Of a stretch of 64,000 nt of DNA, positions 1 to 64,000 are shown in pieces (position 1 is the first letter of the stretch; the number at the start of each line of letters is the position of its first letter). A program made the position numbers and the translations under genes. Source of the DNA: Nymphaea colorata (Eukaryota; Streptophyta; Magnoliopsida; Nymphaeales; Nymphaeaceae); NCBI RefSeq assembly GCF_008831285.2, contig NC_045147.1, positions 19,410,581 to 19,474,580 of the forward strand, written 5' to 3'. A model generated the notes under the pieces. It was not told the DNA's origin. It worked only from the letters and a program-made list of their open reading frames with translations, and did not search any database.

Positions 1-869
1 GCATCCCTAATCAAGTATACGGAACAAGATCCGCCAAACAGATGAACATTGAGATTCGCCAAACTGATGAGCATGCACCTCAATACTTACAAATCTCTGA
101 AATTGCAGAAGAATTAGTTTCTTCCAGACTTCCCCACCAAAACCCTCTTTTAACCTTACATAACCACCAAAATAAACAAATAACTAGACATATAAGGAAA
201 GGAAAAACTAAATCTTGAAAAACAGACACTTCCAAAAGATAATGAAAACGTTGGCGTAAGTAATCCAGCCTCTCCACAATATTGCAAAGCCTCCAAGAAA
301 CTTAGTTGAAAAGGATACGCTCTAAAAGTATCGCAGATCAAGCTACATTACTCCGGGATTCATTCCCAGCAGAACCCATGAGAAGTAAGCCTATAAGCTG
401 AAAGATATGACTAAAAAATTATTGGTGTCCCTTAAAACACCATGAGGCGTCAATCTGTTGAAAGATTGTAAGGAATGCACCATTTTAAGTAATGGGGATT
501 CACCAAGAACTCCTGTTGTCATACTACAGTGCCATTCCTGCTTTCAATATCAGGATACCTTCAAAAGCCTCCCAGAAAAAATCTCCTAACAAAAATTCAC
601 AAGCGACCAAGAAGAGAACGATAACCATTGAGGACGTACCTGCTTTTTGCTTGACACAGCAGAAACATTTGCCTGGACAATACAGACACAAGCAATAAAA
701 AACACCGCCAACAGAGTGAAGAACAACCCACGAAAAGAGAAAACAGTGACAATGGTATCCTGGAAATTGGTTGCTTCTGCATTACCTGGAGCACAACCGT
801 CACACCTCTTCTATTAAAATTGGAAGATGGAACACCAACAGGTAAGGACATCAAGAAATGACATGCCAT
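1..869 (-). CDS. 5' end of a probable plastid membrane-protein gene, partial (paralogue of the gene at 29304-34304)
   Basis: Two coding exons are visible. Exon 1 is 786-869, starts with ATG at 869 and encodes 28 residues beginning MACHFLMSLPVGVPSS. Exon 2 is 640-672, 11 residues, ANVSAVSSKKQ. Both have GT-AG borders and match, base for base in length, exons 1 and 2 of the complete paralogue at 34221-34304 and 34074-34106. The N-terminus is Ser/Arg-rich and poor in acidic residues, which resembles a plastid transit peptide (inference). Similarity to the paralogue continues through the following intron to the left edge and upstream through the 5' leader to about 1135. The remaining exons would lie to the left of the window. 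I cannot tell whether this copy is intact. Confidence 0.6.
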
Positions 870-1610
870 TTCTTTCTGCTCAACCCAGCCGCGCAATTTT
901 CCCAAATGCTGAGGCGGTATCAGTCCACGGCTCCACGCGCTCATCCAAGAAGATAGCAAGATCAAATAAAATAATGTGAAGCTCGACCATTTGGGTTTTG
1001 GCTAAGAATCAAGACACAAGGGGAGGGAGTGAGAGAGGAGGCGCCCCCACCCTCACCCAGTTGACAACCAGTCGGATGTCATCCACCGTGATTCTGCCAT
1101 CGGTGGGAATCGGGCCGAGCGGACCCAAAATCCGTTATCTCCTTGCAGGCCTGAACCCACGTTGGTTGTCAAATTTATTTCATCAGTCATCACCAACCCG
1201 CAACTGGAATCCAATTACTGTTGTTCGACAATGAAAATAAGATCCGATTGCTAAATCCAGATTTGGTGCTTTTTTACGTTCCTTATGCGTATCTATTATC
1301 CCAAGCAATCAAAGTTGAGAAAGGAGAGGACTTATCTAACTCAATAAGGATGACTAATAGTTTCCAGATTTACAGATTTTTAGGTGTACACAAGACACAC
1401 TGTCTCTCTTTAATGAAATACTCCTACAGTCCTACTCACCTGAACTCTCTTTTTCTCTCCAATCAATCTTAACATCAAAACCCTTTTGCCAAATGTGAGA
1501 AGTGTAAAGAAAAAAAAAAGAGAGTGAATAATACTTGAGATAAGATTTCCATTTTATCTCGTTTATGGATCCTTAGATCCAGATCCGAACCTGTTTTCAG
1601 TGCTTGATAC

Positions 1611-1618
1611 TATAAATA
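1611..1618 (+). promoter_or_regulatory. TATA box of the UBL5 gene
   Basis: TATAAATA, followed by a pyrimidine-rich leader (CT runs around 1702-1725) and then the UBL5 ATG at 1884. This implies a 5' UTR of roughly 240 bases. It lies about 480 bases from the last base shared with the divergent gene on the left, so the two genes probably have separate promoters. Confidence 0.55.
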
Positions 1619-1883
1619 AAGGCAGCCGCAAGGCGATCATTCTCGAACTATTCGCGCGAAAGATGAGCGCGTGTGTGCGTCTGACGGCGAGAGGCCCGTG
1701 TCACTCTCTCTCTCATTCTCGCTCTGCGTTTATAGGATTGGGGTTTGATTTTTGCCTGGTTCAGGAATTTTGTAAGTTTTTTTTTTTGCTTTCTTAGGGT
1801 TTTCTTCTGGTGGTTTCTTTTTAGATTACTACCCTGCTTCCTCCTCCTCCTCCTTGTGGGTGCGGTTCTTTTGAGGGGCGAAG

Positions 1884-2105
1884 ATGATCGAGGTGGTGCT
1901 GAACGATCGGTTGGGCAAGAAGATCAGGGTGAAGTGCAACGAGGACGACACAATCGGTGACCTCAAGAAGCTCGTCGCCGCTCAGACGGGCACCCGCGCT
2001 GAGAAGATCCGTATACAAAAGTGGTATACCATCTATAAGGATCACATCACTCTCAGCGACTATGAGATCCACGATGGCATGGGCCTAGAGCTCTACTACA
2101 ATTAA
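1884..2105 (+). CDS. UBL5: Ubiquitin-like protein 5 (UBL5/HUB1), 73 aa
   Basis: One open frame of 73 codons starting [18 protein letters not shown] and ending LELYYN. It has the family's fixed length and its diagnostic ending: two tyrosines and one more residue in place of the Gly-Gly tail of ubiquitin. UBL5/HUB1 proteins are therefore not conjugated by the usual route; they bind spliceosome proteins without covalent attachment and act in pre-mRNA splicing and stress responses (family knowledge). Conserved stretches include [27 protein letters not shown] and DYEIHDGM. The ATG is the first in a purine-rich context and agrees with the known family start. The gene lies between a divergent gene on the left and the MATH-ENT array on the right, and its 3' end has been copied into that array. 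Confidence 0.97.
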
Positions 2106-2112
2106 AACTGCG

Positions 2113-3130
2113 GTATGCCATCACTTGATCGATATTCTGATGTCAAAGGGGGCGGTCATCAATGGGTTTCTCGTCTTTTGGTTGTCTGTCTTGTCTCCTT
2201 AGTTTTTGTTGGTTGGGCAACTGTTTAGTTTGATTTTAGGTGGCTAGTCGAGCTCGGTTGATCAGTATTTGACATTTGTGGAGTTTCTCGTGCCATAGTT
2301 CGGTTCTTGTTGAAGATTTTGGCCTTTAATTATTGTAAGTATGCTAAGGAGTCTGTTGATCTGTTTGATGTTTTGGCTATGCAAATTTGCTCTTCAGAAG
2401 AAATCTTTGCCAAAAGATTTTTGTGTCGTTTTTGAACTTGATTCCTTGTTCTATGTTCCCGGCATCATGGTAGTGGTTTCAATTAGGAGCTGGCCTTGCC
2501 AGGTGGGCCTGACAGTAGGAAAGTATATTTGGTTTCTTAATCCATGTAATGTCATCATGTTTATTTCCTTATAGAACGTGTTGAGGCATTGAACTTCAGG
2601 TGGTCGTCTTAGATTGTTGGACGAGATTCTAAGTCTTTTCGATAGAAAGCGTAGCTAGGTGTACTTTCAAGATGATGGAGTTTGTCAACATTGCGTTAGT
2701 GCCTTAGTTTTGCAATTCGTACCTCAAGATCCCCTGTATTTTTTGCTGATGTGTACATTTTATGTTTGTGCTTAACAGCGATTGTGAAGCGACTGGTACT
2801 TAGTGCGGTAGGACGAAATGCATGTAAATTTTTTGAGTGGAAAGGAATTATAATTGTCGGTCTCATAAGTTAAATGTTCATATTCAAAATCATTTGGGTG
2901 AAGTCATGGTTTTGAAAGTGAATTATAATTTGTTCTTGTTTTTCTAGTCGATGATAGTCTTTTTTCTATTTTGCAGGAGCTACGGGATTCTGTTTCCTGG
3001 GAACGCAGGAGATCAACGTGATTAAGGCACAAAATTGTTGTAAAATATAAATAGCTTGTCTAGATACTGCTGAATATGCCTGTATGCACCTTAATGTGTA
3101 ATAATGATGAATGCAATTATGACTGGCTTG
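2113..3130 (+). other. UBL5 3' UTR intron and terminal untranslated exon
   Basis: The stop at 2103-2105 is followed by 7 bases and then a donor (GTATGC at 2113). A pyrimidine-rich acceptor (TTTTTTCTATTTTGCAG) ends at 2976, giving an intron of 864 bases. The last exon begins GAGCTACGGGATTC at 2977 and runs to about 3100-3130, where AATAAT-like poly(A) signals lie (around 3101-3110). A diverged copy of this intron end and terminal exon occurs at 7513-7908 with the acceptor conserved. Confidence 0.65.
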
Positions 3131-3179
3131 TGAAAACTAAAAACAACAAAATTATGGATATTGAACAGCTTTATATTTG

Positions 3180-4066
3180 TCTTAGTCTCTAGGTTTAGTG
3201 GCTATCCATCCATAATTTCTCTGGGAACCCCAAGAAAACAGGTTTACTTGGACAATCATCCTACCTTGAAAGGGAATCAAAAGAGGGTGATCCCGTGACT
3301 TTGCTTGTTCCTCTGCCTCCTTCAGGAAGAGGGGTACCGTATCTTAGTTCCCTCCGTCAAGAATGTCAGATGAAATGAGAAGGTTACGGGACAAAAGTTT
3401 TCCATTATCCCAGTCATCTAAGTAGGCTAGAATGTTGCGCACATGGGGTATTCTCGGCTTCTCTGATACAGTTACGGTATCGACTTGGCTATTGGTCGTG
3501 TCTCGCTCTTAAACACCTCACTATGTCTCCCTCTTTTTCTTTTTATTTTGTTTTCAGTTCTTTCTGTTTCCTGTTTACTTGCTGATTACTTATATCGATT
3601 CAATTTAATCGGATGTCTCAGAAGAGACTACTTTGCTGATTAGTTGGATCAGCTTGACATCGCGTTTTTTATAACTGTACCCCCATTTTTTGACGGCTCA
3701 TGCCAGTACAGTATAATACAAAATGCCAGTACGCAAGAAAGAGCATGATTATTTTCTTACAGTATGTGTTCATCTGGATACACTGTTGAATAGAGAATTC
3801 TGTGTTTGCCATACTTTCAATATCAGGTGGCAGATCACTAATTGGATGCATGTCAGGAATTTTCTTCTCCACAGTTATATGCGGCCGATGCATCTTGATA
3901 GAGTTTCAGTAAAATGGGAAAGTACGAACTAACTCTCTCAGGATAACATGTAGTGGCACGAAATACATAACCTTGAATTCTAGATAAAAACCGATTGGCA
4001 AACGAGGAATATCAATTGAAATTTAGAAGACTACTTGCTATCTATCGGTAGAAGGGCTAGGGGACA
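3180..4066. repeat. Array spacer repeat, first copy
   Basis: Low-copy segmental repeat between UBL5 and MATH-ENT gene A. The left part (about 3180-3520, with CCATAATTTCTCTGGGAACC) recurs at about 15560-15860 and 21720-22040. The right part (about 3520-4066, with ATCGGATGT, TGACATCGCG and CAGTATAATA) recurs at about 7930-8389, and partly at 15890-16110 and 22090-22310. No convincing coding exon was seen. Short open frames here are not kept open between the copies. Confidence 0.6.
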
Positions 4067-5962
4067 TTAGGGCATTACAGAAGAAGAAGATGTACGGAAG
4101 TATTCCCCAGAAGTGACGCGCTTCAGTTCCACAAGGTGATCACTGTTGCTGATTGCCAACGCATCTCTGAGCCCAGCCAGCCACTCTTCATTCTTCCACT
4201 TGTGATCCCCTTGCAGATACAGAGATTGCAGAACAAAATAATAAGTCATTCTCTTCACGTCTCTTACAGAACCATTCCAGCGCAGCTCCTTTAACACACT
4301 GTCCCCTACACCACTCGCCACATGATCGAGATGAGGGATTCTGATGAGAAGACCGTGAGGGAAGCAGCTTTCATCTGCTGTCTGATCCGTATGGCATCCA
4401 ACCGCCTTACCAATATACAGATTCAGCTTGAGCCACAGAACATGCAGTTTTATCAGAACCAATTTCATACTATAATCTGCAAAGCTGCCCATTCTATTAA
4501 TCGGCTGATTCAGACGAACTGGCCATGAATTCATAAAAGTTCTTAAGAAGTTTAGCTTTGCAAAAAAAAGAAAATGTAAAAATTTCAAAATTAGTTAAAA
4601 TAGATAATCTTGAAAGCTTATGATAATTAAAACCAACGAGGCAGAACCACAATAATCAACTCCCAAATCAATACCACCGAACGTTTGTACATTCTGAACA
4701 GATTGAATCAAAATAATACACATCACAGAGACATCAACAATGGCAGGTTTAAATGATATTTATGAAACCAATTCAAGAGCACCACATGTTCTTGAACTAA
4801 ATTTGCAAATTTTGTCAATTTCCTTCTTTATTTAATTTTCGTATATTGTCTACTTGTTCTTTTTTACCGAATTGTTATATATTTTTGACGATACACACCT
4901 AAATCGATTGAGTCAGCCGGTTGAAAGAATCGATGCACGACCGCACCACAATTTCAGGCCCTTCAACTAAAATCGGAACAACCCTTGTGCTATTTGAATT
5001 GAAAACAGCTTCCTCTTAGGAAAAGGAAGATCATAAAGTCGGGTTCTTTTCTCATATTAAATCAGGAGTTGACGCTCATGGTTAGGTTAACGATCTTAGT
5101 TTCAAATCCTGAGCATCGACTAAACAAAAGTAGCTTACTTTGGTAGGAGCTGCAGCGCTGCCCTGCCCTCCGGTGGCTTCCTCCTTCGAGTCATCAGGGT
5201 ACGTCATGTAACCGACCACCTTTTGAACAGTGATACCGACCTCAACCACGCACGTACCGTTGACAAGATACCGGTTCTCCGGGCAGCATAGAGTACTGAA
5301 ACAAATGAAAGATCCATAACAGCAGTGATCTTGAGCTGTAAAGGAATGCTTCTTATCTGTTAAACAACAAGAAGGGAAATGAAAAAAGAGAAAAATATGC
5401 CGCGAAGGTTCGGATAAAATTTTTTTTTGGGCTGCTTTCACAGCAATAATTGGCTTGATTAAACACGCCATTAATCAATATGCAGGATGCAGTAAAAATC
5501 AGCTTAAAGAACTGCCGGCGGAACATAGGAGATCAATTTTAGACATTTAGGCATACTCGCTTTGTCAGACTCCTTGCTTGTTTGATCGACAACACCCAAG
5601 GAAACTTCTGCGTCGACGGACCATTTACCCTGCTGGGTTGGAGAATCCGCGATACACAGGAACAGTCCAAGATGACCTGACGTTAAAGCAGGGACGTTCC
5701 GGTTACAGAGGGAGGCCTTTAACTTCCTGCAAACTCAGCGGAATTTTATGTAAAGTGACAAAAGGACGACTTGAGGACGATGGATATGATGAAGTTGATG
5801 ATGGATATGAAGCGAGTAGGAGAGAGTATACCATTTACAGCCCCCAAAAACAAAAACTTCGGAGTAGTAATTTCCGGTCGATAAATTGGAAATGTTGCCG
5901 ATCTTCCAAGTGCACCCAGTCGAAAGTAGCTCGCCAATCGGCCGTGTTTCCGACGTGTTCAT
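4067..5962 (-). CDS. MATH-ENT protein, array copy A, intact, 292 aa
   Basis: Four exons: 5832-5962 (ATG at 5962), 5557-5726, 5139-5356 and 4067-4426 (stop at 4067-4069). All junctions have GT-AG signals and the frame closes exactly: 879 bases, 292 residues. Exons 1-3 form a MATH (TRAF-like) domain, about residues 18-145: CTWKIGNISNL, then SEVFVFGGCKW, LGLFLCIADSP, KWSVDAEVSLGVVDQ and a C-terminal strand around CVVEVGITVQKVVGY. Exon 4 has a linker of about 60 residues and then an ENT domain, about 234-282: YYFVLQSLYLQGDHKWKNEE, WLAGLRDALAISNSDH. MATH domains bind peptide partners; ENT is a helical dimerising domain of EMSY-type chromatin proteins (family knowledge). Function here is unknown. 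The exon 4 acceptor was chosen for frame and for agreement with copy B and is the least certain border. Confidence 0.8.
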
Positions 5963-6600
5963 GGCTTGCAGGTGAAAGCCTTAGGAGAGATACGTAAGCA
6001 ATTAAGCAAATGGTTGCCAGATGAACTCACAATTGGCTCCACCAGTACATTTGGCGGAACCCGTTGGAAACAAGTTCTTATTCGTACTGGAACTGCTTCT
6101 AGCTATGCGGAAGCCTTTATAGTTTATACAAACTTTAGGAGAGGTGGAGTTCAATGACCACTCACCAAGTCAAAGGCATCACAATTTTTTAAGAATCTCT
6201 GACGAAATTATATTCCCAACCCACTCTTTTAAGTTTTCTAAATATCACGGATTCCAATTTTTTGCGGAAGCTAGAAGGACATCTGTACTCAAAAGTACAA
6301 TGAGAGAATGTTTGAATGCTACTGCAAAACTAACTTCGTTCATCTGGTTATTGAGTGGGATACAAAACTCCGTCTTAGGCAACTTTCAGTATCAGATGTC
6401 AGAACACCTATGTCTATGCACTTTCAGAAGTTTTCAAAACTTATGTGGCGGATTAGTATCTGATACAGTTACATAAAATTTTACTCAAAACTTACAATGC
6501 AAACGTATTTGCCCTTGACACTTGACGTCTCTCTATCTCTCTCGCTCAGAGCTGGATACAAAACTCTGCGTTTGGCAACGTATGACCTTCTACGGGAAGT
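5963..6600. repeat. Shared upstream region of array genes (copy A)
   Basis: Sequence directly 5' of gene A that is repeated, with small changes, upstream of copies B (10268-10600), C (14259-14830) and D (19697-20020). Landmarks are CTTAGGAGAGATACGTAAGC, GGTGGAGTTCAATGACC and CCCAACCCACTCTTTTAAG. It should hold the promoter and 5' UTR of each copy. I see no clear TATA box. Plus-strand open frames here are broken in other copies and are not kept. Confidence 0.55.
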
Positions 6601-6610
6601 CCAAAGCAAC

Positions 6611-6814
6611 TTATTTCCCTGAAATCAGACGCTTCAATTCCGTCGCATGATCGCTGTTGCTGATTCCCAAAGCGTCGCTCAGCTCACTTAGCCAAGCCTC
6701 ATTAGACCACTTGTGATCGCCTTTCGTATAAAGAGATTGAAGAACATAGTGGTAGACCTTCCTGTTGCAATCTCTCTGAGAACCACCCAACCATATAGCC
6801 CAATCTCCTGTCAC
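6611..6814 (-). pseudogene. Solo ENT exon (fragment of a MATH-ENT gene)
   Basis: An open stretch ending in TAA at 6611 encodes YHYVLQSLYTKGDHKWSNEA and WLSELSDALGISNSDH, an ENT domain of the A/B/E type. No linker and no adjacent MATH exons are present, only a remnant of MATH exon 3 about 0.6 kb upstream (7383-7470). It is the undeleted relative of the two fragments at 14891-15036 and 21075-21220, which share a 31-base deletion. Probably a relic, although the frame itself is open. Confidence 0.7.
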
Positions 6815-7382
6815 ATGTCCAATACATCAGAAACTTTTTAAGAAGAAATCAATTTAAGTAATTCTTATGCAAAAGCAGTTTTAAATTTCTTATGGTTCCA
6901 AAGTATCATGCACAACTTCGAAGATCGTGGGGAAGCTCAAACGAAAATTGCCACATTTATCTATCGCCAATCCACTTTGATTTAGACCGGAATCTTTCAA
7001 TGCGATAAATGCAGATTACGAATTATTATTTTTAAATGTAGAATGTAGAGCCTACTTACTGTGTAGCGTTTTCAAAGAAGCAAATATATTCAAGCACCTA
7101 GGTTGCTAGTTCTAATGAATTTGGTGGGAAAACCCTAAAGTCCAAATTTCATTTTTATTGAAACTTCGTTGATTCAGTTTTTCTTTCCATGTTATCCGAT
7201 ATGAACAATTCAGAAGCATCATTAATTCGTTATCTGTTCCACCTGATACCTTAAACCCCTCTACGTCGCTTTTTCTTGCTCTCTTTCTCACTTGATGTAT
7301 TTTTGTTTTCAGCTTTTTGTTTCTTCTTTCTTTACTGTGCTGATTACTCGGAACTAAGGCTGGGCATCGGGCCTGGGCCGGG

Positions 7383-7470
7383 CCGGTGGCCTCCTCCTTG
7401 CAGCCATCATGGTACGTTATGTAAACGACCACCTTTTCAAACGTGACACCGACCTCAGCCACACACGTAC
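7383..7470 (-). pseudogene. MATH exon 3 fragment
   Basis: The minus strand reads CVAEVGVTFEKVVVYITYHD followed by GCKEEATG, matching the end of exon 3 in the array genes (CVVEVGITVQKVVGYMTYPD). It is followed by a GC-rich GGGCCTGGGCCGGGCC-like stretch that breaks the similarity. Only this part of the exon is present. A relic. Confidence 0.65.
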
Positions 7471-7512
7471 CGTTAAGAACTCTTTCTCCAGTAAATGATT
7501 CATTTCACGAAC

Positions 7513-7908
7513 TCAGCTGCAGCTAGGTGTACTTTCAAGATGATGGAGGTAATTTTATGGTTTACATTGATTCACTTTTTGAGCTTGATTTTATCATATA
7601 ATTCATGGCTCTAAGTATGATTTATTTGTCAACATTTCGGTAGTATCTTAGTTTTGCAATTCGTGCCTCAAAATGCCCTGTATTGTTTGCTGATGTGTAC
7701 ATTTTATAATGTTAATATTCAAAATCATTTGGGTGAAGTCATGGTTTTGAAGGTGAATATGCAGTCTATAATCATATAATTAGTATGCCTACGTGTGTGA
7801 TACGGTCATATAGTTCTTGTTTTTCTAGTTGATGATTGCGTCTTTTTTCTATTTTGCAGGAGCTACGGGATTCTGTTTCCTGGGAACGCAGGAGATCAAC
7901 GTGATTAA
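7513..7908 (+). repeat. Duplicate of the UBL5 3' intron end and terminal exon
   Basis: The segment starting AGCTAGGTGTACTTTCAAG matches 2652 onward, with deletions. The end, GAGCTACGGGATTC onwards (7858-7908), is near-identical to 2977-3026, including the preceding polypyrimidine tract and CAG acceptor. There is no UBL5 coding sequence nearby. The array's duplication unit therefore once ran from inside the UBL5 3' intron into the MATH-ENT gene. Confidence 0.75.
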
Positions 7909-7929
7909 GGTCATACGACCAACGTGATT

Positions 7930-8389
7930 CTGTCTCCCTCTTTTTCTCTTGCATTTTGTTTTTTATCTTTTTGTTTCCAGTTTACTTTGCTGATTACTTA
8001 TATCGTGTCAATTTTATCGGATGTATCCGAAGAGACTACTTTGCTGATTACTTGGAACAGCTTGACATCGCGTTTTTGATGATTGTATCCCCATTTTTTG
8101 ACGGCCCATGCGAGTACAGTATAATAAAAGTACGCAGGAAAGAGATTGATATTTTTCTCAGTATGTGTTCATCTGGTTACAGTGTTGGACAGAGAATTCT
8201 GCTTTCATATCAGACTCGATAGAGCTTCAGTAAAATTGGAAAATACGTCTAATTCTCTCGGATTAACATGTAGCAACCGAAAATACATAACCTTGAATTG
8301 TAGATAAAAAAAAACTATTCGCAAGCGAGCAATATCAATTGAAATTTGGAAAACTACTTGCTCTCGATCGGTAGAAGGGCTAGGGGACA
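7930..8389. repeat. Array spacer repeat, second copy
   Basis: Diverged copy of about 3520-4066: shared CTGATTACTTATATCG, TTTTTTGACGGC and CAGTATAATA blocks, then the same approach to the ENT stop codon. It lies immediately 3' of gene B, as the first copy does for gene A. No gene seen. Confidence 0.6.
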
Positions 8390-10267
8390 TTAGGGCATTA
8401 CAGAGGAAGAAGAAGATGCACGGAAGTATTCCCCAGAAGTGACGCGCTTCAGTTCCACAACGTGATCACTGTTGCTGATTGCCAACGCATCCCTAAGCTC
8501 GGCCAGCCACTCTTCGTTCTTCCACTTGTGATCCCCTTGCAGATACAGAGACAGCAGAACAAAATAGTAAGTCATTTTGTTCACGTCTCTTAGAGAACCA
8601 TTCCACCGTAGCTCCTTCGACACACTGTCCCCTACACCGTTCTCCACATAATCGAGGTGAGGGATTCCGATGAGCAGCCCCTCAGGGAAGCAGCTTTCAT
8701 CTGCTGTCTCATCCGTACGGGATCCAACCGCCTTACCGATATCCAGATTCAGCTTGAGCAACAGACATGCAATTATATCAGAACCAATCTCAAACTATAA
8801 TCAGCAAGGCTCCCCATTCTAGTAATCGGCTGATTACGAGTTGGCTACGAATTGAGAAAAATTCTTAAGTATAAACTTTGCAAAAAAAATGTAAAAAATT
8901 CGAAATTAGTTTAAATAGATAACCTTGAAAATTTAAGATAATTAAAATCAACGTGGCAGAACTATAATCAACCTCCAAATCAACACCACAGAAAGTTTGA
9001 TCAATCTGAACCGATACATCAGTGTCATCAACATAAGCTGGTTTAAATAATATCTATCAAACCAATTCAAGAGCACCACATGTTCTTGAACTAATTTTGC
9101 AAATTTTATCAATTTCCTTTTTTATTTAAATTTCCTATATCGTCTACTTATTTGTTTACCGAATTTCTATATATTTTTGACGCTTCACACCTAAATCGAT
9201 TGAGTCGGCTCGGCCGTTTGACAGAATAGTTGCACGACGACACCACAATTTCAGGCCCTTCACCTAATATCGGAACAACCCTTGTGATATTTGAATTGAA
9301 AACAGCTTCCGCTTAGGAAAAGGAAGATCATAAAGTCTGCTTCTTTCTCATTTTAAATCAGGAGGTGCTGCTCATGGTTAGGTTAGCGATCTTAGTTTCA
9401 AATCCTGAGCATCGAGTCGAAAAAAGTAGCTTACTTTGGTAGGAGCTGCGGCGCCGCCCTGCCCTCCGGTGGTTTCCTTCTTCGAGTCATCAGGGTACGT
9501 CCTGTAACCGACCACCTTTTGAACCGTGATAGCGACATTAATAACACACGCATCGTTGACAAGACACCCTTTCACCGGGCAGTGTACAGTAAATGAATTC
9601 TCAAAGAGGCAGTAAATTGCTTGAGGTGTGAAGGAATGCTCCTCATCTGTTAAACAAGAAGAAGGAAATGAGAAAAGAGAAAACTACGCCACGAAGGTTC
9701 GGATAAAAAATTTTCTTGGGGGTGCTTTCACAGCAGTAATTGGCTAGAATAAACGCTCCATTAATCAATCTGCAAGATACAGTAAAAATCAGCTTAAAAA
9801 ACCGCTAGGGGAACAGAGGAGATCAGTTTTAGACATTTAGGCATACTATATTCGGCACTCTCCTTGCTTTTTTGATCGACAACGGCGAAGGAAAATTCTG
9901 CGTCGACGGACCATTGACCGTGCTGCGTTGAAGAGTCCGCGATACACACGAACAGATTAAGAGAAATTGGTGGTGGTAGACCACTATAGTCCATGCTCCA
10001 GGGGTCAACCATTAACTGCCTGCAAATTCAGAGGAATTTTATGGAAAGTGACAAAAGGAAGACTTGAGGACGATGGAGATGCTGAGGTTGATGATGATGA
10101 TGAAGCGAGTAGGTGAGACTGTACCATTTACAGCCGCCAATGACAAAAACACCGGAGTAGTATTGTCTTCTCGAACTTAACTTGGATAGGTTGCCGAGCT
10201 TCCAAGTGCGCCCCGTGGCCCCGGTCGAAAGTAGCTCGCCGAACGGACATGTCTCCGACGTGTCCAG
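8390..10267 (-). pseudogene. MATH-ENT gene, array copy B, start codon lost
   Basis: Four exons at 10125-10267, 9847-10019, 9435-9646 and 8390-8752, all with GT-AG borders and one open frame: 891 bases, 296 residues if read from the ancestral start position. That position (10265-10267) is CTG, where copies A, C and D have ATG, and an in-frame TAA lies a few codons upstream. The next in-frame ATG is in exon 2, inside the MATH domain. Exon 1 has 12 extra bases relative to A. The MATH motifs remain (TWKLGNLSKL, SGVFVIGGCKW, WSVDAEFSFAVVDQ) and the ENT domain is well kept (YYFVLLSLYLQGDHKWKNEE, WLAELRDALAISNSDH). Either a young pseudogene or a gene using CTG or an unseen first exon. The otherwise clean frame means the loss is recent or the gene still works. 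Confidence 0.65.
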
Positions 10268-10589
10268 GGCTTGCAGGTGAACACCTTAGCACAGATACGT
10301 AAACAATTAAGCAAATGGTTGCCAGATGAACTCACAATTGGCACCACCAGTTCATTTGGCGGAACCCGTTGAAAACAAGTTCTTATTCGTACTGGAACTG
10401 CATCTAGCTATGCGGAAGCCTTTATAGTTTATACAAAGTTTAGAGGGGTGGAGTTCAATGACCACTCACCAAGTCCAAGGCATCACAAATTTTAAAGAAT
10501 CTCTTGCGAAATTATATTCCCAACCCACTCTTTTAAGTTTTCCAAATATCAAGGATTCCATTTTTTTGGGAAGCTATAACGACTTCTGT

Positions 10590-11150
10590 ACTCAAGTGTA
10601 AGGCGTTTTCATTGAAGGAAAGGTAATTAGGTACCTGAGTTGAAGTATTAAATCCTATCTCTGTCAAATACCATTGCATGTTCAGATGGATATTCATATT
10701 ACATTTGATAAGAAAAACCGTAAATCGTGATTCCAGTTTGATTGCTAATTAATAGATTCATTTTCTCGTTCTAAGTTTGGCCACTCATATTCAGATAGTT
10801 ATCAGACTATTAAAATTTAAAATTGCTCATGTACAGGAATTCTGGTTAAAATGTGTGATAGAGAATTGTATTAGCCGTAGTTCGTATATCAAGTGGCAGA
10901 TTCCTAATGCTGTGCACTCCCGGAATTCCGACGCATATTTATTGATAAAGAGTGGAGGAGATTTACAGTTTTTAGAAAGACAGACCAGCATCATCAGCAT
11001 GGTGGTTTCCCTGGACACGGTCAACATTGTTTGCCATTCCCCGGTTTCTATCGATGAAGAGTAGATGATTTTTTGACAGATTTTAGAAGGAAGACCTGAC
11101 CTGTAATTTTCCAGGACACCCATTAAGATATTTGCCGTCGAAAAACGTAG
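10590..11150. repeat. Array segmental duplication, partner of 20010-20590
   Basis: About 560 bases nearly identical to 20010-20590, directly upstream of copy B as the partner is of copy D (AAGGAAAGGTAATTAGGTACC, GCCACTCATATTCAG, CAGTTTTTAGAAAGACAGAC). A third, more diverged copy is at about 16140-17050. Long open frames occur on both strands in this segment, but without family matches, and the third copy breaks them. Confidence 0.65.
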
Positions 11151-12683
11151 TCACTAGGGAAGAAACAGAAATGCAATGTTGGAATCAATATTGAACTTGA
11201 TAAATCATTTAAGAGGAAATTATTGTAATTAAATTCTTATGCAGCTTCTGCAGCCATAGTTATTGCCGCTAAAGCTTCTGCAGTTTCTTCAACCATGTAC
11301 GCAGTAGAGTTCAATAACCCAGTCACCTGAAATCTTTTAAGAGGAAATTAATGTAATTAATTCTTCTGAGAACTTCGTTCGTATGTTATTAAAATAATAT
11401 GCACAACTTCCAAAATCATGGGGAAGCTCAAAGGAAATTTGCCGCACTTATCCATCTCCAATCCACTTTGACGTGGATTAGATTCTTGAATATTACAATC
11501 GATTGCAGATTACAAACTAATATTTTCAACCTGCAGACTGTAGAGCATATTTAGTGTGCAGGCAGACTGTAAAGACTACTTACTGTGTAGCGTTTGCATA
11601 GAAGCAAATGTATTTCAGTACCAGGTTCTCGATCCTGTCTCCGTTGAGTGCCATTGCATGTTTAGGTGAGTACTGGATTTGGCGGGGAGTCCCTGAAATT
11701 CAATTCCATTTTCATTGAAAACTGATTGATTCAGTTTTTCTTTCCATGTTTTACCAGTTCTCCATCACTGTCACGTCTCATGGTATTCTTTTTCTAAACA
11801 GTAGTAGGTCTCAAAAACAAGCTTTGTGAACGCAAATAGTTGTAGGGCGTCCTCAATTGTGTCACATCCTAGTGCATTCTTCTTGTGAACCCTAATAGGT
11901 TTCAAAGAAAGCTTTGGTGAGGGCACCTAGGTGTTTTTTCTTTTCTTTTTTGAGTATTAGGTTTCAAACGAATTCCCAAATCAAAATTACTTGCAATTCC
12001 CAATTTTAACCGTCCGAATTACCATTTTCCTATTCCCGAATCTCAATTCCTGATTTTGACGATTTTCAAAACCAAGCTCACAATTTACAATTGTTTCCAA
12101 TTTAAAGCTCCAATTCCTATCTTTGGAATTCAAAAGAATTTCAAATCAATCTTCAATCATACTTTTTCTGAACTAATTCAAATGTTTTATTATCAAAATC
12201 AAATTCCAAATTTGTTCAAAATTAGCTTCGAAATCTGCACATGAATATGGGAGGAAAATCATCAAATGACTTGTACAAATTGAGTCCAACCACTATAACT
12301 CGCTTTACTTTCGAGGATTTGATACATAAAAAGAAGGATATGGCACAAGGGAGAAGAAGATAAATTGTCCTATTTTGATCATGAACCTCGCTATCCAACA
12401 AGGCCACCAACTACGAGTTACCATGTTGGAAATTTTTAAACATAAAAAAGGATGAGGTGAACCAAACGTCGAGGGGAGAGGAGATGCTTCCATGATTCTT
12501 ATATTATGCCATTTCTTAAACACCAGATGTGCCACCAATTGCATTGATTGAAGTACCATGAAAGCCACACAGAAAAAGAAAAAAAAAACTCCAACCCTTC
12601 ATACTTGTAGAGATCATAGAGCAGAGAACCAGGTTCCTACAATAAGAGATAATTAATAGCCAAAGAAGATTCAGAATTCCTAA
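11150..12683. other. Array spacer, no gene seen
   Basis: AT-rich. About 11335-11630 resembles the block at 6830-7100 (AAGAGGAAATTAATGTAATT, ATCGTGGGGAAGCTCAAA-type sequence). The part from about 12300 to 12680 matches 17910-18160 (GGATATGGCACAAGGGAGAA, CTCGCTATCCAACAAGG), that is, the 3' flanks of copies C and D. About 11990-12240 is a low-complexity AATTCCCAAATC-rich stretch. Confidence 0.5.
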
Positions 12684-14258
12684 TCACCCAGAAAGAACAT
12701 GCCTAAGATACATGGCGTGATCGCTGCTGCTGATTCCCATAGCCAATCTAAGCTCAGTTAACAATGCTGCCTTTTTCCAAGTAAGCTCACCGTCCTGGGA
12801 CAAAAAACGCAGCACAACAAGATATGCTTTCTCCTTCTCCTCAGTACTCTGACAACCGTCCGAACCCAACTGCAGAAAAGCGATCTTGTCAAAAGCAATA
12901 TTGAACTAGAATTCAACATATAACAACTACATTTAGTGAATAGGACGTCGATTCGGGCGATCAATTGTACATTCAGTTTTGAAAAGAAAACATTTGAAAC
13001 TTTATTTGAATTAAGCATCTCAGTATGACACTATGGATTCAAAACTACTTAGACAATTATGTCCTGGTATTATCAAAATGGGCTTTAAATCGTAGATTAT
13101 TTGGAAAAATTTACATACTTAATCCTTTATTGACATTTCGTATATCGTCTACTTTTTTTTCCCGCAATTTTTATATATTTCTGAATATTAACACCTAAAT
13201 CGATTGAGTCAGCCGTTCGACAGAATCGATGCACGACGGCACAACAATTTCAGGCCCCTCGGCTAACATCGGAACAACCCTTGCGCTATTTGAATTGAAA
13301 ACAGTTTCCACTTCGGAAAAGGAAGACCACAAAGTCGGGTTCCTTTCTCATTTTAAATAAGGAGGTGCCGCTTATGGTTAGGTTAGCGATCATAGATTCA
13401 AATTCTGAGCGTCGACTAGAAAACAGTAGCTTACTTTGGTAGGAGCTGCAGCGCCGCCCTGATCTCCTGTGGTTTCCTCCTTCGAGTCATCAGGGTACGT
13501 CATGTAACCGACCACCTTTTGAACCGTAATATCGACCTCAACCACACACGTGTCGTCGACAAAATACCCTTTCTCCAGGCAGCGTAGAGTTCTCAAATTA
13601 ATGAAATCCTGACTACCGTCAGTGCCAAATTCATACTGTTGAGCTGTAAAGGAACGCCACATATCTGTTAAGCAACAAGGGAAATGAGAAAAGAGAAAAC
13701 TACGACACGAAGGTTCGGATAAGAACTTTTCTTGGGACTGCTTTCACAGCAATAATTGGCTTGATTAAACACGCAGTTAATCAAACTGCAAGATGCAGTA
13801 AAAATCAGATTAAACAACTGCCAGGGGAACAGAGGAGATCTGTTTAGACATTTAGGCATACTCTTTTTGGCGCACTCCATGCCCTTTTGATCGACAACGG
13901 CCAAGGAAAATTCTGCGTCGACGGACCATTGACCGGGCTGGGTTTGGGAGTCCCCGATACACAGGAACAGATCAAGGAAAACATCACCGCAGACGCAACG
14001 GTGGTCAGCCATCAACTTCCTGCAAACTCAGCGGAACTTTATGGAAAGTGAGGAAAGGGCGACTTGAGGAAGAAGGAGATGATGAGGTTGATGATGATGA
14101 TGAAGCGAGTAATTGAGATCATACCACTTACAGCCGCCAATTACAAAAACTTCGGAGTAGTGTTTTCTTCCTTTCCTTAAATTGGAAAAGTTGCCGATCT
14201 TCCAAGTGCACCCCGTCGAAAGTAGCTCACCAGTCGGCCGTGTCTCCGACGTGTTCAT
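12684..14258 (-). CDS. MATH-ENT protein, array copy C, intact short form, 235 aa
   Basis: Four exons: 14125-14258 (ATG at 14258), 13862-14019, 13435-13664 and 12684-12869 (stop at 12684-12686). GT-AG borders throughout and a single open frame of 708 bases. MATH domain about residues 18-150: CTWKIGNFSNL, SEVFVIGGCKW, LDLFLCIGDSQ, QWSVDAEFSLAVVDQ, CVVEVDITVQKVVGYMTYPD. The ENT exon has almost no linker (LGSDGCQSTEEKEK) and then a canonical ENT domain, about 189-235: AYLVVLRFLSQDGELTWKKA, ALLTELRLAMGISSSDH. This ENT is clearly closer to EMSY-LIKE ENT domains than those of copies A, B and E, while the MATH part is close to A. The exon 4 acceptor (CTTTTCTGCAG) is strong. Function unknown. Confidence 0.82.
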
Positions 14259-14830
14259 GGCTTGCGGGTGAAAGCCTTAGCACAGATACGTAAGCAATTA
14301 AGCAAATGGTTGCAGATGAACTCACAATTGGCTCCACCAGTACATTTGGCGGAACCCTTTGGAAACAAGTTCTTATTCGTACTGGATCCGCTTCTTATAG
14401 TTTATACAAACTTTAGGAGAGGTGGAGTTCAATGACCACTCACCAAGTCCAAGGCATCACAAATTTTTAAGAATCTCTTGCGAAATTATATTCCCAACCC
14501 ACTCTTTTAAGTTTTCCAAATATCAAGGATTCCATTTTTTTTGGGAAGCTAGAAGGACTTGTGTACTAAAAAGTACAATGAGAGAATGTTTGAATGCTAC
14601 TGCAAAACTAACTTCATTCATCTGGTTAGAGAGTGGTATACAAAACTTTGTGTTTGGCAACTTTCAGTATCAGATGTCAGAACACCTATTTCTATGCACT
14701 TTCACAAGTTTTCAAAACATATGCGGCGGATCGGTATCTGATACAGTTCGTAAAATTTCACACAGAATGTACAACGCAAGCGTATTTGCCCTCGACACTT
14801 TGACCTCTCTCTATCTATCTCGCTGAAGAG
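14259..14830. repeat. Shared upstream region of array genes (copy C)
   Basis: Counterpart of 5963-6530, upstream of copy C, with the same landmarks (GGTGGAGTTCAATGACC, CCCAACCCACTCTTTTAAG, AGTATCAGATGTCAGAACAC). It presumably contains the promoter. No TATA box is obvious. Confidence 0.5.
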
Positions 14831-14890
14831 TTGGATACAAAACTCTGCGCTTGGCAACGTATGACCTTCAACGGGAAGTCCAAAGCAACC

Positions 14891-15036
14891 CATTTCCCTG
14901 AAATCAGACTCTTCAATTCCCTCGCATGATCGCTGTTGCTGATTCCCAAAGCGTCGCTCAGCTCACGCCTTTCGTATGAAGAGATTGAAGGACATAGTGG
15001 TAGGCCTTCCTGTTACAATCTCAATGAGAACCGTCC
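14891..15036 (-). pseudogene. Broken ENT exon with a 31-base deletion
   Basis: The minus strand reads HYVLQSLHTKG and then shifts frame. Compared with 6611-6814, 31 bases are missing between CTCAGCTCAC and GCCTTTCG (junction at about 14966). After the gap the DNA still matches the ISNSDH end of the domain, but out of frame. The same deletion is present at 21075-21220, so these two loci descend from one deleted ancestor. Confidence 0.75.
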
Positions 15037-16110
15037 AATCACTGCTACACTTCATGAGCAATTATGTCCAATACGTCAGAAATTTTTTAAGAGGAAATTA
15101 ATGTAATTGATTCTTATGCAAACGCAGTTTTAAATTTCTTAAGGTTACAAAGTATCATGCACAACTTCCAAGATCGTGGGGAAGCTCAAACGAAAATTGC
15201 CGCACTTATCTATCGCCAATCCACTTTGCTTTGGACCCGAATCTTTCAATGCGATAAATGCAGATTACGAATTAGTATTTTTAAATGTAGAATATAAAGC
15301 CTACTTACTGTGTAAACTGTAACGTTTTCAAAGAAGCAAATATATTCAAGCACCTAGTTGGCCAGTTCTACTGAATTTGGTGGGAAAACACTAAAATCCA
15401 AATTCCATTTTTATTGAAACTTCATTGATTCAGTTTTTCTTTCCATGTTATCCGATATGAACAATTCAGAAGCATCATTAATTTATTATCTGTTCCACCT
15501 GATTCATTAAAATTCAAAACGGAAAACATGTTTGAACAGCTTGGTATTGGTCTTATCCTTTAGTTTTAGTGATATCCATCCATAATTTCTCTAGGAACCC
15601 CAAGAAAACAAGTTTCCCTTGGCAATCATCTTGTCTTGGAAGGGAATCAAAAAATGGTGATACCATCTGATCGACTTTGCCCGTTTCTCTGTTTCCTTCA
15701 GGAAGAAGGTACCCCAGTTCCCTCCGTCAAGAAAGTCTAATGAAATGACGAAGTTCAGTGGCGAAAGTTTTCCATTATCACAGTCATCTACTATTGTAAG
15801 CAGAACAAACATGGTACCCGCTTCTCTCATACTATTACAGTATCGGCTTGGCTCTTGGTGGTGGCATGCGCTTAAACCCCTCTCCATCGCTTTTTCTTGC
15901 TCTCTTTCTCTCTTGATGTATTTTTGTTTCTTCTGTACTGTGCTGATTACTTGGAACAGCTTGTCACCACTTTTTTGATAATTGTACTACCATTTTTGAC
16001 TCCTCATGTCAGTACAGTATAATAAAAAAATGCCAGTGCGCAGGAAAGAGCATGATTTTTCTCTTTCAGTCTGTGCTTATGTTCATGGGGTTGTAGTGTC
16101 GCATAGAGAA
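15036..16110. repeat. Array spacer repeats, partner of 21220-22310
   Basis: 15036-15510 matches 6820-7240 and 21290-21670 (CATGCACAACTTCCAAGATC, GAAGCAAATATATTCAAG). 15560-16110 matches 3180-3520 and 21720-22310 (CCATAATTTCTCTAGGAACC, AGAACAAACATGG, CAGTATAATAAAAAA). Blocks are in the same order as in the 21-22 kb copy. No gene seen. Confidence 0.6.
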
Positions 16111-16119
16111 TTCATTTCC

Positions 16120-18161
16120 AATCTTGTGCTTACGTGATCCTGTTTGATTGCTAATTAATCGATTCATTTTCTCGTTCTAAGTTTGGCCACTCATATTCAG
16201 ATACTTATCAGACATGAACAGTTCAGGAACATCATCTGTTTCACCTCCTTCATTAAATTGAGAATGGAAAACCTGCTTGCAAACATCCCAACTTAGATCC
16301 CCTCTCAAGTTGGATCATATGTCCCGTTGGATTCATCTGCTGTTAATTCCCACAATTGAGTTCTTTTCAGTGCATCAGGAGTTGGATCCACGGTCTGATC
16401 TACAAGTGGATGATGCTCCGGTGCGCGATTTGGGACGGGACTGACCACCTTACTGTAGGGGGCGCCAAGTCCTCAAGTCACTTCACCGGAAAAAAGAAGC
16501 CCTATTCTTTTCCGGTGAAACAGAGGGCTTCGTAACCTCCATGCAGCCTAGGGAGATATATAAAATGAAAAGTTTAGTTGCTGAAGTTTTCTATTAGGCC
16601 ATCTGCCATCTGCTAATGTATATTCTAAATGTCAATATGGGATACCAATTTTTCTCACGCCACAGTATATTAAAAATGCCAACGTAGAGGAAGCTAAATG
16701 GTCTGTTTCAATCTGTGCCTCTGCGACCATCTTTGTTCTTCTGGTTAAAATGTGTGATAGAGAATTGTATTTGGCGTAGTTAGTTTGTCTATCAAGTGGC
16801 AGACAACTAATAGTGTGCACTCCCGGAAATCCGACGCAGTCCTATTGATAAAGGGTGGATAAAATTTACAGTTTTTGGCAAGGCAGACCAGCAACGTTGG
16901 TTTTCCCAGACACAGCTAACATATTTGCCATTGCGCCGGATACCCATTGATAAAGAGTCCATAAAACTTAAACAGATTTTGGACGGAAGACTTGCCCTGT
17001 AATTCCTGCACCCCCATTTAACATATTAGCCGTCGGAAAACGTAACTCACTCGCTTCTCTCTCCTTCTCCCCGATTCACACGGTATGAAAACGATTCGCA
17101 GCTGACGAATATCAACTGAAAGTCCAACTGGGAAAAGCAGTTGCTCTCCAGCAGTGGAATGGGCAAAGGAGAGACAGTCCATTACACAGTCCATAAGGAG
17201 AGAATGTCTTCGAGCTTCTTACTGTAGAGCTAACTTCGTTCATCTGGTTACCAAGTCGGATACAAAACTGTGTTTGCCAACGTACCGCCCAGAATCAGAT
17301 GTCAGAACCCTATTTCTATGCACTTCAGAAGTTTCCATAGGATATGTGGCGGTTGCTCAGATCAGCCAACGAATCGCGTGAGTTCCAAGCGATTTGAGAA
17401 CCTCGGGCTTCAATGTCACCAGATAAAATAATGAAACAGAACAGGCTCATAAACGCAATGTTATAAAAAATCAACAGTGAAATACGATCGGCACAGGTAT
17501 ACCCAATATATTTCTGTGAATATTCCGCTCCAGCCATTCAGCTGAATAGGTAAGAACAGATAAGAAATCTTTAAATTATTCAACTTATAAGTGAATGAAA
17601 AACATGATAATTTGAAATAGTTTAGAATTGCCCGAGCGAGGTTTAGACTTGAGAGTCTCAAATCAGCCAGCGAATCGATCCTTTATATATTCCACTGGCG
17701 GAGCCACATGCGAAAGCCCAAAAGTTTTTATATTTTTACATTGTCATCTTTGATATTTACTATTCTAATGTATATAAATTCTCCTTCAAATCCGACCAAT
17801 TCTTCTGGCTTTGACATGACGGGGAACATCGACAGGAAAAAAACAAATCCTACATTGGCCAACTCAAGATCAAAACACTCCCAAACTGAGTTCCAACTAC
17901 TGTAACCCACTTTACTTTCTAAGATTTGAAACATAAAAAGATGGATATGGCACAAGGGAGAAGAAGAGTAAGTGTCCTATTTTGTTCATGAGCCTCGCTA
18001 TCCAACAAGGTCACCAACTACGATATGCCACCAACTGCATTGATAGATACCATGAAATCCACAAAAAAAATCTCCAATCTTTCATACATGTAGAGATCAT
18101 AGAGCGGAAAACCAGGTCCCCAAAAAAAGAGATAATTACTAGCCAAGAACGTTCAGAATTC
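16120..18161. other. Array spacer, diverged repeats, no gene seen
   Basis: 16140-17050 is a diverged copy of 10700-11150 and 20150-20590 (GATTGCTAATTAATAGATTC-like, AGAGAATTGTATT, GTGTGCACTC). 17040-17380 resembles 20590-20860 (CATTACACAGTCCA, AACTTCGTTCATCTGGTTA). 17910-18161 is the 3' flank of copy D and matches 12300-12683. About 17390-17900 is AT-rich and looks unique. No supported exon. Confidence 0.5.
16482..16519. repeat. Perfect 12-bp inverted repeat (hairpin)
   Basis: TTCACCGGAAAA at 16482-16493 and its exact reverse complement TTTTCCGGTGAA at 16508-16519, separated by 14 bases. It sits in a GC-richer block (16385-16560) that has no counterpart in the other array repeats. It may be part of an inserted element or a structured transcript end. 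No function can be assigned. Confidence 0.6.
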
Positions 18162-19696
18162 CTAATCCCCCAGAAAGAGCATGCTTAAGATAGCATGATC
18201 GCTAGTGCTGATTCCCAGAACCTCTCTAAGCTCGGTCAGCAATGCTTCCTTTTTCCAAGTAAGCTGAGCTTCCTGGTACAAACACCGCAGCACAATAAGA
18301 TATGCATTCTTCTTCTCCTCAGTACTCTGACAACCGTCAGAACCCAACTGCAGAAAAGCGATCTTGTCAAAAGCAATATTGAACTAGAATTGAACATTTA
18401 ACGACTACATTTAGTGAATAGGACGTCGAATCGGGCTATCAATTATACATTCAGTTTTGAAAAAAAACATTTGAAACTTTATTTGAACTAATCATCTCAA
18501 TCTGACTCCATGGATTCAATATGGATTCAAAACAACTTAGACAATTATAACCAGGTGTTACCAAAATGGGCTTTCAATCATTAAATAATTTTGCAAATTT
18601 AACTAATTTCCTCCTTGTTTACATTTCGTATATCGTATACCTATTTTTTCCCGATTTTTTACATATTTTTGACGATTCACACCTAAATCGATTGAATCAG
18701 CAGTTTGACAGAATCGATGCACAACGGCACAACAATTTCAGACCCTTCACCTAATATCAGAACAACGCTTGTGCTATTTGAATTGAAAACAGCTTCAGCT
18801 GCGGAGAAGGAAGATCACAATGTCGGGTTCTATTCTCATCTTAAATCAGGCGGTGCCTCTCATGGTTAGGTTGGCGTTCTTAGTTTCAAATCCTGAGCAC
18901 CGACTCAAAAAAAGTAGCTTACTGGCGTAGGAGCTGCATAGACGGCCTGCGCTCCGGTGGCTTCCTCCTTCGAGTCATCAGGGAACGTCATGTAACCGAC
19001 TACCTTTCGAACCGTGATACCGACCTCAACCACACACGTATCGTTGACAAGATACTCTTTCTCCGGGCAGTGTAGACTTCCGAAACAAATGAAAGCTGGA
19101 AGACCGCATTGATCTCTTTGAGCTGTAAAGGAATGCTCCATATCTGATAAACAGCAAGAAGGGAAATGAGAAGAGGAAACTACGACACGAAAGTTCGGAT
19201 AAAAAAATTTCTTTGTTTAGCTTTCACAGCAATAATTGGCTTGATTAAACGCGCCATTAAGAGATCAGTTTTAGACATTTAGGCATACTCTTTTTTGCAC
19301 TCTCACTTGCTTTTTTGATCGACAACGGCCAAGGAAAATTCAGCGTCGACGGACCATTGACCATGCTGGGTTGGAGAATCCGCGATACACAAGTACAGAC
19401 CAAGATAACCTGAAGTTACAGTGTTGGAGTCCCAGCGATAGGGGGCAGCCATTAACTTCCTGCAAACTCAGCGGAATTTTATGGAACACTAATAAAAGGA
19501 CGACTTTAGGGCGATGGAGATGATGAGGTTGACGGTGATGATGAAGCGAGTTGGAGAGACTATACCATTTACAGCCGGCAATCACAAAAACTTTGGAGTA
19601 GTATTTTCCGGTCGATAAATTGGAAAAGTTGCCGATCTTCCAAGTGCACCTCGTCGAAAGTAGCTCGCCAATCGGCCGTATCCCCGACGTGTACAT
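18162..19696 (-). pseudogene. MATH-ENT gene, array copy D, frameshifted
   Basis: Exons at 19566-19696 (ATG at 19696), 19289-19459, 18923-19143 and 18162-18347 keep GT-AG borders. Exon 2 carries one extra base: where B has AGCAAGGAGAGT, D reads AGCAAGTGAGAGT, creating TGA after about 95 residues. The summed exon length (709) is one over a multiple of three, which agrees. The ENT exon (AYLIVLRCLYQEAQLTWKKE, ALLTELREVLGISTSDH) is otherwise C-like, but a 4-base loss just after the DH changes the last residues to AILSMLFLGD. Exon 3 is open (EHSFTAQ, CVVEVGITVRKVVGYMTFPD). Predicted product: a truncated MATH domain without ENT. Probably a recent pseudogene. Confidence 0.75.
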
Positions 19697-20010
19697 GGCT
19701 TGCAGGTGAAAGCCTTAGGAGAGATACGTAAGCAATTAAGCAAATGGTTGCCAGATGAACTCACAATTGGCTCCACCAGGACATTTCGCGGAACCCGTTG
19801 AAAACAAGTTCTTATTCGTACTGGAACTGCTTCTAGCTATGCGGAAGCCTTTATAGTTTATACAAAGTTTAGGAGGGGTGGAGTTCAATGACCACTCACC
19901 AAGTCCAAGGCATCACAAATTTTAAAGAATCTCTTGCGAAATTATATTCCCAACCCACTCTTTTAAGTTTTCCAAATATCAAGGATTCCATTTTTTTTGG
20001 GAAGCTATAA
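19697..20010. repeat. Shared upstream region of array genes (copy D)
   Basis: Counterpart of 5963-6290 and 10268-10590. It is closest to the B copy, sharing GGAGGGGTGGAGTTC and the following AAGCTATAACGACTTCTG where A and C read AAGCTAGAAGGAC. No TATA box seen. Confidence 0.5.
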
Positions 20011-20590
20011 CGACTTCTGTACTCAAGTGTAAGGCGTTTTCATTGAAGGAAAGGTAATTAGGTACCTGAGTTGAAGTATTAGATCCTATCTCTGTCAAAT
20101 ACCATTGCATGTTCAGATGGATATTCATATTACATTTGATAAGAAAAACCCTAAATCGTGATTCCAGTTCGATTGCTAATTAATAGATTCATTTTCTCGT
20201 TCTAAGTTTGGCCACTCATATTCAGATAGTAATCAGACTATATTAAAATTTAAAATTGCTAATGTACAGGAATTCTGGTTAAAACGTATGATTGAGAATC
20301 GTATTTGCCGTAGTTCGTATCTCAAGTGGCAGATCACTAATGGTGTGCACTCGCGGAATTCCGACACATGCTTACTCATAAAGAGTGGAGGAGATTTACA
20401 GTTTTTAGAAAGACAGACCACCATTATCAGCATGGTGGTTTCCCTGGACACGGTCAACATTGTTTGCCATTCCCCGGTTTCTATCGGTGAAGAGTAGATA
20501 ATTTTTTCACAGATTTTAGAAGGAAGACCTGGCCTGTAATTTTCCAGGACACCCATTAAGATATTTGCCGTCGAAAAACGTAGTCACTAG
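20010..20590. repeat. Array segmental duplication, partner of 10590-11150
   Basis: About 560 bases, near-identical to the segment upstream of copy B. Both copies keep overlapping open frames on the two strands (about 70 codons plus, about 100 codons minus), but nothing in them resembles a known family and the relic at 16.2-17.0 kb is broken. Confidence 0.65.
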
Positions 20591-21074
20591 CACCTCTCTC
20601 CCTCTCTATCTCCGATTTACACGGTATGGAAATGAATCACGGGTGACGAATGTCAACTGCAAATCAAACTGGCAGAACTAGATGCTCTGTAGCAGTAAAG
20701 TGGCAAAGAGAGAAAGTCCATTACACAGTCCACTAAAAAGTACAAGCCGAGAATGTTTGTATGCTACTACAAAGCTAACTTCGTTCATCTGGTTATAGAG
20801 TGGGATATAAAACTCTGTGTTTGGCAACGTACCGCCCAGTATCAGATGTCAGAACAGCTATTTCTATATTTCTATGCACTTTTACAAGTTTTCAAAACAT
20901 AAGCGGCGGATCGGTATCTGATACAGTTCATAAAATTTTACACAGAATTTACAACGCAAACGTATTTGCCCTCGACACTTTGACCTCTCTCTATCTATCT
21001 CGCTGAAGAGTTGGATACAAAACTCTGCGTTTGGCAACGTATGTATGACCTTCAACGGGAAGTCCAAAGCAACC

Positions 21075-21220
21075 TGTTTCACTGAAATCAGACTCTTCAA
21101 TTCCCTCGCATGATCGCCGTTGCTGATTCCCAAAGCGTCGCTCAGCTCACGCCTTTCGTATAAAGAGATTGAAGAACATAGTGGTAGGCCTTCCTCCCGT
21201 TACAATCTCTCGGAGAACCA
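21075..21220 (-). pseudogene. Broken ENT exon, second copy of the deleted form
   Basis: It matches 14891-15036, with the same CTCAGCTCAC/GCCTTTCG junction in place of the 31 bases found at 6611-6814. The domain is out of frame. The flanks on both sides also match the 14.7-16.1 kb block. Confidence 0.75.
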
Positions 21221-22310
21221 TCCAATCATAGCTACTCCTCATGAGCATTTATGTGGTCGGCTCTAGCCGCTGTAGAGCTCAATCACCTGTCACATGTCCA
21301 ATACATCAGAAATTTATTAAGAGGAAATTAATGTAATTAATTCTTATGCAAAGGCAGTTTTTAATTTCTTATGGTTCCAAAGTATCATACTCAACTTCCA
21401 AGATCGTGGGGAAGCTCAAACGAAAATTGCCGCATTGCAGATTACGAATTAGTATTTTTAAATGTAGACTGTAGAGACCACTTACTGTATAGCGTTTTCA
21501 AAGAAGCAAATATATTCAAGTACCTAATTCTCTACTGAATTTTGTGGGAAAACCCTAAAATCCAAATTCCATCTTTATTGAAAACTCATTGATTCAGTTT
21601 TTCTTTCCCTGTTACTTATCCGATATGAACAATTTAGAAGCATCATCATCTGTTCCACCTGATTCATTAAAATTTAAAACGGAAAAGTTGTTTGAACAGA
21701 TTTGTATTGGTCTTATTCTTTAGTTTTAGTGATATCCATCTATAATTTCTCTAGGAACCGCAAGAAAACAAGTTTCCTTAGGCAATCATCCTGTCTTGAA
21801 AGGGAATAAAAAAAGGGTGATGCCATCTGATCGACTTTGCTTGTTTCTGTGTTTCCTTCAGGAAGAAGGTACCCCGGCTCCCTCCGTCAAGAAAGTCTAA
21901 TGAAATGAGCAAGTTCGGTGGCAAAAGTTTTCTAATATCAAAAGTTTTTCCATTATGACAGTCATTTACTATTGTAAGCAGAACAAACATGGGTAGCATC
22001 TTCTCTCATACTGTTACAGTATCCACTTGGGCTCTTGGTCGTGGCATGCGCTTAAACCCCTCTCCATCTCTTTTCCTTGCTCTCTTTCTCTCTTGATGAA
22101 TTTTGTTTCGGCCTTTTGTTTCTTGTTTAATGTGCTGATTACTGGAACAGCTTGTCACCACTTTTTTGATAATTGTACCAACATTGTTTACTCCTCATGC
22201 CAGTACAGTATAATAAAAAAAATGGCAGTGCGCAAGAAAGGGCATGATTTTTCTCTTCAGTCTGTGCTTATGTTCATGGGGTTGTAGTGTCTAGTAAAAA
22301 ATTCTGTGTT
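21220..22310. repeat. Array spacer repeats, partner of 15036-16110
   Basis: Same block order as 15036-16110: the fragment flank, then the CCATCTATAATTTCTCTAGG block, then the CAGTATAATAAAAAA block. It ends near 22310, which is the right-hand limit of the homogenised array. No gene seen. Confidence 0.6.
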
Positions 22311-23653
22311 TGCCATTCTTTCAATCTTTTGAGACTTTCTTAGGAAATAGTAATTCTCAATCACGATACTGCAACTTTCAAGTTTTCTAAAAGCCACAAC
22401 TTCCACGATCTTGGGGAAGCTAAATGGACATCATCCCAGCTATCTATCTTCTTTGGTAAACAATAATGTTTGTAACATGCATGCAGACTGTAGATCGAGC
22501 CTATACTTAATAATGTAAAGCTTCCTCCATAGAATGAAGGAATCCCAGTACTTAGTCCAGTCACTAGGTCCTTTCTCCGGTAGATACCACCGCTTGTTTA
22601 GTTATCTAAATCAAAATGTAATTCCAATTTCATTGCTAATAAATTCATTTAGTTTCTATCTTTCCGAGTTGGACTACGCCGATTCAGATATATACTTAGT
22701 TATCAGATATTAACTATTTTCGTCGTCATTCCTAGCTCTTCCACCTCCTCCATTAAAATTGAAGCCGATACACCTGCTTGTGAACATCTCAACAACTTAC
22801 TAACATGCATTAACAGTGGAATGTGGCTCGCAATATTGTACGTACCCAGGTGCCCTAATATATTATATATTCACTTTAAAAAATTATATTTATTAGTATA
22901 TTCATTTGGACCTCACCTATTTTGTTTGTACTCTCCTATAAAAAATTATATTTGTTTGTGCCGTGCTAGTTGGGTTTTATGCCCCAGAGCATAGTGGTTT
23001 GGAACCTGATCTGATTCTTGCGATATCTGAAAACTAGATTCATTTCATAAATTAAGACTTTGTAGCCGAATCATCCAAATTAAGGGGTCAACAAAAATAA
23101 ATAATCTTTTTAGGGCTCCCTATCCTTAACTCCAAGAAAATTAATCTCCCTCTCTCTCGAACTTTTGCAGGAAATTGATTAACCAAGGATTCATCTTCAA
23201 AATACGCTTCGTTGTTGACAATTAATCAGTAAAACATTAAGCTTTTGCCATCTATAACGAAATAACATGAAGATCATGATTGCCTTTGTTAATAAATTTT
23301 GAGCTCCGTTAAATAACTTTCTAGCATTAGAAAAGGCAAGAGCTTCCAAATAATTATGTTAGGTATTGATAACAAGAATTATTATTTGGATGTAGTTAAT
23401 CATTTTTTTGTATTATTAGTAGAGTTAAAGAGTCTAATGCAAGCTCATGAACTTAGAGTAACTTCGAAGATGACGAGCGAAAGATCTTTGTAGCATACAA
23501 AACTGATCATTCAGATGAAGCAACAACCCGTCGGCTTATAGCATTCAATAAATAGATATATTCTTCGACATATACACAAAGATGAAAGAAATTGACAGAT
23601 AGGGTGACCAATGCCTAGAGGGATACACACCACAGGAGGAAACGGCAAGCAGA
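22310..23653. other. Spacer between the array and copy E, no gene seen
   Basis: AT-rich. Faint similarity to array spacers up to about 22800 (GGGGAAGCTAAATGGACATC, ACTGTAGA) and apparently unique sequence after that. Nothing coding recognised. Confidence 0.45.
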
Positions 23654-25679
23654 TTACTCTTTAAACGGTCGCGATGCAGGAATGCATTCCCCATAAAGCA
23701 CACGCTTTAGTTGCATGATGTGATCATCGTTGCTGATTCCAAGTGCGCCTCTGAGCTCGGTCAGCCAAACCTCATTCTTCCACTTGTGGTCACCTTGTAG
23801 ATGCAGAGACTGCAACACAAAACGATACGCCAACTCATTCACTTCTCTCTCCGATCCATATCCCTCCACCCCTTTTTGGTAACCATCAATGCTCCTCGAA
23901 CGCCTGTGCTGAGGGATGTTGGTGGGCAGCAGACTATCTGGAGGGACTGTCTGAACAACACGGCTTTCCGGCTTCTCGTCAACGTCCGGCTTCTGCTTGG
24001 GAGAAGCCGATGCATCTTCCATCTTCTTTACAGTCTCCAGGGCACCACTCTTTTGCTGTATAATTTGAGAAAACGACCATGTTTCACTTTTCGCTTTACT
24101 TTAAGCCCCTTTTGGCCACAACACAAAAGAAAAAAGGGCCAGTACCCATTTGGTGTGTTTAGTTTTTATGAAAATTTAATTTTAAATTTATTTAAGTTTA
24201 GTTGCTGCATTTTATATCTTTTAATTAAGTCCAATTGATGAGTTTACGTTGGTTTGATTATTGAGGTTTGATTAAGAGAAGCTATGTCTAGTTTGTCATT
24301 ATAAAACTTATCTGCTAGGAAATTAACTCTACCGATAAAGTATTAATTATTCAGACTTGGATTTATTTGCAATTAGTATCATATCTATATCCAGGTCCAA
24401 ATTTCTTTCAGTTTCTATATCCATTATCAAATTGATAAGACGCCGATGCCAATATTCACAATATTGGTGAGATCGACCTTCTCTCCCACCTGATCCCCGA
24501 TATCATCTACCAATCACAGTCTAACTCAAATCAACACTCATCAATACCAGCCTCATAGTGCCTTTTTTTGAAAATCGAATCAAAGAGGTGGAGCCAAGGG
24601 AGGGGCAGCAGTGGCCCTGGTGCAAAACCATTTAAAAAAAAAAATTACATGTAAGTTTTAAAAAAATATATATTTATCCTATATAAAAAGTTTGAGAAAT
24701 GACATTTCAACACTTGTCAAAATTTTGAAAATAATTCAGCCACCTTCATGTAAAATTTTTAGCTCTCCTCCTAGAGAAAGGTATTAGATAGCATGCTTCT
24801 ATGATGCCGCTAAAAAGGTCAAAGAAAGAGTGAGAGAGAGACGATGCAAAGGTGAGCCTGTGTGCAGGAGACCACCTCTCGCAAGCTACTCATTTACCTT
24901 GCCCTGAGCTGCTGCTTCGACAGACTCTCCATCGTCGTACATTCTGTAACCGACCGTCTTCTGGACAGAGATACCAACCTCAACCAAACACGAATCATTG
25001 ACAAGATATCCTTTTTCTGGGCTGCGTAGATCACTGAGAGCCAAGATGGACCTATGGCCCCAGTCTTTCTCCTGTGCCGTAAACTTATGCTCAAAATCTG
25101 TCAAACCACCAGAACAGAAAACAGGAACAGAAATTATGCAGCCAGAAGTCGGTTCAAAGACCTTCATGATGCTGCATAAGGAGCAATATTTTGGCAGCAA
25201 TCTGCATGCTATGTGAAGAAGGAAGACATGGAAAAATCTGTGATCTTATGGATGACTGAAAAGGAGACTACCGCCATATGTAAATGAACTCAACCAACAA
25301 AGGAGATCTATTTAGGAAATGTCGGGGAACCTTTTATGGTACCGATCTTCTTGCTCAATTGATTGATCACCGCCAAGGAATGCTCGGCCTCCACGCTCCA
25401 TCCGTCTGGTTGAGTCGAAGAGTCGGCGATGCCCAAGAACAGCCCCAACGATGATTTATTCTGACGGACGTTGGGAAAGATCAACAGCTTCCTGAAAATG
25501 CAGGGTATATATGAAGACGATAATGAGAGAGAGAGAGAGAGAGAGTACCATCTGCAGCCGCCGACAACGAAGACGTCGGAGTAGTATTTCTCTTTGTTCA
25601 TCTTGGAGAAGTTGTCGATCTTCCAAATGAACCGCGTCGGAAAAAGCTTGCCGACCGGCCGTTGCTCCGTTGAGGTCAT
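23654..25679 (-). CDS. MATH-ENT protein, copy E, intact and most diverged, 293 aa
   Basis: Four exons: 25549-25679 (ATG at 25679), 25343-25491, 24898-25097 and 23654-24055 (stop at 23654-23656). Frame closes at 882 bases. The MATH domain, about residues 17-140, is the most canonical of the five: FIWKIDNFSKM, SDVFVVGGCRW, KLLIFPNV, LGLFLGIADSSTQPDGWSVE, HSLAVINQ, GYLVNDSCLVEVGISV. A charged linker (161-234, rich in Lys, Asp, Pro, Ser) leads to the ENT domain, about 235-283: LAYRFVLQSLHLQGDHKWKN, WLTELRGALGISNDDH. It lacks the repeated flanks of A-D, so it may be nearest the ancestral single copy. The exon 2 donor (GTACCA) is weak and was chosen to fit frame and the other copies. An upstream in-frame TTG is not needed. 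Confidence 0.83.
25525..25545. repeat. (GA)n microsatellite in intron 1 of MATH-ENT copy E
   Basis: About ten GA units directly next to the exon 1 donor (25547-25548). On the gene's strand it reads as a CT run just downstream of the 5' splice site. Confidence 0.8.
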
Positions 25680-25785
25680 GGCTGATAGCTCCCCCTTGTC
25701 GTTGGACGCTATCAATCTGGCTCTCTCCTTTCCGTCGCAAAAAACTCCAAGGTGTGACCCCTGGCGGTCCGATGGCGGGGTATGT

Positions 25786-25793
25786 AATATATA
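25786..25793 (-). promoter_or_regulatory. Possible TATA box for MATH-ENT copy E
   Basis: TATATATT on the minus strand, about 110 bases upstream of the ATG at 25679, a usual plant distance. No other candidate within 200 bases. Confidence 0.35.
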
Positions 25794-25799
25794 GTTAAA

Positions 25800-28700
25800 A
25801 TACTGTCATTTAAGTTCCACTTTTTACAAAAACGGGACTCGAATTTTTAAATTCCCTATGTCAGCTCTACTTTTTGCTGGCAATTTAAAGAAACGTTTAA
25901 CAGTATCAAATGGCGGCTTCTGAATTGAAAATTTTAGAAGCATGACGCACATTTTTGCAGCTAAGACCCAAAAGACGGCCTCTAATTGATAATACTTTTA
26001 TATAATTAGTGACTTGTAGTGAGAGCAAGGCATATTGGAGCCATAGTTTTATTTTGTTTATTTCATATATCCATGGATATACCATTCACATAATATTCTC
26101 ATTCTTCTAAGAAATTCAAAATTTTAAAGTTGTAATAGTTGATTTATGTATTAAGTAAGTGACCCATAGTTGATCTGTAGGGAAAAAAAAAAGGAAGGCA
26201 GTGTTTGGATGATACTTGAAAACAGACTTTTGGACCGTTTTGCTTCTAAAACAGCCTTTTTGAATTGTTTGGATGTCAACAAAACCAGGTTTCTTAAAAA
26301 TGAATTTTTGGTTGTATCATCCAAACAAAAAACCAATTTGTAAAAAAATCATTAAAAACATTTTTTTTTTCACAAAATCAGTTCTTCAAAATAGGTTTTT
26401 ATATCCAATTAACACATCGGAAAGGAATCGCTTGGGGCTCCTTTTATCCTTCTCTTTTTCTTCCTTTCTTAAGTGGCAAGAAAATTATTCTCCCCCTCTC
26501 CAATTTGAGTTGAAAGAGCAAACAATCAAGGGATCTTCTTCGAAATACGTCTTTTGTTTGGCAATAATATTGAGCCGTATTATGGCTGAAATTTGCCAAT
26601 TTCTGACTTCAAGAGGATGCCATTTGATTCGTCTTGAAATCATCTGCCATGGTCGACTTTTTTTAAAAGTTGGATCCACTTTCGGACACTAATTGATCTA
26701 AAAGTGGATCGTGCTCTAGTATTTTGATTTGGATCCTTACTAACAGCCTGTTGAAACCCTACTACAAACTCAAGTAGGTACATGCTTTGAAATTTAGACG
26801 AAGCGGACTCCGAAAAAGGTGCAGGATTTTAAGTGGTTCGATATACATTTATTATAGAGCCAATGAATGGTCTATCGTGGGAAGGTTACAAGCAGGCGTT
26901 GAGCTAGAAATTTCTAGTTGAGGATCACTAGTAAAAAAAATTATACTTTTAAGGGTGCATCAACATACAAATCATATAAATGAAAAAAATGTTTTAACAT
27001 GTCAAAATAAAAACAAATACTTTTTGTTGGTCTATGTGGGCAATTGCCCACATGTTACCCACGCCTACCTCCTTCCCTGCCCACGATTACAAGCATGTGG
27101 CAGTCTTACATTATTTATCATAAATACAGTAGAGTTGTGTTTCCCTGAATATTCTTCGATGCATGCGTTTCTATAGTGAGCATTGTTTTGTTTCACTTTT
27201 GCACCGCCAGCTTCAGTATGACCAACTGCATCATGGCATTAACTGTTTGAAATGTTAGTTCTGACACAACTCAATCCCACTTAAGCATTTAGACTGAGAT
27301 ATGGTGGCAGCAGAGATAGTCCCTCATATGGCAATGTCCAGTAAAAATTTATAAAAGATGGAATAACTTTTCAGAAAAGAAAGACGATAGAAGTAAGAAA
27401 GTGAAAATCATTTTCATGGAACATGAAGCTCTCGTATTCTTGCTTTTGCCAAAATAAGGAATCACTGGTCGCAATAACATTCATGGAATTCATATTTTCA
27501 TTATAGTTCGATGTGGTAGAAGATGTTCACTAATAATATATATGTCAGTACTTCTACCAACCAAGACAACTTTTTAAATAAAGTGTGTGACCACACTTCA
27601 TTAATAAGCTTTAACAAAAGACAAAAGGAGGATAAGAGCACAGAGACGGGGGCTCTTCAAGCAAACGCCCGTTGATGAAGTGGTCTGATTCAGCCCACAA
27701 TATTGCACCATCCCATGTGGAGATGTAAGCCTTATTTAAATTGCATAAAATGATGTATTACTCTTTAATGACAGTGAAAAACATTATATATAAAACATAT
27801 AAACAATGCTGTTTTAAAGGATGGGGTTACTGATGTGCAAATCGAAGGAAGGCATAGTGGGTCAATTTCAACTTAATTCTCTCAATCCGGAGGTCAAAAT
27901 TGAGTTCTGTAAAAGCCAGGAGTTCTCTGTAGGAGTCCAGTTCTTTCACCTAAAATTTCATGTGATTTTATGCTGATTTGACCCGTAATACAAGGCTTTG
28001 GTCAAAACTTTCCTCCATACACAAACATGACAACTTAAAAAGAGAATTGTTGTCTTCAACAAATGTTACCAAGGGGTTGAATTCTTATGGCTGGGAATCT
28101 GAACTGGTAAGTTATATGATTGGATTCTCAAAAACTTCTCAGAAAATTGGATCTCCTACCTGCTCTAATCACTTCCGGTGATCTGGGGTTTCATCTAAGG
28201 ACAAGAGTATGTATACCGCTATATATTTTGGGGTTTGGAACCAAAATATCCCATATCTTGAACGCACATGAATAGTTTTGTTTTGTTTCTGACTCGGGAA
28301 GGCATGTTCTGCTCTGTGAGCGCTCGGATTGAAAAACTCAATTTGGCCGGACAAGATGAGGTAATGTTGTATGTACTTGTTCGGGATTCCGAAAGGTAAT
28401 AAACATAAGAGATTTGAAGGACATTTGCTTCATCTGTTCCAAAAATATTTAACTGCGCCTACACTTTATGCTGCGGTTTGGCCAGGGAGTTCATTTGGAG
28501 GTTTTCTGGTAAATGCAAGGGAATGTTGGATGCAGATGGAGAAATTCATGCAACCAACCAAGTAGACTATTCAAATTTTGTAGATAGAACTCACGTCGGT
28601 CTAGCAAGATGGTGGGCCTCGTTCACTGTGGAACCACTGTTTTTCGGGCAGAAGATTAGGATGACAGCTGCCCTAGAAGGGGACAAGGGCCCTCCTTCAA

Positions 28701-29303
28701 TGGCACTACCCACTTCAGTATTCTTACGTAAATATTCGTCTGAATGTGCATCTCACGCACTCGAGAATACACTTCGAGAGATTTAACTTGTTGACGGCCA
28801 CACATCAATGTCAGTTTTCTCTTCCATTTATGTTAGAAAATTGGCAATATTTGTGAATAGTCCATTAAGCTGCCACATTATTTTTGTCATCTCCGCAATA
28901 ATATAGAGTTTTGAATAATGGAAACCCCTTTTATTTAGGAGTGTCAATGGGTCGGAATTGGCCAGCTACATACATAAACAATCCGATTCAGCACTGTGAA
29001 AACAGAAGAATCCAACACCATGCCCGACACCAACAGCAGAGGAGGGCCATCGAGGAAGAAACTTCAGCAACAATTTTTCCTTTTCCTTTTCCTTTTTTGG
29101 TTCTGAACAACCTGCATTTTATTGGTTGATTTCTTGCCAGCTTGTTGCTGGTTACAGTTAAAAGAATAATCATGAACGCAGACAACAGCCACATTACATT
29201 TTCAAAAGACAGATGGTATGCAATGTAATAAATGGTTGTGCTCCCATGGACTGATCTAACTCTTGGCTTTCAGCTTTACAACTCAAGTAGATGCCTTCTT
29301 GCT
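25800..29303. other. Intergenic spacer, no supported gene
   Basis: AT-rich. It contains the MITE-like element at 26202-26327, a stretch at about 26740-26930 (GTTGAAACCCTACTACAAAC, AAGTGGTTCGATATAC) that looks like degenerate repeat DNA, and scattered short open frames on both strands at 28170-28790, none resembling a known protein. The last 100-200 bases presumably include the 3' UTR of the gene ending at 29304. Confidence 0.4.
26202..26327. mobile_element. MITE-like element with 14-bp terminal inverted repeats
   Basis: TGTTTGGATGATAC at 26202-26215 is the exact reverse complement of GTATCATCCAAACA at 26314-26327. The interior of about 98 bases also contains partly complementary AAACAGACTTTT / AAACAGCC segments. 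No coding capacity. Size and ends suit a non-autonomous DNA transposon, but I could not define a clean target-site duplication. Confidence 0.5.
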
Positions 29304-32300
29304 TCAAGAATTTGGATCCACTTGGTTATCTGGAAAAATGAATTTTAGGTCCTCATTTTCTCTGTAAACTTGAACCAGAGCAGCAGCTTTGTATGCAAAC
29401 ATTCCAAACATTGCTGGGACCAGCTGCGAAAGATAAAGAGGCATTGGGAGGATACCTTATTAATCAACGTATTCAAAGAGTTTGGAATCAAAATCAAATG
29501 CACCTGACCCCTAAAAATGGACATCAAACTCCTAGATCGGCATAAATAGCTCAAGAGGATTGCCTATGGATCAGCAAAGTCCAACCACTTGGGCAAGTTA
29601 GAGATTAGCAGTTGGTTCATATAAAGAAAAACATAACCTCTTTAGCAGATGAACAACAAAAATGGTTGATACTTTCTGTTTGTAAGATATTCATGAAGAC
29701 ACAGATGGACACAAGCATTTGCCTACATGAGAAGCATGGATTGTGATAGTTCAAAAGGACAAACTTTTTGTCGTTTTTGCTAAGGATAATTAGAAAGAGT
29801 TTCAGGTAGTTGGTAACAAGAGTATAAGACAGTACACAAATTTACCTGAAAACCAAAGGAATCATCGGAAAAGTGATGCAATATGCTCCAAAGTCCATAA
29901 ATGGCTATAGGAATTACAAGTCTTGGAGATGACAATGCAAAGGCACTCCCATTCAGCACTCTTTCAAAGGAATCCTTCAGGTCATCACTTCGAATGCCAA
30001 TCCTGGTTGACACAACCTCATTAAAATGAATCGAGATTCAAAAGTATGCTAACATATAATGTCATATAGGGTAAAGATGATAATACATTAGAAGCATCGA
30101 TCAAAGTAACGATGCTCACTTCTTGGATTTCTTTTGCATAAAAATCTGTGGCACGCTATCTCTTGAGATGTTATCTGCATGTCTATAAAGGAGCTGAAGA
30201 TACAAACAGCTGCAATCCACAGGGATCCCATCAAATCACAGGCTAATGCCAAAAAATACTGTTACATAAAGGAGTTGGATATTGAGCATTCAGATTCTTC
30301 AAGACTGCCTGTAACCTCTTTCACAATAAGACTTAACAAGCTAAACAACATAACTAAGAAATGATAAGTAGTCTAGCTTCTATGTATATTTCAAGCAAAT
30401 GATCTACAATTTGTAGCACAAAAGGGAGGTACAAACACCTACCAAGAGTAAAAAGAAAAAAATGTATTCTCAAAATGAAAACTACAAAAGCACTGTTTTC
30501 TCTCTGTATACCAAGATTGAATAAGGTACTTCTCAAGAGATAATTAACAACATTATTCATGTCTTGAAGCTGAAAAACGTCTGTCTGTGATACTTTGAAA
30601 AAAAGGGGGAGGGCAGAAAGCTTATGCGAGATTATTGACTGACCTGAAGAGAACTCCTGATGCATAACTAATAGCAGCCTGTTCATACCAATGGAGAGGT
30701 TGTTAGTCAACAAGCAATTGTATATGGTAACCTGCTATACAAACCCTATACAAGATCCCAGCATATCTATTGGAAAAAATGGAACAACTAAATGATAGTA
30801 ATATGTGAATCTAGCTTCCAAAAACCCAATGTTTATCTACATTTTTACTTGAGGCAATAATACCTGAACTGACAAGGTCAACAAGCAGTATCCACTACAT
30901 GCAGCTCCCACACCAAGTGTTAAAAACATTATTTCCCGCTTCAGCTGGCAATGACACCAGTTCTAGAGTCATTTCGTAACTCCATACATATATTTCATTA
31001 GTTCATTATCTATTAGCAGTGAAGTTTAATTTTCATACAGCATCATATTTGAGCAGACCAAGTTTCTTTCTTCTTTCACTGTCATTCTGCCGCTCCTGAT
31101 ACAGAAGAAATGGTAATTTAGTCCACAAATTCAACATTCCTCCACATCATGATTTTTAATGATTTATTAATGCTCAAAGTTTAAAAATTCCAGCAAAGAA
31201 TTGCACAAAGAGGGGAATAAATTTTTAATGATTATCATGACCACAATTAGGGTTTTCTAAAGATCAGCTATATCAAGATTTAGTTGCAGCTTAGGATGGA
31301 AAAAGATACTTTGAGATGAAGCTCATTTTAGCTATAAATGTGACGACCAAGCACCGAACCTTGGCTACTCGTTTTTTGTTGAATGGTGCAACCTGGTTGC
31401 CTGCAACCCACTCCTGAGTTTTTTTAAGCTTCAGAAATCCACCAACATCTTCATCATCATTAGCCTAATGCAAAAAACAGATTACAACAGAAACAAACAA
31501 GAATAAATTGGAGGTTTTTACGCTAACTTGTGCTAACCTCTTGAAATTGCTGCCTGCTGACAGCTGCTGTGTTAGCTTCTGACTTATCAGGTCTTACCAC
31601 ATCCCTGCCCCAGAGTATGTCAGAAGCTCTTGATATGAAGTCCCCATTCAATCTTCTCTCCCTTAAAAATGTTTCTAGAGCTTCTTCTGACGCAAGGTCA
31701 CTGCCTAAATCACAAATCTTAAAAGGATAAAGACAACAAATACCATTGGTCACAAACGGCCATTTCGAATGGGCAAGGTAAAAGAGTTAATTATAGTATA
31801 TGTTTTCCTGATATCTCAGTCAAATCTGTCAGCGCATAAAGATGTCCAAAATTAGAAAAATAGCCGAAAAAAAGTAATATGCTTTTCTAATAAAAAGTAT
31901 TATGAACATATAAAAAATCTGGAACATATAAAAGTATGATAAAAGTACATACTTAAAAATATGACAAAGCATGAACAAAAAGTCTGAAGAAAGAAAAGAA
32001 CATAACCAAAATCTTCAAAAGAAGTGAAATATAAAATGGTTTTAAAAGGGTGAGAAAATCTTACCATTAATATCATTTTGAGAAAATTTAGCTCTACTAC
32101 CACTTTCTCAATATTTCACCAATAATTTTTGTGAGGGAATAGTAAGATACCATTTTAGGAATAACCAGATGACAGGAAAAAAACAAAAAAACAAAACTGA
32201 GACCAAGAGATCTGCAAAGTAAGCATCTAAGTTAATTGATTACAGTTGGAAAAAAACCACTATGAATACACAAAACTATTTAGAACTTATAAGAAAATGA

Positions 32301-34304
32301 ATTATCACATGCCACTGTTTCATAGCCACAAGTTTTACTGCTAAATGAAGATTAGTAAGTTTCAGTTAGATGCAGCATGGAAACACAAGGCCTTGCAAAA
32401 CAGGCTACTGCAATACAGTTTCAGCTACACTCAACATGAAAATTCATTACAGATCAGACTTAAGGTAAAAATTAAGTAATGGCAGACAGGCTTCAATGGC
32501 CAGAAGCTGAGTTAAGATTCTACCATTAACAGCCTAAACATAAAATTTTATAATAATTTTGCACCACTAGACTCAGCCTCCCAACTTGTGCACCGAGAAG
32601 ATGGCCAGACAACAGCATAACCAACATGCGCTTGGTTGTGCACTAAGCTACATCTTTAAACTAGTCTAAGTCCACTGAATCAATAGTTATGTTCCAGAGG
32701 CTATATCCACCGGCAAATGTGCAATTAGCGATTCACCTTCTAACACTACACAAGTTGGATCTAGAGAGTCGCAAATGAAAATGACTGCCAACATCTGGTT
32801 TTGCCATCTTTATCATCAGGCCCAAAAAAATAATGATAAAAGGAAACTTAAACTAAAACATAATAGGCTGAAAAAAGAAAGAAGATGACTAGGTCAGTGC
32901 ATAAGCCAACCTGAGTCAATTTTGTAATAAAGAGTATGGTTTCTAGTAGGCCAAGGTCAAAATTATGAGTCCAAAATGGGTTGTGCTCTCCCAGTTACCT
33001 AAACTTACACCCACCCATAAAATGTGATGGCATCCCAGGGATGAGAGATGTTTGAAGATCTTCAATATTTAACGTTTAAATTTCACAAGACAGAAGCCCA
33101 TTACAAGATGTATTATCATAGGAAACACAGACCATTTAATGTCTGTCAGTTTGCAGGGTGTAAGAACTAAGGTTCAATTTGATCAGTCCATCAGTCAATC
33201 TTATTGCAGTAGCTGCATATCATGGATTTTAAGTGTTTTACAGTTAGCTATAATTCTTTTAGCGTTCAGTCTCTCAAGAATCTTGTAAGCAGCTGAGCAC
33301 AGGGTTTTCCATGTAACTTGCTGCAATGAAATGGAAAATTTTCTGCAACTGAAAAGGGAACAGATGTATAGGCCATCTCTGGTCGAGTATAACCAGAACA
33401 AGATTTCGTGAAACTGGTGAACATGCACCTCAGTATTTGCAAATCCTTGAAATTGCAAAAGAATTAGTTTCTTCCAGACTTCCCCACCAAACCCCCATTT
33501 ACCCTTACATGTGTTTCTTCCAGACTTCCCCACCAAACCCCCATTTACCCTTACATGTCCACCAAAATGAATAAATAACTAGGCACATAAGGAAAAGGAA
33601 AAACCAGCTCCTGAACATCAGTTCAAAAACAGACACGATCAAACTAAGGTCATAATGTGAAATCTCACAAAAGTTCATGAAAACGTTGGCAAAAGTAATC
33701 CAGACTCTCCACAGTATTGCAAGACCTTCAAGAAACTTTTTTGAAAAGGACTCAACGCTGAATATGCCAGATCAAGCCACATTAACTCAAGGATTCATTT
33801 CCAACAGAACCCATGACAACTAAACCCATATGCTGAAGTATGAAGAAAAAATTTTTGGGGTCCCTTAAAACACCATGAAGCATCAATCGGTTGAAGGTAA
33901 GAAATGCACCGTTTTATGTAATAGGAATTCGCCAAGAACTTCTGTTCTCATAATACAGTGCCATTCCTCCTTTCAATAACAGGATACATTCAAAAGTCTC
34001 CAAGAAAAGAAAAATCTCCTAACACAAAATTCACAACCGACCAAGAAGAGAACGATAACCATTGAGGACGTACCTGGTTCTTGTTTGACACAGACGAACC
34101 ATTTGCCTGGACCATACAGACACAATCAAGAAAAACCACCACCCACAGAGTAAATAGCAACCGGAGAAAAGTTAAAACAGAGAAAGTGGGTGCCCAGGAA
34201 ATTGGTTGCTTCAACATTACCTGAAGCACAACCGCCGTACCTCTTCTATTAAAAGTGGAAGAAGGAACGCCAACAAGTAAGGACGTCGAGAAATGACATG
34301 CCAT
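29304..34304 (-). CDS. Probable plastid membrane protein, four TM segments, at least 309 aa
   Basis: Ten exons recognised: 34221-34304 (ATG at 34304), 34074-34106, 31538-31704, 31360-31464, 31039-31095, 30864-30944, 30644-30678, 30120-30209, 29846-30002 and 29304-29423 (stop 29304-29306). From the third onward the frame closes perfectly. Between exons 2 and 3 (31705-34073) one short exon with length 3n+1 is still needed and I could not place it. N-terminus MACHFSTSLLVGVPSS resembles a transit peptide. The middle is hydrophilic (EALETFLRERRLNGDFISRA, DDEDVGGFLKLKKTQEWVAG). Four hydrophobic segments follow: EIMFLTLGVGAACSGYCLLT, AAISYASGVLFSCLYLQLLY, LVIPIAIYGLWSILHHF, LVPAMFGMFAYKAAALVQVY. The two-hairpin layout is like AtpI/UncI or CGL160-type assembly factors, but this is a topological guess. 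A paralogue runs off the left edge at 1-869. Confidence 0.7.
33467..33558. repeat. 46-bp perfect tandem duplication in an intron
   Basis: GTTTCTTCCAGACTTCCCCA at 33467 begins a 46-base unit (33467-33512) repeated exactly at 33513-33558. The paralogous intron at 1-200 has only one copy (from about 116), so the duplication is recent and specific to this locus. Confidence 0.85.
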
Positions 34305-34570
34305 TTCTTTCCACTCAACGAGAGAACCAAAGCCTCCAATTTTCACGAATCCTTTGGCGGTATCAGTCTACGTGCCCATCGAAGAAGGTAGCAAGATCAA
34401 ATAAAGGAATGTGACTCTCGACCATTTGAGTTTTGGCTAAGGTCAAGACACAATGAGAGAGAGAGAGAGGAGGCGCCCCCGGCCTCAGCTCGTTAACGAA
34501 TCGGATATCGTCTACCGTGAGTCTGGCATCGGTGGAAATCGAGCCGACCCGACCCAAAATCCCTGATCTC
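34305..34570 (-). promoter_or_regulatory. Conserved 5' leader of the plastid membrane-protein gene
   Basis: About 265 bases upstream of the ATG are shared with the paralogue at 870-1135, both ending at a common ATCTCCTTGCA. The GC-rich part (AGGAGGCGCCCCC) is conserved. One copy keeps an open frame of about 60 codons here, but the other has an in-frame stop, so this is probably 5' UTR or core promoter. Beyond this point the two loci are unrelated. Confidence 0.45.
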
Positions 34571-34789
34571 CTTGCATATAGTTGGATATAGTTAAACAGT
34601 CTAATGCAAATTAACGAAATGAAAATTTAGCTTTACTGCTTCTAATATATTGGCTCAGCTTAAGCTAGTGATGACATAGGATTGATCAAGAGAAGGCTCC
34701 TTCTCTATGTACAGTCTAATACTTAAAATGCTGTCGGTGGCATTTCATCTGCCATTTGTTTTCCTTTCGTTTTATTTGAATTAACCCAT

Positions 34790-35070
34790 ACACCTAGTCG
34801 TTTCTAGGACTCGCTTCTCTGCTTTCGTTTCCCTTATACATCACACTGTTATTTCATTGTTCTCTTACTGATTAATAATGAAGGCTCTTCATTTATATAA
34901 ATAAAAAGGAGTTTTTTTTTAATTACAATATACCCATTTCAAAAGAATGAACTTCCATGCTGGTGCATTGCAGCATTAGTATTTGGCAAGATGCATGATT
35001 CAACATGTTTGCTTGACCTATTGTTTCTTAGTGTCCTTTTTGTTTACAGGTAAACGTGTGGAGACTAATA
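34790..35070. repeat. Diverged repeat, partner of 39960-40310
   Basis: Shared blocks in order: ACCTAGTCGTTTCTAGGACT / CCTAGTTGTTTTTAAGACTT, AGAATGAACTTC, then TTGCTTGACCTAT and TGTTTACAGGTAAACGTGT / TGTATAGGTAACCGTGTT. Non-coding. The second copy lies between the two DUF538 genes. Confidence 0.55.
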
Positions 35071-35074
35071 TATA

Positions 35075-35250
35075 TATTTAGGGTGTTTGACAAATGAAAC
35101 ATTTTGTGAGTGTTATATGAATTTACTCTAAAGATTAAGACAAATTCATAAATATCTAGTTATTGTGTTCCATGAATCTACTCTAATTTTTTTGATAAAT
35201 TCATAAAACGTTCACAAAATATCTTGACTGTCAAACAGCCCCTAAATATA
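35075..35250. mobile_element. MITE-like palindromic element, about 176 bp
   Basis: TATTTAGGGTGTTTGACAAA at the left end and TGTCAAACAGCCCCTAAATA at the right end form imperfect terminal inverted repeats. The complementarity continues inward: TTTTGTGAGTGTTATATGAA against TTCATAAAACGTTCACAAAA. No coding capacity. The GGG(N)TGTTTGAC-type ends resemble hAT-derived MITEs, which is an inference from motif only. Confidence 0.6.
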
Positions 35251-38151
35251 CTTACTTTAGAACAGAATTAAGAAAGTTGTGAAGGACATATTTCCCTCCA
35301 CTCTTGGCATGCCTTTTGACAAGCACTCCAAGAATAAAAAAGCTAAGAACCTCCATTAATGACATCTAGGGAAGGGTTTTCTCCTCATCCCTCAATTTGT
35401 ATTTAACATTCATTTTCTGATGTTATACTAGAGGTAGAAGCACTTCGAAGAGACCGAAGTTCCCTTTCTCCCTCCTCCTTTCTCTCTTTAGAGTTTAACA
35501 CTGCTTTAGGACCTGAGAGAAGGAGCAGAACATCTGTCAACTAAAGTGTTGTTTATCTACCGTTTGCATAATAGAAGAGTAGTGCCCATAAAATCGAATT
35601 GTCAACTAAACCTTCACTCGCCTATCAACCCAACCAACCATGTTACCCCCTTCGGAGCTCGTCAGGTGTTATGCTGAAACTGATCTTTTATCCATGTGAG
35701 GTGAATCCAGAGATCCATGTTACACTTCTCGCCGTTCGTTTGTCTAAGAGACACATGTGAAAGATGAAACTTCCCTGCTTTATCATTCCTTCCAGATATG
35801 GGGCTGCATGGGGTGCATGAGATAGAGCCAATATGCTTTCATTTCAATTCCATGCTCTACCCCCGAGAAAATACAGGAGAGCAACACTTACATGAATTAA
35901 ACTGATAACGTGACACCCACCGGGTGATTTTTCCATTAAGAAAAAAAAAGAGCAAGTATCCTGAAATCAGTTGGTGCATTATTTGCTATTTTTACTTTAC
36001 AGATACAGTTGGTCATGTCTGCTGCCAAACTATTGTCATGACCAGATCCATTTAATGAGAGAGCCCCACTTCTTTTTCATGTATTCTCCTTATTCAAGGG
36101 ACATCATAGTATACAGACGAGAGCTGCCAATTATTAAAATTGATAGTTTCTTGCTCTCCCACACAAGGAATCCATGATTAACCACAGAAGTTGCATTTTG
36201 CAAAACATGCAAGACTTCGCCCATATGGCTGAATATTAGGAAAGCAACCCCTGGGGACGAGGCATGTCGTTTGTCTATTTATATTAAGTTCTATAATAAT
36301 AAAGAGAAAAAGTAAGATGATTTACATTGGAAACTACTAGTATGATGTTTGGATGATCCCTGCAACTTGATTCAAAGCCAGGTTTTGAGGTTCAGATTCG
36401 GTTTCGGTAGAAAGTTGAGTTGACATAAAATCTGGTCTTTACAAGTTCTAGTTTTGGTGTTCTCAAGGCCTAGCTATATATATAGCTTGGATTTTATGCG
36501 GGAACCCCAATCCTTATCATTCACAGACAGTGCATGTTCCCAGTTTCTCGTTCCCAATCTCTTTCTCCTCACAATAGTAAGCAGCAAGCAAAACGGACTA
36601 CGTAAACAGGAGACAGGAAAACAAAACTGGTATGAGCATAACCATTCTCACCTGGTGGCTAGCCAGAACATGGTGCTTTTTTCTGAAAAAGGAAATGGCT
36701 TTGCCTTTTAACCATTATGTTGTACATTTCTTTCTTCATTTTCGACCACACAATTCGCCAAAATTTTGGCCACGCTAAAGTTGTCCATGTTATCGTCTCT
36801 GCGAGAAGCTGATCGATAAAGTATTTTGTATTATTTTCTCTTTACTTCGAATGTTTAAGTTTTTAAACCACCAAAACAAACAAAAAGTAACACTTAAAAA
36901 TCAAATCGGCCGAAGTTTTCTAAAAATTAGTTAGCAGAAGTTCCAATTTTAGTTCTGAACTCCAAGTTTCGAAATTGGAGGACCTGATCTGACGAGAAAA
37001 TATTAACTTCATCAGTCCAATGACTTGATGTTTCCTTAGATTTGAGCTCTACATTTTTCTCCACCGACTTCTGTCAAAGGGCCTAATTTAAAAGAGATAC
37101 AGGGGGTCCGTCCACAGATCTGAACAATTTATCAGGTCTAAGACAGAAATCGCACACCATGTTCGGATCAGAGATTATCAAACGCCTTCTGAGAGCATCT
37201 CTCTGATCAACAACTCGCTAGAAAAGAATCTCTAAACTTCTGGATGCCGGGAGAAGAAAAAGTAAAGAAGGCCCATCTCTGATCCCTCAATTATTCTTCA
37301 ACCGACCATTAAATGCGATCAATGAAGTGCAATTACAACTTGCGCATTTGGGTGCAACTCAGGTCTTGGGTTCTAGAGATGTGGCGTGATTTAGAGCGCC
37401 CGTGAAGGCGCCAAGAAAGCCGCCATGCAAGTAGTTGGGAAAATGGTGGCTTTTCTCTTCACTAATGTTGAGAACCTTTCTCATCCCCCAACTTGAGCCA
37501 TCATCAATCATGGAGGCAGGAAGGAGAGAAGAAGGCTTCTTCCAGAAGTCCACTGTGTGTCCCACCGACTAGGCGTGGCTTCTTTATCTCCTCGACTACG
37601 GAAAGTTCTAGGTGCAACCGTCCAAGTCAAGTGGACCAAGTATGATAAGAGATGAACAATCCCTGTTTTAGTAAATGGGGTATTAGATTCTCTCGCTCTC
37701 TCATACACATAGTTTGGAAAGCTTTTTTAGGTAAGAATTTTCAAGAGTCGTATCAAAAGTGGACTGTTATCTGAGCTTTTTAGAGAAATACAGGGAAATC
37801 TAGACGCATTACAGTTCTTCTTTGAAGAGGAGATATGCCTCCCTGGGTCGAAAACCACCGTATCCCCCATTAGACAAGGGATGTTTTCGGTCATCTGTAT
37901 GATCAGCGCGGAGAAAACAGAACACAGTTGCGGTACCGATTTATGCAGAACCAAGCAGATGATCGGAGGTTATTTGAAGCAATTGATAGCACAAGACCAA
38001 CACATGTAACTCACGCCATTATCTTCTGCAGTGCCAAGGTCAAAACTCAGCAAAGAGATCGCAAGCGAAATCTTAAGCTAAAGCTAAAGCATGTAGACTC
38101 AATTGATCTTATTTGGGTAGGGAACGACTTCACATGCCATGGAACAACACA
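35251..38151. other. Intergenic spacer, no gene seen
   Basis: Short open frames on both strands, none longer than about 85 codons and none recognisable. Contains TC-rich and AT-rich low-complexity stretches. Nothing annotated. Confidence 0.4.
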
Positions 38152-38401
38152 TTAAGACCAATCCCCAACATTCAAGAAGATCAAAGAAACCCATGCGAAC
38201 AACAAAAAAGGAGCGAAAGAGTAGAAGTTAAAAAGATAAGCAGAATAAGGGGCTCCATTTCTGGATAGCCATCACAAAAGCAGGCCCCGCCCAAATAAAA
38301 ATAAAAACACGGTACTTCTTCTTCGTCTTCCTAAGGACATAAGACTCCAACTATAGCATCCTTACTAGTAGACGAAAAGAACCAGCAATGAGAAAGGGTG
38401 T

Positions 38402-38833
38402 CTACTTCTCCTCGTTTTGGAAGGCAGAAATAGGGAAAGTCCTTCCCAACCCTCCTGGGCCAATAAAGGTGATCTTAGTATTGGTGTCGTCCACAAACAT
38501 ATCAGTCAGGGTCACCCAGATCAGCAGCTCCTTGCTCTTCACCCCAGTCATCTTCTTGAACTTGCCCTTCTCACAATAGGCGGTGACCTCGGTGTTGTAG
38601 GACACCATCTTGCTGATCTTCTTGAAGTGGTGTTCCTTCCTCTTCTTCTGCTTCAGCCAGACATAGCCGTTCTCCCTGATGATCCCGACTTCTAAGATGT
38701 CCTCCAAGGGGAGGAGGCCATTGGGCAGTTCCAACTCCTTGAGAAGATCCAAGGTTTTCTGCCTGCAAAGCTCGTCCCCATGGTAGATCTCTGCCTTGGC
38801 CTTGAGGTCCTCGTCCATGACCAAGGAGGACAT
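38402..38833 (-). CDS. DUF538 family protein, copy 1, 143 aa
   Basis: Single-exon gene, ATG at 38833, stop at 38402. The protein starts MSSLVMDEDLKAKAEIYHGD and contains the DUF538 core: LLKELELPNGLLPLEDILEV, GYVWLKQKKRKEH, YNTEVTAYCEKGKFKKMTGV, KSKELLIWVTLTDMFVD, ITFIGPGGLGRTFPISAF. No signal peptide, so it belongs to the short cytosolic DUF538 type, the family of Arabidopsis SVB; the biochemical role is unsettled. The longer upstream open frame (to 38938) is leader read-through; the internal ATG matches the other copy and known family starts. A TATA box lies at 38945-38952. Copy 2 is 1.7 kb upstream on the same strand. Confidence 0.93.
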   Translation of the reverse strand: MSSLVMDEDLKAKAEIYHGDELCRQKTLDLLKELELPNGLLPLEDILEVGIIRENGYVWLKQKKRKEHHFKKISKMVSYNTEVTAYCEKGKFKKMTGVKSKELLIWVTLTDMFVDDTNTKITFIGPGGLGRTFPISAFQNEEK

Positions 38834-38944
38834 TTTGATTTCTTGGGGAGGCGAGCAAATCAGACGTGTGTGTGTGTGCGGAGGAGAGAAAAGGGGGGGA
38901 AAAGCAATCGGCAGGTGATGGGAATTCCCTTCCCCCAACGACTG

Positions 38945-38952
38945 TATTTATA
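38945..38952 (-). promoter_or_regulatory. TATA box of DUF538 copy 1
   Basis: TATAAATA on the minus strand, 112 bases before the ATG, within the motif GATCAGCTATAAATACAGT. The same motif with one change precedes copy 2. Confidence 0.7.
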
Positions 38953-40507
38953 GCTGATCTTTTGGAAAACAGGGCTTCCTTCGTCGGCAAATAACCTACT
39001 TGCCCCGCAAGGTAAGAATCCGAAAATCAATCAGCATTTTCCTTCTTTTTCGTGCTGCCATTTTTTGTCATGTTCCTCATCGAACCGGTGAACGTAGCTT
39101 TCCCTGTTTTGTTCCTCGTTACGGAAAAGATTTTCCCATTTTCTCATTTGCATATCTGAAAACTTTTCTAAGGTGCGGCGATCCTAGACAAGGAACTAAA
39201 GATTTTGATTCGATTAAGTTCAACTGAAAAATCCAAAAATTTTGCAGATTTTAGCTCAACATTACAGTATAGAAACCATGGATCTGTAGTCCGAGAGCGG
39301 TGTCGGACAATAAATCCATGATTTTAGTGTCTGTGGTAGCCTTGGATTTCATATCCGAATCTATCAAACATCATCTAATTGAATTGAATCCCAAAGTAGA
39401 TATGATTTTGTTGGTAGTTTGACTACCTGATGCCAAACATTTGAACCATGGAACGCTTCTTACTCAATACGTTTCGTAGGACTTCATTGTTTTCACGCTT
39501 CCTTATCTATTAATTTGACCCGACGTAACGAACTTCAATTGTAGGAGACTAAGTGGGTCCATCATTAATAAAAGAAGCCTTTTTCTTCTTATATCATTTT
39601 ATGGACAAAGTTCCTTCAAGGTCTGCCGATATATGATTGCTTCGTTGACAATAAAATTCAATTATGAACCACAGTTTATGATTAAAGCATGATTCACTTC
39701 TTAGTTATTGGGAGATCCCATGTACTCTCTTTAGGATCCATTAAACAGTTTCAGTCAAGAAATTACAAAAACGTTATAAACATTTTTTGCATTAAAGTGT
39801 GTTCAAATCTTATTACAAAAAAAAAAATCCTCATTCATTTCCGCACACTTATTGATCTCAACACCCAACCAACCGTTGACAGTCCTACTCAAGGCCTCAT
39901 GGTTCTCTCTTTCTCCAAAATAAAAGCTACCATTCTCTGTCGGTGAGATTTATTTGAAACTATATAATTTATACACCTGGTTGTACTATATAAATCTATA
40001 TTCCTAGTTGTTTTTAAGACTTGACTTTCTGCTTTGATTTTTCCTTCAAAAGGCTGGACGGTTAGGTCATGAAATGAAAGAGAAATAATGCTCCTAGTGA
40101 TTAAGAAAGAGTCTTCTTCCTGTGGTATAAAGACAAAAAGAAAAAAATAGTAATGCCCATTTCTAAAGAATGAACTTCTATGCGGGTGTATTAATATTTG
40201 TCAAGATTCTCGATTCAACACGTTTGCTTGACCTATGGCTTCTTTGCGTCCCTTTTTTGTATAGGTAACCGTGTTCTAATTGAGAAGGGCGGTTAATAAT
40301 ATGCATATTTATATACTTCTATAGAGCTTATTAAGAACAGTCCCCCACACTCAAGAAGATCAGAAGAAGTTAAAAAGATAAGCAAAATAAGGGGCTCCAT
40401 TTCTGGATAGTCATCATAAAAGCGAGCCCCAACCAGGTAAAATCAAGAACACGTTTACTTCTTCTTCGGCTTCCTTTATGACATACGACTTAATGGTGAG
40501 AAAGCGT

Positions 40508-40939
40508 CTACTTCTCCTCGTTTTGGAAGGCAGAAATGGGGAAGGTCCTCGTCATTCCTCCTGGGCCAATGAAGTTGAGCTTAGTCTTGGTGTCGTCCAC
40601 ATACACCTCAGTGATGTTCACCCAGATCAGCAGCTCCTTGCACTTCACCCCAGTCATCTTCTTGAACTTGCCCTTCTCAAAATGCGCTGTGACCTCTGTG
40701 TTGTAGCTCGCCAACTTGGCGATCTTCTTGAAGCAGTGCTCCTTTTTCTTCTTCTGCTTCACCCAGACATAGCTGTTCTCTCTGATGATCCCGAATTCTA
40801 AGATGTCCTCCAAGGGGAGGAGGCCATTGGGCAGTTCCAACTCCTTGAGAAGCTCTAAGATTTTCTGCCTGCAAATCTCGTCCCCATGGCAGATCTCTGC
40901 CTTGGCCTTGAGGTCCTCGTCCATAACCAGGGAAGACAT
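40508..40939 (-). CDS. DUF538 family protein, copy 2, 143 aa
   Basis: Intronless, ATG at 40939, stop at 40508, same length as copy 1 without gaps. Starts MSSLVMDEDLKAKAEICHGD. Differences cluster in the C-terminal half: KCKELLIWVNITEVYVDDTK for KSKELLIWVTLTDMFVDDTN, and TKLNFIGPGGMTRTFPISAF. All conserved DUF538 motifs are present, so both copies look functional and under purifying selection (inference). TATA box at 41025-41032. Confidence 0.93.
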   Translation of the reverse strand: MSSLVMDEDLKAKAEICHGDEICRQKILELLKELELPNGLLPLEDILEFGIIRENSYVWVKQKKKKEHCFKKIAKLASYNTEVTAHFEKGKFKKMTGVKCKELLIWVNITEVYVDDTKTKLNFIGPGGMTRTFPISAFQNEEK

Positions 40940-41024
40940 TTTTGTTTCTTGGGGAGGCGAGCAAATCAGGGCTCCTGTGAGAAGGGATCAGCAGGAGATG
41001 GGAATTCCCACCTTCTGAAGACTG

Positions 41025-41032
41025 TATTTATA
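41025..41032 (-). promoter_or_regulatory. TATA box of DUF538 copy 2
   Basis: TATAAATA on the minus strand in GATCAACTATAAATACAGT, 86 bases before the ATG. Conserved with copy 1. Confidence 0.7.
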
Positions 41033-41835
41033 GTTGATCTTTTGCAAAGTAGAGCTCCCTTCGTTGGGAAGACAACTGGCTTGCCCTAGAAGGCGAGAAG
41101 ATGAAAAGCAACCATCATTTTCATTCTTTTCCTGCTGCCATTTTCCGTCTCTTTTGTCGAGTTCCTCCTCGAACCGGTGAACGTAGCTTTCCCTGTCTTG
41201 TTCTTCATTACAGAAAAGATTTTCCCATTTGGTCGTTTTCGCAGCGGAATTAAGCGTACGAGTGCTGAATTCCAGGACTCGACTTACACCCGTTTGCATG
41301 TCTGAAATCTTTTCTAAGGTGCGGCGATCCTAGAGAAGGAATTTAAGATTTTGATTCTCTTAACTTCAACTGAAAATCCAGAAAAACGGCATATTGGTGC
41401 AAGATGCCTGTGAGCAGGGGTGGTGGTCAGGAGCCCCTTAATTTTGTTTGTTTTTTTTTTTTAATTTACATGTGAATTAATTTTGAAATAATAATTTGGT
41501 TCCTCTCATGAAAAATTTCTGCATCCGCCCCTCTTGTGAGATTTAAAGAACAATTGCAAGATCTAACGTTATGTGTTGTAGTAACCATTTTTACATAATT
41601 GAAATAAAATGTGTTTGGGACTCTTTGCTATAAGAACCGAATCTGCTCAGCTAACGCTGTGTTTGATGAACTCTTATTCCCAAGACTGATTGTAACGAAC
41701 TTCAATCGTAGGACAATAAGGGGATCCAGCGTTAATTATATGTTTTTTCTTATTATATCATTTCATGGACAAAGTTCCATCATGTTCTGCCGATATATGA
41801 TTTGCTATGTTGACAATAAAATTCAATTATGAGAT

Positions 41836-44800
41836 TTTTTTTTCTCTATTTCTAAGCAAAGATAATTTTCTTGGTTAATATCATTTGTGTGGCAGAGTTA
41901 AATCTTATTCGTCTCGCTCTTTATCATTGCTTTTTGACATCAAAATTCAATTATATGACAGCTTTTCTATTGCCAAATATTTTTTTTGTTTTGTAGCATT
42001 TCCTCTGAGCAAAGTTCAAATTCCTATTCTCCTTCGATATGATTAAATTTGATGTCAAAATTTGATTATATCAGGAAAAAAAAAACTTTTTATAAGGAAG
42101 TTGTATGATCCACAACCTCTCGAGGCCAACTGGCCATGTGGACTGAGTTAGTGAAAAAAAAATCCTTCCTAAAAGAATCCCACTAATTTATACCAAGAGA
42201 TTGCGCGAGAAGAATCTCATTAATTTAGAACCAGAAATTATTGATTTTGAATTATTCACTTGTTTTAAGCTATTAAATTAACCATATAAACTCTCCAGTT
42301 CAGCCTCTAGTCGAGTGAAGTGATCAGTTATATAGAAATTGGAAATATGACAATTATAAAAATAATATCTATATACACCGACGATGAACCGTTTGAGATC
42401 AATTCGATTGACAATCACTATTTTTTCAGTAAAGTACTAATTTTGTTCATTTTTTTGAAAAAAAAAATTGAAACAGAATTGCACATAGCAAATTAGAAAT
42501 TAAGCTGACCGAACAAATTATAACTAATAGCTACATCGGCGAATTTGAATGTTGCAGGGTTCAACAAGCTAATAACTGGCATGTGTTTGGTTCTTTTCAA
42601 AACAAAAATCACATGCACGTAGCCGTTATATTTATTTACTTCACATGTTATGTGCTTGTGCCGACAAAATTAACATTAAAAAAGACGATTTCTCCTTCAC
42701 ATATAACTAGTTTATAGTGTAAAACTTGTTATTATACATTTAAAATTTTGTACTATATATATATATGTACTTCAGGCAGTGTGCTGTAAGAAGCTAGAAG
42801 AATATATCGCTTATGATTTAAAATTCTGTCCTGACTTAAAATTCTCTCCTTTAAGGGTCAAACCTTGGGTATCATCATGGGGCATGTGGATACTGCCCAA
42901 AGGGACGGTGCATATAGAAATTATTAATAAAATTGAAAACAAAGTCAAGCCCAGCCAATTCTCAGAATATAATTATTATTTCAGGAAGCACATCATCCGG
43001 ACCACTTTTCTTTCAACTATTGGTGCGAAATGGTCAAGATGCTAAGCACATAGAAATATAAAATCGGAATTATTTGTGAGTGGCCGATCCGTTTCTGCTT
43101 TTTATTTTATTATATAGCCCTTCTCCAAGCTGCAGGCTAGTCCATCGTCATCAAATCAAAGAAATACTTTAATCTCAACGCGAGTACACAGTCCAGCGTT
43201 GTGTAGGCCCAATAAATTAATTGCAATTATGTTTGAACATGATAAGTTCTTGCAGCTCCCATTGATCTTCCCACCTAAAAAATTTATGATTTTAAGACAT
43301 AATCAAAGGATGCCTACCCAGATGTTAATTTTTATTCCTTATTGAATTCAGAGATGCTGGGCCTCCAGAGGTGTCCATGGGCCGCAGTTCTCAGGTCAAT
43401 CAAACGAAATCTAATAAAAAGTCCAAAACTTGAGCTGCCATGAGCAACTTCTCTCCATGTGTTGTGTTAGGTGCAACCGCAGTTTGATGCTTAGCCTTCC
43501 CAGAAATAAATTAAAGTCCCATGGTTGAATTGCTCACATGACTAGTAAGATTCAATAAATACATTCTACCCACTACTGGCCACTTAAATTAAGAGAGGGA
43601 GAGAGAGACAAAGGAGAGAACAGAAGATGGTTTCATAATGATACTTCGAATTCAAAATCAACAATACTCGAAGATTCAACACGCCACCCAACTCGACTAG
43701 TTGCGCAAGAGATTCATCTTATATGCTTTCGTTTGTTTGATAGAATTGGTGTGCCAAGAGATGTATCAATAAGAAAGCGAGTTGAAAACCAGGTTCTGTG
43801 CTCTAAGTTCATGAAGGTGAGCAGCAGTTAATTATTGTGTGGTGTTGGGGGGCCGTTGGGAGTTTGAAGCAGCGTGGGTCACCGGGAAATGAGGAAGGTG
43901 CTGGAAGATGCCGACGGTGGACGGGCGGCACGAAAGAAGAATTATATGACAGGAAGATGAGCTGTTATTGGGCAGTTCTCTCCCTGCCACTCGTCTGCAG
44001 CGTGAGATGAGCGATGGCGTCGATCGACTGGGGGCAAGGGACACATCAATAAAGGAGGGCCATGTGTTGCTGTAATTTCACCGGAAAAGGGACATGCTAG
44101 GAAGTGGGTAGGTCGGCTCCACACCTCTCCATTAATGACGACTTCAATGAGGGTTCTGAATTACTCCACGCTCCAGATTCAATATGGTTTTGATTTCATG
44201 TCATGGTTTGGTCGCCCTTCCGTCTACCACCGGTAAACCTCCCCATCTGCCATTGTACTTCCATCTCTCACTCTCATATGGAGGTCATTACTCAACTCAC
44301 CAAATCATATTAAATTATTATGAATTGAAAGTTCAATCTCATGCTTGTTCTTTATTGCAGACCAACATTAACTTCTCATAAAAACTTTCTGGCTTGAAGC
44401 GCCAGTAAAATCACTGAACTGTTTGAGAGAGAGATGTGCATGTCTGTTAATTGGCACTTGGGGGGATCGGAGTGGAACTTGATTTTTCGCTTAGAAGAAG
44501 AAGGTAAAAAATTTAATACCTATGAATCATATCGGATAACATTTAACCGAGTAATTGGACTGACCATCTAGCACTTTCTTATCAAACATTAATATCATGC
44601 AGTTGGTAGGCCCTCCAATGGACAGGAGTGAAGCGAGGATTTTCTTCAGGGGCGGGTCGGCAGTCCGACCACTGAATTCGGGTAGAGCCAAACTTAATTC
44701 TAATACAAAAAAATATATTATGTAATTAAAAAATATTATTTTTTTCAATGTAAAAAAAAATCATTGGCTGCGGTGGCCCCCCTGTTCATGGAAAAGATGT

Positions 44801-46190
44801 CAATATATCTTATTTGAATTGTCGAACTGTTTAAAAAATCGGATATGAAAATAAAAATTCAATACCAAACTCAAAAATGGAATCAGATTTAGATGTACAT
44901 AAATATAAGATCAGATTTAAATTCGATTTCAGATCAGATTTAGTTTTAGATACATATCTTTTATCCAATATTCTTACATTTTGAAAATTGGTCGGATTCA
45001 GTTCAAAATTCAGATTTGGATTCAAATGTGAATATAAAAATCAGATTTAAATTGTGAAATTCAATTTCGGATTTGGATTCATGTATAACTTTTCTTCATT
45101 CGTATTTGAATCCAAAGTTGACTATGAGTACAAACATTATTCAGAAAAACAGATACAATAAGAGTATATCTGATTTGAATATGATTTGTTAACATCCCTA
45201 AGTATAAACAAATGCCAATGACCATCTTAAGTTTGACTTATGTAAAGAACTATGGTGCATATTCCATTGATATAATCATTCTCGGATCTCGAGAGACCCA
45301 ACCTCCTCAGGCATTCATTGTTCAGATGCAACAAGCAACTCTTTTTAACTAATAATGTACTAACTGAGGCGATTCCACATGCAATTATGCGTTTTAAGCA
45401 TGCCTTGCTGTACCATACATCAGCCAACCAAGCATACGCGTGGGAAAGAATTTTATTACTACTTGGGAACCAATCGAATTGCAAATCTAGTTGGAAAACG
45501 CCTTTTATTTGCATCATATATTTTTTTCATAAGAAGATCTGACTGTCCCCCTCATCGATACGAATTACGATCGATAAGATTTAATTATCAAATGTTGGTT
45601 GATTTGACTTGAGAAATTTGTCCTCTTATTTCACAAATCGAGGACCTACTTATGAACGCTTTATAAACAAAATTAACACTCATAACTGGACTACTAGATT
45701 TGATTCGTGTACTAACGCATGCCCCAATATGAAAAGATCTTTAACCTGCCCATTCACAAATTTTAAATTTCTACTGAACTTGTTTTTACTGTTCTTATTA
45801 ACAAGTTAGGTTTATTATATGATTCTAATTCAAGATTTGTTATTCCCAGTTACTGGCGTTCATATATCATTTTTCATCGCTGCATGCCTTTTACTCAAAA
45901 GTGCCAGACCGAGTCTCCTACATCTGAATCCAAACATGGTATGCCATTATTAAGTCTGGATCCGTTTCTGCACATAGAAATAGTATTCTTGCTTATTTCG
46001 ACGATCCACGATACAGAAGAAGCAGTTCGAGAATTACCAAATATGGCATCATAGAGGTCGATTCAATCGTCAAAAAAGAGGGTCTGATTCCGCCCTAGAA
46101 AAGAAAGCCTTCAACAAAAGCCAACCGTGCAAGGCGGTAGAGTCAGTGTGCATTCTCTCATGAACGCGAAACGGTGGTCGTTCCGCATCC
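41836..46190. other. Intergenic spacer, no gene seen
   Basis: AT-rich with poly-A/T tracts and no supported gene. About 44820-45190 consists of degenerate AATCAGATTTA / GGATTCAGTT-type units, as in old repeat DNA; a similar composition recurs at 48640-48900. Short minus-strand open frames at 43830-44120 are not recognisable. Confidence 0.4.
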
Positions 46191-46253
46191 CAATTGGGTG
46201 AAATTTTTGAATTGGATCGCGCTACTTTGAAATCCGATAGTGTTTTTCGTAGT
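46191..46253 (+). pseudogene. psbB: Plastid psbB fragment (nuclear copy of organelle DNA)
   Basis: The plus strand encodes [14 protein letters not shown] followed by SDSVFRS, which matches plastid CP47 (PsbB), where I recall SDGVFRS; 20 of 21 residues agree. The similarity stops abruptly on both sides and the rest of the gene is absent. This is a piece of plastid DNA in the nuclear genome. The surrounding 46020-46560, which has a different, more even base composition and no nuclear features I recognise, may be organellar as well, perhaps mitochondrial DNA carrying the psbB piece. Confidence 0.75.
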
Positions 46254-49200
46254 ATACCGATGCTGAAAAGATTGTTTTATCAGCGTTCTTTTGGACGGAC
46301 TGCAAACAGTGGATGCAGAACGCTTTAGTTACACGTGTATAGCTTCCCACGTAGGTCTCGAAGCAATCTTAAACCATAAAGGGCAGGGGAAACATGGCCG
46401 AAGTTTCGGATGTATTATCTCTTCCCCCTCTTTTCGAGTTCACCCACGTGTTTGCTCCCAAGGAGAAGCTGTCGTTAGTGGTCTGCATTTGGAAAAGAAA
46501 TCAAAGCCCTTGAAAAGAAGGTTGGGTACTTGGAATCAACCAGCATCATTTCATTTATAGAGAGAAATCCGGTGAGTCCCCATGTGAAGATAGAGGGGGT
46601 TCGTTCTCTTTCACTTTCACGCAGAAAACAACATCGTCGATAAGGACTCCCATTTTCACACTGCAAAACTTATATTCAGAACAAATGCCGTCCACATATC
46701 AAATTGCAAGACGAAGGCGCATCTGATCCTCTTGGAATGCGAAAGGTGGAAGAAGCCATTGTCTCCCTTGGAAGATCTACAGCTGATGCCGTCAATGGGC
46801 GGAACCTAAAGTCTACAAAGGATTGCATACTGCCTTCCAGGTTCCATTTTTTGTTTGTACATAAACCCTAATTTTTAAATAATAATGCTCGGGGGCCGTT
46901 TAATTTGCCTCATAGGACCAAGTTTTCTGTAGGCAGTAATCACTGGGTTTGATTGAAGGGGATTCGTGGCGTTGCAACCAAGACGGAGAGTGGGTTAGCG
47001 CCGGTACCCAACAAGGAAGCAATTGATGGGTCAGATCTGGCACTCGGGACATGTGGGTCTGGTATAGGCAAATCTGGCATTAGGTATATATATATATATA
47101 TATATATATACACGCAAACAAGGGTCTGCTCTTGAAAAGTATTTCAAACTGTTGAAAAAATAGTTTGAATTCATTTTCTTATATGAGTTGTTTGGAATCT
47201 ACGGCATAAATGATTTCTATTTACTTATTTTCCTATATATATATATATATCATAGTCACAAAAACATATTTTCTTCAAAAAAATGCGATAAATAAATTAG
47301 CAGTTCAAAACTTTTAAAAAGGTCATTTTTTAAACGTTAAAATGAAAAAAAGAGGCAAAGTCGTGTTTTTAATGCATTTTTCATGTTTGTTCCTTTTTCC
47401 TTTTATACTTTTTTTCACTTTTTTAATGTCAAACTGTTTTTTTTTTGTTTTTTTTTATTTGTTGCAAATTTACGTATTTTTTATGCTTGTATTATTAATT
47501 GTTTACTTATTTTCTTTTCTCCTCATTTTTAGTTTTAATTTTTTTTAAAAATTTATCATATTTTTCTCATTTTTTAAAGTTGGCATACATTTAAGGGACA
47601 CCAAATCTATGTTCAACTTTCTCTCTCCTCTCTCTCATTCCGCTCTCCCTCCCTCTTTCTCTTCTTTGTCTCTCGTGAAAGCCATCAGCGGCAGACTGGC
47701 TGGAAGGCATCGCGCCACTAAAGTGCCACTGGCGACAGCAGAGGGAGCTGCCCTTGCTTAGCCCTTCCCCTAAGGGGTTATGGTAAAGATCCATTTTGCA
47801 AATAGTTATTTCATTAAGTGCTCCTTATGCAACCACTTGATTTTTTGGTGCGTTGTTGTCCTCGTCAATTATGTCGGTGACGATATCGTCATCGGGGATC
47901 AAAAGGTAGCTCTATGCTATAGAAAGTGTGTCGCGTGGGTTTTTATCAAACTACACTGACGTCATTTTCATTTCGAAGCAACCATCACGTCACGTCACGA
48001 CAAAGCCCTATGCTCCTATAAAAAAGAAGAAGAAGAATGGTTTTCTTTCAAGAAATTGCAACTTTTCCATTCAGAAGCACTTTGAACGATTTGTGTGAGG
48101 TCAGGACTAATTTTTTGAAAGGTAAGGACTAATTGCAATTCAATATTATTAGTACTTATTATACCAAAAAAATGTCATTAGTACTCACTTTACCAAAAAA
48201 AGGTGAAGACTAATTTCTTGAATTGGAACACTATCGTGAAGTGGCCGCCCTTGCGCAATTTGGGTCAGATACTTAGGCATTACCAAATAGAGGTGATGAT
48301 CCTGAAATAAGATCGAATCTGAGGTCCTTAACCCCATGAGTCCAGTTATTGGCATGGAAGCTAGGTGCTAATCGAAGGTATATACCAGACTCAGGTTCAG
48401 AGCTACATTTTAGGAGAACACAGGCCATATTCGGATCATAATCAAGAACCTCGCGGTGACTCTAGTTGGTTCCCTGCCCACCCAAGAAAGACAAAGTGGA
48501 AATGTAAACGTACATGACAATAACATGCTTTCTCGATGCTGCCGTATTGCACCACAAATTTAGATTTTGGACAATCCTTTGCTATTAGATGGAGAGATGG
48601 ACGTGCCAAAGACTGGACCTCAATTCCGTTTCAAATAAATATCAATCGGACTCAAACTCGGATTTTAGTTTCGAATCAACATCTTATATGCAACATCCAC
48701 ACATTTCCAAAGTCAGCTCCTAACATATCATATTCGGATTTGGGTTTGCGTTTTAAAGTCGAATTCCACGTTGAATGTGAAAATAAAAGTCCAATCCAGA
48801 ACATATTATTTATATGATGAATTTAAAAGTCATGTGACTCTGGTATTACACTTTTTTCATTTGAATTTGATTATGAATTGGAATTCAAACACGCGAACAT
48901 CCATTCAAGGACGGAATTCGCACGAACCTATGCGGAGAGGAAGTGAAAGAATCTCCTCCGCCACATTGCAAAATATTAGACTATAGTTACTTGTACATAT
49001 TTGCAAAAATTGATTCCTATCCCTTGCAAGAGTTGAGGCGAAGAGCAGTGCCTATCTTCTTCCTCTACTCATAGCTCGAGTTTGTAAAGGACACTAGTTC
49101 GAGTTGGATGAACTCGACTCGTGTTAGTAGAAAGATGAGATCATGTTATTTGAACAATCCTTTTATGTCCATCTACTCTCTCGTTTCCTTATGCAACTTA

Positions 49201-49771
49201 TTGAAATAAGAAAGGCGAATCTAACTTTCACGTTTTGCAACACCATGGAGAAGTGGATAAAGATTTTGTTAACTCAGGAAGAAGACGAGCATGAAATTGT
49301 TAAATTACCTTTAAGACGAAGATGAACGTAGAAAGAAACCCTGCTTTTAAGAGTTAGGGTCGTACAAGAAACGTCCGCTTCGTTCTGCAATTTCGTCACC
49401 GTTCATCTTCTGAATGGACGGTGATACTCCACAAAGTACGCACGTAAGGCTTCTTTAGTGAGTTCGGCACCGTCCATCGTAGGAAACCAATGGACGAGAT
49501 CGGAGGGCGCCTGTTTCCAGTTCACCGCGGCACTCAAGACGCCGTCTCTGAAAGCGAATGATGCGTTTCAAGGAATTGGGTCTTCCCCGATTTCCGGCAA
49601 ACCAGAAGGGTTTTGCCGAATAACGAAGTTCCCGCCCGTGCGGGTGACCTGGGGCGTCTTCTGATCGCTTTTCTGAGGTAACAAGGCAAAGCTCCTTCTC
49701 TTTGATGAGTTGCAGAAGCCTAATTTCTGGTTTTGATTCTTCAGCAATTTGTTCTCTTCTCGACACCATCC
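46254..49771. other. Intergenic spacer and F-box gene 5' region
   Basis: Contains a possible organellar flank (to about 46560), TA repeats (47085-47110 and 47237-47252), T-rich low-complexity DNA (47340-47580), a CTCTC-rich stretch (47618-47670) and degenerate repeat DNA (48560-48900). The last 400 bases (49370-49771) are GC-richer and presumably the promoter and leader of the F-box gene. No other gene supported. Confidence 0.4.
47085..47110. repeat. (TA)n microsatellite
   Basis: 13 TA units without interruption. Confidence 0.85.
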
Positions 49772-50869
49772 ATGTCGACCGGCCAGAATTGCATCTTCCC
49801 AGATGATGTTATCATTCAGATTCTTGCAAGACTGCCCGTGAAATATCTGTTTCGATTCAAATGCGTCTGTAAGTTATGGTGTAGACTACCTTCGGAGCCG
49901 TATTTTGTTCGTTTGTATGATGAGTTGTCCTCTTCTAGAATCGGGGTATTGCTGGAAATCGTGCAATCATCCACCATGTATCCGAATTTCGTCTATATGG
50001 ATGGATTAAACGACACTGGCGAGTTCACTTCTGAATTCATGGGGGATAGAATCAAGATTCGAGCTTCCTGTAATGGGCTGTTGTGTTGTGCCAGCGTTCC
50101 TAATAGAGGAGTGTATTATGTGTGTAACCCTATGACCAGACAATGGATTACTCTCCCTAGGACTAGAAAGAGGCCGGTTAGCCGGTATCATCCCGATGAT
50201 GAGTCCACCTTGGTGGGATTGGCTTTCGATCCGCCTGATCAGAAATTCAGTGTGGTTTTGGCCGGATTCTATCGCCCTTTTGGTCGGAGAGCCCTGGATT
50301 GCTTGGTCTGCCAGGTTTTTGATTCGGCAACTAATTTGTGGACACGGTCGATTTTCTCGCATAACGACGAATTCACCCATATGAATAAGAACCAAGCCGT
50401 CTACGCATATGGTGCTCTCCACTGGTTGACATATAGATCTTCATATGTTCTTGCGTTGGATTTGGAGAAGGGGACGTGGAGGAAGGTTTCTTTGCCAGAT
50501 GCTCTTTTGGGTTCTTGCAATTCCAGAATTTACTTGTTGGAACTGGAAGGATCCGTGTCTATAATTCAGATTACAGAAGGTATGATGGTGATATGGTTGC
50601 TGAAGGACTATGTGAATCAGATTTGGATGGTGGCTGATAGAATTAGCCTGAGGTGTGTCAAGGCATTCATGTCTAGCATTTTTCCTATCAGCCAAAGCAG
50701 AGACTGTGTCTTCCTAGCTACCCAAAAACATGTTCTGCTGTACCATCGGGAGAGTAAAGTGTGGAAAGAGCTGTTTTCGGTGAAGAATACCATAGCATTC
50801 CCCTTGTGGTTCTCCGCTCATGCTTACAGAAGGACTCTGTTTTCTTGTCACCAGAGCCTGGACTCATAA
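49772..50869 (+). CDS. F-box protein with F-box-associated region, 365 aa
   Basis: Intronless. ATG at 49772 (MSTGQNCIFPDDVI), chosen because upstream in-frame codons include only a TTG and the F-box lies close behind it. F-box at about residues 8-48: FPDDVIIQILARLPVKYLFR, FKCVCKLWCRLPSEPYFVRL. It is followed by the usual F-box-associated beta-propeller-like region: SCNGLLCC, YYVCNPMTRQWITLPR, LVGLAFDPPDQKFSVVL, QVFDSATNLW, AVYAYGALHWLTY, LDLEKGTWRKVSLPD. The F-box binds SKP1 in an SCF ubiquitin ligase; the C-terminal region would select the substrate, which is unknown. It resembles the single-exon At5g49610 type (recalled). The next gene on the right is the DnaJ gene, same strand. Confidence 0.93.
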   Translation: MSTGQNCIFPDDVIIQILARLPVKYLFRFKCVCKLWCRLPSEPYFVRLYDELSSSRIGVLLEIVQSSTMYPNFVYMDGLNDTGEFTSEFMGDRIKIRASCNGLLCCASVPNRGVYYVCNPMTRQWITLPRTRKRPVSRYHPDDESTLVGLAFDPPDQKFSVVLAGFYRPFGRRALDCLVCQVFDSATNLWTRSIFSHNDEFTHMNKNQAVYAYGALHWLTYRSSYVLALDLEKGTWRKVSLPDALLGSCNSRIYLLELEGSVSIIQITEGMMVIWLLKDYVNQIWMVADRISLRCVKAFMSSIFPISQSRDCVFLATQKHVLLYHRESKVWKELFSVKNTIAFPLWFSAHAYRRTLFSCHQSLDS

Positions 50870-50889
50870 ATCTCATAAAGAGCAGCTGC

Positions 50890-50941
50890 ATTTCTCCGAG
50901 AAATATGAGTTTGCTATTTCTCCGAGAAATATGAGTTTGCT
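50890..50941 (+). repeat. 26-bp tandem duplication in the F-box 3' UTR
   Basis: ATTTCTCCGAGAAATATGAG begins a 26-base unit at 50890 that is repeated exactly from 50916. It lies 20 bases after the stop. Each unit contains the palindrome ATTTCTCCGAGAAAT, so the transcript could form two small hairpins. Confidence 0.8.
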
Positions 50942-53900
50942 GCAGTTGGATCGTCTGGAACACATTGTACATATAAGTGTAATAAATTTTTTCACTGCTT
51001 CCCTTTTTCTCTTCCGAAAAAAAAAAAGAAAAAAGAAGACACAAGCAATCACTATGTAAATTACATTTTCCCTTGTAATTAACCTCGTCTTTTCTAAACA
51101 TGGCAGGCATCGCTATGCTCACCTTTGATGTTCTAAATTTCTAATATCTCCATTGGTGTAAGGTCTTCTTAAATTTGCATTACAGTTATTTTGTGAGCAA
51201 TGGTTCTGCACCTGGGTGGGTTTGTGTTTCTGTAGGAAAGAAGTTTAAAAGAAAAAATTCCAGATTTGAAATTTCTTCACGATGATTCAATGACCCATGT
51301 TCATGGAGTACCAAATCTACCGATCATGAAAATTTCGTTTGGGCCTCTTTGCAAATCATTCAACTTTTCTAATTGGGTTTTTAGTTTTATGTTTAGATAA
51401 CTTCTAGTTATATGTTTATAGGAATATGAACATAAATTGTAGGTTCAGCTCTATTTATTGAAGTCTTCCTTAAGCGTAGCCATGTACAGTAGGTGATGCA
51501 ACCGATTTACTAGAAATTCAAGACCTAATAACCGACATTGTCTGTAGAAAGCTCGTAGAAATAAAGAATCACATAAGAGTCATTCTCATCCAAGGAGGTG
51601 GGATATACTCAGCATGCAAATGGAAAAAGAAATTCTTTAGTCAGAACTATGTCTGGCAGTTGTGGTTATTGTAAGATGATCATGGTTGCAGTTGAAGGTG
51701 ATGAGTTAACTAGTATGTTGGTCGTCGGGACATCTACTTCTCCTTTTATAGACCCTCCATGAGTGCTGATGCCTTCCTGGATCATCCGCGAGAAAAAAAC
51801 TAGAATATGTTTGCCTGAGAAGATGACAAGTAGCATGGACGATTGCCAAAACATTTTCAGAGGGGTATCATTTGGTGGGATTTTGATAGAACTTGCACTG
51901 AGCAAATGGCCAAGCCTTGGAGGCCATACAAGTGCAATTGCAGGGCGGTACATCCTTTTCTGATGGCTTGAAGATTTCTTGCAATTGATCTATGAGAACT
52001 TAGGAATAAGCTCTCTTCTTTCTCCCCCTGTATTTTCAAAAATTTTAGAACTATTATTTTTCTGAAAGACCCTTATGCCCTTATAAATCTGCAGAATATA
52101 TGGACAGGCCCCCCACCCCTTTAAATTTGTAAAAAATATGAATGGTTCCTCCCCCTTTTTTTTTTCCTGGCTCGGCTACTGCTTGGATGTTAAGGTTATG
52201 TGCAGGATTTCATCTAAGCACTGGCCACACATGCATTTATGCATTTCTCATCAGGCTGCACGCTTTTTTATTCTGTAACCACTGGTGCATCTTGTTAATT
52301 GTTTTAGCAATTCCTTGTGGACTTAGGGCAACAGAAACTAGTGGAGAAACTTTGTGGCATCTAACTTTTTACATGCACATATTGCTATTGGCAAAGGAAC
52401 CAGGACAATTGCTTTAATAGCAGGAACTTCTCTTTGTGACTTCTTTCAGATTTATTTATTATCTTCTTGATAGTCTCCTTGAGATCCTTTTCAAATTTGA
52501 TGGAACATTTCTTATTGGCTTTCTAACATTTCGAGATGCCATGTGAGGACAGTTAAAGATTTGATTAAACTGATCCAAATGAGCCACTTAATTGAGCTCC
52601 CACTAGTTTTCTTCTTTTTTTGTTGAGAAAAAAAGTAGTAGCTTTTTTGGATGTTAATTTCTGTGACCAAATGTGTCAGAACTAGCTCTTTTGACATGGT
52701 TCTTATATTTATTTGAAAACCAACCATGAAAAATTTTACAGCTTGTACGATTCTTATTTACACATCAGAGTTACATGATCTAATATCCTCCACTATGTTA
52801 TTGGGTATGGGGGTTGCATCCAGGGGTTGATTTAGTCGAGAAAGACACTTGCAGATATGATGTTCAGAGGAATTGGAACCTGTAATTACCTCATGGGTTT
52901 CAATTGTGTTAGTTTTGCAAGTGTCTTTTAGCTAAGTAACAGCAGAAGTGATCTCCATAACCCGTAACCTTGAAAGAGACTAGTGTGCAGTGTGTGTGTG
53001 TGTGTGTCCCCAAATAGTGGTAGTGTATGTGCATAACTAAGGAGTTCTCAGCATAACCCGTGACATGTTTTGGCTGTTTTTGTTCAATTCATGTGCATAA
53101 CTGAGGAGTTCTCAGCATATCATTGTCAGCTTTGCGTGATGTGCTGCAAGAATAGTTGGATTTGACTGCCTTGCCTTGTGGGTATCCTTCATTTTTTTCC
53201 TTCTTGCTCTTTTGTTTCCTAGAACAGTTCGTTATTTTTGTCTTATTATTCGTCTATTTTGACATGTATACATGGTCTTCAATATCCCATGCAGGTATCA
53301 TCTGATCTGTGATGCAGCATCAGTTACCCACATTATTTTAGTTTTTACCAAATGATTGCTTTCTAAAATATGAGACTAAATTTTTTTTAGGTTTCTTCTA
53401 AATTCCTGTTTGTTTATTTAAATATTCTTCTTTCTGAAGTTGTACTGAAAAATCGTTGCTGGTTCCTGCAAAAAAATGACTTTGTCAAAGTTTTCTAGAA
53501 GATATTTTCTGAACACCTGCTTTAACATGTGTGCATATATTCCATCAACTTTTAGTTTTCAATCTTCCATGGAATGCCTTTAGTTGACGTGTTATTGTCT
53601 TTCCCTGGCATCCGTGGGTCGCTTTTTGTATAACCTTGCATTTTTCATGTTTGGAATTAGTACTTTTTATTCTTATATGCACTGTGCCCTTTATTTCTTC
53701 CATGGTGCCTATACATCTCTTATTGCCCACTAGCCACCATTGGTTCTTCATTATTCTATTCATATTCTCTGCTCAGGTGCTGCAATTAACATTTGGTGAT
53801 CTTCATGCCTTACCTGCAGATAGCATCCATGTAGGTCGAGGTAACAAGCACATTAGTTGTTTCAATGTGAAAATCTTTTCTCTCCACGCTTGCTTACGTA

Positions 53901-56900
53901 GCATTAACTATTTTTTCACCAAATTTTACGGATTTTGTCAAATGCCTGATCAATTCAGGGAAAAACAAACAAGAAAATTCCGTGTAGGGTGGTTACACAC
54001 ACAGGTCCACAAGATGCCAAGAATGCAAAGGTTTCAAATGTTCTTGTCCAATTTTACAAGCGTACTTTGCCTTGCTGTTATCTGAATGAATATGTGATAC
54101 TGCAGAAACAATAGGTTCTACTTTGTTTTGGTAAAACGTTTGGTATGAGGACATCTAGCTTATAGGTCTCTGCTCTCCACTTAAAAATCGGTTGCTTCAT
54201 CTGCTGCACCTGGTTTACGTTTTTATTTATTCAACTCGAGATCCTCCGTTTCCGCTTTCATCTTCCAGGGAGATTCGTTTGTTAAAGTACTTCTAGATTT
54301 CAATAAGAACTGATAAATTAGTAGTGGAGCAGGATCTAGGAAGTGGACTTTTTGAAACATCGGAACAGCATATGTTTCGTCCACTTCTTTTAATGTGAAC
54401 GTCAATGGGTTTGTTTTCAGAGCTTCAAAAGGTTCTTTTTGGTATTGAGGAATGAGATGCAGCAATGCTCTCACTGGGGCTGGCAGTCAGGTGAAACTCC
54501 AATTAGTTTGATTCTTGTGGGTGTTATGCTTTTGAGCACACTATACTAGTTGATGTTGATACTAGTTGATGTTGATGTGAACCCGTTAACTACGGGCAGG
54601 CATAAGGGAGCAAAACTGCTCGTGAGGGACAACTTGTACAACAATGAAATTGTGCTAAATGCGATCCTTGGCTTGCCACCCCCTGTTAGCACTTTCAAAA
54701 GGAGTCTTAATCAGAGTACTTGGAAGGCCGTTTTCAAAAGAAGAAAACATTAGCTCAAACCTGGCTCGCAGCATTTAAACAGAAATATACTTGACAGATA
54801 TATGATGTCTGCTAATTTTGCAGCTTGGTTCAAGAATAAGTTGCATCTGTACATAGTCATCATCATGTTGCAAGGGTTCATGGGACCATGGGGGCCTTAA
54901 TTCCAATCTCTGTCACATCAATTATCCTTGTTGGCATGATCAAATTGTTGCTGTAACCGGCAGTACATACAATTAAATGTAATTCCGTTCGTGGTAGGGA
55001 GTTCAAGATTACCATGTCATCATAATTGGAGTCTTCTGGACCTAACTTTCAAAGGTAATTTCACCTGCATTTGCCGAGGATGAAGCTCTTTTCATACGGA
55101 AAAGAAGGAAACCTTTATCTTGCCTGCTACCTATGTCTGTGGTTTCATGTGCGATGAGATCGCACCCGGTCAGTCACATGTAGATCTACCTAGAGAACCA
55201 ATAAAGTTGAAACAAGGTGGAAACATTATATCGACAGATCAGGATTCTGTTAATATTCATGATTCACAAGAAACGCCATGCAAACATGTATGCAACTGGT
55301 CAACTTTTAACATATTTATAAATAACCGATTTAAAATTTGAGAAATTACAAACAAACACACACTTCGTAAACGAAAGACAATCAAATATATTTAAGAAAA
55401 CCATTTTATCCCCAACAAAAAGTACCTTCAAACCAAGAGTTCTATCCAAATCAGCGATTTGAATTGAATCCATGGCATACCTATTCGATTCTATGGCCAA
55501 TTCAAAAGTGTCAGGTGTCAGTTTGATGTCACAGAACTTTGTCAAACAAACTTATGACATCTATGAAGAAACGGAAAGATAAAGTAGGATGTAAACGAAG
55601 GTACTGAATGCACCCATTCTGAGCTTCATGTAATTCTTACCGACGAACTTGTCAGAGCTGGAGGCATCAAAATACCTTGGAAGCTGTTTCGAAGCTCTCA
55701 TTGTTTTAAAACTCCATAACTTAGAAAATCTCATTTGGTCATTCAACTAAACTGATCCAAGCTTGCATCTTACCTGTTCGTTTATCGGTAACCCTAATAT
55801 GCCATGCAAATTGCAAAAACGAACTAAGTGATCGGGAGTTACCTCTAGTGGCGTTTTGAAACTTAAGTTACTGTTTATGTTGTTAATTTAAATGGCTATT
55901 GGTATGTCCTAGTCAGTTTATTTAGAGATTATTTGGGTGCTGAAAACAGATGTAGGAAGCACCAATGGCGCCCTTAGGACAACGTACGTGTGACTTCATA
56001 CAAAAAATTAATTCCGCCTCTTCTTCTTTTCGTTATCATGGAGTTCACCTTTCTGTAATTGACCTGAAAAAAGTGTCTGAATACTATGATTCTATATGTA
56101 ATATATCGCGATCACTACATCTAAGAATTGGGCCTCCATATTATTGGTACATAACATTTTGATATCTATAACATTGCCAAACAACGAGGAATATACATCT
56201 TCGTGGCATTTTAGCACATATATAGCCTTCTAGACATGCACAGACATGCTTGTATTCCAAGAAACATTCACCAGTATGTGTGTCCCAAAATTGCAACCTG
56301 TGTCACAAATCCCATTGAGTTATGCCTGTTAAGGTGGCGAGCCAATGAGTCCTCCTCCTACTGCCTTTAGATCAACCCGTCAAAGCAGAGGATCATCCTG
56401 CATAAGGAGGTTTAATTGTTTGTGTTTTCCAATACTTAGAAACATGAAAGAAATATTATTATGAAACTATTATTATTGTTATGAATGTAAGCATGCATGT
56501 TTTGCAAGACCAGCCATTATATATCCAAATTATTCTTTGGAATCCATGTTATATTTCCTAGCAGAACATGACTACCATTCTCGGAAACCACCGTAGCATC
56601 GGTTCCAAGACCTGGTTCCTTCAGACCTTCATGGGAGTTGGACACGTTATCCAGCTGCAAACATTCTCGTTCTAAAATTTGAAATTGCATGATCAAATCC
56701 AAGGCGAAGTACCAAACGAATAAAAAATGGCTAAAGATTGTGATATTCCATATTTTCTAGGCGCTGAGTCATTTTGTCTCTCTAATTATACCACAACACC
56801 AAGCGGCTCGTTTTTTTCGATCCTTAGACGTGGGAACTTTATGGTCAGATCCTAAGCAAGCCAATCAATATTAAGAGCGAGAATGATCAGGTGCGACTTC

Positions 56901-57199
56901 GACTTTAGTTCCTCTGCCTCTCTCTAGACAAAATTCGTAGACATCATCATTCTAATGCAAATCGACCAAGAAACAGGCTCTATTGGAAATTCCCGTTTTC
57001 TCCTCCGCCAATGCTTCGCCCTGCGCAGTCTCATTTAAGAAAAAAAAAAAAAAAAACTCTTCCCACAACTAAATGCAAGAAATGCTATTAATTTTCCGCC
57101 CAAGGCAATGATAGAAAAGAAATAGTTACAATTGGATGATGAGAACTAGGCGGGCTACAGTCTTGTCCGCATGAAGGGGTAGCATGACTTTGGACTTAT
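50942..57199. other. Spacer between the F-box and DnaJ genes, no gene confirmed
   Basis: Mostly AT-rich with pyrimidine tracts. One exon-like block, 53777-53840, has a good acceptor (TCTGCTCAG) and a donor (GTAAC) and reads LTFGDLHALPADSIHVG, but I found no partner exons. Direct repeats of GCATAACT(A/G)AGGAGTTCTCAGCATA lie at about 53031 and 53095, and a (TG)n run at 52991-53007. Open frames at 54550 and 55120 are unrecognised. Could hold a non-coding transcript or untranslated exons. Confidence 0.35.
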
Positions 57200-58096
57200 T
57201 CTGAAAAGTTTAGGGGATGAGAAGTATCGCGCCCTTCTCAATAGGCCCCAGAATTTCTTCTCCCATATCACTATCCACCAAATCCCCAACTTCGCTCCGT
57301 TGTTGGTGTACGAATTTCTGCTACGTGGCTACCTCTTCTTTCTGTTTCTTGGACCCTCATGCGCTTCAATTCGAGGTATGTATTCCTTTACTTCTTATTC
57401 TGTGCAAGTTAATCTATTATTCTTGATTTTCCTCATGTGGGTAGTGCATGTTCTGGCTGTTGGATCTCTAATCTTCATTTTCGCAGCCACAGTCTTGGAG
57501 TAGAATAATTTTGATCGCTACCATCATTATAGTTGGTTTGATTCATCCGGAATTTGTTCTGTTTGTGAATGGGCAGGTCGGTATTAGGTTAATACCGTTT
57601 AGAATTTCTTGCGCTTGTTGATTTTTCAGAGGGACATCAAAGATTGGCTATCTTTGGTTCGCTTTCGTTGTTTCGTCATCTTCCCTTTCTTCTTCGTTTT
57701 ATCGATCAGTTTTTGCTGTGAATGGCTTAGACTTGCCATAGGATGTTGTTCATGGATTTCTTATAATAATGCTGCCGCAACGTTTTAATTTTCAAGCTGA
57801 TAAATACTTGATGTCCTTTCTTGAGGCTTATCTTTCATGCCGATTTCTGGAAAGAGACATAAAGGCTGTCAATCTTTAAACTGCCTGACACATACATCTG
57901 AAAGGTTTCCCGCAGTGATATTTTTATACGGTGAGGTGTTTGTGTTTCAAACAAAAGAATTTCATCATCCAATTGAACGAGTTTCATTGAACGCATGAAT
58001 TCATTGAGGGAGATGTCACATGGACGTGGGGTGTGGGTGTGGATACGGGTGCCAGTGCGGCACATCCAAAAAAGATTGGTGCGGGAGTGGGGTGAG

Positions 58097-58135
<39 letters not shown>

Positions 58136-59151
58136 TTGTTTCTGAACTTAATTTGCCCTTTTTATTACTATACATAATGAAAAAGAAGGAAAGAGAGAAA
58201 AAAAAGGAGAAAAAAAAAATTAAGGGAATGACATAGGGTGCAGTTGGGTGCGAGTCAGAGCTGTACCTGCAGCCTTATTGTGCCACATCGACTCAGGTGG
58301 TGCACCTTTTTTGAAGAGTCCGTGTGACATAGAGTATCATTTTACCAAAAAAAATAACCAGATGGCATAACAAGGCAGTTTGTGTCAAAACCTCAACGCA
58401 AACCTGGCCTATTCTTGATACCAATGGAACAGATTAAGATAGAAAAGCACAATTATTATACATGTGACAAAAAGTGTGAAACGCTGAACCAGTATATTTA
58501 CATAAGGGAAGTAAATATATATGCAACAGGTTGACCTGATATGCACAGGTTCCACCATGTGAGTGACTGAAATTTGAATTTCCTTGCAGACCAAAACTGC
58601 ATTTGTAATGACATTGTGCTTGCTTGTTATCCATAAGGAGGTAATTCCCAAAAAATTATGAAGATGCTTCATTATTGATTGAGGCAGTTTTGGGTTGCAC
58701 GTTGTGGTCTTTGTTTTGGCATGTGCCTGTTTGGTTGGGTTCTCTTGAAGCATTTGTGTAGGTTATTGTGCATCTAGGCTGTCTTTTAACGACTGATTAT
58801 TAACTTTCTCTGTTGTCCGAATGACATGTCATAAATTTCCTAGCTTTCTTAAGCATCATAGTCTGTTATGTTGTTGCTGAAATGTTGTCTATGCTCTTTC
58901 ACTTTTTCCTTTTGAAGGAGGTATTTGTGTTAGTGATAATCTATGTCTAATAATCTTCTTTTTCCTATTATTGTTTAATAGTTAGTGAACCTTTCTCTTG
59001 GCCTCAATTTTCAGGATGCGATTTGTTTTGGCACTTGTGGCTGATATGCACTCTTCCTACGCAAATTATTGGTAACATACAAGTAAAGGATGCCAGAAGA
59101 AATTAGATAACCACAGATACAATAATTTGCTAAAAACACTGTCTAGCTTTC
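57200..59151 (+). other. Probable 5' UTR exon and first intron of the DnaJ gene
   Basis: A GC-richer, pyrimidine-rich block at about 57215-57375 ends at a good donor (CGAG/GTATGT at about 57375). The next strong acceptor is CTCAATTTTCAG ending at 59014, 137 bases before the DnaJ ATG. The intron carries a (TA)n run at 58099-58133. Inferred from splice signals only. Confidence 0.45.
58099..58133. repeat. (TA)n microsatellite
   Basis: About 17 TA units in the presumed first intron of the DnaJ gene. Confidence 0.85.
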
Positions 59152-62100
59152 ATGATGGCCAGAAAGGGAACTGTATTGAGGAGTAGTATGTACCAAAATG
59201 GAATAGCTCACGACAATGCAGTGTCAAAGTCCACCCCACTATCAGCTAATAAAGACATGGCACATGGTGCAGTAGTTGTTGACAATGAGGAGCTTTCAAG
59301 CCTTAACTGCCAGCACAAGTCAAATAGTCCATCCACAGATCAAGTAGACAAAAATATAACAGCTGGTGCTCGTAAAAGAAGTCAGACAAAATCCAACAGA
59401 AGGGATCAGCACAGAGAAAAAGCTAAAACCCCTGATGTAACTTCAAGTTCTACACCACCTTCATTTATTCTTAATGATCCGAGTCCAAATATTTCGGATG
59501 CAAATGGAATCGATGAATATGAGGATGGGAATTGCAATCAAATGGAAGGTGATGGGAAATCTGAGGGCTGTTCTAAATTTTGTCTTGGTAGTGGTTTTGG
59601 AAAAATGATGGGCAGCTTAAGCCTTTCTGATAAAATGGGTGGCAGGAATTTGAGAGCTTCAGCGGTTGCTGCTCTGGATAAGGCAAGTAGGTGGTTTCAG
59701 GCACAGAAGGTTTGGGTCTCGACCTTGACAGCCAAGTTCTTGAAGGCTCGTAATTATGTGATTCAAAAGTCGGGATATATGTATCCAATTCTCTCAAAAT
59801 GGCTCCGGCATATAGGGAAGTTGATTCTACTAGTCTCTCTTGTTTGGTTGGACTGTGCTCTTCGTGGCGTTGATTCTATTTTTCGATTGGGGACAGCATC
59901 ATTTTTCATGATTCTGTGGTGCAGTAGTCTTGCCTTTGCTTCCATGATAGGAATCACAAATCTGCTTATAGTCTCGGTATGTTTTGTGACATTAATCTTA
60001 TTTCCTGTTTCTTTATAGTCCTAATCTCTGCACAAAATTGTTTCTTCACTTTGCCCTTATTTAGTAGAACCAAAATATCTTGGCGCAATTGATTTTCAGA
60101 ATCTTTTTCTGAACGTATAGTTATCTATATATGCTTCATTTTTCAAATAGACATGCATAAGAAAGCTGGTTGTTTGCTTTTAGAGGAGTCATTCTTTGAA
60201 TATTATTTACCTGCCTGAGAACTTGTATGGTTATATGTTTCTGAAGCTTTCTTTGGATCTCTGAAATTTCTTTTCAGTTTTTCCTTTTCTCCCATCTTCA
60301 TCATATGTAGCTGGGAAATATAGTACATATTTGAAGTTGCTGATTTGTGTTCATTTCAACTGTTTTGTTGGATTTCTTTTTCTTTCCTTGGATGGTTGAA
60401 GTGTAGGCAGAGTTGCAGTCCTCCAATGATATCAACCAAGACTCTTCAATTTCATTTTTTTCTAAGCCTCATGAAAAACTTTTTGGTGACTAAGGGTGCT
60501 GCACCTGTCTCTCTGATATTGTAAATATCCTGGGAAATCCGCATGTGGCAAAGTACATGTAACTAAGTATTTCAGATTAATAAAAGTAATAGGATCCAAA
60601 CCAGGCTTAAGTAATTTTGCATGGTCTGTTATCTGATATCTTCAATCATTGCCAGTCTGCATATGGAATATCTATTTGAAGCTTCCTCCAATGGGGTGTT
60701 GTCTATGTAGGGATTATCTGTAATGGCTTCATTTTCTATAGCTTACCATAATTCTCATGTCATAACTCATAAGTACCCATTAATCTTCCAATGCAATGGA
60801 TTTCTCTATACTGGTTCTTAATTAACCATGCTGGAATCGATCACCTAAACTGGATCAAAGAGCAACTTGATGAATGTTTTCATGAATGCTCTTGAACGCA
60901 AGGTCGGATCTCAGTGTTCAGAAGAAACCTTCCTGGAGAATTTTCTGTAAAATCACAATCTTTCATGTTCATTTTTAATTTGGTAGCTTTTGTAACCAAA
61001 ATAAGAAAGGAGAGTGAAAGGATTTGTGGAAGTGCACTTCCTAGCAACAGTAGTGGAAAATATTCCTTAGCAAGAAAGAGAATATGGAAGCTGCATGCTC
61101 ATATTTGAAGTGAACAGGACCAAGATATATATCAAAGCAAACTTGTCTGTCTTGGTTTGGGCATCATCTAAGAAATATAATTTCATTCTCTCATTGTTTC
61201 TGCTCTTGTGGGTGATGTTACTATTTGCATATTAGCATATAATATCTGTCCAAGCCTGATTATGTATTCTAATGCATATACCATGACTTTAACTGTCTGA
61301 GAGTTTTATTTCTGATAATATTTGGCTTGTCAACTTCAACATCAAGTTTACCTAGTCATACTATTTGCATATTAGCATATAATATCTGTTTAATACTGAT
61401 TATCTGTTATGATGCATATACCATTACTGTAACAGTCTTAGAGTTTTATTTCTGACAATATTTAGCTTGTCAACTTCAACACCAACTTTACCAAGTCATA
61501 CTAGTTATCACTTAAATAAAGAGTCCAACAAAGATCCTTTCTCCACAGCCTTAGGTTGTTTAACTTTTAGCTTTTTTCTCTATCTTGAATTACTTTGTTC
61601 TAGTTACAATCTCTTCTGATTTGATGATGTGCTGTTTCCTTTTTTAATTTTATTTACTTGTTTTGCAATGATGCAGGTTATATTTGGTATCATCGCATAT
61701 TTCTTGGGCTTAACTCTAGCTGTTATTGTCGTTGCTGCCTTTGCATCTGCCTTTCTGTGGTTTTATGGGAGCTTTTGGATTACAGGTCTCTTCATAGTAT
61801 TTGGAGGTATGTACATATTTGAGCCTTTCAAAGTAAAAGCTTCTACAAGTCTATTTTCAGTTTCAGTTGCTCATACTTAATTTCATTCTTGTTGCAGGAA
61901 TCACATTTACTTTGAAGTTTGAACGGCTTGCACTTCTGGTCACAACTATATATGCTGTCTTCTGTGCAAAATTTTATGTAGGGTGGTCTGGATTGTTGTT
62001 GGGAATAAATCTTGCTTTCATATCAAGTGACGTTCTAATATATTTTATCAAGAAAAATGTTAAGGAGAATAAGGAAAACAGTGAACCTGGTGAAAGAACT

Positions 62101-63612
62101 CAAGGGGATGGCTTCTCGGGCCAGGCTGCACATGCTGCCTTTTCGGATGAGAGTTTCCGAACTGCATTTGGTGTGTCGCCTGATCAAGGCCAGGGAGTGG
62201 CTTCAACAAGTGGTCAAGCAGAAATCGAGTTGACTTCAGAAGAGGAAGTTGAGCGGTTGTTGAATTGTGTGGATCATTATTCAGTATTGGGTCTTTCTCG
62301 TTATCAGAGCATAGATATTTCTTCCCTGAAACGTGAATACAAAAAAAAGGTATATGTGTTGAAACTCCTGTATGTACTTAACATATTTTTTACTTAGTCT
62401 CCACCAATGACATTCTCTTGGTTGTAATTGGCTGGTTGCAACTAGCACCAGGTGCAGTTCAGTTTAGTCTCCACCAATGACATTCTCTTGGTTGTAATTG
62501 GCTAGTTGCAACTAGCACCAGGTGCAGTTCAGTTCGGCTGGGTTCATGAGTGATCAATAACAAGTCATGCATGAATCTCATGGAAATGACACAAGATTAA
62601 GGAAAATAGTTCAGATATCCCATATTTAGATTGATGAAAGTATGTCATTTATTTGTTATCAGAACATAATTTAGTATCCTATTTGGTTAGTTGGTCCTGG
62701 TAAGTGGTAACCACACAATTGTCCACATCCATAAGGTCATCGTGCCTTTTGTATCATACCACCAGTTGTCTGCTGGCATCTTTTACTATAGTTGCATGTT
62801 GTAAATACTCCCAGCAATTTTTTTGATCTTCACTGAACTTTTTTATGTGTGTGGTTAATTATGCTCTGATAGTGGCAAAAGTTTAGGTAAAAGTTGGGAC
62901 CGTCCAATGATCTAGAAATTTAGTTCTATATATACATGTATAGTTGGCATTTCACGATAAATTACAGAATAATAATAAGTACTGAAGAATGGTTTGGATT
63001 TTGTATTCAAAGTACTAAAGGAAAATAATAAAAGGTAGAAACGTGAATGGACGTAGAGGGTGATGATGAGTGTGAAAAACATCGTACTGAAATCTAAGGT
63101 GTGTTTTTGGGAATTGTCATCTAATAGCGCAAGGTGCTTGTTTTCTTGTGGATTTCAGTCTATTGCAAGAAACTGAAATAAGGCAACCCCATGGCTGTCA
63201 GCTGACTCTTGATTTTTTGTTACCTTAGGATGCTTGTCTAAATGGTCCTTGATCATTTAATATGATAATATTATCTATGCTGAATATTTGGTTGTGCTGG
63301 TAAATCCATAACTCTTTCTAACATGAAAATCAGGCTATGCTGGTACATCCTGATAAAAACTTAAGCAATGAGAAGGCTGTCGAGGCTTTTAAGAAACTAC
63401 AAAATGCATATGAGGTATTTGTGAATATCTTTTCCTCTTTTTAATGTCAATATCCATTTTACTTCTGTTCAATGTTGATTTCATACTTTTATAAGATGAT
63501 CTTAAATCTTTAGGTATTACTAGACAGTATAAAAAGAAAAGCATATGATGATGAATTGAGGAGGGAGGAGCTATTCAACTGCTTCCGTAGGTTTCAAACA
63601 GCTTATCAGAAG
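59152..63612 (+). CDS. DnaJ-domain membrane protein (DNAJC14-like), partial at right edge
   Basis: Five coding exons: 59152-59976, 61677-61806, 61898-62349, 63334-63414 and 63514-63612, all GT-AG and in frame, giving 529 residues so far; the last donor (63613) shows it continues past the window. Residues 1-180 are hydrophilic and Ser/Lys-rich (probably disordered). Hydrophobic segments follow at about 217-275 and across exon 2 (IIAYFLGLTLAVIVVAAFAS, GLFIVFGG) into exon 3 (LALLVTTIYAVFCAKFYVGW, LLLGINLAFISSDVLIYFI). The J domain begins at HYSVLGLSR and contains the HPD motif (AMLVHPDKN), then AVEAFKKLQNAYEVL and RKAYDDELRREE. HPD is the Hsp70-activating motif. Several TM segments before the J domain match the DNAJC14 / At5g49580 type (recalled), an ER-membrane co-chaperone. 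Confidence 0.88.
61221..61500. repeat. 140-bp tandem duplication in DnaJ intron
   Basis: CTATTTGCATATTAGCATAT starts a 140-base unit at 61221 and again at 61361. The two copies differ by scattered substitutions (for example CCAAGCCTGATTATG / TTAATACTGATTATC), so this duplication is old. Confidence 0.85.
62395..62534. repeat. 70-bp tandem duplication in DnaJ intron
   Basis: TAGTCTCCACCAATGACATT starts at 62395 and again at 62465, period 70. The copies differ at one visible site (GGCTGGTTG / GGCTAGTTG), so it is recent. It lies just after the exon 3 donor. Confidence 0.88.
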
Positions 63613-64000
63613 GTATTTTTTATTTTTCAACTTATTTTTGCATTTTTTTTTACATATTATGTGGGCATTTGATCAGATTAAGACTAGAGGACTTACAGGG
63701 ACATTCATTCCTTTTCTTGATGATGCTTTTGAAAGATACACAACCCACATCCTAATCTCAACCCAGTACCCGTTCATCTCTCTTATGACTTCACTTGGCA
63801 TAATGGTGTAAATAATATTCAGCATAGGCATGTGGAGGCATACCCTACGTCTTATATAATTCTATCCTAATTCTCTTGATGTGGTATTCTTCAAAAGAAC
63901 ATGGAAAAGAATAAGTAGTCCTTCACTGACACGTGCCTTGTATCTTTAGACACAGGCAGAATCTTGAATTATTTATAATTCATAGAAATAAGCAGCTATA

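Follow-up and report, generated by a model that had tools for sequence, protein, structure and literature searches.

Five four-exon units carrying MATH and ENT domains

Within the 64,000-nucleotide stretch of DNA analyzed here (the window), five homologous four-exon units (A to E) lie in tandem on the minus strand between positions 25679 and 4067. In each unit, exons 1 to 3 encode a MATH domain and exon 4 an ENT domain (Table 1). All introns of the five copies are GT-AG (15 of 15), with phases 2, 1, and 0 in A, B, C, and E, and likewise in D if an inserted base is discounted. Gene A (5962-4067), gene C (14258-12684), and gene E (25679-23654) read without a break from ATG to stop over four exons and would encode 292, 235, and 293 residues, respectively. 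Copy B (10267-8390; 296 codons) has CTG where the other copies have ATG, and copy D (19696-18162) carries a one-base insertion in exon 2 that leads to a frameshift and a TGA. On visual inspection, the acceptor proposed for exon 4 of A and B seems weak, and the two copies have a one-base difference immediately 5' to it. The gene models and profiles thus bear out the five units sharing MATH exons and an ENT exon that had been described in the initial annotation, and the lengths and outer coordinates given there for the three open copies agree exactly with ours.

Table 1. Exons, remnants, and the putative exchange region of the MATH-ENT cluster (positions in the window)
Feature	Position	Strand	Remarks
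Gene E exon 1	25549..25679	-	ATG, MATH start
Gene E exon 2	25343..25491	-	MATH
Gene E exon 3	24898..25097	-	MATH end; Asp-Trp pair of USP7-type groove kept; phase-0 donor
Gene E exon 4	23654..24055	-	low-confidence linker, then ENT, stop
ORF upstream of copy D	20882..21199	-	degenerate ENT remnant; outside-gene ENT profile 15.4 bits; Pfam unmatched
Copy D exon 1	19566..19696	-	
Copy D exon 2	19289..19459	-	broken: one-base insertion, in-frame TGA
Copy D exon 3	18923..19143	-	
Copy D exon 4	18162..18347	-	ENT, C/D lineage
ORF upstream of gene C	14815..15012	-	degenerate ENT remnant; outside-gene ENT profile 18.4 bits; Pfam unmatched
Gene C exon 1	14125..14258	-	ATG
Gene C exon 2	13862..14019	-	
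Gene C exon 3	13435..13664	-	
Gene C exon 4	12684..12869	-	ENT, C/D lineage; without long linker; first in-frame ATG not before mid-ENT
Copy B exon 1	10125..10267	-	CTG replaces ATG
Copy B exon 2	9847..10019	-	
Copy B exon 3	9435..9646	-	
Copy B exon 4	8390..8752	-	ENT, A/B lineage; exon 5' end uncertain
Exon-3-like remnant	7340..7477	-	upstream of the 6611..6826 remnant; 46% over 47 residues, E 9e-4
ORF with ENT remnant	6611..6826	-	Pfam ENT 24.1 bits, below cut-off; matches outside-gene ENT profile
Gene A exon 1	5832..5962	-	ATG
Gene A exon 2	5557..5726	-	
Gene A exon 3	5139..5356	-	
3' part of gene A intron 3	4427..4826	-	BLAST block common with C ends at ~4826 (~13125 in C), the presumed exon-4 exchange point
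Gene A exon 4	4067..4426	-	ENT, A/B lineage; exon 5' end uncertain

Both domains were found by the Pfam profile search that the initial annotation had suggested, which covered the spliced proteins of A, B, C, and E. MATH_2 (PF22486, cut-off 32 bits) scored 52.8-106.5 bits (E 6.5e-14 to 1.7e-30) and MATH (PF00917, cut-off 21.2 bits) 39.2-61.7 bits. For ENT (PF03735, cut-off 28.5 bits), C alone of the four spliced proteins exceeded the cut-off (32.1 bits), in line with the earlier remark that the pattern is clearest in this copy, while A, B, and E scored 28.1-28.3 bits, 0.2-0.4 bits below it. Each stop-to-stop frame with an exon 4 in it passed the gathering score, all five giving 29.6-35.4 bits (E 7e-7 to 1e-8). 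A second ENT profile, derived from six genes that lie outside the window, matched 8 of the 800 window ORFs of at least 40 codons, all within the cluster, namely the five ENT exons and three remnants; the absence of matches in 20 shuffles ruled out chance. A Pfam scan of three remnant ORFs, including those upstream of C and D, gave no matches. The remnants at 7340-7477 and 6611-6826 are together taken as the relic of a sixth MATH-ENT copy.

A PDB search with a profile of six ENT stretches from the window matched human EMSY alone (1uz3, 1utu, and 2fmm; E 2.8e-6 to 5.4e-6; limit E 10). The predicted structure of E exon 4 alone, as a monomer, has a mean pLDDT of 65.5, with ten-residue blocks reaching 76-93 in residues 71-120 and 45-61 in residues 1-70; the top five Foldseek structures are all EMSY, with weak E-values (0.63-1.3) and probabilities of 0.95-0.99. 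No Rfam match was obtained at the gathering score, and, as expected for a plant gene, no relative was found in the viral contigs scanned with E or in the bacterial and archaeal genomes scanned with the ENT alignment. Taken together, profile, frame, splice phase, and conservation support a MATH-ENT architecture, and a joined protein is predicted.

Relatives of the two parts in the same genome

The genome search for MATH listed at least 28 matches. Among the matches listed for E outside the cluster, the best MATH matches were UBP12/13-type exons, one gene lying at C1:20.11 Mb and the other at C2:13.36 Mb. These are 49-50% identical to the MATH domain of E, compared with 36% for one TRAF1-like sequence, while ten further MATH sequences reach 23-30%. 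The two UBP genes share with E the residues at which two introns lie, in phases 2 and 1, and also have a phase-0 third intron. Exon 3 of the C2 gene continues into UCH, while the MATH part of E ends before the catalytic-Cys segment of the protease, and the spliced A, B, C, and E proteins gave no UCH match at E 0.1. The PDB matches of E were to USP7 in 11 of 11 cases. In a MATH tree that contained one of two TRAF1-like genes and ten other MATH stretches, several of them partial, A-E were grouped at 90/99, but the tree does not separate UBP, TRAF1-like, and MATH-ENT clearly enough to give A-E a nearest neighbor; a value of 100% of 200 bootstraps, which sets A-E against two UBP rows only, was set aside for 90/99. 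Judged by identity and intron positions rather than by the tree, the MATH part appears nearest to the UBP12/13 (USP7) type. A BTB-type (ubiquitin-ligase) source was rejected, given 16-25% identity to four MATH sequences that we take to be BPM-like. The initial annotation had proposed that these proteins could bring a MATH-bound target or ubiquitin ligase to a dimeric chromatin-type scaffold; since the MATH part seems nearest to the UBP12/13 type and not to BTB proteins, competition with a deubiquitinase would fit better than a ligase.

Among the ENT matches listed, the nearest was a terminal exon on contig C5, with 49% identity over 104 residues including the linker. In a small ENT tree (57 columns, with a long-branch warning), the cluster and this exon group together, with four EML-like genes and three further ENT genes on the other side of the split (94/93). 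The four EML-like genes, which we presume to be EML, form a branch of their own that excludes the cluster (96/95), and an EML source of the ENT exon was rejected on this ground. The earlier label "EMSY-type" therefore holds for the fold, where the PDB and structure matches are to EMSY, but not for an EMSY-LIKE-type gene source. An Agenet domain lies ~11.5 kb upstream of the C5 ENT exon on the same strand, and the two may belong to a single gene; on C1, an Agenet-ENT gene likewise has a phase-0 intron before its ENT exon. The spliced A, B, C, and E proteins did not match Agenet, and none of the eight Agenet matches listed for the genome is on contig C10.

Proposed joining and exchange of exons, and selection

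The same arrangement could also arise if adjoining MATH-only and ENT-only genes, head to tail, had been duplicated together and gave separate proteins. The introns of 565-842 bases between exons 3 and 4 would allow for this, as would gene E, in which a stop lies three codons beyond the exon 3 border and an ENT-only protein could begin at an in-frame ATG within exon 4; in addition, a dispersed linker-ENT piece occurs at C8:7.14 Mb without a MATH match within the 3 kb seen. Yet the exon 3 frames of A, B, C, and E, and also of D, contain no stop before a canonical donor, this donor and the proposed acceptor are both phase 0, and the terminal ENT exon of the C1 Agenet-ENT gene also follows a phase-0 intron. 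Moreover, in C and D the first ATG of the ENT frame comes no earlier than mid-ENT, so that an upstream exon is required. We consider separate proteins quite improbable.

The third intron also seems to carry the trace of a later event. Identity between A/B and C/D falls from 80-90% in its first 300 columns to 43-68% in columns 420-719, and two ENT lineages (A/B and C/D) are present, each retaining phase 0. Exon 4 would thus have been exchanged within intron 3 after the fusion, leaving different ENT lineages in A/B and C/D.

Comparison of E with A, B, and C gave dN/dS values of 0.38-0.42 for MATH, and comparison of E with A, B, C, and D values of 0.32-0.46 for the ENT exon. When A, B, and C were compared with one another, MATH gave 0.73-1.07, a range that decay would also give, and the C-D ENT value of 0.56 was not significant (z 1.4). 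No paper on positive selection in MATH-BTB was found in the literature searched. The MATH range for A, B, and C, together with the broken copies B and D and the three remnants, would suit a dying family, in which a single fusion was followed by decay of most or all copies, so that E alone, or no copy, still functions. Against this, A, C, and E are open, and between A and B the amino-acid change in MATH is 3.5 times that in the ENT exon (pN 0.235 vs 0.067, p 2.8e-9). The two parts have similar silent change (0.231 vs 0.173, p 0.39), whereas simple decay would treat both parts alike in amino-acid change as well. In reading this contrast, it should be considered that B lacks the ATG and that conversion between exon 4 of A and B is possible. 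On balance, a dying family seems unlikely.

As to novelty, a MATH-ENT pairing was not found in the literature searched, which consisted of papers, and the excerpted text of a plant MATH survey names MATH-only, MATH-BTB, MATH-USP7, and MATH-PEARL4 types (PMC10218331). That protein databases already contain annotated plant proteins of this architecture, with the cluster as one more lineage, seems to us less likely than not.

A proposed protease-free MATH protein and its known counterparts

We see about an even chance that the cluster is a chimeric gene family of UBP12/13-type MATH and an ENT exon, acting as a protease-free MATH on a nuclear binding module. Direct support comes from the domains, the frames, the splice signals and phases, the nearest relatives in the same genome, the similarity change in intron 3, and selection on the coding frame; from these we infer a spliced message and, for MATH-ENT, protein binding, cell location, and effect. 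Exons 1-3 would go back to the MATH-coding portion of a UBP12/13-type deubiquitinase gene, truncated ahead of the catalytic-Cys segment, and exon 4 to the C-terminal ENT exon of a gene of the Agenet/Tudor-ENT chromatin kind. As the MATH and ENT pieces both flank phase-0 introns, their fusion could have occurred with no need to repair the frame. Tandem duplication, swapping of exon 4 within intron 3, and the loss of some copies would then have followed.

The product would be a UBP12/13 MATH domain, free of the protease, borne on a nuclear protein-binding module. E retains the Asp-Trp pair that belongs to the binding groove of the USP7 type, and in A-D this stretch has been rebuilt; in USP7, Asp164 and Trp165 are described as critical for one partner in the excerpted text of PMC12047801. 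E could rival UBP12/13 for partners or carry partners to ENT-bound chromatin proteins, while A-D, with their rebuilt groove stretch, probably bind other targets. According to excerpts of the respective reports, GIGANTEA binding needs the UBP12/13 MATH domain (PMC6704089), LHP1 interacts with UBP12/13, which remove H2Aub1 (PMC7296913), and UBP12/13 act on the circadian clock (PMC6704089) and on Polycomb H2A ubiquitination (PMC7296913). We tentatively suggest, as a prospect with the odds against it, a new regulator family that antagonizes or re-targets UBP12/13 at chromatin, in which one copy has the ancestral groove and the others diversify and swap ENT exons.

If the protein is made, the cluster would clearly exemplify exon shuffling between introns of matching phase, by which the binding end of a deubiquitinase became part of a chromatin-type protein that lacks the protease, with likely relatives of both parent genes persisting in the same genome. 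A competitor built from the MATH domain of UBP12/13 itself would, if real, be a new and directly testable control point for the clock and Polycomb H2A ubiquitination, and MATH-ENT a natural tool for separating MATH binding from protease action.

Among known systems, UBP12 and UBP13, the plant MATH-USP relatives of USP7, resemble E in MATH identity, in the two internal intron positions and phases, and in the phase-0 third intron, whereas in the cluster an ENT exon takes the place of the protease and of the catalytic-Cys segment at the end of UBP exon 3. EML proteins carry an N-terminal ENT with Agenet. They and human EMSY share the ENT fold with the cluster; however, the genome's four EML-like genes, besides forming a separate branch, have an ENT that is divided into two pieces. 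MATH-BTB proteins of the BPM/SPOP type likewise combine one MATH with a C-terminal protein-protein domain, but their MATH is the distant one noted above and spliced A, B, C, and E have no BTB match. The Agenet/Tudor-ENT proteins, class I in the excerpted text of PMC4634149, share with the cluster a terminal ENT exon with linker after a phase-0 intron, as in the C1 gene, and differ in that the cluster has MATH in place of Agenet/Tudor.

Gene models and domain content of the cluster

The window spans C10:19410581-19474580 of a 408 Mb genome, whose gene families (UBP12/13, DUF538 and Agenet-ENT) mark it as that of a plant. The five homologous units A to E of the MATH-ENT family, a predicted fusion of a MATH and an ENT domain, follow one another head to tail along the minus strand from 25679 to 4067, in the transcription order E, D, C, B, A. 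The initial annotation had described five four-exon genes with three open copies of 235, 292 and 293 residues, and the spliced models bear this out. All have four exons, GT-AG borders are found in 15 of 15 introns (A-E), and the reading frames of C (235 residues), A (292) and E (293) are intact. The intron phases are 2, 1 and 0 in every unit, in D only with its inserted base discounted. This one-base insertion in exon 2 of D leads to a TGA, B has CTG at the position of the ATG, and the 5' end of exon 4 is uncertain in B and A.

Exons 1 to 3 encode a single MATH domain (PF22486; E-values of the spliced proteins 1.7e-19 for A, 6.5e-14 for B, 5.4e-21 for C and 1.7e-30 for E). The ENT profile check that had been proposed for the fourth exon gave Pfam matches above the gathering score in all five exon 4 stop-to-stop frames. 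Among the spliced proteins, C scored above this value and A, B and E 0.2-0.4 bits below it, so that automatic Pfam annotation would call ENT in one of the four (C). Two ENT tests were independent of Pfam. A profile from six ENT stretches of the window matched human EMSY only among 177,635 distinct PDB sequences (three matches, E up to 10), while a profile from six ENT genes elsewhere in the genome matched eight of 800 window ORFs, all eight inside the cluster, and gave zero matches in 20 shuffles. In the predicted structure of exon 4 of E, the linker is of low confidence and the ENT forms three helices; with this model, the top five Foldseek matches were EMSY chains. Their rmsd was 1.6-1.9 over 52-55 columns, and their E-values were weak.

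Relics, family pieces and neighbouring genes; plain positions are those of the window
Feature	Position	Strand	Basis or remark
Exon-3-like relic of a sixth copy	7340-7477	minus	Sequence similarity
ENT remnant of the sixth copy	6611-6826	minus	Pfam 24.1 bits (below cut-off); outside-gene ENT profile 59.6 bits
Short ubiquitin-like ORF, presumably UBL5/HUB1-like	1875-2105	plus	Pfam ubiquitin, E 1.9e-7; just past cluster 3' end
Two tandem DUF538 genes	38405-38947 and 40511-40987	minus	102.9 bits each
F-box protein	49724-50866	plus	At3g26010-like beta-propeller
Top ENT match outside the cluster	C5:14508342-14508662		Inside a 326-codon frame; 49% over 104 residues including linker
Stray linker-ENT piece	C8:7141790-7142075		Cluster kind
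One-exon MATH piece	C10:20420870-20420992		46% over 39 residues, one TAG; 1 Mb from cluster

Probable joining and origin of the two parts

The MATH and ENT parts of the units may be separate proteins, since in E a stop lies three codons past exon 3 and exon 4 contains an ATG. Against this, no copy has an in-frame stop before the exon 3 border (in D judged within the exon 3 frame), and in all five the donor after exon 3 and the acceptor proposed for exon 4 are both phase 0. Moreover, the ENT frame of C and D is without an ATG until the middle of the ENT, so that their ENT could be made only from an upstream exon. The sixth-copy relic keeps the order of the five units, an exon-3-like piece followed by an ENT remnant.

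Of the MATH genes that whole-genome tblastn with E found beyond the cluster, those ranked first were of the UBP12/13 type, with exons at C1:20.11 Mb and C2:13.36 Mb (47-51% per exon). Over the MATH domain, E is 49-50% identical to both UBP genes, 36% to one TRAF1-like and 23-30% to ten other MATH sequences. In the MATH tree, A-E form one group (90/99), whose nearest neighbour is left open. The names UBP12/13, TRAF1 and BPM are our tentative assignments from sequence features; a UCH match downstream of the MATH in the C2 gene supports the UBP name. Introns 1 and 2 have equal residue positions and phases in both UBP genes and MATH-ENT, and the third intron of both UBP genes is phase 0. UBP exon 3 extends into the protease segment with what we take to be the catalytic Cys, and MATH-ENT exon 3 stops short of it. 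The MATH domains of the two UBP genes are 93% identical, and each of these genes has two-piece, EML-like ENT genes about 400 kb away, which may reflect a large duplication.

A tree of 14 ENTs places the C5 exon, the top match of the table, together with those of the cluster (94/93) and separates it from three other contiguous and four two-piece EML-like ENT genes. This tree is weak, having 57 columns, one starred branch and a warning of long branches. An Agenet domain lies about 11.5 kb upstream on the same strand and may belong to one gene with the C5 exon. At C1:17.75 Mb, the Agenet and ENT of one gene are separated by 1.1 kb, and a phase-0 intron precedes the ENT exon. Given these phase-0 borders, UBP12/13 exons 1-3 could have been joined onto an Agenet-ENT terminal exon, phase 0 to phase 0, with no frame repair.

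Exchange of exon 4 and divergence of the copies

Aligned from the exon 3 end, A/B share 80-90% identity with C/D in the first 300 columns and 70-80% in the 60 that follow. In columns 420-719 the value is 43-68%, while A-B stay at 71-87% and C-D at 73-95%. The BLAST block common to A and C stops at about 4826 (A) and 13125 (C), and pS between A and C rises from 0.22 for the MATH exons to 0.61 for exon 4 (p 9e-6). The drop within intron 3 and the matching silent change indicate that exon 4 was swapped there with phase 0 kept. Genome searches with E and C found at least two other family pieces, the C8 and C10 pieces of the table; a 3 kb stretch at the former gave no MATH match, and the two ORF pieces of the former no Pfam match.

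The dN/dS of E vs A, B and C is 0.38-0.42 for the MATH, and that of E vs A, B, C and D 0.32-0.46 for the ENT exon (0.23 vs C5, where silent sites are almost saturated). For the pairs within A, B and C, the MATH values are 0.73-1.07; the ENT exon gives 0.38 for A-B and 0.56 for C-D (the latter not significant). Between A and B, amino-acid change differs between the MATH (0.235) and the ENT exon (0.067; p 2.8e-9); the corresponding silent values are 0.231 and 0.173 (p 0.39). Judged from these rates, the tandem copies have a relaxed or diversifying MATH and a constrained ENT; conversion of exon 4 in the A-B pair may contribute to the contrast. Changes in A-D concentrate in two stretches, one being the site of the USP7 Asp-Trp pair, which is present in E and both UBP MATH sequences and missing from all of A-D. 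We equate it with Asp164/Trp165, as the sole Asp-Trp of the aligned USP7 stretch and with assumed numbering. An excerpt of one study describes Asp164 and Trp165 as critical for one USP7 partner (PMC12047801). E may have retained the ancestral specificity, and A and C may have acquired new ones.

Proposed action and relation to known MATH proteins

According to excerpts of the respective sources, GIGANTEA binding by UBP12/13 requires the MATH domain (PMC6704089), LHP1 is an interactor of UBP12/13, which remove H2Aub1 (PMC7296913), and plant ENT frequently accompanies Agenet/Tudor chromatin proteins (PMC4634149). The likeliest action of MATH-ENT, for which we infer binding, location and effect, is that of a protease-free MATH that would retain UBP12/13-type partners and either withdraw them from the enzyme by competition or tether them to nuclear ENT partners.

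In the open PMC library (5.39 million papers), MATH with ENT, EMSY with Meprin and TRAF, and PF00917 with PF03735 each gave 0 papers. We regard MATH-ENT as a new pairing of known domains and not as one proven to be unique. For comparison, the categories in an excerpt of a plant survey are MATH-only, MATH-BTB, MATH-USP7 and MATH-PEARL4 (PMC10218331), and for Arabidopsis and rice a portion of another source names MATH proteins that carry a BTB or lack one (PMC4923191).
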